A DNA stretch of 53,916 nucleotides from a virus, in the IMG/VR virus record IMGVR_UViG_3300009181_000096, positions 1 through 53,916 of that record; one strand, written 5' to 3'. The translations under genes were made by a program, and so were the position numbers. Shown one piece after another: positions 1 to 53,916 of the stretch. Within the stretch, counting starts at the first letter, position 1. The number at the start of each line of letters is the position of its first letter. Below the pieces are notes generated by a model. The model was not told where the DNA came from, did no database searches, and saw nothing but the letters and a program-made list of their open reading frames with translations.

Positions 1-10
1 AAAAAAATAT

Positions 11-39
11 AACCTAAGACTTGAATCTTAGGTTTTTTT
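11..39. terminator. Intrinsic terminator, probably bidirectional
   Basis: A 9-bp stem (11-19 pairs with 26-34) has a 6-base loop, is preceded by seven A and followed by seven T. It can end transcription entering from outside the window on either strand. The loop overlaps the -33 TTG of the next promoter. Confidence 0.75.
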
Positions 40-50
40 ATGTATATTTG
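21..50 (+). promoter_or_regulatory. Host-like promoter, TTG-N19-TATATTTG
   Basis: TTG at 21-23 and TATATTTG at 43-50 match the Bacteroidota primary sigma pattern (TTG, about 19-20 bases, TAnnTTTG). The start codon at 68 lies 18 bases downstream. It should drive the 58-residue gene and the HNH-type gene. Confidence 0.7.
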
Positions 51-67
51 TAAAAAAACTTATTGTT

Positions 68-244
68 ATGTATCAAGAATTATTAGAAGCCACTCTATTA
101 GATATTAAAAAAATAGTATTGGAAACCCCAAATGATAACGAATTAGGTAAAAAAATTAGAGCTTATTTTAATGGGTTACCTAAGATAATGGAAAATTTTA
201 AAGAAAACTTAAATTTTGACGATTCGCATAATAACGGATATTAA
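68..244 (+). CDS. Small hypothetical protein, 58 aa
   Basis: This is an open frame from ATG 68 to TAA 244 directly behind a good host-like promoter; only two bases separate it from the next ATG (247). The product is mostly helical and charged, starting MYQELLEATLLDIKK and ending in an Asp/Asn-rich tail. I do not recognise the family. Promoter placement and tight spacing with the HNH-type gene support a real two-gene early operon. Confidence 0.6.
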   Translation: MYQELLEATLLDIKKIVLETPNDNELGKKIRAYFNGLPKIMENFKENLNFDDSHNNGY

Positions 245-246
245 TT

Positions 247-738
247 ATGTCACAATATAAATTAACATCAGAGATAGTTCCTAGTACTAGCTGGTATAAT
301 AACGTTAGAAGCAATGTGTCAGAAAAAGAATGGGATTATTTAAGAAATAAATCTTATGAATCTGCTGGCAATAAATGTGAAATATGTGGTGATACTGGTA
401 AAAATCAAGGGTTTAACCACGATGTTGAATGCCATGAAATATGGGAATATGATGATAAAAATTATAGACAAAAATTAACTGGTTTAATTTCATTATGTCC
501 ATATTGTCATAAAGTAAAACATCCAGGCCTTGCAAAAATAAAAGGTGAAATTGATATTGTAATTAAACAATTAATTAAAGTTAATGGGATGAATGAAAAA
601 GAAGTTCAAGATTATCTAACTGATGTTTTTAGTCTTTATTTTAAGCGTTCACATTATAAATGGGTGTTAGATATTTCTTATCTTGATGAAACATTAAAAG
701 AATTTAATGAACTACCTTGGTGGAATAAAATGCTTTAA
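247..738 (+). CDS. HNH-like zinc-binding protein, 163 aa
   Basis: Two zinc-type pairs are visible, CEIC (about residues 45-48) and CPYCHKVKH (about 85-93), around a conserved VECHEIWEY block (about 60-68). This arrangement fits an HNH-nuclease-like treble-clef fold, although the catalytic residues cannot be assigned with confidence. A clear paralogue lies at 40645-41277; the two share PST near the N-terminus, KCEIC, GKNQG, ECHEIWEYDD, KL.GLISLCP and the helix after it. Activity is inferred: it could nick DNA or only bind zinc. It is the second gene of a short operon and overlaps the convergent gene by four bases. Confidence 0.65.
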   Translation: MSQYKLTSEIVPSTSWYNNVRSNVSEKEWDYLRNKSYESAGNKCEICGDTGKNQGFNHDVECHEIWEYDDKNYRQKLTGLISLCPYCHKVKHPGLAKIKGEIDIVIKQLIKVNGMNEKEVQDYLTDVFSLYFKRSHYKWVLDISYLDETLKEFNELPWWNKML

Positions 739-1283
739 TCATTATACTTAATGTTTTTCCATGGTATGATTAAATCCTTATCACAAACAATATGCTTTTC
801 TACTTTATAAGACCAATACCAATGCTCTGGTAATTCAATACCAGCATAAAAACTATTATTATTATAAGGGTCTTGTTTTATCTGTGTATTACCATACCCA
901 GAAATCATAATATCATTATTATCTATATAATCTGTTGTTGTATAACCATCTTCATAAGTCACTATTTTTTCATGTTTTTTAACTGGTAACTTATATATTA
1001 TTAACGCATAACCATCATATTTTTTTGCAAATTCAATATCGTTAGTAAACCATATCAATTTATCGGGAAATTTTGAAGCAACTAACATATAATCATTACC
1101 ATATGGAACTAACTCTGGATGTGCTTTAGTATTATCAAATTGATTTCTAAGTCCCCTATATAACGATAATTCAATATCTTTAACTTTAATTTCACTATGA
1201 ATAACTTTACCATGATTCTCAACTTCAAAATCAAAATCATCAATTAAACCTTCCCTTAATAACTTTTTAATAAACTCTTTCAT
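735..1283 (-). CDS. ADP-ribosyltransferase-like protein with capsid-targeting-type leader, 182 aa
   Basis: The start is placed at 1283 rather than the longer ATG at 1307, because a phage-type promoter motif sits at 1286-1295 and the protein then begins MKEFIKKLLREGL, the leader shared by many proteins here. After the leader come LYRGL (R43), then IWFTND..FAKKY (about 77-89) and a beta strand, a spacing that resembles the Arg and aromatic-Thr/Ser motifs of ADP-ribosyltransferase folds. T4 Alt and related packaged ARTs are the functional analogy. The catalytic Glu cannot be fixed; a candidate lies in VEKHIVC near the end. Function is inferred, not certain. Confidence 0.55.
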   Translation of the reverse strand: MKEFIKKLLREGLIDDFDFEVENHGKVIHSEIKVKDIELSLYRGLRNQFDNTKAHPELVPYGNDYMLVASKFPDKLIWFTNDIEFAKKYDGYALIIYKLPVKKHEKIVTYEDGYTTTDYIDNNDIMISGYGNTQIKQDPYNNNSFYAGIELPEHWYWSYKVEKHIVCDKDLIIPWKNIKYND

Positions 1284-1285
1284 AC

Positions 1286-1295
1286 TAATAAATAT
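1286..1295 (-). promoter_or_regulatory. Phage-type (late-like) promoter motif ATATTTATTA
   Basis: This copy of the recurring motif ATATTTAT[A/T] lies only a few bases before the ATG at 1283 and supports that start. Confidence 0.45.
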
Positions 1296-1303
1296 CCCAG
1301 AAC

Positions 1304-1993
1304 TCATAAAAGTTTTGTTCCCTTGATTAAATTATCTGGTCCCCACAGAGGCTGAAGATTAGCCAAACACCAACATAGTTTAAATTCTCTATCATCTGTT
1401 GTTTCGAAATTAAAACTGGCCATCGGTATCTTATGGTCAACATGCCATTCACCATAATTATCCCATGTCATACCTTCGGTGAATTGTTTCTCTAAATGAA
1501 CCATTAGCTCTTCCAATGTATATCCAAGTAATTCAAATGTTTTATTGGTCTTGTTGATGTTACGCTCTTTAAGTAATTGCCATACCGCTGTGCGAGTTCT
1601 AACACCTAATCTATACTTTGGGTCCTCAGCACGTCTTTTACGTTCATAATCACGCTTATATTTATTTACATGTTCTTTATTATCTTCTCTCCAAGTTCCA
1701 TGATACTTTCGTAAGGTTTCACGATTATCAGCTGACCAATCTTTATGGTATTCACTTCGTTTAGCTTTTACTTCTGGTTTTAATTCATATTTTTTTTGTG
1801 CAACTGATTTACCACCAATATTTCTTCGTCCAGACGGTCCCAATTCAACACCATTTTCTTTAAGTGTTCTAATAATTATTGTTTTATGTATTCCCATCTT
1901 TTCACTAATGGTAGTTGAACCAAGTAATTCTTCATTATACATTTTAAGACACTCAGCTAATTGTTCTTGGGTTAATTCTATTTTCCTACTCAT
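1304..1993 (-). CDS. Free-standing HNH endonuclease (homing type), 229 aa
   Basis: The N-terminal 45 residues form a helix-turn-helix-like region for resolving a DNA site. A long basic stretch follows (residues about 65-130), then the HNH block: WHVDHKIPMASF (about 182-193), a CWCLANLQPLW segment and a final DNLIKG. The His-Asp-His start and N-L-QPLW finish are typical of phage HNH homing nucleases. It has its own host-like promoter and sits next to the capsid gene, the usual position for an intronless homing gene. The target is not known. Confidence 0.8.
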   Translation of the reverse strand: MSRKIELTQEQLAECLKMYNEELLGSTTISEKMGIHKTIIIRTLKENGVELGPSGRRNIGGKSVAQKKYELKPEVKAKRSEYHKDWSADNRETLRKYHGTWREDNKEHVNKYKRDYERKRRAEDPKYRLGVRTRTAVWQLLKERNINKTNKTFELLGYTLEELMVHLEKQFTEGMTWDNYGEWHVDHKIPMASFNFETTDDREFKLCWCLANLQPLWGPDNLIKGTKLL

Positions 1994-1997
1994 AATA

Positions 1998-2028
1998 CAA
2001 ATATACTAATAATCGTTAATAAAGTCAA
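1998..2028 (-). promoter_or_regulatory. Host-like promoter, TTG-N20-TATATTTG
   Basis: On the minus strand TTG (2028-2026) is followed after 20 bases by TATATTTG (2005-1998), five bases before the ATG at 1993. The HNH gene is therefore expressed apart from the capsid operon. Confidence 0.7.
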
Positions 2029-2041
2029 GTATTTAAAACAA

Positions 2042-2069
2042 AAAAGGTGGATAATATTATCCACCTTTT
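2042..2069. terminator. Bidirectional intrinsic terminator after the capsid gene
   Basis: The perfect inverted repeat spans 2042-2069 (GGTGGATAAT against ATTATCCACC), flanked by A and T runs. It ends the head-gene transcript just after the capsid stop codon. Confidence 0.85.
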
Positions 2070-2089
2070 AAGTTTTATTTTAGTTACGA

Positions 2090-3928
2090 TTAACGTAATT
2101 CGTTAACATTGAATGTAGGTACACCGTCCACTCTTACATGGCCATAGAACCTATTGTTCACAACTTTTTTAGCGTAACGTGTCATGATACCTTTAACTGG
2201 AGCAAAGTTAAATGGATTGTACATTGTTGGGGTTAATTGTAACGGCACGTATGGTGCGTAGATATAACCAGTATCCAATAATGATTTTCCTTTATGTCCA
2301 ATAACTACTGAGTAAGCTGGTGCATAAGGGTCACGATACACTTGGTAACGACCACTTAAAGTTCCAATTCTTTCAATACCCATGTTGTATTGGTCTTGCT
2401 CTGGGTTAGCATCACTTACGTGGAAATATTCTAAATCATCAAAAATAGCAGAGATTTCAGAAGATACAACGATAAAGTTAGCACCACCTCTAAGAGTAGA
2501 TTTATGTATTTGAGCAGATACTTGATTAACACGAGTAATCAAAGTTTGATTCCATTCTTTTTGAGTATATGGACTTGCAGCGGTAGAAGCTTTTCTCCAA
2601 CCATTGTAATCCCATCTCAATTGCCATGCAGCAGCTTTACGCAAATCTCTAAGGATTTCACGGTCAATCTCAGCAGCAACTTGTTCAGATAACATAGCTG
2701 TTAATTCAGCTTCAGCATCGATGTTGTGGAAAGCACTAACGTCTTGAGCAAGCTCTGGAGACCAAGTAGCTCTTAATTTTCTTTCTTCAACAGCAACAAC
2801 AACTTCGTCTAATTTGAAAGATACTTCTCCCATTTCGGTTTCAAGCTCTAATGTAGCATATTCAGCCCATGCAGCGTTAAAAGTAAATGCAGATGCAGTT
2901 GTAGCAGAAGCACCAACATAACCATCATAAGTAGCAGTACCAGCAGCAGCAGTACCAGTAGCAGTTGTTCCAACTGGGTGAGTCAAGTCTAAAGCTAAAT
3001 AAATAGTACCTGTAGCATCAGTTATAGAATTATAATCAACAATTCCTCTACCATATTTTTGAGTAACAACTCTAAAAGGTACAGATTTGTTTGAAGCAAC
3101 AACTACGTTAGCGTCTCTGTCTAAAATGTTAGCAGTAGTAACAATTTGTAAAGAAGCTAAGAAAGATTCAGTATCCATTTGGTTACCATCAGCACCTGTC
3201 ATTACTTGTTTGTTTGTGTTGTTTGGTGAAAAACCAGAAACGTTAACGATGATTTCTCTTAATGAACCATCAGTAGCAGTAGGCAAAGTACCAGTACCAA
3301 CTACAGGGTTACTAAAATCACCATTAGAATTAAAAGTTAATTTAGGTAAGCTAGCGTGAGTACGGATAGTTAAAGTACCTTTAGAGTTATCAAATAAACC
3401 ATCATTGTAGAAAATATCGTACAAGTTTTTAGCTTCGAAAGGTGTTACAACACATGTTCCAGCAGCTGGCAATACACATGAAGGAATTCCGTTAGATGCA
3501 AATGAAGTGTGTGCAGAGTAAGTAGTACCATAAACATCAGAAGATGCTGTAGAGGTATAATCACTACCAGCAACACCAGCACCGTCAACACGGCTAGAAG
3601 TTTGTGGTACGAAAAAGAATAATTTACCAATTGGCATGTTCATAGCTTGTACAGACACGATGTCGTTAGCTAATAATTTAGAGAAAACACGTCTTACGAT
3701 AGGGAAAACAACTGTTTCAAAAGAACCAGAGTTAGTAGCTGTTGTAGACTCGCTTAATAATGTAGACGCTTGGTTTTCATATAATTGAGCGATGTTTTCT
3801 TTTACGTGACCTCTAAGACCTTCTAAGAAGCCTAAAGAATCCCATTTAGATTGTGTTTCTTTACGGATAGCTTTCATATGGTTTAAACCAATATTTCCAA
3901 CTTGTCCAGATGTTAATAAATGTGACAT
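2090..3928 (-). CDS. gp23: Major capsid protein, T4 gp23-like, 612 aa
   Basis: The N-terminus (LLTSGQVGNIGLNHMKAI, then WDSLGFLEGL) and the C-terminal half (RGGANFIVVSSEI, and a FAPVKGIMTRYAK stretch) are those of T4-family major capsid proteins. The likely maturation cut is after Glu60 in LLSE, matching the L-x-E rule of gp21 proteases; T4 gp23 is cut at residue 65. The middle (about 110-350) is Thr/Ala/Gly rich with a probable surface insertion. It is last in the 17-20-21-22-23 order, with a strong A-rich leader and a terminator behind it, as expected for the most abundant virion protein. Confidence 0.95.
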   Translation of the reverse strand: MSHLLTSGQVGNIGLNHMKAIRKETQSKWDSLGFLEGLRGHVKENIAQLYENQASTLLSESTTATNSGSFETVVFPIVRRVFSKLLANDIVSVQAMNMPIGKLFFFVPQTSSRVDGAGVAGSDYTSTASSDVYGTTYSAHTSFASNGIPSCVLPAAGTCVVTPFEAKNLYDIFYNDGLFDNSKGTLTIRTHASLPKLTFNSNGDFSNPVVGTGTLPTATDGSLREIIVNVSGFSPNNTNKQVMTGADGNQMDTESFLASLQIVTTANILDRDANVVVASNKSVPFRVVTQKYGRGIVDYNSITDATGTIYLALDLTHPVGTTATGTAAAGTATYDGYVGASATTASAFTFNAAWAEYATLELETEMGEVSFKLDEVVVAVEERKLRATWSPELAQDVSAFHNIDAEAELTAMLSEQVAAEIDREILRDLRKAAAWQLRWDYNGWRKASTAASPYTQKEWNQTLITRVNQVSAQIHKSTLRGGANFIVVSSEISAIFDDLEYFHVSDANPEQDQYNMGIERIGTLSGRYQVYRDPYAPAYSVVIGHKGKSLLDTGYIYAPYVPLQLTPTMYNPFNFAPVKGIMTRYAKKVVNNRFYGHVRVDGVPTFNVNELR

Positions 3929-3965
3929 AATTTGTTTTTTTTTTTTGTTTTTGTTATTGTTATTG
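3929..3965 (-). promoter_or_regulatory. A-rich translational leader of the capsid gene
   Basis: The 37 bases between the scaffold stop and the capsid ATG consist, on the coding strand, of AATAAC repeats followed by AAAAAC and a run of about 12 A, then CAAATT and ATG. There is no Shine-Dalgarno sequence. Unstructured A-rich leaders are known to favour initiation in Flavobacteriia. The short peptide gene at 19415 has a nearly identical leader. Confidence 0.5.
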
Positions 3966-5195
3966 TTATTTTTTCTCTACTCTGTTAATTAAATCTAAGA
4001 TTCTTTTAGTAGATGGGTCAACATACGCAGTACTTTCGTTTAATTGTTTTGAAGTACTAGTAGCCGCTTCTTTAATTATTTTGTTATTTACAGACTCAGC
4101 AATTGGTTTTCTAGATTCCAATTCGTTAGCAATAGTTTTGTAAAGTTTTTTTGATTCAACTAAATTTGATACTTCAACATCAAAACGTTTAATAATGTTT
4201 TGTTTTTCAGCTTTAGTTGTTGAATGTTCCATGAATAATCTAGTTACATAAGTAAGATTACTATTGAATACTACTGTTTCTACTAACTGATTTCTAAAAG
4301 TTTTAAGAGCTTTTCTGAATTCTTCATTCTCAGTCTGTAATTTTTTAGCTTCAGTTAATAATGTATTATATTTTTTGGTTGTTTCAGAAACAATTTGTCT
4401 AGCTTTTTGTGATTCTTCCAAAGCTTTTTTAGGTTTTGGAATATGAGCAGAACCAGACCTTTTAGCACCTTGTCTACCAGCATGACCTCTAGTAGCGCCT
4501 AAATTCTCTTCTAACTCCTCTTCTTCCTCTTCTTCAGATTCTTCTTCTTCAGCTTCTTCCTCTTCAGCTTCTTCTTCTTCAGCTTCTTCTTCATTACCCA
4601 TTTCAATTTCGTAATTCATTTCTTCTTCAGCTTCTCCCTCTTCTTCAGATTCTTCTTCAGAATCTTCTAAATCAAGTTCTTCTTCAGCTTCCATTGAATC
4701 ACCCAAAGCACCTTTTTTAACAATGTACTCTCCTGGTTCGGTAATGTTTAAGTGAATTTCATCACCAACAATTTCGATTTCGTCTTCACCGCTTAATTTT
4801 TTGTAAATTGCGAAAACTTCATCATCTGATGCTCCTTTAGTCATATCATACACTCCACCTAACTCATCTGAGTCCATTCCAATTTTTGAATCCATTTCTG
4901 GAGCCACTTCTTCGGAGCCTTCGATATCATCTAATTCTGCATCGTCAGATTCTTCGTCACCTAATTCCATTGTATTGATATCAGCGTCACCGCCTAATTC
5001 TACAGCATCATCAGTTGATTCCAAATCCTCTTCTTCATAATCAGCTTCATTTTTCATAAGCGATTCTTTCACCACACTATCAATTTCTTCTTTAGCAACG
5101 CTACGAAGTATTTCTTTTGTGTTGGCATTTAAAGCAGATTGAATGTTTTTAATATCCAATAACGCTTCTTCAAGTATTGATTTTTTTTCAGCCAT
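3966..5195 (-). CDS. gp22: Prohead scaffold/core protein, gp22-like, 409 aa
   Basis: The protein is extremely acidic, with Glu-rich tracts at about residues 170-230 and Asp/Glu clusters before that, followed by a basic linker and a long helical coiled-coil half (about 255-370). The C-terminus (STKRILDLINRV) is typical of scaffold ends that contact the shell. Sequence identity to T4 gp22 is not obvious; the call rests on composition and on position between the protease and capsid genes. Several L/I-x-E sites would allow digestion by the prohead protease. A motif of the ATATTTATA type lies in the upstream gap. Confidence 0.8.
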   Translation of the reverse strand: MAEKKSILEEALLDIKNIQSALNANTKEILRSVAKEEIDSVVKESLMKNEADYEEEDLESTDDAVELGGDADINTMELGDEESDDAELDDIEGSEEVAPEMDSKIGMDSDELGGVYDMTKGASDDEVFAIYKKLSGEDEIEIVGDEIHLNITEPGEYIVKKGALGDSMEAEEELDLEDSEEESEEEGEAEEEMNYEIEMGNEEEAEEEEAEEEEAEEEESEEEEEEELEENLGATRGHAGRQGAKRSGSAHIPKPKKALEESQKARQIVSETTKKYNTLLTEAKKLQTENEEFRKALKTFRNQLVETVVFNSNLTYVTRLFMEHSTTKAEKQNIIKRFDVEVSNLVESKKLYKTIANELESRKPIAESVNNKIIKEAATSTSKQLNESTAYVDPSTKRILDLINRVEKK

Positions 5196-5327
5196 TTCTT
5201 TTTTTATTTTTTTTAAATTTTATATATTATATATAAATAACAATAGGGTAAACCCCTCATTTGTTAATAAATATGTGTGATTTTAACAAAAAACCAAATT
5301 AAAGTAAAAAAATATCTATAATTCTTA

Positions 5328-6050
5328 TTAATCTAATAAAAATTTATCTAATTTATCATTTAACCCACCTTCAATTAATGGTTTTTTCTTTTGTACGTTT
5401 TCTACATACGGTCTAATTTCTTCAGAACTCCTACCAATCCATGCATCTGGTGTTGAAGGTGCTGTTACAACATCCCAACATATTATCTCAAAATCGTCTT
5501 GTACTATTTGTTCACCATTTTTACCTTCTTTAAGCGAACCAACACCTCTAGATGATACACCTATTTTAATTCTGTTTCTTAATAGATTAGCGACTTCATC
5601 TCCTTTTGTTGATACAATACCATAATTAATATATCCAGGTGTCATTAGTATCTCCATTTTGCCCATAAGTGTATGACCTTCCCACCATGTCTCAACTATA
5701 TTGTGTGATATTCTATCACCAGCAATAACACTAGATTCTGGATGGTCTAATTCACCTACGGCTCTTCTTTCTTTGATTGCTTGTTGATATAACCTATCTT
5801 GTTGTTTTAATATGCTTTCTGGATAAACCCTACCATTACGGTTAAGGATACCATACTTCTGTAATACAACGTATACAATAAGCGGTTCAACAATAGTCAT
5901 TTTGCTACCTGTATCTAATTTTTTTATCTCATTGATAAAAGGTTGATTCCTAGGTTCATCAGGACTAATAAATCCAGCATCATGTTCGATTAAAACACCA
6001 GTCCCTGTTTCATGACGTTTCAATACTTTTAATTCGTTATAATTATGCAT
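5328..6050 (-). CDS. gp21: Prohead core protease, T4 gp21-like, 240 aa
   Basis: Motifs of the T4 prohead serine protease family are clear: GRVYPESIL (about residues 80-88), VGELDHPESS (about 105-114, candidate catalytic His) and IGVSSRGVGS (about 165-174, candidate catalytic Ser), with DVVTAPSTPDA further on. An ATG at 6104 is in frame but lies upstream of the phage-type promoter motif (6067-6076), so MHNYNEL at 6050 is preferred. The enzyme should cleave scaffold, capsid and leader-bearing internal proteins after Glu in L/I-x-E during head maturation. Confidence 0.92.
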   Translation of the reverse strand: MHNYNELKVLKRHETGTGVLIEHDAGFISPDEPRNQPFINEIKKLDTGSKMTIVEPLIVYVVLQKYGILNRNGRVYPESILKQQDRLYQQAIKERRAVGELDHPESSVIAGDRISHNIVETWWEGHTLMGKMEILMTPGYINYGIVSTKGDEVANLLRNRIKIGVSSRGVGSLKEGKNGEQIVQDDFEIICWDVVTAPSTPDAWIGRSSEEIRPYVENVQKKKPLIEGGLNDKLDKFLLD

Positions 6051-6066
6051 ATAGTTTGCGTTTATA

Positions 6067-6076
6067 TAATAAATAT
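6067..6076 (-). promoter_or_regulatory. Phage-type (late-like) promoter motif ATATTTATTA
   Basis: This motif copy lies 16 bases upstream of the protease ATG at 6050 and continues as TATAA. It argues for the shorter start. Confidence 0.5.
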
Positions 6077-6091
6077 GTGTATAAAATAAAA

Positions 6092-6119
6092 AAACCATAA
6101 ACACTAGTGTTTATGGTTT
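6092..6119 (-). terminator. Intrinsic terminator within the head cluster
   Basis: A perfect 28-base palindrome (centre ACTAGT) follows the gene ending at 6138; on the minus strand it is followed by a T-rich run. It separates the upstream portal-side genes from protease-scaffold-capsid. Confidence 0.8.
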
Positions 6120-6137
6120 CTTATTTTTAATCTAGTT

Positions 6138-6584
6138 TTAAATTTTCTTTCTATGAAATTTAAATATTTTATTATTATCAAAAATATCGCTAATTAGCAT
6201 ATTAACGATTTGATTTAAATTATTTATCATTATTTCTGAATTAACTCGTTTTTCTGAATTTAGGAAAAGTGTCATTTCACAATTCATAAAACTACGTTTA
6301 CCGTATTTAATTCCAGATTCTCTAATGTCTAAATCTACAATTGTTCTATCTTTTATAAATTCAGAATTATTATTTTCGTTAAATAAATTATATAGTTTTT
6401 GTTTAACGTTTTTATTTAATTCTCTAATTACTCGATTGTAATTTAATGGCTCTTCACTATTAGGGTCAACCCAAGCTGACATGTTTATGTAAATTGCTTT
6501 TGAATGTTTATTATTTACACTTCCGTAAATAACATTAAAATTTTTAAATGTTGATACTTTTATTTCTTTTCCTGTTTTCATCAT
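6138..6584 (-). CDS. Hypothetical head-region protein, 148 aa
   Basis: I do not recognise the family. The protein starts MMKTGKEIKVSTFKNF, has alternating beta-rich segments (about 15-40 and 90-115) and helices around INNLNQIVNMLISDIF near the C-terminus, and ends with a basic HRKKI tail. It lies between a predicted membrane protein and the prohead protease, a region where T4 carries minor core genes, so a structural or assembly role is possible but unproven. Confidence 0.7.
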   Translation of the reverse strand: MMKTGKEIKVSTFKNFNVIYGSVNNKHSKAIYINMSAWVDPNSEEPLNYNRVIRELNKNVKQKLYNLFNENNNSEFIKDRTIVDLDIRESGIKYGKRSFMNCEMTLFLNSEKRVNSEIMINNLNQIVNMLISDIFDNNKIFKFHRKKI

Positions 6585-6636
6585 ACCTGGTTTTTATTTA
6601 AGTATAATGAAAATATTTTAATATGTCAAGTAGCTA

Positions 6637-6972
6637 TTATAGCTTACCCCACATAGAAATAATTACACCAACAAGTATTTGAACAAACGTTACAATAGCT
6701 ATCGCAGCAACCCAACGATTTTTTTGTTTATATAACTCATCCTTGGCTTCTTTCATTTGATTTGGAGACCATACATCATTAACTCTTTCAATCCATGTAG
6801 TATGTGAAAAAACCCTACTTTCTACACTTTTAACTTCTGTTAGTTTTTGGTTTAATTCATTAAACCTAATGTCCATATCCGTCCTCATTTTATCGTAGTT
6901 ATCATTAAGACGTTCTAATTCTTTAAGAACTAAATTACTATATTCACCCCAAGTGTTTCTGTCATCAGCCAT
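6637..6972 (-). CDS. Coiled-coil protein with C-terminal membrane anchor, 111 aa
   Basis: Residues about 10-55 form a charged coiled coil (LKELERLNDNYDKMRTDM). Residues about 88-107 are a single hydrophobic segment (AAIAIVTFVQILVGVIISMW) followed by GKL. This helix-plus-C-terminal-anchor layout resembles XhlA-type holin partners and other phage membrane tethers. It overlaps no gene but is only two bases from the next start. Role in lysis or head assembly at the membrane is a guess from topology. Confidence 0.7.
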   Translation of the reverse strand: MADDRNTWGEYSNLVLKELERLNDNYDKMRTDMDIRFNELNQKLTEVKSVESRVFSHTTWIERVNDVWSPNQMKEAKDELYKQKNRWVAAIAIVTFVQILVGVIISMWGKL

Positions 6973-6974
6973 GA

Positions 6975-7217
6975 TTAAATGTGTTTAAGTTTATTTAATA
7001 TTGTTGTAATTTTTGAGCACATGCCCTCATAACACTTAATTTTTGATTGAGATGTTTCTAGATTTTCGATATCAGATTTACCATAATCAATAGCTTCTTT
7101 TATTTCTTTAACTATTTCTTTATAATCTTCCGATTCAACATAATCAAAACAAAGTTTCTCGTTTAACTTTCTTAATTTAATTAAATTTTCGCTAGCAACA
7201 GGTTTCATAACAAACAT
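6975..7217 (-). CDS. Small helical hypothetical protein, 80 aa
   Basis: The protein is charged and helical throughout (ENLIKLRKLNEKLCF, then EDYKEIVKEIKEAIDYG). A second in-frame ATG three codons in (7208, MKPVASE) is an equally good start. It is packed in the minor head cluster between the 263-residue core-like protein and the membrane-anchored protein. T4 has small core proteins (gp67, gp68) in this position, but there is no sequence evidence for that link. Confidence 0.65.
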   Translation of the reverse strand: MFVMKPVASENLIKLRKLNEKLCFDYVESEDYKEIVKEIKEAIDYGKSDIENLETSQSKIKCYEGMCSKITTILNKLKHI

Positions 7218-7226
7218 TTTTAAAAA

Positions 7227-8018
7227 TTAACTATTTTTTAAATTATCTTTCAGTTCAATTAATTTAGATATATTTTTATTAAAATCTTCAATAACACTTT
7301 GCTTGTCATTTAATAATTTATCTTTAACTCGCAAAAGTTTATCTTTTACTTCTAAATCTGAATCAGATAGTTTTTCATTTATCAAATCAATACACTCTCT
7401 TATTGTTAATGAATATAATTCTTTTTTTTCTTCATCTGTTGATTCAATAAGAACTTTAAGTATTCTTTTTTCAGATTCATCCAAATCAGCATATCTTTCA
7501 TTATATTTATCAACCATTATATTAGCCAATAAACTAGATGGTAACTCATATGCTTCTACAATCTCTTTAGTTTTGTTGTTTAAAATATAATCAACAACTT
7601 CAGTAGTTGCATCTACAATCGTATCTATATTGTTTGGTGTTTTTTTTGTGAATATAAGTGTAGAGATATTTTGATGTAAATTTTTATGGTTATAATCAAT
7701 ATCTTCTTTTAATAAATCACCTTTATTAGATGATGTGATAAAACTAGATAAATTTTCATTTAACTCAATCATTTTTTTCTTATCAAATTTTGAAAATAAA
7801 TCAATATTTTCTTTAACAAATTGAGTTGCTTTCTCTCTATTAGACTCAATTTTATTTTCTATATTTGATACTACTAAAAATTGAGTTTTTAATATTTCAC
7901 TTTCTTTTACTGTCTTAACGTATTTTTTAAATAACTCAATAGATTTAGCGTCTTTAGTTGCTATACCCTCAGAAATTAAATCATTAAATACGTTTTTTAG
8001 TTTACCAAAATTCTTCAT
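7227..8018 (-). CDS. Helical head-core-like protein, 263 aa
   Basis: It begins MKNFGKLKNVFNDLISEG, a basic amphipathic peptide ending in an I-S-E site, which fits cutting by a gp21-type protease. The rest is almost entirely charged helix and coiled coil, including KVKDKLLRVKDKLLN near the C-terminus. Its position between portal and protease matches the minor core genes of T4. It has its own phage-type promoter motif at 8032-8041. A prohead core or internal protein is the best guess. Confidence 0.7.
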   Translation of the reverse strand: MKNFGKLKNVFNDLISEGIATKDAKSIELFKKYVKTVKESEILKTQFLVVSNIENKIESNREKATQFVKENIDLFSKFDKKKMIELNENLSSFITSSNKGDLLKEDIDYNHKNLHQNISTLIFTKKTPNNIDTIVDATTEVVDYILNNKTKEIVEAYELPSSLLANIMVDKYNERYADLDESEKRILKVLIESTDEEKKELYSLTIRECIDLINEKLSDSDLEVKDKLLRVKDKLLNDKQSVIEDFNKNISKLIELKDNLKNS

Positions 8019-8031
8019 ACTTTATTTTAAT

Positions 8032-8041
8032 TTATAAATAT
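8032..8041 (-). promoter_or_regulatory. Phage-type (late-like) promoter motif ATATTTATAA
   Basis: This motif copy lies 14 bases upstream of the ATG at 8018. Confidence 0.5.
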
Positions 8042-8063
8042 CATTACTTATTTAAAAAAGTGA

Positions 8064-10109
8064 CTATTCATCTAACATTTTATTAATATCATCAATCATT
8101 GTATTGATATTTTGATTTACTTTTATGTTTTTATCGTAAATTTTAACTTTTTCTTCTTTTATTTTTTCATCTGGTTTTATTGACTCAACAAGAGTAACAA
8201 ATCTTCCTTGGTATTTTTTTGTTCTAGCATCCAATTTTTTAGATATTGCGTCTTTTCTTTCTATCAATAATTTTTCAGTTTTCATTATAGATTCTGCTAA
8301 CCCTTCAGTACTACCTGCTTCAGCACCTACTTCAGCTGCACCTGCTTCTGCACCTGCTTCAGCTGTTGCACCACCTTCTTCTTCAGCACCTGTCTCACCA
8401 CCAAAATCTAAATCTTCACCACTTACTCCACCGCCACCGAATGAGCCACCTAGGCCGCCACCGCCACCTCCAGAACTAGAGGATTCTCCACCAGCACCTT
8501 CTTCACCAGCTCCACCACCTTCAAGCGCTTTCTGATAATCGCCATATATTTTATCTACAACATCAAACATACCAGTATGTTTTATTACTGCACTAGAATT
8601 AGCTAATTCAGCAGCTGCTGCTTTCTCCATTCTTTGTTCTAGTAAATCTTTCTTAATTTCATCATCAGACCATCCTAGAATCTCTCTATGTGCTCTTGTC
8701 ATAGACATAGTACCAAAACCATTTCCAGCATCAGATACAGCATCTTTATATAAAGTAACTTTAAGTTGAGTATGTTCAACCTTAAGCATTTCAGCTTGAG
8801 TTGATGGGTTATTTAATGTAAGTGTAAAATTATCTAAATCCTCTTCAAACCCTAAGATATATAAATGAATAATAGCAATCTTATTAAGTTCTTGTAACAT
8901 AGATTGTTGTATTCTATTAATCGTTCTAGAAAAACGAATATCTTGTAAAGCTAAATTTTTACCATCACCAGCAGCCTCTTCAAAACCTAAAAATGGTTTT
9001 GGTACTCTAAGTGATGTGAATAAATTCTTTTGTAAGTATTCTATATCAGCAATTTGGTCCAAGTTAGTTGCTCCAGGCAATGTATCAATTGGTGTTGGCG
9101 CATTTTCAGAACGAACTGGTATGAAATAATCTTGGTCATTAGATAATTGATTATATCTAAGGTCCATTTGACCAGTTTGTGGGTCAGTTATTGGCATCCT
9201 TTTAAATCTGTCAGCAATTGTATTTACGTATTGTTCAACATCAGCATCATCAATGTTACCGACATAGATTTTATATACACGTCTTTCTGGTGCTCTAGTC
9301 ACACGATAAACAAGCATTGAATCCTCAGATAGTATTAATTGTTTCCAAACACGTCTAGACTTCTCTAAAACAGATGTACCGTAAGGTAAACGTCTATCAT
9401 CACCTAATAAACGGAAGTGAGCAATTTGCCATGAATTAAATTCAACATCACGACCTCTCCAAAAAAACTTAACTTTATCTGTTGATGAACTTTTCTCCAA
9501 TGTATTTGGTGTTTCTCTTCCAGATACCATATCAAATAATCCAGTTTCTCTTCTTTCCATTTCGTAATTAGGTAATTGCTTAGCACTAATTATTCCATTT
9601 TTATCATCAATATTTAGATAAACAAAATTATCACCATATTTGCAAGTGTTTCTAGTAAACATTGGTAATGAAGTGTGTAAATCTAACCTGTTAAAAAATA
9701 AATCTTCTAATATAGTTTTAACTCTATTACTATCAGAATAAACATTAAGCATTCTACCATGCTGATTAAGCGTTGTAGACTCTTCCATCATAATATCTAA
9801 TGCTGCTGCTATTGTTGGATAAAACTCCATAGCTTCAAAATCGGAATAAGAACCAATACGAGTTGTTTCATAATTAATTGATTGTTGAAACAATCCACTC
9901 TCTACCTTTTTCCATACTTGACCCAAATATTTATTTTGTTGAGCCTGTAGTTTAGCTCTCTCAAAATCAGCTTTGTTATCTGTTTTAAGTAATTCACCAT
10001 TACCTATATTATAACGTTGAGTTGATGTTGTTTGTGATTGTTTAACGTTACTAGGATTTAATACTTGCCCTAGTTTCTGAAATATTGTTAGATTTTTATT
10101 ATCTGCCAT
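8064..10109 (-). CDS. gp20: Portal protein, T4 gp20-like, 681 aa
   Basis: The core matches T4-type portals: YPTIAAALDIMMEEST (about 92-107), CKYGDNFVYLN, SWQIAHFRLLGDDRRLPYG, RVTRAPERRVYKIYVGN, a DQIADIEYLQKNLF segment and RVPKPFLGF. The family length is near 520; here a long C-terminal extension adds a Gly/Ser/Ala/Glu low-complexity stretch (about 535-605) and a basic helical tail. The portal dodecamer forms the packaging and ejection vertex. The gene follows the terminase with one 81-residue gene between. Confidence 0.95.
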   Translation of the reverse strand: MADNKNLTIFQKLGQVLNPSNVKQSQTTSTQRYNIGNGELLKTDNKADFERAKLQAQQNKYLGQVWKKVESGLFQQSINYETTRIGSYSDFEAMEFYPTIAAALDIMMEESTTLNQHGRMLNVYSDSNRVKTILEDLFFNRLDLHTSLPMFTRNTCKYGDNFVYLNIDDKNGIISAKQLPNYEMERRETGLFDMVSGRETPNTLEKSSSTDKVKFFWRGRDVEFNSWQIAHFRLLGDDRRLPYGTSVLEKSRRVWKQLILSEDSMLVYRVTRAPERRVYKIYVGNIDDADVEQYVNTIADRFKRMPITDPQTGQMDLRYNQLSNDQDYFIPVRSENAPTPIDTLPGATNLDQIADIEYLQKNLFTSLRVPKPFLGFEEAAGDGKNLALQDIRFSRTINRIQQSMLQELNKIAIIHLYILGFEEDLDNFTLTLNNPSTQAEMLKVEHTQLKVTLYKDAVSDAGNGFGTMSMTRAHREILGWSDDEIKKDLLEQRMEKAAAAELANSSAVIKHTGMFDVVDKIYGDYQKALEGGGAGEEGAGGESSSSGGGGGGLGGSFGGGGVSGEDLDFGGETGAEEEGGATAEAGAEAGAAEVGAEAGSTEGLAESIMKTEKLLIERKDAISKKLDARTKKYQGRFVTLVESIKPDEKIKEEKVKIYDKNIKVNQNINTMIDDINKMLDE

Positions 10110-10154
10110 AATTTTTTATTTAAATATAGTTCTATTTTTTTAGAAATTAAATAG

Positions 10155-10400
10155 TTATTGAACATAATCGCATTCAACATAAGCCGAATGTTGTTGCTCA
10201 CCATCAACAATTACTCTATCATATACATATGTTGTTATCCAATCTTGACCCTGAGAATATTTTGTTGCGTTACAAAAATATGGTTTTACATATTTTTTTA
10301 TATTTTTATTTGGTCCAAAATTGTTTTTTGGTGGTGACCAAAAAAATACAACATCGTTAATAGGTTTAGCTTGAATTAAAATTTTTTTACTTATTCCCAT
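10155..10400 (-). CDS. Small hypothetical protein between terminase and portal, 81 aa
   Basis: The product starts MGISKKILIQAKPIND, contains WSPPKNNFGPNK and two aromatic beta-like stretches, and ends AYVECDYVQ. It starts one base after the terminase stop codon, so it is translationally linked to the packaging genes. No family is recognised. The T4 genes in this position encode tail sheath and tube (18, 19), which it is far too small to be. Confidence 0.6.
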   Translation of the reverse strand: MGISKKILIQAKPINDVVFFWSPPKNNFGPNKNIKKYVKPYFCNATKYSQGQDWITTYVYDRVIVDGEQQHSAYVECDYVQ

Positions 10401-10401
10401 T

Positions 10402-12849
10402 TTATTTCATTTTATTTTGACCACTAAATAACCACGCATACTGACCAGTAGGGTCTTGAACATTTTTATATGCAGGGTGTTTTTGGTTTACCGTTGTTAT
10501 TGTTTTTTTTGTGTTGCTATCTGTAGTTGTGATAGTTGGTCTATTACTAGAACCAACAGCCCAGCTATTTAATATTGCTTTTGTTTGTTTTTCTAACTTT
10601 TCTAGGTTTTTAAAAGAATGTTCCAAAACCCATAAACACATTGCCAAAGACATAATTAAATCGTCATGATAACCATCCATGTGGTCTGGTCTTCCATTTT
10701 TATATATAAATGTCTTTAATTCCGATGTAAGTCGTCTGGAACGTATTTTAACAGTATCTGTTCTAATACTATATTCCAAATTTGAAATCATTGGTAAACG
10801 AACATTTGTTGCTTGAAAACCAGGTATTTTATCTCCTTTGCCATAAGAAACCATTTCTCTTTGTCTAGTTGATAATACTTTACCACCTAAAGAATCATAA
10901 TGCAATCGCTTATAATCAAATTCAAGTAGTTTTAATACTGTAGAAACACCCATACCACCAGTAATATCGACTACTGCATATGCTTTATACATTTCACCAT
11001 ATTGTTCAACTAATTGCGCAAGTAAATCTGGTTGTATTTTACCTTGATATTCCAAAACTTGTTCCATAGTAGTGAAATCTAAAATAACAATAGTAGAAGC
11101 ATCCTCACCATCACCCCTAGATACATCGCATCCGAGTATGTATTGATGACCTTCTTTTGGTTCTTCCCATATCCATGTTTCTTGTTCTGACCCTAACATC
11201 ATTATTGGGTCTTTTACATTAAACTTATTTTGATTATCAATATATTCTTCACTAATAACGTTACCACCAGAACCTATGAATGAAACGTCTAACTCTTGTG
11301 CTATCATTTTAGCATCATTGTTCATACCTCTACACATTTCCTCATACCAAAATGATGTTGGTTTCCATCCATCATCAATCATTTTATTATATGAATCAAA
11401 GGTAAATTCGTATTCTTCAAAAACTTGGTCACCTTTAAGCCATTTAAGGCCTTTATTATAACGCAAATCCTCATACCATTTCATTTCAATGATATTGAAG
11501 TTATTTTTTTTGCTCTTTGCTTGGTCGTAAGTTTTGTAATATAACGCATCCATACCCCTTGGAGTTGATATTAGCGTAGCTTTACCCCCAGTATTATGGC
11601 TAACTATACCATTTGATATGAATGAATTAGTTTCTGGTACGTGTAAATCATACGTATAATCTTCCCCCTTAGTTATTTCAATTATCTCATCAATAATTAT
11701 ATTATTAAAATCGTGAGTAAAGGTTATTTTAACTAACATATCCCCATCTATTATTGATATAATACCCATATTAAATAATAAAGATTGGACCCTTCTTAAG
11801 GTGTTCTTATTTGTGTTAATAAAATAATCACGACCAAAAAATAATTTTCCAATATAATCAATTAAAATTTCTTTTTTTGCTTTTAATAATTCGTTTGACG
11901 TATAAATATAATCATTATCATTAATCACGTAATCATTTTCACCAAAATAATTTTGACCATAATTAATTATTGGTTTATCACCAACAGCTAATTCATTCAT
12001 TCGTACCCAAACTTCTTCACCATTTCTATTAATTAATAATGGATGTTTCCAACTACCCTCTAACTCTATACCTAATTTTGTTTTTATTTTAAAAGTTTCA
12101 CCATACTCACTTACAAATGTTTGGGTTGCTGGTGTTAAAATACCGTCTTTATTACAAACCATATGTGGTGTTTCTAAATCAGTAAACCCTAATTTATCTT
12201 TTTCAGTAACCAATTCATCTAACTCAACTAAACCATTTTCGGTTAATATCAATGAGTCTTTAGTTAAACAACCTAAAGCTGTAAGGGCCGCACCAAATAC
12301 TTCATCACCATTATCAATATAGGCAGCCTCATCCATTACAAGATAAGTTGGGGTAAATCCACGCAAGGCATCTTTAGATGTAGCTACCGCTTTTACACGA
12401 CTACCATTAGGTAGTTTAATTTCTTTTTTAGAGTCTGTTAAGAATATAGATTTACTTTCATTCTTACTATTACCATAATACTCATCACCCCAAACCCATC
12501 TAGGTAATTGTGATAAAAAATCTTTAATCTTAGCCAAAAACTCAAAAGCTAACTCTTGCTTATTCGCAATAATTAGAATAGCTTCTGGATTTTGTTCGTC
12601 AGCAAAACCAACTTTTATTGACATATATGCAGCTGTTGTTGTTGATACCCCAGCCTGTCTAGGTTTAGTAATTAAATTAAATCTATGTTTTTCGTATGCG
12701 TAAATAATTTCTTTTTGTCTAGGAAAAAGCTTAAATGGAACAAACCCTTCTTGAGTTTTATCAAATGTCTCTAGATAAGCCTCAATTGCATAAACTGGAC
12801 TTGTTAAACATTTTGCATACTCTTTGAATATTTCATTGGTTGTTAACAT
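10402..12849 (-). CDS. gp17: Terminase large subunit, T4 gp17-like, interrupted by an intein, 815 aa
   Basis: The ATPase half shows Walker A KPRQAGVST (62-70) and Walker B YLVMDEAAYI (169-178); the coupling motif LISTPRG follows the intein. The nuclease half has acidic metal-binding residues in GCDVSRGDGEDAS (about 573), VVDITGG and HDDLIMS (about 728). Residues 194-419 are an intein, leaving about 589 residues after splicing, close to T4 gp17. It packages DNA into the prohead through the portal. A phage-type promoter motif lies at 12862-12871. Confidence 0.95.
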   Translation of the reverse strand: MLTTNEIFKEYAKCLTSPVYAIEAYLETFDKTQEGFVPFKLFPRQKEIIYAYEKHRFNLITKPRQAGVSTTTAAYMSIKVGFADEQNPEAILIIANKQELAFEFLAKIKDFLSQLPRWVWGDEYYGNSKNESKSIFLTDSKKEIKLPNGSRVKAVATSKDALRGFTPTYLVMDEAAYIDNGDEVFGAALTALGCLTKDSLILTENGLVELDELVTEKDKLGFTDLETPHMVCNKDGILTPATQTFVSEYGETFKIKTKLGIELEGSWKHPLLINRNGEEVWVRMNELAVGDKPIINYGQNYFGENDYVINDNDYIYTSNELLKAKKEILIDYIGKLFFGRDYFINTNKNTLRRVQSLLFNMGIISIIDGDMLVKITFTHDFNNIIIDEIIEITKGEDYTYDLHVPETNSFISNGIVSHNTGGKATLISTPRGMDALYYKTYDQAKSKKNNFNIIEMKWYEDLRYNKGLKWLKGDQVFEEYEFTFDSYNKMIDDGWKPTSFWYEEMCRGMNNDAKMIAQELDVSFIGSGGNVISEEYIDNQNKFNVKDPIMMLGSEQETWIWEEPKEGHQYILGCDVSRGDGEDASTIVILDFTTMEQVLEYQGKIQPDLLAQLVEQYGEMYKAYAVVDITGGMGVSTVLKLLEFDYKRLHYDSLGGKVLSTRQREMVSYGKGDKIPGFQATNVRLPMISNLEYSIRTDTVKIRSRRLTSELKTFIYKNGRPDHMDGYHDDLIMSLAMCLWVLEHSFKNLEKLEKQTKAILNSWAVGSSNRPTITTTDSNTKKTITTVNQKHPAYKNVQDPTGQYAWLFSGQNKMK
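11593..12270 (-). mobile_element. Mini-intein in the terminase large subunit, 226 aa
   Basis: The insert starts with Cys194 (CLTKDSLILTENG) and ends NGIVSHN at Asn419, followed by Thr420 as the +1 nucleophile. It lies between Walker B and the coupling motif, a conserved stretch. The splicing blocks are present (WKHPLL with block B His; YTYDLHVPETNSF as block F). The middle keeps only a decayed half of a LAGLIDADG domain (LLKAKKEILIDYIGKLFFG, then RRVQSLLFNMGI) without acidic active-site motifs. It is probably splicing-competent but no longer mobile. Confidence 0.88.
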
Positions 12850-12861
12850 ATTATTTTTTAA

Positions 12862-12871
12862 CTATAAATAT
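12862..12871 (-). promoter_or_regulatory. Phage-type (late-like) promoter motif ATATTTATAG
   Basis: This motif copy lies 13 bases upstream of the terminase ATG at 12849. Confidence 0.5.
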
Positions 12872-12906
12872 ACTAGAAACATAGAAAACGTTTATTATAA
12901 ATGACA

Positions 12907-12926
12907 AAGGACCCAAAAGGGTCCTT
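12907..12926 (-). terminator. Intrinsic terminator before the terminase gene
   Basis: An 8-bp GC-rich stem (AAGGACCC/GGGTCCTT) closes on a 4-base loop after the gene ending at 12951. The following T run is short, so termination may be partial. Confidence 0.6.
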
Positions 12927-12950
12927 AAATCTATTATGTTATGTGTGTCT

Positions 12951-14222
12951 TTAAAACAAATCTTCAATATCCCATCCGTCTTCATCATCCAAATTTTTAC
13001 CAGAATCATCACCATTCATAAGTTCATCAAACTTAAAACCATCATCATCAGGTATATCATTGTACTCATTAATTGATTCGTTAAACTCTTCTTCCTTTAA
13101 ACCTATTTTAACTTCATCTAATATATTTTTAACTATATTTTTACCTTCTTTTGTCCCACCCATAATCTCTCTCATCTTAATATTAAATTCTCTAACTGGT
13201 AAAGCCGCTAGTTCAGAATATACGTGGTGTTTTAATTTGAAATCATCTGGTTCTATTGCATCTGTGAATTTACTCCATAAAGCAGGCCCAATTCTCATGT
13301 CCCATGGTTCAGCAGCCAAATAATCTGCTTTATCAATTACAAAATTACCTATTTTTTTATTTTTAGGTAAACCATGTGCTGATAATAATTCCATAACTCC
13401 TTTAACCAATTCATGAATAAGAACTGGAAAAACCATTGCTTGAACATATATTATTGCTTTAGGGTTATCTTTAGTAGGAAACTCTACTCTAACAATTCCA
13501 CCAGTAACACCATCTTCCATTTCAGGTATTATATAATACATGTAATCAGCAGATGCCATCAACTTAGCATATCTACTAGATAAACGAGGGTCAATGTCAG
13601 TTAATTCATCATCAACCATATGAAACATGTGATTGCATTTTTTAGCGGCACCTTGCATCATTGCATTTAAGAATCTACGTTTGTATACTTCTTCATTAGC
13701 ATTAACCATTTCATCATGATTTTTGAATTCCATAACAACTGGAACTGGCGTTGGATTCTTTTTAGTTCCAACCATATTGATGTTAGATGTTAATTCAGCA
13801 TGTATTTCAACAACATCTTCACCCATATCATATTCTTCTCGAATCATTTCAATAGCTAATTTCTCCAATTCTTTTTTCTTATTAGACTCTAACTTCATCG
13901 TTTCTGAAAGTAATGGTAACATACCCATCATAACTTCAGAATTATCAATTAAATCAACATCATAAGCTCTTTTATAACGTTTAGCAACTTCGCTAAATCT
14001 TTCACCCATTATTTTTTGTTCAAAAGATGACTCATCACCTTCTGGAAATATTGGATGCTTACCTAAAGACGTATTTTGTTTAACTAAATCTTCTTCTAGT
14101 TTAGAATTCATTCTTTCAGTTAAACCATCTGGGTAAACAACACTTTCAACTAAACGTTTTATTGTTTTACCTTCTTTAGATTTTTTTAATGCTTCTTCAG
14201 CTATTTTTTTATAGTCTTTCAT
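12951..14222 (-). CDS. Conserved-looking phage structural/core protein, 423 aa
   Basis: It starts MKDYKKIAEEALKKSKEGKTIKRLVES with an L-V-E site and is acidic at the C-terminus (DDDGFKFDELMNGDDSGKN). The centre contains MFHMVDDELTDIDPRLSSRYAK and a FPVLIHELVKGVMELL helix. The latter is not a metallopeptidase motif because the second His of HExxH is missing. The gene overlaps its upstream neighbour by one base, so the 19-13 kb genes form one operon feeding the terminase. A prohead-associated function is likely from context only. Confidence 0.75.
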   Translation of the reverse strand: MKDYKKIAEEALKKSKEGKTIKRLVESVVYPDGLTERMNSKLEEDLVKQNTSLGKHPIFPEGDESSFEQKIMGERFSEVAKRYKRAYDVDLIDNSEVMMGMLPLLSETMKLESNKKKELEKLAIEMIREEYDMGEDVVEIHAELTSNINMVGTKKNPTPVPVVMEFKNHDEMVNANEEVYKRRFLNAMMQGAAKKCNHMFHMVDDELTDIDPRLSSRYAKLMASADYMYYIIPEMEDGVTGGIVRVEFPTKDNPKAIIYVQAMVFPVLIHELVKGVMELLSAHGLPKNKKIGNFVIDKADYLAAEPWDMRIGPALWSKFTDAIEPDDFKLKHHVYSELAALPVREFNIKMREIMGGTKEGKNIVKNILDEVKIGLKEEEFNESINEYNDIPDDDGFKFDELMNGDDSGKNLDDEDGWDIEDLF

Positions 14223-15259
14223 TATTTAATATCTTTTATTTTGATTGTTTTAATGATTTTATGTTTTTTAAGACTTTCCATTAATTCATTCTTGGTCATT
14301 ACCTTAGATTCAGCTACTGGAGTTGTTTCTTGTTTTGCCAAAACTTTTAACCCCATAATTAATTTATTTAAACCATTTCTAGGAACACCAATAAGTTCAG
14401 CAAATGCTGCAATTACTTCTCTTTGTGCTACTGGTGTTGTTATTGTTTTTATTATGTTAGTTGGTATTCTTTTACCAATCATATCCATTAATTTTTTAGC
14501 TTTGATGTTCATTTCTTCATCGCTCTCTTCACCAGTAGGTGTAACTTCGTTTAATGGTTCAATATTTCTTTTTTTAGAACCAAATAACTTTTCATTCATG
14601 TGTTTTTTAAACTTACCAACACCCATATATTCTTCAGTGTCTAATTTATCACTAGAAAGCATTTCTTCTATTGTTTTAAACTTACGTACTTCATTTGTTT
14701 CTTTGTTCACTAGATAGTGCTTATAACCTTCGTACGTGTCATCCTTAACGTCTGTCATTGGCTCATCTCCAACCATACCAATATCTTGACCTCTTAACCC
14801 CATAGTTTCTAGCATTGGCAATGCAATATTTTTTTCAAATTCATCAATTGAATATATAATGTTTTCACCAAGTTCATCAGTTTCATCATGTGCAAAAACA
14901 GCCATAACAATTTGATTATCACATGTTCCTCTAACCATTTGGTATTTTTGAGCACCAATAGTAAATGGTTGTGAAATCTCACCAGTTTTACTATCTTTTA
15001 CATTAGAAAGATATTTTATTGTGGTTTTATCTTGAGGCGTTATAAGTGCTTCTGGTTCTAAAACTGAATTATCTTCGGCCAAATCTTCCATTGTTGGTAT
15101 ATTACCATCTTTAGTTGGCTCCATATCAAATTCAATATATGGATTTGCATTCTGAATATCAGCCATTTTTTTAGTCATTGTTGGGTTTTTTAATGTTTTA
15201 GCATCAACATGTATTCTAAATTTTGATTTATCTTCTTCGTTTATATTAGATTTTTTCAT
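14222..15259 (-). CDS. Hypothetical head-operon protein, 345 aa
   Basis: No family is recognised. The N-terminal third is polar, with FRIHVDAKTLKNPTM and acidic patches. Residues about 95-150 form a compact beta-rich domain (FTIGAQKYQMVRGTCDN, then IVMAVFAHDETDELG). The C-terminal 100 residues are basic and helical (RIPTNIIKTITTPVAQREV). It overlaps the next gene by one base (stop/start) and its own start overlaps the upstream gene by 14 bases, which indicates coupled translation. Confidence 0.75.
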   Translation of the reverse strand: MKKSNINEEDKSKFRIHVDAKTLKNPTMTKKMADIQNANPYIEFDMEPTKDGNIPTMEDLAEDNSVLEPEALITPQDKTTIKYLSNVKDSKTGEISQPFTIGAQKYQMVRGTCDNQIVMAVFAHDETDELGENIIYSIDEFEKNIALPMLETMGLRGQDIGMVGDEPMTDVKDDTYEGYKHYLVNKETNEVRKFKTIEEMLSSDKLDTEEYMGVGKFKKHMNEKLFGSKKRNIEPLNEVTPTGEESDEEMNIKAKKLMDMIGKRIPTNIIKTITTPVAQREVIAAFAELIGVPRNGLNKLIMGLKVLAKQETTPVAESKVMTKNELMESLKKHKIIKTIKIKDIK

Positions 15260-15656
15260 TTTGTTTCGTATTGTAATTCAATATTATGTCATTCTCATAT
15301 AATTTGGCTTCAACTTCTTTTATTGGTTCACCAAATTTAAAACAAAGTCTTTTTTCTGGATAAGAATCATAAGCATTTATATTTTCCCATGCTAAAGCTA
15401 TAACCCCATCAACAGCATCCCAAACAGCAAATGTATCGCTATTTTGAACAACATCCAAATTAAGTTCAGATTCTAATCTACCAACCTTTTTAATAAAATG
15501 GTCATGAGGAGCTTCTGGTCTCCCAGAAGCAGGGAATGTATCCCACTCATTACCATCTATATTTTTGGTTGTGTCTGAAAATATAAATTCATATATAAGA
15601 TTACCTTTGTAATCTTTACCAACCATATTAACATATATTAAAAAAAGGTCTTTCAT
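15246..15656 (-). CDS. Conserved phage hypothetical protein, 136 aa
   Basis: The sequence has the signature seen in many T4-like marine and environmental phages: LIYVNMVGKDYKGNLIYEFI, then EWDTFPASG, and AVWDAVDGVIALAWEN followed by YPEKRLCFKFGE. Hydrophobic beta strands alternate with conserved Trp and Asp residues, suggesting a small globular beta domain. Function is unknown. It shares a stop/start base with the upstream acidic protein, so it is co-expressed with the head genes. Confidence 0.8.
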   Translation of the reverse strand: MKDLFLIYVNMVGKDYKGNLIYEFIFSDTTKNIDGNEWDTFPASGRPEAPHDHFIKKVGRLESELNLDVVQNSDTFAVWDAVDGVIALAWENINAYDSYPEKRLCFKFGEPIKEVEAKLYENDIILNYNTKQNEKI

Positions 15657-17329
15657 TATTTACTAGCTTTTGGGTCTGGTTTAACACTAGGTGTAGGTAA
15701 AAATGGTTTATTTTTTCTACTTGGCGCAATAGGTTGCACTTTGTCTGGTGCTGGTTTTACTTCTGGTTGAATCATTGGTTTATCCATAATATCTTCTTGA
15801 TTAAATGTTTCTTGAAGTTTATACTTCAAATAATTTTTATCAAATATACTAGTTTTTTCAATCTCATCCAAATTTTCACCAACAATTTTAGAAACTGGTT
15901 TTGTTGACCACATTTTACAAGACCAATATTTAGGCGTTGTTCTATCTTTAGCCTGTGCACATTTATGTCTAGCTCTAAATGATTTTCTTCTTTTTGGATT
16001 ATCCCTTTTTATTTCCATATTAGGGTCGCCAAAATTAACTTTTACAACTTTACCTTTTTTATTTTTAACGTAAACTTTGAATTTTTTAACATCACCTTTT
16101 GTTGGTTTTCCTAATTTAACTTTTTTACCATGGTATTCAGCTTCATTTAAACCAACATTTTCAACTGAACCATGTTCATCTTCATAACCACCTTCAGTAT
16201 CACCATCATAAGCGTCTAATGTATTTGCTAAGAAGTGATATACTTCTTCCATATCATCAGCAGCTGTTGCTATATGGTCTAAAGCCCATCCATGACCATC
16301 ACTTAATAAAGCATCAACACTATCATAATCCATTTCTAATAATTCTTTAGATGCGTGTTGAATGGTTTTTAAACTTGACCAAAACATATAATTGTTTGAT
16401 TCGTGCTCACCTTCATTCATTTCAGCACCTTCGATAGTAGCTTCAACAAAATGATAAACTTCTTCGACATCATCTTTTGATGTGATAACGTGTTCTAAAG
16501 CCCATTGATGACCATCAGCAATCAATGCATCAACCTCTTGTTGGTTCATACCCAAGATTTCAGTTGCATCATCATAAATTCCTTTAAGATTTTGCCAGAA
16601 CATATAATTGTTTGATTCTCCATCTGCTTCTTTAGTTAGACGATTCCATTGTTTTTTATCTGGATAATCTTCATCACCTGGTTTTGCTGGCGCTTCACCT
16701 CTAGCTCTTTTTTTACGAATATTATCCCACAAACCTTCTTCGTCTAAAATATCATTAGAACCTTCTTGAAACATATTGTTTTTCTTAGGCTTATCTAAGA
16801 AGTAATTTTCAAATACTGTTTCTTCCAAATCTTCTTCACCAGCAGAGTTATCACCACCCATGTCACCACCAAACTCATCAGCACTATTGTTATCAGCACC
16901 ATCATCAGGGTTACTATCATTTGTAGTATCTTCTTTATCGCTATCATTTTTACTTCCAGCTGTATTAACTTTTTTTATTATATCTTTTCTATCTTCCGCA
17001 TCCATTTCAGATGTATGAGTTGCTGATATTAAAGAATTAATTGCGAATTTTTCTAATTCGAAATCTGGTTGTCCTTGTTCTTCTGTATATTTTCTTAGGG
17101 ATTGTCCTAACTTTCCAGTTAGTTGTTCGATGAATTTTTTTGGGTCTGTATCTTCATCGGCTTCTACACCAGCATTAAATGGTGTATCATCAAACGGTTT
17201 ATCGCTTGCTGGTTTTTCATCAGATGATGTTTCCATTTCACCACCAAAATCTAACTCGTCATCAGCCATTGGTTCAGCTGGTTCAGCTGGAGCTGGAGCT
17301 GCCGCAGGTTGTGCAGCAGCTAGCTTCAA
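15656..17329 (-). CDS. Acidic head-core protein, downstream part of a probable frameshifted gene, at least 557 aa
   Basis: Three parts are visible: an Ala/Pro/Asp/Glu-rich N-terminus; two tandem copies of a domain of about 65 residues beginning ESNNYMFW (residues about 232 and 311) with DGH.WAL.H cores; and a C-terminal domain with KFKVYVKNKKGKVVKVNFGD followed by RARHKC and YWSCKMW, a likely zinc-type knuckle. There is no convincing start: the first position is TTG 17329, and ATG 17269 (MADDELDF) is the first Met. The frame stays open upstream to about 17384, overlapping the previous gene in the -1 frame. It may be made as a fusion by slippage at the A10 run. Confidence 0.8.
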   Translation of the reverse strand: MKLAAAQPAAAPAPAEPAEPMADDELDFGGEMETSSDEKPASDKPFDDTPFNAGVEADEDTDPKKFIEQLTGKLGQSLRKYTEEQGQPDFELEKFAINSLISATHTSEMDAEDRKDIIKKVNTAGSKNDSDKEDTTNDSNPDDGADNNSADEFGGDMGGDNSAGEEDLEETVFENYFLDKPKKNNMFQEGSNDILDEEGLWDNIRKKRARGEAPAKPGDEDYPDKKQWNRLTKEADGESNNYMFWQNLKGIYDDATEILGMNQQEVDALIADGHQWALEHVITSKDDVEEVYHFVEATIEGAEMNEGEHESNNYMFWSSLKTIQHASKELLEMDYDSVDALLSDGHGWALDHIATAADDMEEVYHFLANTLDAYDGDTEGGYEDEHGSVENVGLNEAEYHGKKVKLGKPTKGDVKKFKVYVKNKKGKVVKVNFGDPNMEIKRDNPKRRKSFRARHKCAQAKDRTTPKYWSCKMWSTKPVSKIVGENLDEIEKTSIFDKNYLKYKLQETFNQEDIMDKPMIQPEVKPAPDKVQPIAPSRKNKPFLPTPSVKPDPKASK

Positions 17330-17346
17330 CTTATATTTTACTTCAT

Positions 17347-19056
17347 TTACTTCTTTTTTGTTAACGTTTGTGCTTTTTTTTTTAATTCACCTTCTAGTAA
17401 AGCGTCTAATCTTTCAATGCTTTCTTCAATAGCACTCAAAGCTTTATCTTCTTTGTTGATTTTTGATTTCTTGAATCCTAAAAAGCTCTTTATTTTGTGT
17501 CCTAGCGTTGGCTTTTCTTCTTCTTCTTCTTCTTCTTCATCATCATCATCATTATCAACCTTCACCATGCCATAATCTCTATCTCCGGGAGGGCCCCAGT
17601 CGCCAGTTGCATGCCCGGTGGAACGGTAATAGTCGTCATCTTTTTTCTTTCGCTCTTCGTCTGTCATATCTTTGGCCTTAGCAGGCTCTTCTTCACCTTC
17701 CATTCTAGCCATCATTTCATCCAAATTAACACCTTTTAAATTTAATATATCAGCTTGAGTTATTTTATTATATGGCTTTTCTTTAGCAGCTATTTCTTTA
17801 TCAGATAATTTTTCTTTTTTAGATTCATACATGCCATCATCTTTCTTAACAATTCTAAAACCATTAATGAATTGGTCACCCAATTCTTCACCTTCACCAT
17901 AATCAAATCTGGCAAATGGTATTTTAGTTGAAAAATAACTAACAAATTCATCTAATTCACCTTGGTCATAATCATCCAAATCATCTCCAGGTTCACCATA
18001 ACCATAACTTGATAAAAAGTTATCAGCCATATCGTGAAGACTTTCTGCATCTTCATTTTCACTATCATTAACATATAAATAGTTTGCCTCTTCACCTTGA
18101 GTAGAATACTCAACAAAACTATCAAATGCGTCACGTAAATATTCATTACCACCAACTATTTCTCCTTTCGGGTTAACGATGTACCACTGATAATCGTCAT
18201 GACCAGCAAATTGGTTTAATTCATCTTGTGTTTTAAATGCTTCATCAATGTTTTTTTCTTTGTTAATACCAACTAACGAATCAATTTCATCATCATCATA
18301 ATCCTCAAATGGGTCTTTTTCGCTATCATAATTATATACATCATCAGTTTTACCGTATATATAATCATCATCATCTTCCATTCTAGTCATCATTTCTTGA
18401 ATAGCTTTTTCTGCTTCAGATAATTCAACTGCTTCATTCATACCGCAGTATTCATTTTCAGTCATAGATTCTTCAATACCTTTTTCTTTTTTAACAGACA
18501 TAACACAAGCTTCGTATTTATCCTTGTCTTCACGACCAACACTTGAAGTACAAATAGCCCATGGATTGTTTTCTTCTTCAGCTTCAAATAATGGAGTATT
18601 ACCTTCTAGATTACCTTCACCTGTGAAACCACCACTTTTTGGGTGATTAGCAAACCCACCAGCAAATGCGTTTTCGTTTAAAAGATTATCGTTTTCAAAT
18701 ACATTGATATTATGCCCTTTATCAAATGATTCAGCTAATGAATTAAATTTAAGGTTTAAATGTTTTATAGCTTTTGCATATGAAGGATAAGCTTCTGATT
18801 TTTTGTTTTGTAAACCACCAATATAATTGAAATCTTCAGTTATGATATTTGATTTTTTATTGGTTGTTTTAATATAATACTCATGATTCTCTCTTACAAT
18901 TGCATAAGCATTTCCGTCTGGTCCAATTTTGGTTAACTCAACAACTGATTTTGTGTGATTTTCATTAATAGGTTTAATACCCATTAATTCAATCATTCTA
19001 GCATTGATTTCTTTACCTTTAAGACCTACTGGTGTTATTTTATTTCTATTTTCCAT
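17347..19056 (-). CDS. Acidic head-core protein, upstream part, 569 aa
   Basis: It begins MENRNKITPVGLKGKEINAR, has a compact domain (about 35-115) with AYAIVRENHEYYIKTT and YIGGLQNKKSEAYPSYAKA, then NPWAICTSSVGREDKDKYEAC (about 167-187), a segment also found in prohead-associated phage proteins. The rest is very acidic with DDDD/EEEE tracts, ending in a short basic tail KKKAQTLTKKK. That tail is read only if no frame change occurs at the A10 run. A phage-type motif precedes it (19068-19077). Scaffold/core role inferred from composition and location. Confidence 0.8.
   Translation of the reverse strand: MENRNKITPVGLKGKEINARMIELMGIKPINENHTKSVVELTKIGPDGNAYAIVRENHEYYIKTTNKKSNIITEDFNYIGGLQNKKSEAYPSYAKAIKHLNLKFNSLAESFDKGHNINVFENDNLLNENAFAGGFANHPKSGGFTGEGNLEGNTPLFEAEEENNPWAICTSSVGREDKDKYEACVMSVKKEKGIEESMTENEYCGMNEAVELSEAEKAIQEMMTRMEDDDDYIYGKTDDVYNYDSEKDPFEDYDDDEIDSLVGINKEKNIDEAFKTQDELNQFAGHDDYQWYIVNPKGEIVGGNEYLRDAFDSFVEYSTQGEEANYLYVNDSENEDAESLHDMADNFLSSYGYGEPGDDLDDYDQGELDEFVSYFSTKIPFARFDYGEGEELGDQFINGFRIVKKDDGMYESKKEKLSDKEIAAKEKPYNKITQADILNLKGVNLDEMMARMEGEEEPAKAKDMTDEERKKKDDDYYRSTGHATGDWGPPGDRDYGMVKVDNDDDDEEEEEEEEKPTLGHKIKSFLGFKKSKINKEDKALSAIEESIERLDALLEGELKKKAQTLTKKK
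17374..17383 (-). other. A10 homopolymer at gene overlap: frameshift or sequence-error site
   Basis: On the coding strand, TTA is followed by nine more A and then GCA. A one-base backward slip here moves ribosomes from the 569-residue frame into the 557-residue frame, which is open from about 17384 and lacks an ATG near its start. The junction would read ...GELKKK-STNVNKKEVNEV-KYKLKLAAAQ. Confidence 0.55.
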
Positions 19057-19067
19057 ATTTTATTTTA

Positions 19068-19077
19068 TTATAAATAT
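19068..19077 (-). promoter_or_regulatory. Phage-type (late-like) promoter motif ATATTTATAA
   Basis: This motif copy lies 12 bases upstream of the ATG at 19056. Confidence 0.5.
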
Positions 19078-19100
19078 CTATAAATTATTTAAAATTTTTA

Positions 19101-19343
19101 TTAAAGCGATGTGCTTCCAACATAAACATCTTTATTTTCACCTAGTAAATAACATCCAGTACCACCACTTACTGTTCTAACCCATATAGGAATGTTTGAT
19201 GCGCTACCTACACTTATTGTTGTACCGTTTATAACTATTGTGCAACCACCAGCACCACCATATATTTCATTATATGTGTGCGCTGTTAAATTAGCGTTTT
19301 GGGCTGCAACTATAATACTATGTATATCACTTATTCTTGGCAT
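19101..19343 (-). CDS. Small Gly-rich virion-type protein, 80 aa
   Basis: The start MPRISDIHSIIVAAQNANLT at 19343 is chosen over an upstream in-frame ATG because the phage-type promoter motif (19359-19368) lies between them. The product is a small beta-rich domain (GGAGGCTIVINGTTI, then GGTGCYLLG) typical of minor virion or decoration proteins. It is the first gene of the head operon running to the terminase. Confidence 0.7.
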   Translation of the reverse strand: MPRISDIHSIIVAAQNANLTAHTYNEIYGGAGGCTIVINGTTISVGSASNIPIWVRTVSGGTGCYLLGENKDVYVGSTSL

Positions 19344-19358
19344 AATCTTTTTCTTTTC

Positions 19359-19368
19359 TAATAAATAT
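19359..19368 (-). promoter_or_regulatory. Phage-type (late-like) promoter motif ATATTTATTA
   Basis: This motif copy lies 16 bases upstream of ATG 19343. Confidence 0.5.
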
Positions 19369-19380
19369 ATGAAAAACAAA

Positions 19381-19404
19381 AAAAGAGCTATCAATAGCTC
19401 TTTT
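19381..19404 (-). terminator. Intrinsic terminator at the end of the thyA operon
   Basis: The perfect inverted repeat has AAAAGAGCTAT against ATAGCTCTTTT. It lies after the 27-residue reading frame and before the head-operon promoter, separating thyA-operon transcription from structural transcription. Confidence 0.85.
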
Positions 19405-19414
19405 ATTTGTTTAT

Positions 19415-19498
19415 TTACTTATTATCATATATCATCATTGTTATTTGATACATACTTGGTGCACCTATGTCCCCAAATTCTTTAAAAATTTCTATCAT
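19415..19498 (-). CDS. Candidate 27-residue peptide
   Basis: The frame is MIEIFKEFGDIGAPSMYQIT followed by MMIYDNK. It sits between thyA and the terminator. Its leader, an 11-A run then CAATT before ATG, closely matches the capsid gene leader, which suggests real and strong translation. No family recognised. Confidence 0.45.
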   Translation of the reverse strand: MIEIFKEFGDIGAPSMYQITMMIYDNK

Positions 19499-19531
19499 AA
19501 TTGTTTTTTTTTTTATTTATTGTTATATTGA

Positions 19532-21850
19532 TTAATTACTTAATGGTGCTTTAATTGTTGGGTGTGATTGATAATTGTTTAATTGAATATCTTCTTCTAG
19601 TAAACATTTACAAAAGTTGTCATCTTTAAATGATTCGAATACTTTAATAGCATCTAAAGGGCCTTCGCCACATGAACCACCTTCTGTCGACCAAAACTCT
19701 GTATTAATGTTTAGTTTAGGTAATTCATAAGGTTCTCTCGTTCTTTTAGGAATACCAAATGAATCGCAAATAGTTTCTAATTCAGCATCGCTAAGACCTT
19801 CTTTAAATAAAGATGTATCTAATTTATTATTTTCATATGCCTTACAAACTCTTTCATCAGTTCTTAATTCTCTACCAATTTGTTCTTTAGCTTGTTCAAT
19901 ATGGTTTGAATATAAATGAGTATCACCCAAGTTACCAATCAATTCATCAGGAACCATATTAACTGCTTTAGCAATGATTTCCAATAACAACCCATAAGAT
20001 GCTATGTTGAATGGCAAACCGAGAAAAGTATCTACGCTACGTTGATTCCACATTAAAGAGATTGCTCTGCGTGGTATTCCAAATCCATCATATTCACCAT
20101 GCCAGTCACCATTAAATGGCCATACATCACAAACGTATCCGCTATCTTCAAATATTTGTTTTCTTTCTTCTTGACTCAACTCTCTTGTATAAACTTGAAA
20201 TCCATAATGACAATTATGGTTAACTAAATTAAAAACGTTGTAAGTATGGTTATTCTCAGTTGAAATATTATACACATACCCATCATAATTATATTTTTCA
20301 ATACTCTTAACGCATAACCACAAATAATCATTATCAAAAATATAATTTTTAGATTTATTTTTTTGTTGGTAAACATTGATTGAGTAAGTATTTTTTTGAT
20401 TAACTTCACGACCTTCTATAAATGTTTTATTAGGTCTTTTTTGATAATATACTGACGCTTTTATGTTTAATTTGGTATATAATAATTGTAACCCATATGC
20501 TATATTATCAGATACAGTGGTATAAGTTATACCATCATTAGTTATACAACCATCAGCTTTTTGATACCCTTTAATAAATTCTTCAATTAAATGTTTAGGT
20601 GCGTCATGTATAAATTGTGGTATTATTTTACCATCTGCATACTTACCGAACATTGATAATATTTCAAATAATTGTTGTTTTCTACCAACATATTTTTTAC
20701 AGTTTACACCAGAGTTATTCAATTTTGCTAACCCAATAATTTTATTTAATCTAGGTAGTATTTCATCAACTTGGATATCATTAATAGCAAAATAAATTTC
20801 TCTTTTTGATTCTATTAACCACCCATCACCTAAAAAATACCCCATAAGATACCAATAATCTTTATCATCTAAAACAGTTTCAATTTCTTTTTCAGAATAT
20901 TGGTTATCTTTTATTATCGTTTTAAATGATGGTATAATTTCATTTTTATTAATTGGTATACCTAAATAATCGTTTTTCGTAATTTCACTAGCGTTAATAT
21001 ACCCTTTATCTCTAACCAAAAATGGGTGGTTAGGTGTTGCGTTAATTGATTTACTATTACCATGTGTTTTAATTTTTAATAAATCACCATTATAATTAGT
21101 TTCATGTAATTCATAAACTTTTTGATAAGACCCATCTTCGGTTAATACCAAATCATTAGTAGTTATTTCAGATATTTTTCTATATCCATCTATACACGCA
21201 ACCAACATATCTGAAGTAAAACAAGGTGGCAAGACCATACTACCGCTTTCAACATCCGCGACATTCCAAGCATTAACCATTAGTCTCCTTGAATCAGGAT
21301 TGTTTTTAAGGTCACGGATTAGGTTTGCAATTTGGTCTATTTGAGTTTTCTTTGATTCTATATAGGTTCCTCCCTTTCCCCAAGAAGGTCCAGTATTATG
21401 TTCCCAATTTCTCCATTGCTTGCCGTATACAGGACCTAAATCACCCCACTTCTCAGCAAACTCATCATCTGTTTTGATTTTGTTGATAAATTCTTCTTTT
21501 GATTCTTTATTATTCAATAATTGAGTAATTGCTCGTTCCTTTACTTCCACAGGTTCAATTTTAATAGTTTCATTTAAGAATCGTTTATAAGCATCTCCAT
21601 CCCAAATATGACAATTATTATCAACAAGGAATTTAATATTTGTATCGCCCCTTAAAAACCATAACAATTCGGTAACCATTGTCTTAAACGCCATCTTCTT
21701 TGTGGTGAGCAATGGAAATCCGTTTTTCATTGAATGTTTAATCTGTCTTCCAAATACGCTTATGGTTCCCCCATTTCTTGTTTCTTTTTTAACTCCGTTA
21801 TCAAGTATATCTTGAATTAGGTCTGTATACGCTTTATCTAATTTATTCAT
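19532..21850 (-). CDS. thyA: Thymidylate synthase with intein, 772 aa
   Basis: ThyA motifs are complete: FPLLTTKKM (about 45-53), [10 protein letters not shown] (61-70), [32 protein letters not shown] and, after the intein, [10 protein letters not shown] with catalytic Cys547 (Cys210 after splicing). Further on are [21 protein letters not shown] and [11 protein letters not shown]. The enzyme makes dTMP from dUMP using methylene-tetrahydrofolate, raising dTTP for phage DNA. Extein length is about 435 residues, longer than bacterial ThyA because of insertions at about 93-170. It is last in an operon under a host-like promoter at 23667-23697, consistent with early expression. Confidence 0.95.
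20213..21223 (-). mobile_element. LAGLIDADG intein in thymidylate synthase, 337 aa
   Basis: It starts at Cys210 ([17 protein letters not shown]) and ends NLVNHN at Asn546; the +1 residue is Cys547, the ThyA active-site nucleophile. Block B is [10 protein letters not shown]. Two intact endonuclease motifs are present: [12 protein letters not shown] (about 333-344) and [12 protein letters not shown] (about 425-436). It therefore looks both splicing- and homing-competent. Inserting directly before the catalytic Cys makes the enzyme strictly dependent on splicing. Confidence 0.93.
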
Positions 21851-21852
21851 AA

Positions 21853-22104
21853 TTATTCTTTCGTTAAAATATATTCACTATTTTTTGTTTTAAAATGTAT
21901 ATGGTTTTCTTTTTTATCAATTATTTCAATAATAATTGTTGTTTGCCATGTAAAAAAATCATTGAATGGGCTCATTAATAAACTTCTATTAATGGCAGGT
22001 TCATCGTATTTTTCTTTAAACCTACCATCACCATCGAATTCAATCCAAATAATATTTTCAGCTTGTTTTTTTAAATTATCTTTTTTTCTAATTAATGTAT
22101 ACAT
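21853..22104 (-). CDS. Small hypothetical protein, 83 aa
   Basis: The protein reads as a small alpha/beta domain with [19 protein letters not shown] and a C-terminal beta region [18 protein letters not shown]. It starts just after the upstream gene and ends two bases before thyA. No family is recognised. The operon context suggests an early, possibly nucleotide-related accessory, without direct evidence. Confidence 0.65.
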
Positions 22105-22110
22105 ATTATA

Positions 22111-22362
22111 TTATTCTAAATTTTCGGTTGCTTTATTAACTAGGTTAGAATCTAATTCATACAATCTATCCATTATTATTTGATACCTACCATTTTCTAT
22201 TTGTAAATATAATATTTCATTATTTAAGCTATCTACAAGACTTATTTCTATTGAACCTTTTTGTATTGGTTTATTATTTAATATTCTTGAAATACCAAAA
22301 ACTGAAACCAATATAAGTGAAAATATTGATAATACTAAAATTGTTAATTCTCTTTTTACCAT
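22111..22362 (-). CDS. Membrane-anchored small protein, 83 aa
   Basis: Residues about 6-25 are one hydrophobic segment (LTILVLSIFSLILVSVFGIS) preceded by a short basic start MVKRE, so an N-in signal anchor is likely. The remaining 55 residues are polar and helical. It lies two bases from the next gene in the thyA operon. Function unknown; inner-membrane anchoring is inferred from the sequence. Confidence 0.65.
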   Translation of the reverse strand: MVKRELTILVLSIFSLILVSVFGISRILNNKPIQKGSIEISLVDSLNNEILYLQIENGRYQIIMDRLYELDSNLVNKATENLE

Positions 22363-22364
22363 AA

Positions 22365-22934
22365 CTATAAGTTCATATAAATATCAAATGATTTACCATC
22401 AGTATCACCACCTTCGTTATATAATAATTCATCATCATAAAATATTTGATAAACCATTTCACCATGGTTATAAAAATCATTACCAACATCATATAACATT
22501 ACAATGTTTAATTTTTTAATATCAAAATCATCAGTTTCTATTTCATTATAAAATAGTCCTCCTTTTTCACCAGTAACACAATATACTGCTAAATCATCGT
22601 TTATTCTAGTTATATCATATTCATCAGCAAATTCTTTATGTGTTATAACTCCTTCATATTCATCTTTTGTTCTTAAATCATCTGAAGTTAATTCGTATAT
22701 TGTTTCATCATCTTGATAAATTGTTAGGTTAAATTTTTCATTTGCGTTAAAATTATGAAAAAAATCGTCAAATTCAGACCAAGAATAACCAAAATAATCA
22801 TTATTAACAAATATTGATGTTATAGTTTCATCTTCATCATATAATTCTTCTATTTGTTTTTTAATTTCAGGTGTTACATGACCGATTGTAACTTCTGAAC
22901 CATAACCACTAATTCTAATATTGTATTTAGCCAT
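22365..22934 (-). CDS. Hypothetical acidic beta-rich protein, 189 aa
   Basis: It starts MAKYNIRISGYGSEVTIGHV and is rich in Asp, Glu and Tyr, with repeated beta-strand-like stretches (FNLTIYQDDETIYELTSDD, MVYQIFYDDELLYNEGG). No catalytic motif is visible. The net negative charge invites comparison with DNA-mimic inhibitors, but that is speculation. Part of the thyA operon. Confidence 0.65.
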   Translation of the reverse strand: MAKYNIRISGYGSEVTIGHVTPEIKKQIEELYDEDETITSIFVNNDYFGYSWSEFDDFFHNFNANEKFNLTIYQDDETIYELTSDDLRTKDEYEGVITHKEFADEYDITRINDDLAVYCVTGEKGGLFYNEIETDDFDIKKLNIVMLYDVGNDFYNHGEMVYQIFYDDELLYNEGGDTDGKSFDIYMNL

Positions 22935-22938
22935 TTTT

Positions 22939-23388
22939 TTAGTTATTTGATGTTTCGTTAATATATGTTGTTATTGATTCTTTTAATTCATTTAATTGAT
23001 TAATATTTAACACACCATTAGAATTTTCATATGATGTTATAAGTCCTTTTACTTTACTAATTAATAAATCAGATTTAGCTTTAAGGGTTTCTTTTTCTTC
23101 TTGTTCTTTTAAATTATGCACTTCTTTGATTAATTCATTAGGGTCAACATTATCTATCTTTTCGGATGTGTAATTTTTAATGTGTGTGTTAAAAACTTTA
23201 CCTTGACTATCAGCCGTTTCAAATCTAAGATAATCAGTAGAAGAAACATTTGGGTATTTATATCTTGTTCCTTTATTAAAGATGAGCATTAGTTCATTTT
23301 TTTCTTTATCCCAAACTGAAGCAATTATGTTTGACGAATCATACAGTGCTTTTACTACATTTTCTTTTTCTTGTCTTTTTAGAATCAT
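22939..23388 (-). CDS. KTSC-domain protein, 149 aa
   Basis: Residues about 15-75 carry the KTSC fold signature: SSNIIASVWDKEKNELMLIF, then NKGTRYKYPNVSSTDYLRF and SQGKVFNTHIK. KTSC domains occur in phage proteins and in lysyl-tRNA synthetase-like contexts and are thought to bind nucleic acids or proteins. A helical C-terminal region follows (about 85-149). It is the second gene of the thyA operon. Confidence 0.75.
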   Translation of the reverse strand: MILKRQEKENVVKALYDSSNIIASVWDKEKNELMLIFNKGTRYKYPNVSSTDYLRFETADSQGKVFNTHIKNYTSEKIDNVDPNELIKEVHNLKEQEEKETLKAKSDLLISKVKGLITSYENSNGVLNINQLNELKESITTYINETSNN

Positions 23389-23413
23389 TTGTTTTTGTAT
23401 TAATTGTTATTAA

Positions 23414-23653
23414 TTATTTGATATGCGTTTTGTATGCTGAAATATCTTTTAAGTTGAATATTCTACCTGTGCTTGTTAATGCGTTATTAATGTTATCTTT
23501 TTCATCTATAACTACAACTATATAATCTCCAGTAATCATAAGTCCACAATCATAAAATTCAATCTTTGTTACGGAAGGTATTGTGGCAGTGTTAGTTGCA
23601 TCTTTTAATAGTATTTCTACCTTGCCAAATGTTGATGTTTTATTTATATTCAT
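23414..23653 (-). CDS. Small beta-rich hypothetical protein, 79 aa
   Basis: The product reads as short beta strands (KVEILLKDATNTATIPSVTK, then MITGDYIVVVIDEKDN). It is the first gene of the operon ending with thyA and lies directly behind a host-like promoter divergent from clpC. No family recognised. Confidence 0.65.
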   Translation of the reverse strand: MNINKTSTFGKVEILLKDATNTATIPSVTKIEFYDCGLMITGDYIVVVIDEKDNINNALTSTGRIFNLKDISAYKTHIK

Positions 23654-23666
23654 ATTTAATTTTATA

Positions 23667-23697
23667 CAAACATACGAATATTTATCTTACGAATCAA
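23667..23697 (-). promoter_or_regulatory. Host-like promoter of the thyA operon, TTG-N20-TATGTTTG
   Basis: On the minus strand TTG (23697-23695) is followed after 20 bases by TATGTTTG (23674-23667); the ATG is at 23653. It runs back-to-back with the clpC promoter, and both -33 elements lie in the palindrome TCAAGCTTGA (23694-23703). Confidence 0.7.
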
Positions 23698-23699
23698 GC

Positions 23700-23730
23700 T
23701 TGATTTAATAAAAAATAATACATATATTTG
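23700..23730 (+). promoter_or_regulatory. Host-like promoter of clpC, TTG-N20-TATATTTG
   Basis: TTG at 23700-23702 and TATATTTG at 23723-23730 have the exact 20-base spacing seen in the other promoters. The ATG at 23753 follows 22 bases later. Confidence 0.75.
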
Positions 23731-23752
23731 CGCAAATAAAAATAGATAAACT

Positions 23753-26700
23753 ATGAATAGAGAGATTTACCCAAAGGTTAAACTGATTATTAACCACGCG
23801 ATGAAGGAAGCTAAATCTTTCGATGACGTAAAAGTAAGGCCAGAACATATCATATTATCAATACTTGTAGATGATGATAATGAATGTGTTAAAGTGTTAA
23901 GGTTACTTAACATAGATACAACTGAGTTATATGATAAACTATCAGATGCTTTAAGGAAAAATGATTTGACACCTAGGTTAACAAATAGTGTCAGGAAAAA
24001 CCTACCATTTTCAGATGAAACCAAATCAATTTTTAAAGCTTTAGATAAAGAATGTGAAAAATTAAATGATAATATGATAGATACTTTTCATATTATGTTA
24101 GCTGTTTTATTAACAAAATCAATAACAACTGAATTATTAAATGAATTGGGGATTAATTATAACGGTTTTAAAAAACAAATTAATATTATGAAAGAAAACA
24201 ATAAAAGCGCTTATGACAGCGATGAACCTAGTGATGAAGAAACATACAAAAGAAAATCTAAACAAACTGATTTGAAGAGCAAAACACCAGTTCTTGATAA
24301 TTTTTGTAGAGATGTGTCTAAAGCTGTTGAAAAAGGTGAAATTGACCCAGTTGTTGGGAGAAGCGCTGAAATAAAACGAGTTTCTCAAATACTTTCTCGT
24401 AGAAAGAAAAATAATCCAATACTTATCGGTGAGCCTGGCGTTGGTAAAGCACAACCACTTGACGCTAAAATACTAACACCTAATGGTTGGACAACTATGG
24501 GTGAAATAAATATTGGTGATGAAGTATTAACACCAGAAGGTAAAACAACTAAAGTAATTGGCGTATACCCACAAGGTGAAAAAGATATTTATAGAATTAG
24601 TTTTAAAGATGGTAGAAGCACTGAAGCTTGTGGTGAACATTTATGGAAAGTTTATGGTATACCAGAAGGTAAATCAAGAAAAAAAGGTTGGTCTATTCTT
24701 AACACGCTTGATATTAAAGATAAAATTGAAAATACTACTTATAGACTAAAATTACCTTTGGTGTCTGAAAACATAATTAAAAATGAAAATTTAGATTATG
24801 TTATCGACCCTTATTTAATGGGATTATTATTAGGTGATGGTCATTTTGGTAAATATGAACTTTCACTTACTACCGATGATATTGAAATAGCTGAAAATGT
24901 TGAGGAAATAATTGGGTCAGATTATAAGTTAACTGTAAATGGTGGTGGCATAAAAACAAACACGTTTAGAATTAATATATCTGAAGATAAATTAATTAAA
25001 AAAAGAACTAGGTATTACAAAAATGATAGAATCCACCCATTGTTGGAAGAGACTGATTTATTACACTTAACTGAAACAAAATCAAATAATAAATTTATCC
25101 CAGAAAAATATAAAAACGGTTCGTTAACTCAAAAAATATCTCTAATACAAGGGTTAATGGATTCTGATGGAACTGTTACCAAAACTGGTACATTACAATA
25201 TTCTAGCGTTAGCTATAAGTTAATTAAAGATATGCAAGAATTAATTTGGTCAATTGGTGGTGTTGCAAGTATAAGTGATAAACAACCCTCTTACACATAT
25301 AAAGGTGTTAAAAAATTAGGTCAAGTATCCTATATTTTATCTATTAGATATCACTCACCAAAAAACTTATTCTTATTAGATAGAAAAAAAGAAAAAGCAC
25401 CAAGTAATTACCAATATTCTAAAACACTTAAAAATAATATTGTTAAAATAGAGTTAATTGGTAAAAAAGAGGCTAAGTGTATAATGATTGACGATGATAA
25501 TCATTTATATATTACTGATAATTATATTGTAACGCATAACACATCAATTGTTGAAGGATTAGCTCAATTAATAAAAGATGGAAATGCACCTAGGACACTT
25601 ATCGGAAAGAGAATATTTACTCTAGATTTAGCATCAATTGTCGCTGGCACAAAATATCGTGGACAATTTGAAGAAAGAATGAAAGCCGTGTTAGAAGAAT
25701 GTAAAGCCAATCCAGATATTGTATTATTCATTGATGAGTTACACACAATAGTTGGTGCAGGAAACGCATCTGGTTCATTAGATGCGTCTAATATATTCAA
25801 ACCAGCATTGGCTCGTGGTGAATTACAAGTTATTGGCGCAACAACGCTTGATGAGTATAGAGAAAACATTGAAAAAGATGGTGCGTTAACCAGACGTTTT
25901 CAACAAGTCCTTGTTGAAGAACCAACTTTAGATGAAACAAAAATTATACTATTCAACATCAAAGAAAAATACGAAAATCATCATAGGGTTAAATATACTG
26001 ACGAAGCCATTGAAGAATGTGTTAAGCTTTCTGCTAGATACATTATGGATAGAAGTATGCCAGATAAAGCTATTGATGTGTTAGATGAAGCTGGCGCAAC
26101 AACAAATGTTAGTGTTGAAAAACCAGAAAATATAAAAGAACTTGAAGCTAAAAAATTAGAGATAAACGAAAAGAAAAAAGAAGTTGTTGTTAAACAAAAA
26201 TATGAAGAAGCAGCAAAGCTTAGAGATGAAGAGAAAAAAATAATTGATGAGTTAACAACAGCAATGGCTGAATGGCAATCTAAATTAGATAAAAAAATTA
26301 CTATTGTTGGTGTTGAATTAATTTCTGAAGTTGTATCCATGATGACTGGTATACCACTAACAAAAATATCAACACAAGAAAGTAAAAAATTAATGAATTT
26401 GGATAAAGAATTGACTGGTAAAGTTATTGGTCAAGATAATGCTGTATCTAAAGTTGTTAAAGCTATAAAACGTAACCGTATTGGTATCAAAGATAAAAAC
26501 AAACCTGTTGGTTCATTTATATTTTTAGGTCCTACTGGTGTTGGTAAAACACTTTTGGCTAAATTATTAGCTGAGCATGTTTTTGGAGATTCTGAATCGC
26601 TTATTAGAATGGATATGTCTGAATATATGGAAAAACATTCAGTATCTAGATTAATTGGTCCACCTCCTGGATATGTGGGTTATGACCAAGGTGGTCAATT

Positions 26701-27346
26701 AACTGAAAAAGTTCGTAGAAAACCACATTGTGTTATATTGTTCGATGAGATTGAAAAAGCACATGAAGATGTGTTTAATATCTTATTACAATTATTAGAT
26801 GAAGGTATGTTAACTGATGGGTTAGGTCGTAAAATTAATTTTAAAAACGCACTTATTATATTAACATCTAACATTGGTGTTAAAGAAGTTAATTCGTTTG
26901 GTAAAAATATGGGTTTTGAAACAGCTTCTAGTATTGTTAATGAAGAAAACAAAGCTCGTGCAATTATTGAAAAAGCGCTTAAGAAAAAATTCAAACCAGA
27001 ATTCCTTAACCGTATTGACGAAGCGATTGTATTCAATGGATTAACCATAGAGGATATACATAAAATCATTTACGTTGAACTTGGTCATTTAGAAAAAAGA
27101 GTAAATGAAATGGGTTTTAAACTTAAAATATCCAAAGAAGCTATTGAGTTTTTAGCAACACAAGGATATGATGAAGCATATGGCGCAAGGCCATTAGCTA
27201 GAGCGATTCAACATTATGTTGAAGACCCAGTGGCTGATGAAATCCTTAATGATAATATAAAAGAAGGTGAAACGATAAGTATTGGTCTCGATAAAGATAA
27301 ACAAGAGATAATGATAAAATCAATTAAAACACCTAAAGGTAAATAA
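23753..27346 (+). CDS. clpC: ClpC-type AAA+ unfoldase with class 3-like intein, 1197 aa
   Basis: Domains in order (unspliced numbering): Clp N-domain (about 1-145); first AAA+ module with Walker A GEPGVGK (226-232) split by the intein from Thr597, and Walker B VLFIDELHT (about 657-665); a short UVR-like coiled coil (KYEEAAKLRDEEKK); second AAA+ module with GPTGVGKT (926-933), GYVGYDQGGQL and FLNRIDE. Spliced length is about 833, that of a full ClpC/ClpA. A tripeptide loop MGF (1053-1055) sits where ClpC proteins carry the (L/V)GF loop that docks ClpP. The enzyme should unfold proteins and may feed them to the host ClpP, since no ClpP gene is seen here. It has its own host-like promoter and terminator. 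Confidence 0.93.
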   Translation: MNREIYPKVKLIINHAMKEAKSFDDVKVRPEHIILSILVDDDNECVKVLRLLNIDTTELYDKLSDALRKNDLTPRLTNSVRKNLPFSDETKSIFKALDKECEKLNDNMIDTFHIMLAVLLTKSITTELLNELGINYNGFKKQINIMKENNKSAYDSDEPSDEETYKRKSKQTDLKSKTPVLDNFCRDVSKAVEKGEIDPVVGRSAEIKRVSQILSRRKKNNPILIGEPGVGKAQPLDAKILTPNGWTTMGEINIGDEVLTPEGKTTKVIGVYPQGEKDIYRISFKDGRSTEACGEHLWKVYGIPEGKSRKKGWSILNTLDIKDKIENTTYRLKLPLVSENIIKNENLDYVIDPYLMGLLLGDGHFGKYELSLTTDDIEIAENVEEIIGSDYKLTVNGGGIKTNTFRINISEDKLIKKRTRYYKNDRIHPLLEETDLLHLTETKSNNKFIPEKYKNGSLTQKISLIQGLMDSDGTVTKTGTLQYSSVSYKLIKDMQELIWSIGGVASISDKQPSYTYKGVKKLGQVSYILSIRYHSPKNLFLLDRKKEKAPSNYQYSKTLKNNIVKIELIGKKEAKCIMIDDDNHLYITDNYIVTHNTSIVEGLAQLIKDGNAPRTLIGKRIFTLDLASIVAGTKYRGQFEERMKAVLEECKANPDIVLFIDELHTIVGAGNASGSLDASNIFKPALARGELQVIGATTLDEYRENIEKDGALTRRFQQVLVEEPTLDETKIILFNIKEKYENHHRVKYTDEAIEECVKLSARYIMDRSMPDKAIDVLDEAGATTNVSVEKPENIKELEAKKLEINEKKKEVVVKQKYEEAAKLRDEEKKIIDELTTAMAEWQSKLDKKITIVGVELISEVVSMMTGIPLTKISTQESKKLMNLDKELTGKVIGQDNAVSKVVKAIKRNRIGIKDKNKPVGSFIFLGPTGVGKTLLAKLLAEHVFGDSESLIRMDMSEYMEKHSVSRLIGPPPGYVGYDQGGQLTEKVRRKPHCVILFDEIEKAHEDVFNILLQLLDEGMLTDGLGRKINFKNALIILTSNIGVKEVNSFGKNMGFETASSIVNEENKARAIIEKALKKKFKPEFLNRIDEAIVFNGLTIEDIHKIIYVELGHLEKRVNEMGFKLKISKEAIEFLATQGYDEAYGARPLARAIQHYVEDPVADEILNDNIKEGETISIGLDKDKQEIMIKSIKTPKGK
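24449..25540 (+). mobile_element. Intein in ClpC Walker A, class 3 signature, 364 aa
   Basis: The insert begins with Ala233 (AQPLDAKILTPNGWTTMGEI) instead of Cys or Ser and ends NYIVTHN at Asn596, with Thr597 as the +1 residue. The class 3 WCT set is present: Trp298 in block B (EHLWKV), Cys576 in block F (EAKCIMI) and Thr594 just before the terminal His-Asn. Two LAGLIDADG motifs, YLMGLLLGDGHF (354-365) and LIQGLMDSDGTV (464-475), look intact. It splits the ATP-binding loop between Lys and Thr, so ClpC is inactive until spliced. Confidence 0.9.
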
Positions 27347-27354
27347 TTAAAACT

Positions 27355-27384
27355 AAAAGCCACATTTTTTTGTGGCTTTTTTTA
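27355..27384 (+). terminator. Intrinsic terminator of clpC
   Basis: A 10-bp stem (AAAAGCCACA/TGTGGCTTTT) with a 6-base T loop is followed by a T run, nine bases after the clpC stop. Confidence 0.85.
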
Positions 27385-27393
27385 TATTTATAA
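27384..27393 (+). promoter_or_regulatory. Phage-type (late-like) promoter motif ATATTTATAA
   Basis: This motif copy ends three bases before the ATG at 27397, directly after the clpC terminator. It starts the 27.4-30.1 kb operon. Confidence 0.5.
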
Positions 27394-27396
27394 GAT

Positions 27397-27834
27397 ATGA
27401 AACCAAAAATTAAAAATACGTTAAAAGAAAATAAAACTAAAATTAAACAATTGTTAAGAGAAAGACTTTTAACCAAAGGAGATATGGATATTAGAGAAGT
27501 TGCTGATTTTGTTAATTTTGCAAAAGAATATTTAAATATTGATGACGATATAAAAGTTGAATTAGCTTTTGAAAGAACGCCAGACCTTAAAACAACTGCT
27601 TATTATATGAACAATGAAAAACGTTTAAAGGTATATGTTAAAAATAGAGCCATCGTAGATGTATGCAGGTCAATAGCTCACGAACTAGTTCATCATAAAC
27701 AAAATCTTGATGGTAGATTTGAAAATGAATTAGACCCAGGTGCAGATGGTAGTATATTTGAAAATGAAGCCAATGCAATTGCTGGTATTATAATAAGAAA
27801 ATATGGTAAATTAAACCCTTCAATATACGATTAA
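27397..27834 (+). CDS. HExxH metallopeptidase-like internal protein, 145 aa
   Basis: An N-terminal basic leader contains two candidate prohead-protease sites (TLKE, QLLRERLL, residues about 8-25). The catalytic motif AHELVHHKQ gives His95, Glu96 and His99; a downstream ENEANAIAG (about 127) could supply the third zinc ligand as in gluzincin or IrrE/SprT-like folds. The domain is small (about 110 residues), as in the metallopeptidase modules of injected phage polyvalent proteins. Spacing to the next gene is two bases. Proteolytic activity is inferred from the motif. Confidence 0.7.
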   Translation: MKPKIKNTLKENKTKIKQLLRERLLTKGDMDIREVADFVNFAKEYLNIDDDIKVELAFERTPDLKTTAYYMNNEKRLKVYVKNRAIVDVCRSIAHELVHHKQNLDGRFENELDPGADGSIFENEANAIAGIIIRKYGKLNPSIYD

Positions 27835-27836
27835 GT

Positions 27837-28691
27837 ATGAATACTATTAAAGCATTATTAAAAGAAGAGTTAGCGTTAAATGATAGAAGAAAACTGTTAT
27901 CAGAAGAATCTATTATCTTAATAAATAACCCTCATTATATTAAATACACTTTAGGTGTTGATTTACCGATAAATGAAAATTATTCTTTATCAATAAGGAA
28001 ACAAATTATTGAAGAACAAATAATAATAGAATCTATATTAGGTTCTATAAATAATTATATTGGCGTTGCTTACGATAAAACTAAAGAAAAAGCGATAGAA
28101 GTTGTTAATAGTATTAAAAGTTTAAAGGATATTGCAAAATTCTTTAAGGATATATTAGTGGACTCAGAATTAATGAAAGTGGCAATAGAATCTATTAAAA
28201 AAAGTTTATCAAAAACAATGGCAACCATAAAAGATGCCACCAATAAAATATTAGATAAACTAAAAGTTAGTTCAGATGGTTTTAATGATAAATTTTCAAA
28301 ACTTATTGAACATGTTGAGAATGTTTCTAAAAACTTATCATCAAATACTGGATGGGCTGGTTTTCTTATGATATTAGCCTTTACCACATTGTTGGTTTAT
28401 TTAGAAAAAACATTTATAAGAAACATGATGGAAAAAGGTGTTGACTTTATATCCAAAAACACAAATATAATTGGTAGCGTTTCTGATATTTTAAATAGTT
28501 TTAAAGAGTTAAAAAACCTAGTATCATCGTTAGATATTAAACCAATATTATCTTGGTTTACAGACATAGGTGTTGATATCGCTATTGGCGGTGTGTTTAC
28601 CGCCATTGATATAATAAATTTAATAAGTCAGATTTTAGCACCAATAATAAAAACTGTTGAATGGTCAGTTAAATTACGTAAAAAAGTATAA
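27837..28691 (+). CDS. Membrane-associated internal-type protein, 284 aa
   Basis: The protein starts MNTIKALLKEELALNDRRK with an L-K-E site in a basic helix. The middle is helical (about 60-165). Two hydrophobic stretches follow, about 178-197 (FLMILAFTTLLVYLEKTF) and about 246-272 (IAIGGVFTAIDIINLISQIL). This leader-plus-C-terminal-membrane layout fits a protein packaged in the head that enters the host membrane on ejection. No family recognised. It is the second gene of a three-gene late-type operon. Confidence 0.65.
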   Translation: MNTIKALLKEELALNDRRKLLSEESIILINNPHYIKYTLGVDLPINENYSLSIRKQIIEEQIIIESILGSINNYIGVAYDKTKEKAIEVVNSIKSLKDIAKFFKDILVDSELMKVAIESIKKSLSKTMATIKDATNKILDKLKVSSDGFNDKFSKLIEHVENVSKNLSSNTGWAGFLMILAFTTLLVYLEKTFIRNMMEKGVDFISKNTNIIGSVSDILNSFKELKNLVSSLDIKPILSWFTDIGVDIAIGGVFTAIDIINLISQILAPIIKTVEWSVKLRKKV

Positions 28692-28697
28692 TAAATA

Positions 28698-30083
28698 ATG
28701 GAAAACAATTTAATAGATTTTGGTGGTGTCTACAGTAATTTTACTTTTGAAGATATTGGGACAATTGATGATTATATTAATTACATAAGATTTTTAATAA
28801 AAGAAAAGTTAAACTATAAGAATCCATCTTTTTTTTATAGAGGTGATGAAATAGGTAAAGAAGAATTTGAACAATTTAACCCAAACAGTATTTTCAAATT
28901 AGGTGCTGGTGTTTATTTGACCAAAAACTTTGATTATTCTAAAAAATATGCAGAAGATAAAAAAGGAAAAGTTTATGTTGTTTTATTAGACTTTTCAAAT
29001 GTTAAAGTTTTTGATGATAAATATGATTATTATTTAGCGGTTAATGAATATAACCATTCAGATATACCTAAAGAAGATAGAGTAGCGCCAAGACAACACG
29101 AAATAAACAAATATAATGATGAACAAGTGTTTAATAAATATGATTATTTATACGTTAAAAAAACTGGTGCTTCTGATGAACTAGTTGCTAAAAACGGAAG
29201 TAAGTTTTATATACTAAACAGCGATAACGATAAAAAAGGATTTGAAGAATTTATGAAAACTAAAACACTTAACGAGAACAAATTAAAAGGTGGTAAATCT
29301 GATAAGTTAACCATAAAAGATATTGCTAAAAAATTTGATGTACCTGTTAAAGATTTAAAATCACAAATAAAAAAAGGTGAAAAAATTGAATCAGAACATA
29401 CTAGTGATGAGGAAAAACAGAATGAAATTGCTATGGACCATGTTTCTGAATTTCCAGATTATTATGATAGATTAGATAAGATGGAAAAAGCTGCTGAAAA
29501 ATACTGGAGCAAAAAAAATAAAACAAATGAGTCTAGAATATTAGTTAAAAAACTTTTAAGAGAAGAATTAGAAAATATTGGTGAAGGTAAATTTGCTAAT
29601 ATCGCTGCTGGTGTTGGTTTAGCTGCTAGTAGTTTATTTGGCGGTAAAGATGCAATTGCTCAAGATAAATTTAAAGATAAAATAAGTCAACTTAAAACTG
29701 GAGCAGGTGAGACATTAGCTCAACTTAAAACTGGGGCAGGTGAGAAACTAGCTCAATTTAAAGATGATTTAAAACAAACTGCATCAAATATAAAAGATAA
29801 AACTGAATTAAAAAATATTGGTAGTAGAAATTATTCATTTGATGATATAAAAAATGAGTTTGAAGAAGAATCTAAAAAAGATGATGTTCAATACGGTATT
29901 GGTCAATCACAAAACCATGGTTTTTCTTGGGACGCAGCTTTTGCTGATGCTGCTGGAAGATATATGAAAAAAAAAGGTCTTAATCAATTTAAAAAAGGAC
30001 AAGTTCAACTTAAACATCATACATTCCAAAAACAAGATGGAACATATGTAACAATAGCTTTATTTAGATTTGAATCTAGATAA
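28698..30083 (+). CDS. ART-like multi-domain protein with an internal cleavage-type leader, 461 aa
   Basis: Residues about 40-185 look like an ADP-ribosyltransferase fold: FFYRGDE (R48), LGAGVYLTKNFDYSKKYA (about 68-85) and a later SDELV (candidate Glu). Residues about 200-270 carry KKGEKIESEHTSDEEKQNEI and SEFPDYYDRLDKMEKAA, like the DUF5661 family. At about 281-296 is ESRILVKKLLREELENIGEG, which matches the N-terminal leaders of other genes but lies inside this protein. The C-terminus has a duplicated LKTGAGE.LAQ repeat and a polar domain. It may be a polyprotein cut by the prohead protease. Activity is inferred; the fold match is moderate. Confidence 0.6.
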   Translation: MENNLIDFGGVYSNFTFEDIGTIDDYINYIRFLIKEKLNYKNPSFFYRGDEIGKEEFEQFNPNSIFKLGAGVYLTKNFDYSKKYAEDKKGKVYVVLLDFSNVKVFDDKYDYYLAVNEYNHSDIPKEDRVAPRQHEINKYNDEQVFNKYDYLYVKKTGASDELVAKNGSKFYILNSDNDKKGFEEFMKTKTLNENKLKGGKSDKLTIKDIAKKFDVPVKDLKSQIKKGEKIESEHTSDEEKQNEIAMDHVSEFPDYYDRLDKMEKAAEKYWSKKNKTNESRILVKKLLREELENIGEGKFANIAAGVGLAASSLFGGKDAIAQDKFKDKISQLKTGAGETLAQLKTGAGEKLAQFKDDLKQTASNIKDKTELKNIGSRNYSFDDIKNEFEEESKKDDVQYGIGQSQNHGFSWDAAFADAAGRYMKKKGLNQFKKGQVQLKHHTFQKQDGTYVTIALFRFESR

Positions 30084-30094
30084 TTAATTAAAAT

Positions 30095-30125
30095 TTGCTT
30101 TTTATTATTTTTACACATATATTTG
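30095..30125 (+). promoter_or_regulatory. Host-like promoter, TTG-N20-TATATTTG
   Basis: TTG at 30095-30097 and TATATTTG at 30118-30125; the ATG at 30141 is 15 bases further. The upstream in-frame ATG at 30123 lies inside the promoter and is rejected as start. Confidence 0.75.
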
Positions 30126-30140
30126 TATAAAATACTAACA

Positions 30141-31208
30141 ATGAATATAAACGAACCAAATGTTACCTACTCATCAATAGTTGCTATTGGTGAAGAAATA
30201 AATAAATTAGAAATTGAAACAGGTGATAAGTATCTTAAACTACATAGAGGTGTAATGGATGTTACTACCATTGATGTTGATAAAGTTGCTAATCTATCAT
30301 TTAATAATAAAACCCTTCAACAATATTCTGGTAATGATGGGTATGACCCATTGGTTAATACAATTAAAAAAGAATTTAATTTAATCAACCATAAATTAAT
30401 AATGACCCCAGGAGGTATGGCATCGCTAGACCTTATAATAAACTCCTTATCAGATACAAATATATGGGTACCAAATTATCATTGGGGTTCATGGAATAAA
30501 ATTCTTAAGATACATGATAAATGGATTAAAACATTTGATGATTTTAATCTAATCAAATTTAAACCAGTTATTGGTGTTGTTATGTTATGTTTCCCATCAA
30601 ACCCAACAGGTTATTGCCCTAGTTTAGAAGATATTAAGAAATTCTTATTATACGCTTACACAAATAAGATTACTGTTATATTAGATTTACCGTATTATTA
30701 TTTATTCAATGATTCGGATGATAAATTATCAGATTATTTTTATGATAATGTTATTGTATTATCTTCATTCTCTAAATCAATTGGTTTATCTGGATATAGG
30801 GTGGGTTATATCGCTACAAAAAATGAATCATTATATAAGACACTTAAAATTAGGTCTCTTTATAAATATAATTCTATCTCTACGATACCACAAGTTATAA
30901 TAGATAATTTATTAAACGAAAAGACTATCGTAAAAGATTATAGAGAAACAACCAAGACACATATCAAAAATAATATAGATTATCTTAACGCTAATGGGTT
31001 ATTATTCGATAAGTATCCCAAACTACCAATAGGTCCATTTGCTATTGTTAATTTAACTCAAAATGAGTTATTGAAATATAAGATATCAAGTGTTCCTTTA
31101 GGCAAGTTCTCAACAAATGGGTTGGTTACTGATAATAATTTTAGTAGAATATCAGTAGCTGTTGACCATGATATATTTGTTGAATATTTTGATAGATTTA
31201 AAAAATAG
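30141..31208 (+). CDS. PLP-dependent aminotransferase, class I/II fold, 355 aa
   Basis: Fold type I signatures are clear: FPSNPTGYCP (about 151-160), ILDLPYYYLF (Asp182 for the pyridine nitrogen), SSFSKSIGLSGYRVGYIA with the PLP lysine Lys212, and a C-terminal FSRISVAV whose Arg would bind the substrate carboxylate. Length is that of small HisC-like or aspartate-type enzymes. It should transfer an amino group between an amino acid and a keto acid; the substrate cannot be told. Such enzymes are rare in phages. It has its own host-like promoter, so early expression and a metabolic or base/sugar modification role are possible. Confidence 0.85.
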   Translation: MNINEPNVTYSSIVAIGEEINKLEIETGDKYLKLHRGVMDVTTIDVDKVANLSFNNKTLQQYSGNDGYDPLVNTIKKEFNLINHKLIMTPGGMASLDLIINSLSDTNIWVPNYHWGSWNKILKIHDKWIKTFDDFNLIKFKPVIGVVMLCFPSNPTGYCPSLEDIKKFLLYAYTNKITVILDLPYYYLFNDSDDKLSDYFYDNVIVLSSFSKSIGLSGYRVGYIATKNESLYKTLKIRSLYKYNSISTIPQVIIDNLLNEKTIVKDYRETTKTHIKNNIDYLNANGLLFDKYPKLPIGPFAIVNLTQNELLKYKISSVPLGKFSTNGLVTDNNFSRISVAVDHDIFVEYFDRFKK

Positions 31209-31216
31209 TTTGTCCT

Positions 31217-31274
31217 ATATATTCGTAACTATAACATAATCTTTTATTATCGTAAATATGATTTTTATAGGTAT
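31217..31274. repeat. Relic duplication of the GNAT gene 3' end (58 bp)
   Basis: These 58 bases match 33472-33529 at all but two positions. On the minus strand they encode the same peptide YKNH.YDNKRLCYSYEYIG as the end of the acetyltransferase gene, but no open frame extends beyond it. It is a leftover of duplication or recombination. Confidence 0.8.
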
Positions 31275-31308
31275 CACCTTTATTGTAAAAAAACTATAAC
31301 AGAAAAAT

Positions 31309-31336
31309 AAAAAAACCTAGTATACTAGGTTTTTTT
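31309..31336 (-). terminator. Intrinsic terminator, perfect 28-base palindrome
   Basis: A seven-A arm, CCTAGTATACTAGG core and seven-T arm follow the gene ending at 31339. The symmetry allows use on both strands, including for the aminotransferase gene. Confidence 0.8.
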
Positions 31337-31338
31337 AT

Positions 31339-32271
31339 TTAGGTATGTTGTGTACCACCATGTTTAGTACCATGAATATTTAAATGATGGTTAATACATT
31401 CAATTTGAGTTGTATTACCACCTTTAACTGTTTTAGGGAATGATTTGATTACGTTATATACGTTTTTATCACCTTCTAAACATTCACCATAAGCATGTGC
31501 CAAATCTGGTATTCTATTTCTAAAAGGTTTATACGGTTCAATGTATAAAGTAGAATAAAAAGCCAAAACTAATAAAATAAGTTCATAAATTTTAGTACCA
31601 GTAGTAACGGATTCAACAACACCATGTAACATATGTGTAGCCTGTGCAATACTATGTGCAACAGCCATTAATCCTTGGGCCCCAACTATAACAATAGCAG
31701 CATAAAATAATGTTACGGCTAAAGATTTAATATTTTCTTCAGTAACAATTTTATTAACAACATCTGTGTTTCCTTTAGAAAAAGCTGAAACAACACCAAT
31801 AAACCCTGCAATAACACCCAATAATGTTGTGGCTATAGCTTTGAATATACCCATAACAATATGTTCATTAATCCATTCACCAGCTTTTTCTAACACTGTT
31901 TTTTCAATTTGATTTCCTTTAATCCAACCTTTACTAACAAAATAATTATATGCTTTTTTAAATAATACACCAATAACATCTAATAGTTTACCACTGGCCA
32001 ATATTGAACTCACAACGATTGATTCATTTAAAAGTTTACCATCTTCATTTATATCTAAAATATTTTCATTTATAACACCATCTAAAGATAAGTCATTTTC
32101 AATCATTGATTCAAATAACCATTTATTTACTAAATTTTTATTTTCAAAGTCATTTTCGTTTATAGCCATTATACTTTCAATCAAATATGATGGATTTTTT
32201 TTAGTCAAATATAAACGTTCGTTTATTAAATTTGCTTTTTGTATGTTTTTTATTTTATCAAATTTTCTCAT
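31339..32271 (-). CDS. Membrane-associated internal-type protein, 310 aa
   Basis: It starts MRKFDKIKNIQKANLINERL with an I-N-E site in a basic helix, comparable to the leaders of neighbouring genes, and carries further L-I-E and L-F-E sites. Hydrophobic segments lie at about 143-165 (IFKAIATTLLGVIAGFIGVV), 185-210 (LAVTLFYAAIVIVGAQGLM) and 228-245 (IYELILLVLAFYSTLYIEP). The C-terminus is His-rich. It may act in membrane passage during ejection; no family recognised. Second gene of an operon with the 378-residue metallopeptidase-like protein. Confidence 0.65.
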   Translation of the reverse strand: MRKFDKIKNIQKANLINERLYLTKKNPSYLIESIMAINENDFENKNLVNKWLFESMIENDLSLDGVINENILDINEDGKLLNESIVVSSILASGKLLDVIGVLFKKAYNYFVSKGWIKGNQIEKTVLEKAGEWINEHIVMGIFKAIATTLLGVIAGFIGVVSAFSKGNTDVVNKIVTEENIKSLAVTLFYAAIVIVGAQGLMAVAHSIAQATHMLHGVVESVTTGTKIYELILLVLAFYSTLYIEPYKPFRNRIPDLAHAYGECLEGDKNVYNVIKSFPKTVKGGNTTQIECINHHLNIHGTKHGGTQHT

Positions 32272-32281
32272 TTTATTTTAA

Positions 32282-33418
32282 TTAATATCTATTATCAGCT
32301 TTGTCTTGCATTTTTTGTAAACTACCAGTCCCACCAGCAGCAATTTTAGGTGCTGTTTTAAGTAATTCTTTTGTTTTTTCTTTAATTTTTTTTACGTATT
32401 TTGCCTTAACTAGTATATACTCATCTCTAGTTAGAGTTTCGCCATCAGCTATCATTGGGGTTGTTTTTGTGGTAATTTTAAGATAAACATCAGGTGTTAT
32501 TTTATTTATCTTATCAACACATTCTTGAATTGTTAAATATAAATCTTTATGAAATTCTTTCCAACCTTCTGGATTATATTTTTTTATCATATTTAAAGAA
32601 GCAATGAAATGGTTTAATTGGTAACCTGTTAGCTCCATATCAAATAATTCTTCACCAAATTGAGTTACTTTTCTCATAAAGTTTTGGATTGCATTACCTT
32701 TAGTTCCTTCAATAAAATATTTAGTTTCGTTACTTAAAGTTTTTTGACCAGAATAAAAATCTAAAATGTTTTGTAAAATATTACCAATATTAGTAATTTT
32801 TTTATCATATTTTTCTTTGGTCAGACTTTTATCTTTTAATATATCATTTATATTATCATTAACTTTATTTATAATAGCTTCCATAAATTGACCAGTCATC
32901 GTTACAAACTCAGCCCAAGTACTGTAATAAAGTTGAGCTTTAGATGAATCATATGGCTCCTTTAAGAAATGATTATTTCTTGCTGGGTCTTTTGCGTGTA
33001 TCATTTCATGGTAAAGTGTTTCTCTAATTTCCTCTGAACCATCCATACCAGTTATCGTATTGAACACTTTAGATAACATCGGACTAAATGCTGGTGAATA
33101 ATAATTAATATTCAATGCAATAATTTGGTCTTTTAAATTGTTTCTATCATTAGAGTTAAACCAACCTTTAATGTTGTTATTTTCACGATAAGAAACAAAA
33201 AAACTAATCACTGCATCTTCACCATTAGCCATTTTATAATTAAATGTTCCCAGATTTTTATCATTGCCATTTTTAAAATCATTTATGTTACTATTTTTAA
33301 AAATTTCAACATATTTAGGGACCAATGAATTTAAAAGTTCCATCTCATCTGGTAATAATTTTAATCTAGCTTCACTTAATAAATTTGCTCTAAGTGTTTC
33401 TTTTATAAATTTCCTCAT
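32282..33418 (-). CDS. HExxH metallopeptidase-like protein with leader, 378 aa
   Basis: The leader MRKFIKETLRANLLSEARL includes an L-S-E site near residue 16. The motif LYHEMIHAKDPARN gives His137, Glu138 and His141; STWAEFVT about 25 residues later may supply the third ligand Glu. The remaining 200 residues are helical with Lys-rich stretches. This is compatible with a packaged zinc peptidase. Its promoter motif is at 33437-33446. Substrate unknown. Confidence 0.68.
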   Translation of the reverse strand: MRKFIKETLRANLLSEARLKLLPDEMELLNSLVPKYVEIFKNSNINDFKNGNDKNLGTFNYKMANGEDAVISFFVSYRENNNIKGWFNSNDRNNLKDQIIALNINYYSPAFSPMLSKVFNTITGMDGSEEIRETLYHEMIHAKDPARNNHFLKEPYDSSKAQLYYSTWAEFVTMTGQFMEAIINKVNDNINDILKDKSLTKEKYDKKITNIGNILQNILDFYSGQKTLSNETKYFIEGTKGNAIQNFMRKVTQFGEELFDMELTGYQLNHFIASLNMIKKYNPEGWKEFHKDLYLTIQECVDKINKITPDVYLKITTKTTPMIADGETLTRDEYILVKAKYVKKIKEKTKELLKTAPKIAAGGTGSLQKMQDKADNRY

Positions 33419-33436
33419 AAAAATTAATTATATATA

Positions 33437-33446
33437 ATATAAATAT
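33437..33446 (-). promoter_or_regulatory. Phage-type (late-like) promoter motif ATATTTATAT
   Basis: This motif copy lies 19 bases upstream of ATG 33418. Confidence 0.5.
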
Positions 33447-33464
33447 TTTATTTTTATAAAAAAA

Positions 33465-33875
33465 CTAACCAATATATTCGTAACTATAACATAATCTTTT
33501 ATTATCATAAACATGATTTTTATAGGTATTAGAGTCAGATACATCTTTTCTTAATTTTTTATTCTTGCTAGTTGGTCTCCATAATGGTGATGCATCCATA
33601 TACAAATGCATTCTAGGATGTGGACTTCTAGAAAAAAATCTATGACCTTCATCTAAATGTATTTGAGCCACAGCTTCTATAAATCTAACACCAATACCCA
33701 TACCTTGAAAATCTGGTAATATAACAACTCTATGGCCTCTCCACGCATTCTTTAACGTACCACTAGGCATAGTTATAGAAGCTAGATAACCAACAACTTG
33801 ATTATCCCAAATAGCTATATAATGTCTGGCTGCTTTATTTAGATTTTCACTTAGGTAGTGATGGTCTTTAAACAT
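33465..33875 (-). CDS. GNAT acetyltransferase domain, 3' part of a split ATPase-GNAT gene, 136 aa
   Basis: The acetyl-CoA motif LPDFQGMGIG (about 53-62) and preceding AWRGHRVV strand define a GNAT fold. HHYLSENLNKAARHY at the start and the Trp-rich end fit the C-terminal half of phage proteins that join an ABC-like ATPase to a GNAT domain. The reading frame is open upstream of the first ATG, reading VRPKINIEIYR and then NDSWRMFKDHHYL, so the ATG at 33875 is probably not the true beginning. The upstream ATPase gene runs into this frame if a -1 shift occurs at 33930-33938. Confidence 0.75.
   Translation of the reverse strand: MFKDHHYLSENLNKAARHYIAIWDNQVVGYLASITMPSGTLKNAWRGHRVVILPDFQGMGIGVRFIEAVAQIHLDEGHRFFSRSPHPRMHLYMDASPLWRPTSKNKKLRKDVSDSNTYKNHVYDNKRLCYSYEYIG
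33472..33529. repeat. Source copy of the 58-bp duplication
   Basis: The 3' end of the GNAT gene; a near-identical copy lies at 31217-31274. Confidence 0.8.
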
Positions 33876-34540
33876 TCGCCAACTATCATTTGTTGTGCGA
33901 TATATTTCGATATTGATTTTTGGTCGGACAAAAAAAAACCGTCCAACAGTTCACCTGTGTCCGTATTAATAACCCAATCTGGTTCTAACCAATCCACAAT
34001 ATCCATATGACATGTGGATATTACAATGTTCTGTAGATTATTATTTCTTATATACCTAGATAAAGCAACTGAAGCTGATTTAGCGACTGTTCTATCCACT
34101 ACTGAGGTATATTCATCAATTACTATATTTGATTTTAATTTGCGAGCTAAATCGGCTCTAAATTTCTCACCATTGGATAATACATGGTAAGGTTTATACC
34201 ATGATGGTATTGAATTAAATCCAACTGAACTTAATCTATTGATTCCATCTTCTGGATTATCAAAATGTGATATTACTGATTTGTTTGGATTCCATATTGG
34301 TGTATCCTCAACACCAAAATTTTTAAGTATGGTACTCTTACCACTACCTGAAGAACCTACAATTACACCTATCTTAAAATCTCTAGGTAATTTTGATGGC
34401 ATTCCCCATGGGTAAAATCTTGATGTACCATCGAATGTGCAATCAAAAGCAGCTTCACTAGCTTTTATAAATTCGTCTGATTCAACATTTGACACTAATG
34501 GTTCTGTGTCTCTAACTAATTTTTCTATTAAAATTTCCAT
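33851..34540 (-). CDS. ABC-like ATPase domain, 5' part of a split ATPase-GNAT gene, 229 aa
   Basis: Walker A GSSGSGKST (62-70), a signature-like LSNGEKFRADLARKL (about 121-135), Walker B NIVIDEYTSVVD (about 139-150) and a switch His in STCHMDIV identify an ABC-type ATPase without membrane segments. The last 30 residues after GFFLSDQ look like out-of-frame translation; the frame of the GNAT domain takes over at the T9 run on the coding strand. The intact product would be about 350 residues. Function of this fusion family in phages is unknown. Confidence 0.78.
   Translation of the reverse strand: MEILIEKLVRDTEPLVSNVESDEFIKASEAAFDCTFDGTSRFYPWGMPSKLPRDFKIGVIVGSSGSGKSTILKNFGVEDTPIWNPNKSVISHFDNPEDGINRLSSVGFNSIPSWYKPYHVLSNGEKFRADLARKLKSNIVIDEYTSVVDRTVAKSASVALSRYIRNNNLQNIVISTCHMDIVDWLEPDWVINTDTGELLDGFFLSDQKSISKYIAQQMIVGECLKTITT
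33930..33938 (-). other. T9 homopolymer: frameshift or sequence-error site in the ATPase-GNAT gene
   Basis: On the coding strand GG is followed by nine T and G. A -1 slip (or one extra T) joins LLDGFF to VRPKINIEIYR and then the GNAT domain in one frame. Confidence 0.65.
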
Positions 34541-34547
34541 AAAACAT

Positions 34548-34578
34548 TTGTCTTTCCAAATTTTTTTTAGTAATTTTG
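34548..34578 (+). promoter_or_regulatory. Host-like promoter, TTG-N20-TAATTTTG
   Basis: TTG at 34548-34550 and TAATTTTG at 34571-34578, with the ATG at 34594 located 16 bases downstream. Confidence 0.7.
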
Positions 34579-34593
34579 TTAAAAAATATTACT

Positions 34594-34908
34594 ATGAGTG
34601 GAGGACATTACGATTATAAATATAGTCAAATTGAATATTTGGCTGAAGAAATTGAAAGAGAATTTGAAAATGACGGTAAGTACATGGGTGAAGACTGGTC
34701 TGTAGAATGGTTTGGCAAAACACCAATGAAAGAATATGACTACTTTGATGGTGCGACACCAGAACAAAAAGAGGAAATATTACGTGAAATAAAATCACTA
34801 ACAGAAACCCTTAAAAACGTTGCTTTTAGAGCAAAAGAATTAGAATGGTTTATGTCTGGAGATACAGGGTTTGAATCGTATCTTAAACGACTTAAAAATG
34901 GTAAATGA
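34594..34908 (+). CDS. Conserved phage MSGGHYDY-type protein, 104 aa
   Basis: The start MSGGHYDYKYSQIEYLAEEI at 34594 is preferred to an earlier ATG (34576) that overlaps the promoter. The N-terminal MSGGH(F/Y)DY motif followed by a helical region is widespread in unrelated phages; function is unknown. Later residues (EQKEEILREIKSLTETLK) form an amphipathic helix. Single-gene early unit with a bidirectional terminator behind it. Confidence 0.75.
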   Translation: MSGGHYDYKYSQIEYLAEEIEREFENDGKYMGEDWSVEWFGKTPMKEYDYFDGATPEQKEEILREIKSLTETLKNVAFRAKELEWFMSGDTGFESYLKRLKNGK

Positions 34909-34924
34909 TAAGTTTATAAAATAG

Positions 34925-34960
34925 AATAACTAGGAAGATTAAAAAACCATCCTAGTTATT
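34925..34960. terminator. Bidirectional terminator between convergent genes
   Basis: An 11-bp stem (AATAACTAGGA/TCCTAGTTATT) has a 14-base A-rich loop; a T run follows on the plus strand. Confidence 0.65.
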
Positions 34961-34981
34961 AGTATTTTTTGTTGTAATTAA

Positions 34982-35203
34982 TTACTTCTTTTTACCTTCA
35001 AGCAAAGTTTTAAACTTAGACTCTAAAGCCGCAATTTTGCTTTCTAACAAAGCAGTTTTGTTAGCTTCTTTTTTTTGTTGTTCAGCTAACCATTGAGTTT
35101 TTTTAGCAGCTACAGCTTCATTTACAATGTTATCTATTAAATCAACAAGGTCATTTTCTGTGATTTTAACTGTTTTTTTTGCTATTTTGTTTACGTTTGA
35201 CAT
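34982..35203 (-). CDS. Small coiled-coil protein, 73 aa
   Basis: It reads MSNVNKIAKKTVKITENDL, then VDLIDNIVNEAVAAKK and a C-terminal coiled coil ending LLEGKKK. The TEND(L)..LI..IV pattern recurs in small proteins of related phages. The protein is preceded by the phage-type motif (35238-35247). No function is known; composition suggests a small structural or core component. Confidence 0.65.
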   Translation of the reverse strand: MSNVNKIAKKTVKITENDLVDLIDNIVNEAVAAKKTQWLAEQQKKEANKTALLESKIAALESKFKTLLEGKKK

Positions 35204-35237
35204 AATTTAAAGTTTAAAGAAAATATTATTATCTTAT

Positions 35238-35247
35238 TAATAAATAT
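35238..35247 (-). promoter_or_regulatory. Phage-type (late-like) promoter motif ATATTTATTA
   Basis: This motif copy lies about 35 bases upstream of ATG 35203. Confidence 0.4.
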
Positions 35248-35283
35248 GCAAGAAAACTTAAAAAGTTTATTGAAATTAAAAAA

Positions 35284-35439
35284 TTATTTATCATATTTTA
35301 CTACATCAAATAAATGCAATAAAACATATCTGTCAAATTTTTTTTTAGCGCAAAAAAAGTTAATAGCCTCTTCAAAACTATTCGCTAAAATGGTATGTAC
35401 GATAGCACCATTTTTAAGTGTTAAACAATATTTTATCAT
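35284..35439 (-). CDS. Small hypothetical protein, 51 aa
   Basis: The frame reads MIKYCLTLKNGAIVHTILAN, then SFEEAINFFCAKKKFDRYVL and a short LHLFDVVKYDK end. A phage-type promoter motif (35453-35462) sits 14 bases upstream, and the strand/hydrophobic pattern looks like a small folded domain. The longer frame on the opposite strand (35246-35458) is judged a shadow. No family recognised. Confidence 0.6.
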   Translation of the reverse strand: MIKYCLTLKNGAIVHTILANSFEEAINFFCAKKKFDRYVLLHLFDVVKYDK

Positions 35440-35452
35440 AAGTTTATTTTTA

Positions 35453-35462
35453 TTATAAATAT
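35453..35462 (-). promoter_or_regulatory. Phage-type (late-like) promoter motif ATATTTATAA
   Basis: This motif copy lies 14 bases upstream of ATG 35439. Confidence 0.45.
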
Positions 35463-35490
35463 AATTAAACTATTCTAAAAAACAATAGTA

Positions 35491-36903
35491 TTAACTTATT
35501 ATAGTTGTTGGTAATAATTCTTTTAATCTATTATAATTAGCCTCGCTTATGGTTTCTTTGCTTACACCTAACCTATGTAATGACCCACCATTGGTTTTAT
35601 CTAAGTATTTTATTTCTTCTGGAATATCATTTATAGGGTTACCAACTAAATTTAAAAATATCAAATTTTTTAAATTACCAATTTCTTTAGGTAATGATTT
35701 TATGCGATTACCTGTCAATATTAACATTTCTAAATTATTCAATGAACCAATTGATGGGTGTAAATCAACCATCTTTGCATTTGTTATTATAAGTTGGTCA
35801 ACCATTTTAAATCTACTTATGTCTGGTAATCTAGGTATCTCTCTAACCATGAATTTTATTTCAGGTGTGTTATCATCAATTAAATTAAACAAGGTATCAG
35901 CAAATCCAAATTGAATTAAATAATCTAAATAAATGTTATTGTCAATTCCTTTTTTATATGCTTTGGCCATAGCCATAAGTTCCATATAAAAGAAATTAGA
36001 TATCCCATCACTTTCCTTTAATACGCTTTCAAAAATGCTAACATTTTGACCATTCGTGTAATCTTTTAATTGCTCAGTTTCAAAGTGTACTTGGTACAAT
36101 TCTTTACTTTCACCAGTAAAAAATTTATTGTTTATTATAATATAAATGTCTGATTTTTTACCGTTAGGTTTTAAGTTATTTTTAGTGTAGATATTAAACA
36201 TACCATTACCTTCTTTAGCGGTACACCAATTTGTGTAGTTAGAAAAAACAATACTAGCGGCTGTTGTTTTAGGTATATATAATGTAAACTTTCTATCCTT
36301 TAATGGTATAATTGCTTGACCAGATTCTACAAACTTATATAATGTTCGTTCAACGGCACTTGGTTCTTTTTCAATGAAAGGGTCTACCGAATCAAATAAT
36401 TGAGCTAATGATTTATATTGATTTATATTAGTTGGGTCTTTTACACTAATTAAACTATAACTAGCTTTACATAAATCAATGAATTTTTTCTTTCGTTTGT
36501 TATCCTCAAATAAGGTTAAATATGCTTTAGCTTGAGGTAAATCTTCATTAACAAAACGTATTGCTGATTTTATGCTATTATCACTACCTTCTTTAATAAA
36601 ACGAGTGAATAGTGTCAACATCCATTGCAAATATATCTTATTATCTGTTGGGTCAGCCAAAACCATATTGTTAAACACATCAGAAGATATACTAACAACT
36701 TTTGATAATCTATCCTTTTCATTAGTCTTGGTAGATAAAATACCCAAAATAACGCCATTACCTGAAGTGATTAACTTTGTTGTTAAACCAGAATCAGATA
36801 ACTTATCCGTTTTTTTTATCAATCCCTTTTCATCAGAATATTCAAAAACATCAAATTGTTCAGCTAAGTACGTTAATCTATCAATAACTTTTTTACTATT
36901 CAT
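35491..36903 (-). CDS. W-C-T domain protein with leucine-rich repeats, 470 aa
   Basis: Residues about 190-290 hold the domain also found in two genes near 50 kb: FTLYIPKTTAASIVF, NYTNWCTAKEGNGMFNIY and VHFETEQLKDY. Residues about 365-450 are leucine-rich repeats (LIITNAKMVDLHPSIGSL, LEMLILTGNRIKSLPKEIG, NLKNLIFLNLVGNPIND) that normally bind other proteins. Unlike its relatives it lacks the basic leader and has a host-like promoter (36923-36953), so it is probably made early in the host and not packaged. Function unknown; a host-protein binder is plausible. Confidence 0.7.
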   Translation of the reverse strand: MNSKKVIDRLTYLAEQFDVFEYSDEKGLIKKTDKLSDSGLTTKLITSGNGVILGILSTKTNEKDRLSKVVSISSDVFNNMVLADPTDNKIYLQWMLTLFTRFIKEGSDNSIKSAIRFVNEDLPQAKAYLTLFEDNKRKKKFIDLCKASYSLISVKDPTNINQYKSLAQLFDSVDPFIEKEPSAVERTLYKFVESGQAIIPLKDRKFTLYIPKTTAASIVFSNYTNWCTAKEGNGMFNIYTKNNLKPNGKKSDIYIIINNKFFTGESKELYQVHFETEQLKDYTNGQNVSIFESVLKESDGISNFFYMELMAMAKAYKKGIDNNIYLDYLIQFGFADTLFNLIDDNTPEIKFMVREIPRLPDISRFKMVDQLIITNAKMVDLHPSIGSLNNLEMLILTGNRIKSLPKEIGNLKNLIFLNLVGNPINDIPEEIKYLDKTNGGSLHRLGVSKETISEANYNRLKELLPTTIIS

Positions 36904-36922
36904 GTCGTTTAGTATTTAACTG

Positions 36923-36953
36923 CAAATATACCAAAAAATAAGATTCTAATCAA
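36923..36953 (-). promoter_or_regulatory. Host-like promoter, TTG-N20-TATATTTG
   Basis: Minus-strand TTG (36953-36951), 20 bases, TATATTTG (36930-36923); the ATG at 36903 is 19 bases downstream. The -33 element lies just before the stop of the upstream gene. Confidence 0.7.
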
Positions 36954-36957
36954 GATA

Positions 36958-37299
36958 TTATTCGTAAAATCTTCTGATATAATCATCTTCAATATATTCC
37001 TCAACCCTTCTTTTTAAAAACCAAATCAACCCATTTATATTATCACTTTCTCTATCAATAATATCTAACATTACCATATTAGGGTCTTCACCATCTGTTA
37101 ATCTATATTTAATTTCATTAAAATAATCACCACTTCCTTCATTTATCAATTCTTGAATTATCAAATTGTATGTTTCCCACCTGCACTCTTTCTCTTCATC
37201 CAATGTATCAATTATCGTTTTTATATGTCTTTGATATGCCTTATCCAGTAAAGTTGTCTTACCTTGCCCAGCTTTAAATAAAAAATTATTAGCTTTCAT
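36958..37299 (-). CDS. Conserved RLTD-type phage protein, 113 aa
   Basis: The core WETYNLIIQELINEGSG and YRLTDGEDPNMVMLDII (about 65-81) is shared with the neighbour at 37426-37746 (WLTYNQVILELK, YRLTDDSNPNEV), so the two are paralogues. Here the N-terminus has GQGKTT, which resembles part of a P-loop but lacks the rest of an ATPase. Function unknown. A CAATAAATAT motif (37329-37338) lies upstream. Confidence 0.65.
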   Translation of the reverse strand: MKANNFLFKAGQGKTTLLDKAYQRHIKTIIDTLDEEKECRWETYNLIIQELINEGSGDYFNEIKYRLTDGEDPNMVMLDIIDRESDNINGLIWFLKRRVEEYIEDDYIRRFYE

Positions 37300-37394
37300 A
37301 GGTGTGTTTTAAATTAAATGTTATTTATCAATAAATATCATTTAACCACCAAATAAACTAATAATTTTTATAATTTTTAAATAAATTTTAAGAT

Positions 37395-37423
37395 TATAAT
37401 TAACTGATTTACAGTTAATTATA
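37395..37423 (-). terminator. Possible terminator (12-bp hairpin)
   Basis: TATAATTAACTG pairs perfectly with CAGTTAATTATA around a 5-base loop just after the stop at 37426. There is no clear T run, so it may serve mainly as a 3' end stabiliser. Confidence 0.45.
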
Positions 37424-37425
37424 TA

Positions 37426-37746
37426 TTAAAAATTGGTTATTTTAATGTAAAGTCGCTCTAACTCAGCGGTTTGGTTTTTTATATCTTCCATTACTGAAAT
37501 ACACACTTCATTTGGGTTTGAATCATCAGTTAGTCTGTATTGTAGTTCTCTAACTTTAAGTGTATTTTTTAATGCGTGTTTTAATTCTAAGATAACTTGG
37601 TTGTATGTCAACCAAGCTCTCTTTTTTTCTATATCACCAACAACAAGATTTTCAGTTAATTTAGTTTCATATTCGTGTTCTAAATTAGTTTCGAAATCAC
37701 CATACTGTTCTCGTAATGATTCTCTTATTTTTGTTTTGATGTCCAT
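37426..37746 (-). CDS. RLTD-type protein with leader-like N-terminus, 106 aa
   Basis: The protein starts MDIKTKIRESLREQYGD, a basic helix with L-R-E, then has an acidic stretch and the paralogous core RAWLTYNQVILELKHALK and LQYRLTDDSNPNEV. The start overlaps the upstream gene's end within two bases. The leader suggests packaging, while its paralogue at 36958 lacks it. No function known. Confidence 0.62.
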   Translation of the reverse strand: MDIKTKIRESLREQYGDFETNLEHEYETKLTENLVVGDIEKKRAWLTYNQVILELKHALKNTLKVRELQYRLTDDSNPNEVCISVMEDIKNQTAELERLYIKITNF

Positions 37747-37747
37747 A

Positions 37748-38089
37748 TCATTTCAAAGGTACATGTTTAGATAAAAGGTAATTGTCATCAATCTTTTTAT
37801 CTACCCAATCTTTAATTACTTGTTTGATGAATTTTTCACTAACTTTATGTTTATATTTCAGATATTCACATAAATCTTTAGGTGTAATAACCTCTTCATC
37901 AACTTTAACCATAAACATAGGTTGTGAACTATACTCACCACCTTCTTTAACAAATTTATCAACAACTTGATAATTAGCATCCAATTCTTCTTTTATGCGT
38001 TTTACCATAATAGAATAACCTGTACTCTCAGATAGTATAACCTTTAAAGTTTGTAATTGTGATTCTGTGATAATTAATTTATTTTTCAT
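37748..38089 (-). CDS. Hypothetical protein with ITESQL N-terminus, 113 aa
   Basis: It begins MKNKLIITESQLQTLKVILSES, an N-terminal pattern common among small proteins of related phages, with an L-S-E site at about residue 20. The rest contains QPMFMVKVDEEVITPKDLCEY and a basic helical end. The phage-type motif at 38092-38101 is only a few bases from the ATG. No family recognised. Confidence 0.62.
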   Translation of the reverse strand: MKNKLIITESQLQTLKVILSESTGYSIMVKRIKEELDANYQVVDKFVKEGGEYSSQPMFMVKVDEEVITPKDLCEYLKYKHKVSEKFIKQVIKDWVDKKIDDNYLLSKHVPLK

Positions 38090-38091
38090 GT

Positions 38092-38101
38092 CTATAAATA
38101 T
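38092..38101 (-). promoter_or_regulatory. Phage-type (late-like) promoter motif ATATTTATAG
   Basis: This motif copy ends two bases before the ATG at 38089, so the transcript would have a very short leader or none. Confidence 0.45.
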
Positions 38102-38122
38102 TATGGAAATAAAGATTAGTTA

Positions 38123-38440
38123 TTATTTCAACGAATTTATCTTATTTTGTAATTCTTGTTTAGATTTATAACCAACCATTTTATCAACAACTTCACCATT
38201 TTTTAAAAACAAAATAGTAGGTATGCTTCTAACTTCATATTTATTTGCCGATATGTTATTATGGTCAACATTAACCTTACCAATTGTTATGTCTTTGTTT
38301 TCTTCATCTAGTGATAATGAATCAATCACTGGACCTAACATTTTACAGGGGCCACACCATTCAGCCCAAAAATCTAACACTGTTAATTCTTTTTCTTCTA
38401 AAACTTTTGATATGTTTACATCTTTTACTTCTAATGCCAT
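38123..38440 (-). CDS. trxA: Thioredoxin, 105 aa
   Basis: The redox motif WAEWCGPCKML (about 24-34), the cis-Pro region VRSIPTILFL (about 68-77) and the normal length identify a classical thioredoxin. It reduces disulfides with host thioredoxin reductase and could support ribonucleotide reductase during phage DNA synthesis. A phage-type motif lies at 38474-38483. T4 also encodes its own redoxin, so the presence fits the lineage. Confidence 0.93.
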   Translation of the reverse strand: MALEVKDVNISKVLEEKELTVLDFWAEWCGPCKMLGPVIDSLSLDEENKDITIGKVNVDHNNISANKYEVRSIPTILFLKNGEVVDKMVGYKSKQELQNKINSLK

Positions 38441-38473
38441 TTACTGTTTTTTTTTAATTTGTTATTATTGTAA

Positions 38474-38483
38474 TTATAAATAT
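38474..38483 (-). promoter_or_regulatory. Phage-type (late-like) promoter motif ATATTTATAA
   Basis: This motif copy lies 34 bases upstream of the thioredoxin ATG at 38440. Confidence 0.4.
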
Positions 38484-38505
38484 ACGATATACTTTATAAA
38501 TTTAA

Positions 38506-38757
38506 ATGAAAGATTCGATAATTATTTTAAAATATCTTAATAGAGAGTACCCAGACGATTGCATTGCTATATATCTTTACTGTTCTAGTAACTCTAAAAA
38601 TAATAAAATAGTCATTGATAAAATCATGGAAAATGTTAAACAAGTATTTTCACCACCGTTTGAGATAAGTTACTTAAAGTCAATTACTAATATGTTCTTA
38701 GAAAATAAAAAGAAACAATATATTAATAATGAAATAAAGATAAAATCAATTTATTAA
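38506..38757 (+). CDS. Small hypothetical protein, 83 aa
   Basis: The frame starts MKDSIIILKYLNREYPDDCI and contains SYLKSITNMFLENKKKQ. It is divergent from the thioredoxin gene with an AT-rich shared upstream region and ends two bases before the convergent gene at 38760. No family recognised; the compact placement supports coding. Confidence 0.55.
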   Translation: MKDSIIILKYLNREYPDDCIAIYLYCSSNSKNNKIVIDKIMENVKQVFSPPFEISYLKSITNMFLENKKKQYINNEIKIKSIY

Positions 38758-38759
38758 AT

Positions 38760-39071
38760 CTATACATCTCCAGTTATTGGAAAAATTTCTTTTGTCAACA
38801 TTATTATCTTCTGCATTTCAACAACCTTATCAGAAATAAAATAATTAGTGATATGATTAATAATCTCATCATCACCTAAATTATATAATAATTTCAAATG
38901 ATTTACTATAGCAATTAAATTATCACGCTCTATTTTTGATAAATTATTATTTATTATTGAATCGTGCATACTCCTGCAATAATTAATATATGTCATAAAT
39001 TTTGTTTTTTTAAACATTGACATAGTTATATCACAGATACTCAAGTAAATAAAATTTTCAAATTTATTCAT
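38760..39071 (-). CDS. Small helical hypothetical protein, 103 aa
   Basis: The start MNKFENFIYLSICDITMSMF at 39071 is preferred; the frame is open to 39173 but that part is rich in Cys, His and Phe and overlaps a divergent small gene. The product is helical (LIAIVNHLKLLYNLGDDEII). No family recognised. Confidence 0.55.
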   Translation of the reverse strand: MNKFENFIYLSICDITMSMFKKTKFMTYINYCRSMHDSIINNNLSKIERDNLIAIVNHLKLLYNLGDDEIINHITNYFISDKVVEMQKIIMLTKEIFPITGDV

Positions 39072-39104
39072 TTTTATTATTTTTTGGTTGTATTTATAGT
39101 TAAA

Positions 39105-39197
39105 ATGATTACAATGGATGAAGATAAAATTATAACACCAACGATTATTGCCGAAGATGAATGGGATAATCATATTGGTGATAGTATATGTTTTTAA
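39105..39197 (+). CDS. Candidate 30-residue peptide
   Basis: The frame starts MITMDEDKIITPTIIAEDEW and ends SICF. A GTATTTATAG motif lies just upstream, and its stop codon overlaps the ATG of the next gene (TAATG), as expected for translational coupling. An internal ATG at 39114 is an alternative start. Confidence 0.4.
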   Translation: MITMDEDKIITPTIIAEDEWDNHIGDSICF

Positions 39198-39445
39198 TGC
39201 TTACCGACATAGATAAAAATATGATGATTAAATTTCTTGAAAAAAATTATCATGTTTCAAGAATTAAACATAATATGCGTTTTAGACGAGGTATTATGTT
39301 TGATGATGGTAAATCGTATCTACTAGGTGACAATTCTCAAGAATTAATAATTAAATATAAATTAATTGACTTAATTAAATTACTTTTTTCTTGTGATGAT
39401 GAAACAAGCACATATATAGTTAATAGCTACTTACATACAAAATAA
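39197..39445 (+). CDS. Small hypothetical protein, 82 aa
   Basis: The ATG at 39197 overlaps the stop of the preceding short frame and is preferred to ATG 39188. The product starts MLTDIDKNMMIKFLEKNYHV and has RRGIMFDDGKSYLLGDNSQ in the middle. It ends one base before the convergent lipoprotein gene. No family recognised. Confidence 0.55.
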   Translation: MLTDIDKNMMIKFLEKNYHVSRIKHNMRFRRGIMFDDGKSYLLGDNSQELIIKYKLIDLIKLLFSCDDETSTYIVNSYLHTK

Positions 39446-40033
39446 TTACCAAACTTCTATTTTCTTAAGCTTCAATTCTGTCCAATAATGACAATTGTAT
39501 CCGTAAATACTACCTTCCATGTGTTGTATTTCAATAGATATAATGTTATCAGCTTTACTAATAGTCTTACCAAAAAATGGTCTAGCTGAACCACCTAGAT
39601 TTTGTTGACCATGTATTGGGTCTTCTATAATGCTAGTGTTTTGACCCATATAATTAATCATATAATATTTAGTTGTATCATCATTCAATACAAATCTACC
39701 CATACCATTACCACCAGTTAATGTTGGCCAAAATGAATATGTTGTTTTATCTTTTACTATAGTCTCTATGTCAAAAATACTACCACCCCATCTAAGACTT
39801 GATTCATCTTTATGTAAACCAAAATGGTTAAATTTAACCGTCTCACCAGTCTCATGATTGTCAACATACATAATTGCGTCAATAATCACAAACTTACCCC
39901 ATCTACTAAGTAATTTTGTTGTATCATAACCACCAGAAGTTGGTAATACGTTTTTATATTCTTTTGAAGGATATGGATATTCCTTTTGACACCCAAAAGA
40001 TAAAATAACTAATAGTAATAATAAAATTCTCAT
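39446..40033 (-). CDS. Phage-encoded lipoprotein, 195 aa
   Basis: The N-terminus MRILLLLLVILSFGCQKEY is a short lipoprotein signal with lipobox LSFG and Cys15 as lipidation site. The mature part is a beta-rich globular domain with WGKFVIIDAIMYVDN, a GGNGMGRFVLNDD turn and a Trp-containing end. The host secretion and lipidation machinery would place it in the cell envelope. A host-like promoter (40052-40082) makes early synthesis likely. Envelope lipoproteins of phages often block superinfection, but that role is inference here. Confidence 0.8.
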   Translation of the reverse strand: MRILLLLLVILSFGCQKEYPYPSKEYKNVLPTSGGYDTTKLLSRWGKFVIIDAIMYVDNHETGETVKFNHFGLHKDESSLRWGGSIFDIETIVKDKTTYSFWPTLTGGNGMGRFVLNDDTTKYYMINYMGQNTSIIEDPIHGQQNLGGSARPFFGKTISKADNIISIEIQHMEGSIYGYNCHYWTELKLKKIEVW

Positions 40034-40051
40034 AGTTCATAATTTATACCG

Positions 40052-40082
40052 CAAATATATAAATTTATTTTTAATATAACAA
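40052..40082 (-). promoter_or_regulatory. Host-like promoter of the lipoprotein gene, TTG-N20-TATATTTG
   Basis: Minus-strand TTG (40082-40080), 20 bases, TATATTTG (40059-40052); the ATG is at 40033. A weaker plus-strand counterpart (TTG 40086-40088, TATATTTT 40109-40116) points to the nuclease gene. Confidence 0.7.
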
Positions 40083-40119
40083 ATATTGCTTTTTATATTT
40101 ATTTGTGGTATATTTTACT

Positions 40120-40638
40120 ATGGCAAATTTAAATTTTAAAACAGACTTACCACTAGGACAAAAAGGTGAAGAGATAATCGCTGAGTTCTTAAAAACAAAC
40201 TATGGTTTTCAAATTATCTCTTTTAATCATAATAATAAACATGATTTTAAAACCATAATAAATAACCAAGAAAAAACTGTTGAAGTTAAAACAGATGTGT
40301 ATTGTATTCCTGATAAAGAAATATCAACACCGTTTGGACAATTAAAAGTTAAAGGTCGTGATAGTGGAAATATGTTTATCGAAACAGAATGTAGAGGTAA
40401 AGATTCTGGTATTACAATAACTAAATCAGATATATATGTTTATTACTATCCATTACTTAAACAAGCTTGGATTATACCAACTAGTAAACTTAAAAAATTA
40501 ATCGCTAATAATAACTTTGAATTCAAAGATAAAAATGTTGGTGATGAAGGTAGTGAAACAAAAGGTTATGTAATACCTAGAAATAATGTGATAAATCATT
40601 TTAAAGTGGTTGATGTATCATATGAGTGGCCATATTAA
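40120..40638 (+). CDS. PD-(D/E)XK-like nuclease domain protein, 172 aa
   Basis: The start MANLNFKTDLPLGQKGEEII at 40120 is an ATG; the frame is open to a GTG at 40105. KHDFKTII followed by KTVEVKTDVY (about 47-65) forms the D...ExK pattern of restriction-like nucleases, after a helix with a conserved Glu (GEEIIAEFL). A further FIETECRGKDSGI stretch and YYPLLKQAWIIP strands complete an Archaeal-Holliday or restriction-type core. It is followed six bases later by the HNH-like gene. Nuclease activity is inferred from the motif. Confidence 0.7.
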   Translation: MANLNFKTDLPLGQKGEEIIAEFLKTNYGFQIISFNHNNKHDFKTIINNQEKTVEVKTDVYCIPDKEISTPFGQLKVKGRDSGNMFIETECRGKDSGITITKSDIYVYYYPLLKQAWIIPTSKLKKLIANNNFEFKDKNVGDEGSETKGYVIPRNNVINHFKVVDVSYEWPY

Positions 40639-40644
40639 TTATTA

Positions 40645-41277
40645 ATGAAAACAAATAAACCAAAATTAACCGTAGAACTAATACCAAGTACCTGTTTTAA
40701 TAGCAATGTTAGAACAACTGTAAAACCTAAAGAATGGGATAAAATTAGACGCATATCATATGAAAAAGCTAATGATAAATGCGAAATATGTAATGATATA
40801 GGTAAAAATCAAGGATATAAACATAATGTAGAATGTCATGAAATATGGGAATATGATGACCAAAATCATGTTCAAAAACTTATTGGACTTATATCATTGT
40901 GCCCTATTTGTCATCAAGTAAAACATATTGGTAGAGCAATCGCTATTGGTAAACAAATAATTTGTTTTCAACAACTGGCTAAGATAAATAAATGGACACA
41001 GGAACAAGTAACAGAACACGTTACAAGCTCATTTGAGCTTCAGAAAGCACGTTCTAAACATGAATGGTTGTTAGACCTATCTATACTTAATAAAGAGCCT
41101 TATAACTTATCTATTAACTTGGATAAAAAACGAGTCTTTAAGGTTAAAAAATATAAAAAGAAACCTAAAAAGAAAAAAGTAGAAGGCGAGGCTAAAAAAA
41201 TACACCCTAAAGCTAAAATTAGCAAAGCGTTAAAACCTAAAAAACCATCTAATAAAAGACCAGCTAAAAAGAAATAA
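40645..41277 (+). CDS. HNH-like zinc protein with Lys-rich tail, 210 aa
   Basis: This is a paralogue of the gene at 247-738, with KCEICNDIGKNQG (about 46-58), VECHEIWEYDD and LISLCPICHQVKH (about 84-96). Unlike that gene it carries a 55-residue C-terminal extension made almost only of Lys, Pro and Ala (KKKPKKKKVEGEAKK), likely a DNA-binding tail. Coupled to the PD-(D/E)XK-like gene, it may form a two-nuclease unit, though either may be structural. Confidence 0.68.
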   Translation: MKTNKPKLTVELIPSTCFNSNVRTTVKPKEWDKIRRISYEKANDKCEICNDIGKNQGYKHNVECHEIWEYDDQNHVQKLIGLISLCPICHQVKHIGRAIAIGKQIICFQQLAKINKWTQEQVTEHVTSSFELQKARSKHEWLLDLSILNKEPYNLSINLDKKRVFKVKKYKKKPKKKKVEGEAKKIHPKAKISKALKPKKPSNKRPAKKK

Positions 41278-41983
41278 GAGACCAATTACCCAATAAATCT
41301 TCAACCAATGCAGTGTTTGATTCAACCCAATCACCAGAATTCATATATTCTATATTGTCAATATTTCTAATTTCTGCCTTATGTATATGTCCACAAATAA
41401 CACCATCACAATTTAAAGTTTTGGCGTGATTAACCATATGATTTTCAAAATCACCAATAAAATTTGTTGCTGATTTAACAGAGTTTTTAATTTTTTGAGA
41501 TAATGAAAAATATTCTAACCCCATATAAGCTCTGTACTTATTATACCATTTATTCAACCAAAGTGTGAAATCATAACCAATTGAACCAATCTTAGCTAAC
41601 CATTTCATATTGTTAACGAAAACGTCAAAAATATCACCATGTAAAACTAAATACTTCTTACCATTAAAACCATAATAATCAATACTCTCTTTTATTGTTA
41701 TATTACCTAACTTGAATGGCATAAAACCATATAAAAAATCATCATGATTGCCTCTAATCCAGTAAACTTTAGACTTATATGATTTTTTAAGTATCTTCCT
41801 AATACATCTCATATGGTCTTCGGTCCAACTATTACCACGTTTTAACGCCCAACCATCAATAATATCACCATTTAATATAAGTGTTTCGCACTTAGTCTTA
41901 TCCAAAAATTCAGAAACCTCTTTAGCTCTAGAGTATTTTGACCCTAAATGTAAATCAGAAATTATTACCGTTCTATACATCAT
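41264..41983 (-). CDS. LpxH-like metallophosphoesterase, 239 aa
   Basis: All calcineurin-type motifs are present: IISDLHLGS (about 6-14), LNGDIIDGW, YWIRGNHDD, LVLHGDIF and CGHIHKAE (about 203-210). The layout matches the UDP-2,3-diacylglucosamine pyrophosphatase-like family of Bacteroidota, which hydrolyses the diphosphate of a lipid A precursor. Three close ATGs (41989, 41983, 41980) are possible; the upstream stop overlaps them (ATGATG). It is co-transcribed with a glycosyltransferase, suggesting action on host lipopolysaccharide or another nucleotide-linked substrate. Confidence 0.82.
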   Translation of the reverse strand: MMYRTVIISDLHLGSKYSRAKEVSEFLDKTKCETLILNGDIIDGWALKRGNSWTEDHMRCIRKILKKSYKSKVYWIRGNHDDFLYGFMPFKLGNITIKESIDYYGFNGKKYLVLHGDIFDVFVNNMKWLAKIGSIGYDFTLWLNKWYNKYRAYMGLEYFSLSQKIKNSVKSATNFIGDFENHMVNHAKTLNCDGVICGHIHKAEIRNIDNIEYMNSGDWVESNTALVEDLLGNWSLISF

Positions 41984-42684
41984 ATCCAATAACCTATGTC
42001 TTTTTTAAAATATTCTATATTATTTTTCATAATCGTGTTCTTTATGAAATATTTAACCATGCTAATCAAACCAGTTTTTTTAAACCTTCTATCATCAGTG
42101 TAAACAAAACTATTTTGAATTATATACTTATCCCTATCAATTTGTTTGCTCAAAAAATAATCTTCACAATGCATCAAGCTCTCATCAAACCCACCAACCT
42201 TAAAAAATATATCTCTTTTTATCATCATGTAAGTACCAACAACAAATGGCTTATCTAATTTAGATAAATAAAATGTTAAGTTACATAAAGAATAAATTAA
42301 TTTAACGCCAATATTATTTTCAATGTTTAATAAACAACCTAGAATATCAGCGTTAAACTTTTTAAACCTGCGTAAAGATTTTTTAATTAAACTATTATCT
42401 TTAAAATAACAATCAGAATCTAAGAATAATAACACATCACCACATGATTCAATTGCACCAACGTTTCTACCATAAGACGGTAAACCACCCTCAATCACTT
42501 TTAAATTAGGTAAAATATTATAATATTTAGATATTATATTTAAAGTATTGTCAGTTGAATTTGCGTCAGATATTATTATCTCAACATTATTTTGTAACTC
42601 TTGTTTAACCAAAGAATCTAATAACTTCCCTATGTATTTCTCCTCATTTTTGCAAGGTATTATAATTGATAGCTTAATTCCCAT
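41980..42684 (-). CDS. Family 2 glycosyltransferase, 234 aa
   Basis: GT-A fold motifs are present: LSIIIPCKNEEKYIGKLLDS (about 5-24), IIISDANSTDNT, LLFLDSDCYF (DxD-type metal site, about 89-98), VGTYMMIKRDIFFKVGGFDE and HCEDYFLSKQI (catalytic Asp region). The start MGIKLS at 42684 follows an upstream in-frame ATG at 42714 that is less likely. It should transfer a sugar from an activated donor; no membrane segment is evident. Coupled to the LpxH-like gene by overlapping codons. Confidence 0.85.
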   Translation of the reverse strand: MGIKLSIIIPCKNEEKYIGKLLDSLVKQELQNNVEIIISDANSTDNTLNIISKYYNILPNLKVIEGGLPSYGRNVGAIESCGDVLLFLDSDCYFKDNSLIKKSLRRFKKFNADILGCLLNIENNIGVKLIYSLCNLTFYLSKLDKPFVVGTYMMIKRDIFFKVGGFDESLMHCEDYFLSKQIDRDKYIIQNSFVYTDDRRFKKTGLISMVKYFIKNTIMKNNIEYFKKDIGYWI

Positions 42685-42802
42685 ATAAATAAATACAACA
42701 AGCAAATAAGTCACATATTAACAAAGTGTTAACAAATTATTATTTATAATACCAACAACATCATTAATTTTTTTAAGTATTGCCAGTTTTAGTGTAAACT
42801 CA

Positions 42803-42813
42803 AATATTTATAA
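42803..42813 (+). promoter_or_regulatory. Phage-type (late-like) promoter motif AATATTTATAA
   Basis: This motif copy lies 10 bases upstream of ATG 42824. Confidence 0.5.
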
Positions 42814-42823
42814 TAAAAAATTA

Positions 42824-44449
42824 ATGAAACTATTTTATAATATAAACCCTAACATTTTAATTGAATCATCTATACCTAAAAAAAAGGTTGTTATAGATGA
42901 AATAGATGCATTAGCCGATACAATCGATGCTAACATGCATAAAGATGTTGTTGTACCTAAAGATGTCTTAGATAGCTTTAAAATAAAAGATACGCTTAAC
43001 CCAGAAATTTGGCAAGATGATAAACTATCACCAAAGGTTAAAACAAAACTATTACAAATTGCTAAAGACTTTTTTAAAGGGTTAGAAATACCCTCAAATA
43101 TTAAAATAAAAGATATAATCTTTACAGGTTCATTGGCTAATTTTAATTGGTCAAAATTTTCAGATATAGACTTACATATAGTATTGGATTTTAATGATTT
43201 CGATGTTGATGCTAAAATCATTGAAGACTTCTTCAATGCTAAAAAAACAATATGGAATCAAGAACATGATATAACAGTGTTTAAATACCCAGTTGAACTT
43301 TATGTGCAAGATGTTAATGCTAAATTAGTTGCAACCGCAATCTATTCAGTAATGAATGATGAATGGATACTTAAACCTAAACGTGAAAATTTTAAAATAG
43401 ATAAAAAAGCAATAAAAGATAAAGCTACTAAAATCATTAATCAACTTAAAGATATTCGTGACTATTATAAACAAGAAGATTATCAATTGGTGATTGATAA
43501 AACTAAATTGCTTAAAGATAAAATAAAACAAATGAGAAACGCTGGCCTAGAAAAAGGTGGTGAGTTCTCATTGGAAAATCTAGTTTTTAAAGTGTTAAGA
43601 AGAACACCATTTATGGACCAATTAGATAGCTTTAAAGCTAAAGCATATGATAATTTAATGTCCGTAACTGAAATAATGAAAGAAACAATTCGAGAAAAAT
43701 TAAAAGAAGCTCGTGAAAGAATTATACCATACAGTGATAAACCTGAACTTAAACAACATCAATATACAAGTCTATCAACTTCTTCTGGTGAAAAAGAAAT
43801 ATCAAATATTAAATCTAAAATATCCAAAGCGTCTCAAATAATAAAAGATTATGATAGACAATATGATGATAATTATTTTACAAATGCTAATATAGGTGAT
43901 GGGTTTTATCAATTAGAAATAAAACAAGATGGTAGATTATTGGTCAAACACATAAAAGCATCTGGTGATATGGAACAACGAAGTGGTGGATTTCAACCAT
44001 CAGATGTTGGAACATGTAAAACATTCCAAAATATTGCAAGATACTGTGTTGTAAAAGCTGGTAATAAAAACTTAGAAAATGGTGCATTTGGTAAATCACC
44101 AGCAGATGATGCAGCTAATAAAGCTTTGGTTATATTCCAAAGACAAATATTAGACTTTTTAAGTCTTGGTGATTATACATCTGACGAAAGAGGTGCTGAA
44201 ATATCAGCGGAAAAAATGTCAGATAAACCTAAATTGGAAAGAAGAAAATCTAGATTAGATATACAAATGAAATTAGGTAGACCATTACTGCCTTCTGAAT
44301 GGGATAAATATTTAGAAACTGGTGAACTACCAGAGAAAAAACAAAAACAAATATCTATAAACCAATCATCTAAAGATGAATTTATAGCCAGACAAAAAGA
44401 ACTAGCTGATAAAATAGCAAAAGCTAAAGCAAGACAAAAACTAAAATAA
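42824..44449 (+). CDS. Nucleotidyltransferase-fold multi-domain protein, 541 aa
   Basis: The N-terminus MKLFYNINPNILIESS has an L-I-E site compatible with prohead-protease cutting. Residues about 95-165 hold a pol-beta-type nucleotidyltransferase motif: IIFTGSLANFNWSKFSDIDLH (Gly102-Ser103, Asp114, Asp116) and a third acidic site near VELYVQD. A central TIREKLKEARERI helix resembles the leader again, followed by a polar domain (EIKQDGRLLVKHIKASGDM) and SRLDIQMKLGRPLLPSEWD near the C-terminus. The late-type motif and leader sites make it a candidate packaged effector that nucleotidylates a host target. Function inferred. Confidence 0.7.
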   Translation: MKLFYNINPNILIESSIPKKKVVIDEIDALADTIDANMHKDVVVPKDVLDSFKIKDTLNPEIWQDDKLSPKVKTKLLQIAKDFFKGLEIPSNIKIKDIIFTGSLANFNWSKFSDIDLHIVLDFNDFDVDAKIIEDFFNAKKTIWNQEHDITVFKYPVELYVQDVNAKLVATAIYSVMNDEWILKPKRENFKIDKKAIKDKATKIINQLKDIRDYYKQEDYQLVIDKTKLLKDKIKQMRNAGLEKGGEFSLENLVFKVLRRTPFMDQLDSFKAKAYDNLMSVTEIMKETIREKLKEARERIIPYSDKPELKQHQYTSLSTSSGEKEISNIKSKISKASQIIKDYDRQYDDNYFTNANIGDGFYQLEIKQDGRLLVKHIKASGDMEQRSGGFQPSDVGTCKTFQNIARYCVVKAGNKNLENGAFGKSPADDAANKALVIFQRQILDFLSLGDYTSDERGAEISAEKMSDKPKLERRKSRLDIQMKLGRPLLPSEWDKYLETGELPEKKQKQISINQSSKDEFIARQKELADKIAKAKARQKLK

Positions 44450-44451
44450 AT

Positions 44452-44473
44452 AAGGGGGCAAAAGCCCCCCTTT
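44452..44473. terminator. GC-rich bidirectional terminator
   Basis: GGGGGC pairs with GCCCCC around an AAAA loop between convergent genes, flanked by A- and T-rich bases. Confidence 0.75.
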
Positions 44474-44606
44474 ATTCTTCTTCTTCCAAATCAATTAATT
44501 TTTCAATAATTTCCGTGTTATCATTAATTTTGGTTATTTGAACCTGCTGTGAATTATTATTTAATTCTGAAGCCCAAAACTGGTATCTCTCTATGTCGTT
44601 GTTCAT
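44472..44606 (-). CDS. Small acidic peptide, 44 aa
   Basis: The frame reads MNNDIERYQFWASELNNNSQ, then QVQITKINDNTEIIEKLI and an acidic DLEEEE end. A phage-type motif (44609-44618) lies just before its ATG, and its end abuts the terminator. Composition resembles a small core or chaperone-type peptide; no family recognised. Confidence 0.55.
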   Translation of the reverse strand: MNNDIERYQFWASELNNNSQQVQITKINDNTEIIEKLIDLEEEE

Positions 44607-44608
44607 AT

Positions 44609-44618
44609 CTATAAATAT
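44609..44618 (-). promoter_or_regulatory. Phage-type (late-like) promoter motif ATATTTATAG
   Basis: This motif copy lies two bases upstream of the ATG at 44606. Confidence 0.45.
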
Positions 44619-44619
44619 A

Positions 44620-45792
44620 TTAAAATGGTAAATCATTATCATTTACTGTGTGGTAAAAACTATAACTACTGTTTTCTGCTTTAAAAGTTTCAACAATATC
44701 CTTAACTTTATTAACTACATCCAAAGGCATCTTAGTGTTATTATAACTCATGTATTGATTAATATATAACTTACAAGCCCCTTCCTTACGCAATTCTAAT
44801 GTACCACCAAAGGCTTTATATACACCGCAACTACCATTATCAACATTATTAGAATAAGTTGCAACACAATGATTCATTCTCTTTCCTTCTGCAATCAATT
44901 CATGGTTAGTAGTTAATAATTCTAATCCACTATGTTTAGCAAATTCTACATATATAGGGTTAACATTTAAATGCTTCAACGGTTCATTCTCTAATAAAAC
45001 AGTTGTTACTATCTTACTCCATTTATCGTGTTCACTAATTAACCTTTTTTCACCCCATGAACAATTTATCTTCTCACTAACCATTTGAGCCATCTTGCAC
45101 GAATCTTGAAAGATATTATTATTAAACATAGATTCAGATAAATTCTCAATGTTAATAAGATTATTGCGCATCTGTTTCCACGCTGATAAATAACCTTTAG
45201 GATTAGGTGTTGTTATGGCATAAGCGTGAACAAACTTAGCAATAGGATATGGACAATTATATACATAACGTAACATAGCCTTTAAGTTAAATAATTTCTT
45301 ACTTATTATTGTGTTAAATGAAACATACCAAAAATAATTTTCACTAACATATCTAATCCAACCAAATCTAGTAGTGAAATAACCAATGATAAATTCATTG
45401 TGTTTAACACCACTGGCAAAATTATGTAACGAATAATATGTCAAAGGACAAACAAATGCTTTGTTATATGTATTGTCATAAGAATAAAATTTCTTATTTT
45501 TATACATGATTGATTTTATTGTCTTCTCCCTACTATACATCTTATTAGTTGATGATATACCATAAGTCTTACTTATAATGACAAATTTAAAATCACCATT
45601 AGGGAACTCATATAATAATTTCCTAACTACTGTAAAATGACCCTTGTTTAAATGATAATAAATCTTTGCTTTTGCCTTGTCATTTTCATATAATGAAAAT
45701 AAAGCATCAACCTTGTTGCTTTTTTCCTCTTCAATAAGTGTCCATTCTGGAGTTACTGAATCTTTTTCTTTTATCTTTTTCAATGTTAACAT
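44620..45792 (-). CDS. PcfJ-like protein, 390 aa
   Basis: The C-terminal third carries the PcfJ signature: LTTNHELIAEGKRMNHCVATY (about 294-313), GSCGVYKAFGGTLELRK, then KLYINQYMSYNNTKMPLDV. The N-terminal 250 residues are aromatic- and Lys-rich without a known domain. PcfJ-type domains occur in conjugative elements and phages; their biochemical role is not known. It is transcribed from a host-like promoter (45819-45848), so it is likely early rather than packaged. The H-C-V core is reminiscent of the W-C-I/T domain in other proteins here, a relation I cannot prove. Confidence 0.75.
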   Translation of the reverse strand: MLTLKKIKEKDSVTPEWTLIEEEKSNKVDALFSLYENDKAKAKIYYHLNKGHFTVVRKLLYEFPNGDFKFVIISKTYGISSTNKMYSREKTIKSIMYKNKKFYSYDNTYNKAFVCPLTYYSLHNFASGVKHNEFIIGYFTTRFGWIRYVSENYFWYVSFNTIISKKLFNLKAMLRYVYNCPYPIAKFVHAYAITTPNPKGYLSAWKQMRNNLINIENLSESMFNNNIFQDSCKMAQMVSEKINCSWGEKRLISEHDKWSKIVTTVLLENEPLKHLNVNPIYVEFAKHSGLELLTTNHELIAEGKRMNHCVATYSNNVDNGSCGVYKAFGGTLELRKEGACKLYINQYMSYNNTKMPLDVVNKVKDIVETFKAENSSYSFYHTVNDNDLPF

Positions 45793-45818
45793 ATTTGTTT
45801 ATTATTAGTTTTGTTTTG

Positions 45819-45848
45819 CAAATATATAAAAGTTTTTTTAATCTACAA
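45819..45848 (-). promoter_or_regulatory. Host-like promoter of the PcfJ-like gene, TTG-N19-TATATTTG
   Basis: Minus-strand TTG (45848-45846), 19 bases, TATATTTG (45826-45819); the ATG at 45792 follows 26 bases later. Confidence 0.68.
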
Positions 45849-45908
45849 AACAAAATAATAATTTACTTTTAAATTTATTTGTGGTATATTTACCAAAAAA
45901 AAGTTTTT

Positions 45909-46436
45909 ATGGAACAACCAATGTTATTTTTTAATCAAGTCTTTACCGATAATAGAGGGCATTTTGCCCCACTTTCATTAACACCAAATAAATTAACCAA
46001 TCAATGGGTGCAAAGTAATGTTAGTGTTAACCCTAAAAGATATACTCTAAGAGGTCTTCACTTTCAAGTTGGTGATTTAGCCCAAGCTAAACTAGTTAAA
46101 GTTATTACTGGTATGGTTTATGACTTCGTTGTTGATATTAGAGAAGATTCACCAAATTATATGAAATCATATATATTTGATATGAATGAAGGTAATGAAC
46201 TATACGTACCAAAAGGTTTTGCCCATGGTTTTATTACACTTAAAGATGATACAATAATTCAATATCTTGTGGATAATACATACTCCCCAAAAGATGAAGG
46301 CTCAATAGTATGGACAGAATTTCCTGAACTACTGGAACAATTTAAAAAATTTGATAATAACTTCAATCCAGATGATATAATAATATCCGATAAAGACTTA
46401 TATACAAAAAACTTTAATAAAAAAGGTGCCATTTAA
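45909..46436 (+). CDS. dTDP-4-dehydrorhamnose 3,5-epimerase-like (RmlC-type) protein, 175 aa
   Basis: RmlC cupin motifs are clear: TDNRGHFAPLS (about 13-23), TLRGLHFQ (about 46-53), DFVVDIREDSPNY, LYVPKGFAHGFITL (about 97-110) and YLVDNTYSPKDEGSI. The start MEQPML at 45909 is preferred over ATG 45879, which lies in the promoter-like region. The enzyme epimerises a dTDP-keto-sugar; the partner genes for the rest of the pathway are not in the window. Possible roles are modification of host surface glycans or of virion or DNA sugars. A 17-base upstream segment matches the region before the gene at 40120. Confidence 0.85.
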   Translation: MEQPMLFFNQVFTDNRGHFAPLSLTPNKLTNQWVQSNVSVNPKRYTLRGLHFQVGDLAQAKLVKVITGMVYDFVVDIREDSPNYMKSYIFDMNEGNELYVPKGFAHGFITLKDDTIIQYLVDNTYSPKDEGSIVWTEFPELLEQFKKFDNNFNPDDIIISDKDLYTKNFNKKGAI

Positions 46437-46449
46437 AGCACCTTTTTTT
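46421..46449. terminator. Intrinsic terminator overlapping the epimerase stop
   Basis: The stem AAAAGGTGC/GCACCTTTT encloses the TAA at 46434-46436; a T run follows on the plus strand. It also ends the convergent operon. Confidence 0.75.
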
Positions 46450-46451
46450 AT

Positions 46452-47438
46452 TTATTTAACCATATTATTACCTAACAAATTCTCACGATTCATTCTTTTA
46501 ATTATATCAATCCTCCACTTACCTTTATAAGGGTCAATCAAACTTTTATTAATAATAGTTAATGATGGTGATAATGAAATCATATCATCAAAACTTAAAT
46601 CATCCCAAACATCTTCATGTTTTCTTTTCAATTGCTTAATATTATGTATTTGTGATTGTAACTCCATTTTTGTTGCATTTACTGGAATACCCTTTAAATC
46701 AACAGTACCAAATTCAGTGGCCTTTTTAGTCCTTTTATTTATATGTTGATTATGCATAGTATCATCCAACCAATGTACCAATTCATGATGAATACTACCC
46801 TTTATTGTCGATTCTTTAAATTCTCTAGATAGTGATTTCTTTTGATTATCATCAGATAATAAATCAATAGCATAAGCTAAATCACCATTACCATTGCTAA
46901 CAATGAAATTTTCAGCATTCTTATTAATACTAAGTGATATAATTTGCTTGTTTGGAAAATAATAGTTAGAACCATTATTTATTATAATAACACATGGATT
47001 TAATTTATGTGCTTCAATACATAATGGTGATTTTAATATAGAAGTATCAGTAGTATTACTTTTAAATATTTTATGACTTATTTTACCAGTACTTTCTATT
47101 TCATCAAAATCACTCTTAAAATATTTCTCATATATCATATCAACATCATCATCAATATCCATCAAATGCTCAGATATTAAATCCTCATTTAATTTGCTAG
47201 GAAAATATTTCCTAATCATTTTATTTATCTTATCCTTATCATTAAAAGCAACAGCCTCAACAAAATTATCATAAATACTACAATAAAGTTTATCCTTCTT
47301 ACACTTAAGCTTTAATTCTTCTATCTCATTAGAATATGTATGAATAAGAACACCTTGTGCATATTTAACATCTTCCTTATTACCAACCTCTTTTGATTGA
47401 AAATTCTCCCTTAATAATCCCTTTATAAATTCTTTCAT
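46452..47438 (-). CDS. HExxH metallopeptidase-like protein with capsid-targeting-type leader, 328 aa
   Basis: The leader MKEFIKGLLRENFQS is nearly identical in codons as well as residues to those of the genes at 735 and 48935. The peptidase motif IHHELVHWLDD gives His218, Glu219 and His222; a downstream ATEFG may hold the third ligand. The N-terminal 200 residues are mixed helix/strand with acidic patches. A packaged zinc peptidase acting on a host protein is the best guess. It follows the 64-residue gene by six bases. Confidence 0.7.
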   Translation of the reverse strand: MKEFIKGLLRENFQSKEVGNKEDVKYAQGVLIHTYSNEIEELKLKCKKDKLYCSIYDNFVEAVAFNDKDKINKMIRKYFPSKLNEDLISEHLMDIDDDVDMIYEKYFKSDFDEIESTGKISHKIFKSNTTDTSILKSPLCIEAHKLNPCVIIINNGSNYYFPNKQIISLSINKNAENFIVSNGNGDLAYAIDLLSDDNQKKSLSREFKESTIKGSIHHELVHWLDDTMHNQHINKRTKKATEFGTVDLKGIPVNATKMELQSQIHNIKQLKRKHEDVWDDLSFDDMISLSPSLTIINKSLIDPYKGKWRIDIIKRMNRENLLGNNMVK

Positions 47439-47444
47439 AGTAAT

Positions 47445-47639
47445 CTATTTTTCAATACCACTAATTATTATATTAATAAAATCATTAGCATTATGTGAAC
47501 CAAAATCCTTATTAAATACATTAACAACTGCAATAGCAAATTCTTTACTGCTCATGTTACTATCCTCAACAAATCTACTCAATTCATCAGAATGTGACGA
47601 AATACTCTCTCTTAATTTAATTCTTATCTTATCTTTCAT
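47445..47639 (-). CDS. Small protein with leader-like start, 64 aa
   Basis: The protein begins MKDKIRIKLRESISSHSDEL with L-R-E at residues 9-11, then a helical SKEFAIAVVNVFNKDF and a short C-terminal helix. The phage-type motif lies at 47658-47667. It is the first gene of a two-gene unit with the metallopeptidase-like protein. No family recognised. Confidence 0.6.
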   Translation of the reverse strand: MKDKIRIKLRESISSHSDELSRFVEDSNMSSKEFAIAVVNVFNKDFGSHNANDFINIIISGIEK

Positions 47640-47657
47640 ATCTTTATATATTTATAC

Positions 47658-47667
47658 CTATAAATAT
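47658..47667 (-). promoter_or_regulatory. Phage-type (late-like) promoter motif ATATTTATAG
   Basis: This motif copy lies 18 bases upstream of ATG 47639. Confidence 0.5.
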
Positions 47668-47700
47668 ATATAATATTATTAAACTTATTATCAATATTAA

Positions 47701-47710
47701 ATATTTATAT
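47701..47710 (+). promoter_or_regulatory. Phage-type (late-like) promoter motif ATATTTATAT
   Basis: This motif copy lies 12 bases upstream of ATG 47723 and is divergent from the 47658 copy. Confidence 0.45.
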
Positions 47711-47722
47711 AAAAATACTATT

Positions 47723-47848
47723 ATGAAATTAGTTAGATGCAATCAATGTGGTGATGTAACAAGATTAATACATACAAAATGGAGACAATGTGAATGTGGA
47801 AAATCTGGTGGACAATATAATAAGGTGATAAATCACCAAAAACTATAA
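47723..47848 (+). CDS. Zinc-ribbon peptide, 41 aa, possibly frameshifted
   Basis: The frame MKLVRCNQCGDVTRLIHTKW then RQCECGKSGGQY shows CxxC and CxC pairs of a small zinc ribbon, and is preceded by a promoter motif. The stop at 47846 follows an A5 run; in the -1 frame the sequence stays open to 47943, reading KTITVPRNDAGPSFK and then TIKEHLRKLLPKI, which looks like real protein. The gene may therefore extend to 47943 (about 74 residues). Confidence 0.55.
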   Translation: MKLVRCNQCGDVTRLIHTKWRQCECGKSGGQYNKVINHQKL

Positions 47849-47942
47849 CAGTACCAAGAAATGATGCTGGACCATCTTTTAAAGATGATAAAAATAAAAA
47901 AACAATAAAAGAACACCTAAGAAAATTATTACCAAAAATATA

Positions 47943-47952
47943 ATATTTATTA
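47943..47952 (+). promoter_or_regulatory. Phage-type (late-like) promoter motif ATATTTATTA
   Basis: This motif copy lies 28 bases upstream of ATG 47981 and overlaps the end of the alternative zinc-ribbon frame. Confidence 0.45.
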
Positions 47953-47980
47953 TAATAACATTAAATACAAAATTATAAAC

Positions 47981-48868
47981 ATGAAAAAATTTTTAAATGA
48001 ATCAGATAAGAAAAAAATAATATCTGAAAAAGAAAAAGCAATTATTGAATCATTTGCAAAAACATTCAATAAAATCAAACGTATTGATGAAAATGAAATC
48101 AACGAAAACGTAGATTATACTCAAGAAGAGTTAGATGAGTATTTTAACGCTAAAAACGAATTATTCGAGATTATTGGAAATGAAACAAATGAAGTTGATA
48201 TACCAAAAAGACTGATGAAATTAAAAAATAAAGGTGTTAAATTTATACCTGAAATTATAAAAGAAAAAATATTTCCTAAAAATGAATGGTGGGAAAACAG
48301 ATTTCGTCAAACAACTTTTTTTGATTTTGTTGATGAGGAAAGTGGTGATGTTTATAGTTTTATAGCTGACGATGAAGATTGGTGGGAAGGTATGCCGAGA
48401 CTTTACCCATATAGTAAACATGAATTATCTTTTTTATATGAGAATAATCTTATTGATAACGCACCTAAAAACGCAATGGATGGTATTAAATTTAAGAATG
48501 CATCACCTGATTTATCAAATGCAAATTTACATTCAATAAATGAAATAAATGAATATGATGATGACTTTGAAAAATCATCTAGAGAAACTGAATTCAATAT
48601 AAACCCATATAAAAATCAAGATGATATATTCGTTACCAATTATAAACAAATTGATGACCAAACAATCCTAGTTCAAACTTCTGATAATAATGTTGAAGAA
48701 TTTTATTATGTTACCGATGAAACAGAAGGTACTTCAGAAATGGATTCAACAACTTATATCACATTTAGAAATGAAAATGATTCAAGAGAATTAATAGCTA
48801 AAACAAACTATAACCCAAATGGAATTAGCTTCGACTCATTAGACTTTATCAAAGTTAAAAATATCTAA
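47981..48868 (+). CDS. Hypothetical acidic protein with leader-like start, 295 aa
   Basis: It begins MKKFLNESDKKKIISEKEKA, a Lys-rich helix with I-S-E and I-I-E sites. The middle (about 85-150) is Trp/Phe-rich: PKNEWWENRFRQTTFFDF, then DEDWWEGMPRLYPY. The C-terminal 100 residues form polar beta stretches. No family recognised. The phage-type promoter, leader-like N-terminus and neighbours make it a candidate internal protein. Confidence 0.62.
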   Translation: MKKFLNESDKKKIISEKEKAIIESFAKTFNKIKRIDENEINENVDYTQEELDEYFNAKNELFEIIGNETNEVDIPKRLMKLKNKGVKFIPEIIKEKIFPKNEWWENRFRQTTFFDFVDEESGDVYSFIADDEDWWEGMPRLYPYSKHELSFLYENNLIDNAPKNAMDGIKFKNASPDLSNANLHSINEINEYDDDFEKSSRETEFNINPYKNQDDIFVTNYKQIDDQTILVQTSDNNVEEFYYVTDETEGTSEMDSTTYITFRNENDSRELIAKTNYNPNGISFDSLDFIKVKNI

Positions 48869-48880
48869 TAAATAATAATA

Positions 48881-48913
48881 AAAAAACCCTAGACCAATAA
48901 TCTAGGGTTTTTT
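48881..48913. terminator. Bidirectional terminator, first of a duplicated pair
   Basis: AAAAAACCCTAGA pairs perfectly with TCTAGGGTTTTTT around a 7-base loop between convergent genes. A nearly identical element lies at 51088-51121. Confidence 0.85.
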
Positions 48914-48934
48914 ATTATACCTTTATTTGTCATT

Positions 48935-51046
48935 TTAATTACCCAATAATTCTTTATATAAAACCTTAACTCTTTCACTTGGATTCTTTATATATCGTAT
49001 TGCATAATCATTTTGTTTAACAGCTGCTAACTGTACTTGTTCACTTGGATTCTTTATATATTCTATTGCATAACCATATTTATTAACAGCTGCTAACTGT
49101 ACTTGTTCACTTGGATTATTTATATATACTATTGCCTCACCATTTTGTTTAACAGCTAATAACTGTACTTGTTCACTTGGATTATCCATAAATTGTATTG
49201 TATTACCATTTCGTTTAACAGCTGCTAACTTAACTCTTTCACTTGGATTCTTTATATAATCTATAGCATCACCATTTTTATTAACAGCTGCTAACTGTAC
49301 TTGTTCACTTGGATTATCTATAAATCGTATTGCATAACCATCTTGTTTAACAGCTAATAACTGTACTTGTTCACTTGGATTATTTATATATTGTATTGCA
49401 TCACCATATTTATTAACAGCTGCTAACTTAACATCTTCACTTGGATTATTTATATATCGTATTGTATCACCATATTGATTAACAGCTAATAACTGTACTT
49501 GTTCACTTGGATTATCTATAAATCGTATTACTTTACCATTTCGTTTAACAGCTAATAACTTAACTCTTTCACTTGGTGTAATACCCCTTTTTATTATGAA
49601 ATCTATAGCATCACCATATTTATTAACAGCTGCTAACTGTACTTGTTCACTTGGATTCTTTATATATTGTATTGCATTACCATTTCGTTTAACAGCTGCT
49701 AACTTAACATCTTCACTTGGTGTAATACCCCTTTTTATTATGAAATCTATAGCATCACCATATTGATTAACCGCTGCTAATTGTAATTGCTCACTTGGAT
49801 TTTCTATGTAATATATAGCATTACCATTTTGTTTAACCACTTCCAATTTAACTTCTTCATTTGGGTTATTATCAAGCAATACTGTAATTTCAAACACAGT
49901 TAAATAATAATCATTATTTAATTTAAGTCGTATGTTTCTTAATATCTGCTTATTACTTAAATAATCTTTAATCTCCATAAAACTTTCTTTATTTAATCTG
50001 ATAAAATAACCAGACTCAATCAACGAATCCTTTAAACTGTCCCTTAACGATGCCAATTGCTCAATAGGTATGATAACACCAGTAGCCGCATAATCCCTTA
50101 TGAAATCTTCAGCAGTTACCTGACTGCCATTTATTACCAACCCCTTTATCTTATCATCAATAAGACCCTGCAAATCATCAATATCAGATTTCTTAAGATT
50201 ATTCAAAAGAGTATTGTATTCCTTCTCATCTTCAGTTACAGCCCTATATGGAAAATATTTCTCTTTGCCCCTTAAATTAGGTATCTGACTTTCAACATTA
50301 GCCCATGGCATCGCCAAATCAATTCCACCATGCCTTTTACCACTATTGCTCCTGTCAGCAATCGCATAACCCCTATTACCGTAATTCATTATAACCAATT
50401 TATGCTCAACATCCGAATCTTTGTTTTTCTTCTGTAATACAAAATATGGAGTCGCACCATAATTAAGCCTATACGTATTGTAATAATTTAACTCTGGCTT
50501 TGTAATACACCATCTCTCTCCCTTACCATACATAACACACTTTGCCTTTGTGTCGGTATTCAATATAATAATATTATCATCCTCATAAACAATATCCTCA
50601 CTCTTTGGCTTATATATACTATGCGTATCCCCAATTCCATTATCCTTAATCCAACCACTGTTGTTTACCAAATCAACCAAACCCTGCTCAATCTTCTTCA
50701 TGGAAAATGGTTGAACATCCCCACTAACACTCTTTATGTTTGAAACATATGCATCCAAATACTTTGTGGCCAATTCCTTGTTAGATACAAAAGCGCTTGT
50801 CTTTATCAATTCATTAATAGTATTCTCATACCACTTATCATAAACAGCATCAAAACTATCTTTAGTTTGATACTTGTTAATGTCACCAAATATATTCCTG
50901 TATATTGATGCAATCGCTAACTTATTTAATAACTCCTCGTCATTCTCAGATACACCAAACCTAGTAGCAACAGATTTAATAATGTTCTTACCATAAACTT
51001 CACGTACCAAACCCTCCCTTAATAATGCCTTTATGAATTTTTTCAT
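48935..51046 (-). CDS. Leader plus W-C-I domain plus 13 DUF4116-like repeats, 703 aa
   Basis: The leader is MKKFIKALLREGLVRE. Residues about 20-140 are helical. Residues about 150-260 hold the W-C-I domain (IVYEDDNIIILNTDTKAKCV, YGKGERWCITKPEL, ATPYFVLQKKN). A linker (FIRDYAATGVIIPIEQL, about 315-331) matches the N-terminus of the neighbouring repeat proteins. Residues about 395-688 are 13 repeats of PSE.VQLAAV...G.AI.YI.N, 22 residues each, two with a 4-residue insertion. It thus looks like a fusion of the two adjacent gene types. Repeats probably stack as a helical solenoid for protein binding; a packaged effector is likely. Confidence 0.75.
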   Translation of the reverse strand: MKKFIKALLREGLVREVYGKNIIKSVATRFGVSENDEELLNKLAIASIYRNIFGDINKYQTKDSFDAVYDKWYENTINELIKTSAFVSNKELATKYLDAYVSNIKSVSGDVQPFSMKKIEQGLVDLVNNSGWIKDNGIGDTHSIYKPKSEDIVYEDDNIIILNTDTKAKCVMYGKGERWCITKPELNYYNTYRLNYGATPYFVLQKKNKDSDVEHKLVIMNYGNRGYAIADRSNSGKRHGGIDLAMPWANVESQIPNLRGKEKYFPYRAVTEDEKEYNTLLNNLKKSDIDDLQGLIDDKIKGLVINGSQVTAEDFIRDYAATGVIIPIEQLASLRDSLKDSLIESGYFIRLNKESFMEIKDYLSNKQILRNIRLKLNNDYYLTVFEITVLLDNNPNEEVKLEVVKQNGNAIYYIENPSEQLQLAAVNQYGDAIDFIIKRGITPSEDVKLAAVKRNGNAIQYIKNPSEQVQLAAVNKYGDAIDFIIKRGITPSERVKLLAVKRNGKVIRFIDNPSEQVQLLAVNQYGDTIRYINNPSEDVKLAAVNKYGDAIQYINNPSEQVQLLAVKQDGYAIRFIDNPSEQVQLAAVNKNGDAIDYIKNPSERVKLAAVKRNGNTIQFMDNPSEQVQLLAVKQNGEAIVYINNPSEQVQLAAVNKYGYAIEYIKNPSEQVQLAAVKQNDYAIRYIKNPSERVKVLYKELLGN
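48983..49864 (-). repeat. Tandem coding repeats, 66-bp unit, 13 copies
   Basis: The unit encodes PSE.VQLAAV..NG.AI.YI.N. Eleven copies are 66 bp and two are 78 bp with an inserted KRGI-type segment. Neighbouring units differ in sequence, so this is an old expansion with ongoing exchange and not a CRISPR array. Confidence 0.85.
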
Positions 51047-51065
51047 GCTGAATAAATTGTTTATT

Positions 51066-51075
51066 ATATAAATAT
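51066..51075 (-). promoter_or_regulatory. Phage-type (late-like) promoter motif ATATTTATAT
   Basis: This motif copy lies 19 bases upstream of ATG 51046. Confidence 0.5.
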
Positions 51076-51087
51076 ATAATGTTAAAT

Positions 51088-51121
51088 AAAAAAACCCTAG
51101 ACCAATAATCTAGGTTTTTTT
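51088..51121 (-). terminator. Intrinsic terminator, second copy of the duplicated pair
   Basis: CCTAGA/TCTAGG plus A and T arms after the gene ending at 51130. It matches the 48881 element except that one C is unpaired here (three C against two G). Confidence 0.75.
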
Positions 51122-51129
51122 ATTATATC

Positions 51130-51945
51130 TTATCTTTCATATCTTTTATTATATAATTGGTTATATAAACTTATAGTTTTATCCGTAGGGTTATCTATTT
51201 TATAAATAGCATTTTCATTTTCTTTAACTGCGGTCATCTGAACAGCTTCTGATGGTTCATCAATATGTTCAATTAAATTACCATTATCTGCAACAGCAAC
51301 CAATTGAACCCTCTCTGTTGGCTCCCAAATATATTTTATATAAGATGAGTCATATTCAACTGATATTAATTGCGCAGCTTCACATGGATTTTGAATATCA
51401 TCAATCACTCTAGAGTCTTGTTTAACTGCCGCTATCTGAACTTCGTCAGATGGATTTTCTATATACGCTATTGCCACACCATCTTCTTGAACTGCTGCCA
51501 ACTTAACAGCCTCACTTGGGTTTTTAATATCCTCAAGACGTTCATAATTTTTTCTAACAGCAAGTATTTGAACAGCTTCAGTTGGTTTTTTAATAAACCT
51601 CAATGAATAACTATCATTATTAACTGCCGCTAATTGAACTTCTTCAGATGGTTCATCAATATAATATATCGATTCACCCTCTTTTCTAACTGCCTCTATT
51701 TTAACTCTTTCAGTTGGTTCATCGATTTTTTTAATTAAATCTGGGTCTTGCCTAACTATAGTTAGTTGAAGGTCTTCTGGTAATTCACCATAATAGAATT
51801 CTATGTTATCTGGGTCATACTTAATACTTATCTCCATCTTCCTTAAATAACTCTTCTTATCATTAGGCGATAATTTATCAAACTGATACCTAGGTATACC
51901 TACCCCTGTATCTACATATTGTGATATTAAATCCTTATTTGTCAT
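51130..51945 (-). CDS. DUF4116-like repeat protein, 271 aa
   Basis: An N-terminal linker (LISQYVDTGVGIPRYQFDKL) and MEISIKYDPDNIEFYYGELP lead into about nine repeats of 22 residues with the pattern P(S/T)E.VQLAAV...D...I..I.(E/N). The repeats are more diverged than those of its neighbours. It starts three bases after the stop of the W-C-I gene at 51949, so the pair is co-translated and probably works as one unit. No catalytic motif is visible; a binding scaffold is likely. Confidence 0.7.
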   Translation of the reverse strand: MTNKDLISQYVDTGVGIPRYQFDKLSPNDKKSYLRKMEISIKYDPDNIEFYYGELPEDLQLTIVRQDPDLIKKIDEPTERVKIEAVRKEGESIYYIDEPSEEVQLAAVNNDSYSLRFIKKPTEAVQILAVRKNYERLEDIKNPSEAVKLAAVQEDGVAIAYIENPSDEVQIAAVKQDSRVIDDIQNPCEAAQLISVEYDSSYIKYIWEPTERVQLVAVADNGNLIEHIDEPSEAVQMTAVKENENAIYKIDNPTDKTISLYNQLYNKRYER

Positions 51946-51948
51946 ATA

Positions 51949-52905
51949 CTATTTCCCAATTAAATAATCAAATTGGTCATTGGTCAACTGATGACCCCTT
52001 CCAATATATGCTGATTTATATTCTATAGGTAACTTCATAAACCATTCAAGACTATTGTTAGGGTTACCCAATAATTCATCCTCTTTTCTCTCTTGGTCAG
52101 TTTTAGGTTTATTAATCATCTTTTCAACTGGAACACCTTTGGATTTCAAATAATCAACATAAGCATCTGCATTTTCACCATATTCAGCAATATTACCAGT
52201 AGTATTATTAGCATCTGTTAATTCAATACCATGTTTTGTAACATCAAATACCACAATATGTAATGGGTCATCCAAATTAACTGAACCATCCGCATCTTCT
52301 TTAAAATGATTCCTGTCAATAATGAAATAAAAACTTGATGTCTTTGTATCACGATATGATTTATATATCGTATTACCAGGCTGACCAATACAAAACGAAT
52401 AAGCCTTTCCAGTCAAACCACCCTGCGTATAACTAATACACTTACCAACACCATTACCTTCATATATGTCAATACCATTACCACTCCAAAGCGTTTTCTT
52501 ATCAGCCTTGAAATCAGCAGCCACATTTAAACCACCTTTTGGCTTTTCAGCATACTTATTTGTTTCACCATGAATATACTCAGAAAACTTAATAAAATCA
52601 GTAAACTCCTTTTCACCAATCTTAATACTAGTTTTGGTCAATTGTATAGGTTTGATTCTTTTCTTAATTTCTAATGCATCATACTCATTCATAATATCAA
52701 TGATATTCTTTATATCAGTATATCCATTAACATATATAAATGCCATAACTGGAATGTTCTTCTGATTTTTGGATTTATCACCAGATGCCATTTTCTGTAT
52801 TATCCCATCCGCATTTTCAATATTACCACTACTTAATATCTTAAGACCTTGAGATTCTGTTGCTTTTGATTCTAATAATTGATTGTAAATTTCTAAAATT
52901 TTCAT
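51949..52905 (-). CDS. Leader plus F-C-I domain protein, 318 aa
   Basis: The N-terminus MKILEIYNQLLESKATES holds an L-L-E site. Residues about 135-250 form the W/F-C-I domain: GNGIDIYEGNGVGKCISY, KAYSFCIGQPGNTIYKSYRD, SSFYFIIDRNHF and ELTDANNTTGNIAEYG. The C-terminus (LEWFMKLPIEYKSAYIGRG, then LTNDQFDYLIGK) resembles linkers that precede repeat regions. It is followed immediately by the repeat gene at 51130. The domain is of unknown function but recurs in phage multi-domain proteins. Confidence 0.7.
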   Translation of the reverse strand: MKILEIYNQLLESKATESQGLKILSSGNIENADGIIQKMASGDKSKNQKNIPVMAFIYVNGYTDIKNIIDIMNEYDALEIKKRIKPIQLTKTSIKIGEKEFTDFIKFSEYIHGETNKYAEKPKGGLNVAADFKADKKTLWSGNGIDIYEGNGVGKCISYTQGGLTGKAYSFCIGQPGNTIYKSYRDTKTSSFYFIIDRNHFKEDADGSVNLDDPLHIVVFDVTKHGIELTDANNTTGNIAEYGENADAYVDYLKSKGVPVEKMINKPKTDQERKEDELLGNPNNSLEWFMKLPIEYKSAYIGRGHQLTNDQFDYLIGK

Positions 52906-52962
52906 GTACTATTTTATTATTTCTTATTATATAATTGATTATATTAAAGATTAACACTTTTG

Positions 52963-53916
52963 TCAAAATCGGGGTTGTTTACTCTTGTATTCCATATATA
53001 ATTTATTAGCTAATGTTTTAACCCTTTCTGTTGGATTCTCTATATATTTTAAAGCACTATAATGTTGATTAACTGCTGCTAATTGAACATCTTCACTTGG
53101 ATTATTTATATATCTTATTGTATAACCATCTTGTTGAACAGCTGCTAATTGAACATCTTCACTTGGATTAATGCCTTTATTAACTATATATTGTATTGCA
53201 TCACCATTTTGTTTAACTGCTGCTAATTGTAATTGCTCACTTGGATTTTCTATGTATTCTATTGCATTACCATTTTGATTAACAGCCGATAATTGAACTT
53301 CTTCACTTGGATTATGTATGTATTCTATTGCGTGACCATTTTGATTAACAGCCGATAATTGAACTTCTTCACTTGGATTAATGCCTTTATTATCTATATA
53401 TGCTATCGAATTACCATCTTGATTAACTGCTGCTAATTGAACTTCCTCACTTGGATTCTTTATATGATATATTAAATTACCATCTTGTTTAACGCCTATC
53501 AACTGAACCTCCTCACTTGGGTTATCAATATATTTTATATTAGAACCATCTTGATTAACTGCTGCTAATTGAACTTCCTCACTCGGATTCTTTATATGAT
53601 ATATTAAATTACCATCTTGTTCAACTGCTGCTAATTGAACTTCCTCACTTGGGTTATCAATATATTTTATATTATAACCATCTTGTTTAACGCCTATCAA
53701 CTGAACCTCCTCACTCGGATTTTTTATATGTTTTAAAAATTCACCATTTTGATTAACTAATACTAAATGAATCGATTCTGGGTATTCACCATAATAATAA
53801 TATTTGATATTACTTGGGTCATACTTAATACTTATCTCCATCTTTCTCAAATAAGTCTTCTTATCATTAGGTGATAATTTATCAAATTGATATCTTGGGA
53901 TACCAATACCTGTATC
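52963..53916 (-). CDS. DUF4116-like repeat protein, 5' end outside the window, at least 317 aa
   Basis: The frame is open to the window edge, where it reads DTGIGIPRYQFDKLSPNDKK and then TYLRKMEISIKYDP, almost the same as the start of the gene at 51130. The true start lies upstream of the window. Ten clear repeats plus a diverged first one follow, with the unit NPSEEVQLAAVNQDGN.I.YI; two carry a 4-residue NKGI insertion. Repeats are closer to each other than in the 51130 gene, suggesting recent internal duplication. Confidence 0.75.
   Translation of the reverse strand, partial: DTGIGIPRYQFDKLSPNDKKTYLRKMEISIKYDPSNIKYYYYGEYPESIHLVLVNQNGEFLKHIKNPSEEVQLIGVKQDGYNIKYIDNPSEEVQLAAVEQDGNLIYHIKNPSEEVQLAAVNQDGSNIKYIDNPSEEVQLIGVKQDGNLIYHIKNPSEEVQLAAVNQDGNSIAYIDNKGINPSEEVQLSAVNQNGHAIEYIHNPSEEVQLSAVNQNGNAIEYIENPSEQLQLAAVKQNGDAIQYIVNKGINPSEDVQLAAVQQDGYTIRYINNPSEDVQLAAVNQHYSALKYIENPTERVKTLANKLYMEYKSKQPRF
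53031..53750 (-). repeat. Tandem coding repeats, 66-bp unit, about 10-11 copies
   Basis: These are in-frame copies of NPSEEVQL..V.QDG..I.YI; two units are 78 bp with an inserted NKGI. Boundaries are approximate. Confidence 0.8.

Follow-up and report, generated by a model that had tools for sequence, protein, structure and literature searches.

Several proteins with different bodies, encoded in a 53,916-nt window of viral DNA (positions 1–53,916 of IMGVR_UViG_3300009181_000096; genes are named by their lower coordinate), share a short N-terminal peptide, leader A, that is very probably a cleavable capsid-targeting sequence of the kind known from phage T4; its bodies would be packaged, trimmed and injected. 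Five lines of sequence evidence support this gp21-type interpretation, which the initial annotation had put forward. The leader associates with the gp21-type S77 protease and with the gp23 block, the propeptide of T4 gp24 ends in the same LLRE, and the clade's own capsid and core proteins conserve L-x-E sites. In addition, several head genes share a promoter-like TATTTAT with leader genes, and a second, different leader, from other S77 phages, has a site of this kind at its end.

A pattern search found the exact peptide M-K-x-F-I-K-x-L-L-R-E in three window proteins, those of genes 735, 46452 and 48935 (Table 1). In gene 735 the leader begins with the second ATG of the frame, at 1283 instead of 1307; this protein has no Pfam or PHROG match, and its structure model is of low confidence. 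The profile search proposed in the initial annotation, run with a leave-one-genome-out score matrix and a threshold of 8 bits, returned five ORF starts in the window, these three and those of 32282 and 47445; column-permuted matrices (n = 300) averaged 0.05 and never gave more than two. A homolog search found none for the 32282 and 47445 proteins. Genes 27397 and 27837 have low profile scores, but homologs support both as members. Among the nine listed of 21 homologs of 27397 with distinct N-termini, L041 and L052 match the leader exactly; homolog L073 has the close form MSKGFIKQLLRE, two homologs start with MKKSLLKEH instead, and some consist of the body without any leader. Both L-x-E sites of 27837 are retained in its two homologs.

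The initial annotation had counted at least ten leader proteins. The leader is real, but only about seven window proteins have leader A, because 37426 is unsupported and 7227 carries another leader. The 37426 start reaches less than 4 bits, and the similarity of its homologs spans their full length (59–65%), which therefore indicates a single conserved family and gives no evidence for a shared leader; L-x-E is retained in three of its four full-length homologs. The N-terminus of 7227 does end in LISE, as listed, but its leader is of a different type. The list of members was thus partly wrong, but N-terminal L-x-E motifs are in genuine excess ([LIV]-[LI]-x-E lies within the first 35 residues in 19 of 58 chosen window genes, versus 8.6 ± 2.0 in interior stretches). 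As for the bodies, HExxH motifs are readable by eye in 27397, 46452 and 32282, as claimed; the ART-like bodies claimed alongside them find no Pfam support in the ten window proteins scanned, and an ART-PolyVal domain is found on leader proteins of relatives.

Table 1. Leader peptides, leader proteins, head genes and associated elements in the window.
Feature	Position	Strand	Basis or remark
Leader protein of 735, 182 aa, no assigned body	735..1283	−	Leader also on homolog L169 (51–53% identity)
Leader A of 735, MKEFIKKLLRE	1251..1283	−	Exact pattern; 35.0 bits leave-one-out
TATTTAT, 4 nt before ATG of 735	1288..1294	−	
Major capsid protein (MCP, gp23)	2090..3928	−	Aligns with T4 gp23
LLSE, predicted MCP propeptide cleavage site after E60	3749..3760	−	Opposite FLTE of T4 gp23
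Acidic scaffold-like protein, protease–MCP interval (gp22 position)	3966..5195	−	Position
Prohead protease, Peptidase S77, T4 gp21 homolog	5328..6050	−	PF03420 86.9 bits (cut-off 27), 1.7e-24; 5JBL 1.8e-15
Putative prohead core protein 7227, portal–protease interval	7227..8018	−	Gene order compared with T4
Core-type leader of 7227, MKNFGKLKNVFNDLISE, gp67/68 position	7968..8018	−	Ends in LISE
Portal (gp20)	8064..10109	−	Gene position; homologs found
Large terminase with intein-like insert	10402..12849	−	Position and by eye
Tandem degenerate leader of 27397, MKPKIKNTLKE + KIKQLLRE	27397..27462	+	4.5 bits
27397 protein, 145 aa, HExxH, tandem leader	27397..27834	+	Weak metallo-protease PHROG match, 0.0036
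Leader-like N-terminus of 27837, MNTIKALLKEELALNDRRKLLSE	27837..27905	+	Profile score <4 bits
Leader B of 31339, MRKFDKIKNIQKANLINE	32218..32271	−	Same type found de novo in G007
32282 protein, 378 aa, HExxH (HEMIH, by eye)	32282..33418	−	Peptidase matches only sub-threshold
Probable leader of 32282, MRKFIKETLRANLLSE	33371..33418	−	12.2 bits leave-one-out
Leader protein of 46452, 328 aa, HExxH (HHELVHW)	46452..47438	−	Model mean pLDDT 61
Internal LISE, residues 87–90 of 46452 protein	47169..47180	−	Aligns with LLSE/ILSE, N-terminal leader of two homologs
Leader A of 46452, MKEFIKGLLRE	47406..47438	−	Exact pattern; 27.1 bits leave-one-out
Weak leader of 47445, MKDKIRIKLRE	47607..47639	−	9.1 bits leave-one-out
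Leader protein of 48935, 703 aa, DUF4116 repeats	48935..51046	−	PF13475 2.1e-27
Leader A of 48935, MKKFIKALLRE	51014..51046	−	Exact pattern; 30.4 bits leave-one-out
TATTTAT before 48935	51068..51074	−	

Beyond the window, the exact leader occurs in 50 stretches in 45 viral contigs, versus two stretches for a codon-reversed control pattern, and six times in a large cellular genome set, once at a plausible gene start. Fifty-one of 53 exact matches lie at most 31 codons from the opening of a frame with at least 50 aa remaining (control pattern, 4 of 39). Together the leader proteins comprise 81 distinct N-termini in 41 body families, with none in 39 control loci. Several leader genes cluster at 7.9–16.5 kb in G032 and at 71–79 kb in G007. 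Across the 41 family representatives, L9 is present in all and R10 and E11 in 39 each, a conservation that is partly by construction since pattern hits went into the profile. A further site often follows: 14 of 55 representatives have L, I or V at residue 14 with E16, and 19 of the 55 have L/I-x-E within residues 12–26 (5.8 in bodies). Codons for the same leader residue are identical at a frequency of 0.598 (0.542 expected), placing the conservation at the protein level. Because the leader is conserved beyond what an L-x-E site needs, it must have another binding role. In some proteins leaders are tandem (27397) or nested (46452). In 46452, the leader and a stretch of about 70 aa precede the part matching a homolog that bears its own leader, and the internal LISE is a possible second cut site; where tags are doubled or nested in this way, a single chain may yield two cargoes on cleavage.

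The gp21-like protease named in the initial annotation is borne out by both Pfam and the T4 gp21 structure (Table 1), and it contains the conserved His block GEL[ND]HP and Ser block GV[AS]SRG[LV]GSL, which we take to hold the S77 catalytic residues. S77 is encoded in 26 of 45 exact-leader records versus 3 of 39 controls (p 9e-7) and, in records of at least 20 kb, in 19 of 30 versus 1 of 10 (p 0.008), tests that are not independent because the records are related. The 26 records that encode S77 are exactly those of the 45 that have a near-complete gp23 (split over two frames in G014 and with two stops in G044). Counting against the reading, S77 was not found in the other 19, five of them longer than 50 kb (G003, G007, G016, G020 and G025); by Pfam, 16 of these lack gp23 and three have only a piece (that of G016 cut by the contig end), and tblastn found MCP-like fragments in G007. 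We assume that these records are incomplete genomes. A further point against it comes from two more S77 phages, RM378 and Mel-JY01, where no common leader with an L-x-E end was found.

The clade's own head proteins carry the same kind of site. L-[ST]-E stands opposite FLTE of T4 gp23 in all 19 distinct clade MCPs aligned, and the leader end of 7227 is kept as [LI]-x-E in all 11 sequences with a complete N-terminus, the window's own included in both cases. L-x-E is thus conserved at predicted cleavage sites of the clade's capsid and core proteins. TATTTAT lies upstream of 37 of 79 leader genes (4.5 after shuffling) and of none of the other 42, against a background of 17–27% of ORFs of at least 120 aa in four genomes. 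It also precedes head genes for S77 (15/15), core (11/11), terminase (5/5) and scaffold (4/9) proteins; it was found before none of 21 MCP genes and only one of seven portal genes. We regard it as a promoter-like element common to leader genes and several head genes.

Leader A is one of at least four classes encountered: MKxFIKxLLRE(xLLxE), MRKxDKxKNxxKANLLSE, MKKSELRQIIREELLKE and M(E/D)NFDLKKFLVENKLTxNSRxLxE. The leader of 31339, leader B, was absent from the initial list and ends in L-x-E; by eye the 7227 leader resembles it, and both differ from leader A. Leader B occurs in 13 stretches in viral contigs, with S77 in only 3 of 13 records; gp23 was looked for in eight of the ten without S77, and no near-complete copy turned up. 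A second leader, different in sequence and present in other S77 phages, heads 60 body families; in 100 of 114 proteins it terminates in [LIM]-x-E (random, 5.0), a result independent of the pattern. S77 is found in 19 of 32 of its records tested and in all nine of those of at least 50 kb, and the cultured Flavobacterium phage immuto bears it. On balance, we think that S77/gp23 phages widely keep lineage-specific address tags ending in L-x-E, behind which widely differing effector bodies are exchanged.

In the mechanism that we propose, proteins of unrelated fold with the leader at their N-terminus would be made late; the leader would bind the prohead core, and the proteins would be enclosed as the gp23-type shell forms. 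The S77 protease would cut after the LLRE glutamate, after the second L-x-E, which lies five residues further along, or both; the leader would depart, and the freed bodies would remain with the DNA and then enter the next cell. We infer late timing and core binding, like packaging, cleavage and injection. A search for a virion proteome from the clade of the window phage found none.

Targeting and cleavage might be right and the bodies nonetheless be minor head, core or DNA-condensing components, kept in the virion or acting in assembly. Such a role would fit the 23 of 40 family representatives without a Pfam match at E 0.01 (six more match only below the cut-off) and a leader gene in G009 (259-aa family) that follows the MCP gene at a distance of 75 nt, an order resembling T4 gene 24 after 23 (segD between); IPIII of T4 also functions in assembly (PMC9026906). 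We consider it unlikely, however, given that 11 of the 40 carry known domains above the cut-off, namely ART-PolyVal, NUDIX, GNAT, SprT, poly(A) polymerase and GP88, and that the leader proteins listed differ among the eight sequences examined (only the window and G032 have the same ones).

The remaining alternatives dispense with targeting to the capsid. A basic, amphipathic M-K-x-F-I-K-x-L-L-R, modelled with low confidence as helical over residues 2–12 (46452) and 2–10 (735), could bind a membrane or host component; the near-invariant R10 and E11 (subject to the construction effect noted above), the S77 association, the LLRE of T4 gp24, the second L-x-E in register and the L-x-E end of the second leader make this improbable. 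A DNA-level cassette, in which a promoter or start-region element is copied along with the first codons, would account for TATTTAT often lying shortly before the ATG and for the slight excess in codon identity, but leader codons vary nearly as freely as body codons, head genes have TATTTAT without leader A, and a leader of different sequence has the same protease motif at its end; we give this very little credence. Equally hard to credit is descent of the genes as fast-diverging copies of one old gene, the N-terminus being the last recognisable part and having no targeting function: several leader genes do lie close together in G032 and G007, but the bodies fall in different Pfam families, relatives of 27397 have the same body with and without the leader, and leaders can be tandem or nested.

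Injected head proteins have mostly been found phage by phage through proteomics. If our capsid-targeting reading holds, the tag would make it possible to recognise, from sequence alone, many injected phage proteins that have so far gone unseen. Its tie to the prohead protease would allow these to be listed from metagenomes and would name probable host-takeover or anti-defence enzymes (ADP-ribosyltransferases, acetyltransferases, NUDIX and others), and the leaders would supply new packaging tags.

The closest known system is T4, where gp21 cuts after L/I-x-E, the capsid-targeting sequences of IPI, IPII, IPIII and Alt span 10–19 N-terminal residues, and the first ten residues of IPIII suffice for packaging (PMC9026906). 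As in T4, a short N-terminal peptide ending in L/I-x-E heads different bodies, and the window phage has gp20-, gp21- and gp23-type genes. Unlike the T4 sequences, leader A often has a second L-x-E five residues on, its bodies are far more numerous and varied, more than one leader class occurs per genome, and the evidence here comes from sequence. Compared by eye, IPIII (MKTYQEFIAE) and leader A (MKxFIKxLLRE) have in common M-K, an aromatic residue at position 4 and the L/I-x-E end but differ in sequence, so we say that leader A works like the T4 leaders, not that it descends from them. T4 gp24 starts with MAKINELLRES, and its PDB chains of 427 and 417 residues align with a shift of ten: its propeptide, ten residues long versus eleven in leader A, is missing from the mature chain and has the same LLRE end, but occurs on one shell protein only, whereas leader A brings that ending to many unrelated proteins. 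In phiKZ and SPN3US, the N-termini of head proteins, ejection proteins included, are cut by the prohead protease, as is predicted here; several propeptides there are more than 100 residues long, and SPN3US has an A-x-E motif (PMC5694885), whereas the present leaders have 11–18 residues and L-x-E and are not of that type. Polyvalent proteins with ART and other domains (PMC5512222) have the ART domain in common with leader proteins bearing ART-PolyVal but are multidomain, whereas the leader proteins here are small and united by a common leader.

The window contains three exact occurrences of the N-terminal pattern M-K-x-F-I-K-x-L-L-R-E (leader A), all at gene starts. A profile search across the genome, proposed in the initial annotation, identified five window ORF starts scoring at least 8 bits with a matrix trained only on other genomes, whereas column-permuted matrices averaged 0.05 such starts and never gave more than 2. 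The annotation had assigned this leader to at least ten otherwise unrelated proteins, which holds for only part of the list: homologs add support for the genes starting at 27397 and 27837, but not for 37426, which scores below 4 and belongs to a family similar along the whole protein; L-x-E is nevertheless kept in three of its four full-length homologs. On this homolog comparison, we set 37426 aside as evidence for the leader. The protein at 31339 bears a different leader, MRKFDKIKNIQKANLINE (leader B), as do three proteins of database record G007, and by eye this leader resembles the N-terminus of the putative core protein at 7227. More broadly, [LIV]-[LI]-x-E lies within the first 35 residues of 19 of 58 chosen window genes, versus 8.6 ± 2.0 for interior stretches.

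The 46452 protein carries the leader and about 70 residues ahead of a region that is itself the leader in two homologs. The sequence of this internal leader, in which LLRE has decayed and LISE is kept, hints that the second L-x-E is the functional site and that a single polypeptide may be cleaved twice. Predicted structures of the 735 and 46452 proteins (mean pLDDT 53 and 61) gave no Foldseek match at E < 0.5, and we claim no fold for either; a homolog search with the 735 gene returned three loci, of which two merely repeat the gene as it stands in the window. Three nearby genes (table) share similar repeats (NPSEQVQLAAVNQ...), with the leader only on the first, 48935. Another shared N-terminus, around I-I-T-E-x-Q, is found on one window gene, 37748-38089, and on proteins in records G029 and G020, and is perhaps a further leader class.

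Across viral contigs, the exact pattern was found in 50 stretches in 45 contigs, which include G032 (109 kb), holding the window's own genes with six head proteins at 100% identity, and G041 (12 kb), holding its 735 gene at 100%; a codon-reversed control pattern was found in two stretches. In a collection of cellular genomes described as 257 Gb in size, the pattern matched six times, once (L370) where a gene could plausibly begin; a search of these six genomes found no S77 (gp21-type prohead) protease. Nearly all leader matches (51/53) lie within 31 codons of the frame opening. Profile matches comprised 81 distinct N-termini and, with the first 17 residues removed, 41 body families by single linkage, which merged some unrelated-looking bodies; there were none in 39 control loci. 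Among the 41 family representatives, I5 and L9 are invariant, followed by K2, R10 and E11 (39 each), K6 (36), L8 (35) and L13 (30), after which conservation drops. Such sharing could also reflect a cassette spread at the DNA level. Codon identity at the conserved leader residues is, however, 0.598 versus 0.542 for the bodies; because these codons vary nearly as freely as those of the bodies, conservation acts on the protein, and we set the cassette aside.

We scanned 40 of the 57 listed leader A representatives against Pfam. Eleven had a domain above the cut-off (ART-PolyVal, three; NUDIX, GNAT and SprT-like, two each; poly(A) polymerase and GP88, one each), six had only matches below it, two of these to ART families, and 23 had no match at E 0.01. 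G032 and G007 have nine and eight ORF starts of at least 8 bits, partly in islands. Leader A proteins are few in G029, G036 and G015, with two, one and four starts of at least 10 bits. A de novo test of G036 and G029 recovered no leader A cluster, and tblastn with the N-terminus of a 112-aa family found nothing in isolated phages. In G015 (loci L064-L071), six proteins start alike with MNQxNxxGxxHGxW and by eye have MORN-like repeats.

The window, which covers the whole of a 53,916-base IMG/VR virus record, encodes on its minus strand a T4-type head block of major capsid protein (MCP), scaffold-like protein, S77 protease, core-like proteins, portal and terminase, ordered from portal to MCP as in T4. 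The MCP matches T4 gp23, the gp21-like protease of the initial annotation was borne out (table), and the portal and terminase are putative, from position and by eye. Three window genes each appear to contain an intein, and fragments of gp23 are embedded in small non-capsid frames of this phage group, none in the window; in one example, MCP residues 370-430 recur at 62% identity within a 199-aa frame. These fragments could be decoys or capsid-incorporation modules.

Locations of features in the window and in related records
Feature	Position	Strand	Basis or remark
S77 prohead protease	5328-6050	-	PF03420 1.7e-24; T4 gp21 structure 5JBL 1.8e-15
Terminase-like, apparent intein	10402-12849		by eye
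Thymidylate-synthase-like, apparent intein	19532-21850		by eye
Clp-ATPase-like, apparent intein	23753-27346		by eye
Repeat gene	48935-51046		DUF4116 repeats (Pfam)
Repeat gene	51130-51945		repeats by eye
Repeat gene	52963-53850		repeats by eye
Gene with close TATTTAT	735-1283		4-5 nt ahead of ATG
Gene with close TATTTAT	27397-27834		4-5 nt ahead of ATG
Gene with close TATTTAT	37748-38089		4-5 nt ahead of ATG
Embedded gp23 fragment	L176 ~1462-1644		
Embedded gp23 fragment	L178 ~1513-1653		
Embedded gp23 fragment	G015:102097-102414		
Embedded gp23 fragment	G007:88751-88933		
Embedded gp23 fragment	G148:121592-121738		

Leader A is associated with the protease. S77 is present in 26 of 45 exact-leader records versus 3 of 39 control records; because control records are shorter, we limited the comparison to records of at least 20 kb, where the counts are 19/30 and 1/10 (Fisher, p 0.008). 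S77 is encoded in every exact-leader record that has a near-complete gp23, 26 in all; the gp23 gene spans two frames in G014 and contains two stops in G044. Among the records examined, none has a near-complete gp23 without S77. The 19 exact-leader records without S77 comprise 16 without a gp23 match (Pfam) and three with only a piece, one of these cut by the contig end. The window portal, terminase and protease as queries found nothing in G007 or G020, both large and without S77, though G007 has two MCP-like fragments.

T4 itself offers a precedent for the cleavage site. Its gp24 begins MAKINELLRES, and PDB chains of 427 residues versus 417 in the virion (alignment offset 10) for gp24, and of 521 versus 456 (offset 65) for gp23, put the cuts after LLRE and after FLTE, respectively. 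The gp21 cleavage rule is described as L/I-x-E in the review PMC9026906, where ten residues are enough for IPIII packaging and the capsid-targeting sequence (CTS) is raised as a possible evolutionary route for bringing various proteins into the capsid. In this clade, L-[ST]-E occupies the position of the gp23 site in 19/19 distinct aligned MCPs, and [LI]-x-E ends the leader of 11/11 core proteins with a complete N-terminus, the window's own being counted in both. Many leaders have a further site five residues beyond the first (LLRExLLxE): it is in register in 14 of 55, and any L/I-x-E falls within residues 12-26 in 19 of 55, against 5.8 expected.

Other phages carry other leaders. Flavobacterium phage immuto, whose host is Flavobacterium sp. 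LMO8, ranks highest by MCP among cultured relatives, with 38% identity across 58% of the protein; the uncultured LR756508 is placed immediately ahead of it. In the 150,000 of its 160,366 bases examined, immuto has no leader A. It carries two further shared N-termini, M(E/D)NFDLKKFLVENKLT (leader 2; immuto35A_3, 193, 194 and the MENTFDLKKFLVENKLT protein) and MKKSQLRQIIKEAL (class D). We chose the leader 2, leader B and class D patterns after inspecting immuto and G007, and immuto (G106) is itself counted among the leader 2 and class D records. Leader 2 matched at least 120 stretches; among the matches listed, 140/144 lie 3-4 residues after a Met, and 111 proteins form 60 single-linkage body families. 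At residues 17-22, leader 2 ends in [LIM]-x-E in 100 of 114 cases versus 5.0 at random; since the search pattern reached only to residue 13, this ending bears out a prediction of the hypothesis independently of the pattern. S77 is encoded in 19 of 32 leader 2 records (9/9 of those of at least 50 kb), chosen by length (at least 18 kb) among 80 of the at least 120 stretches with one such record omitted. Class D spans 28 records (28 proteins, 21 families), 13 with S77, including 4/4 of those of at least 50 kb, immuto among them. Leader B gave 13 stretches in viral contigs (13 records, three with S77); eight of the ten without S77 were checked for gp23, and none is near-complete. The S77 frames of class D records G132, G137 and G131 contain three, three and two in-frame TGA codons, suggesting that this stop codon is reassigned in these phages. 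A de novo test of two further S77 phages, RM378 and Mel-JY01, found no shared leader ending in L-x-E (three Mel-JY01 proteins start alike, M[ND]T[EK]EIDFKFN); the rule therefore may not extend to every S77 phage.

A strand-specific TATTTAT lies within 50 nt upstream of 37/79 leader genes (shuffle mean 4.5). It also precedes genes for S77 (15/15), core (11/11), terminase (5/5), scaffold (4/9) and portal (1/7), and 0/21 MCP genes; the background is 17-27% of ORFs of at least 120 aa in four genomes. The element is most naturally read as a putative late promoter. In three window genes (table) and their relatives, TATTTAT almost abuts the start codon, and if it is a promoter, their mRNA would be nearly leaderless.

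The capsid-targeting interpretation of the initial annotation is supported by the S77 and gp23 link, LLRE in T4 gp24, the clade's L-x-E sites and the leader 2 ending. On these sequence comparisons, leader A is very probably a cleavable CTS, with packaging, trimming and injection of its carriers predicted. We found no description of these leaders, their scale, parallel classes or nested tags in the parts consulted of the open-licence PMC literature on capsid targeting, prohead proteases and immuto. The principle is already known from T4: leader A would work like the T4 CTS, but its sequence is not that of the T4 IP leader.
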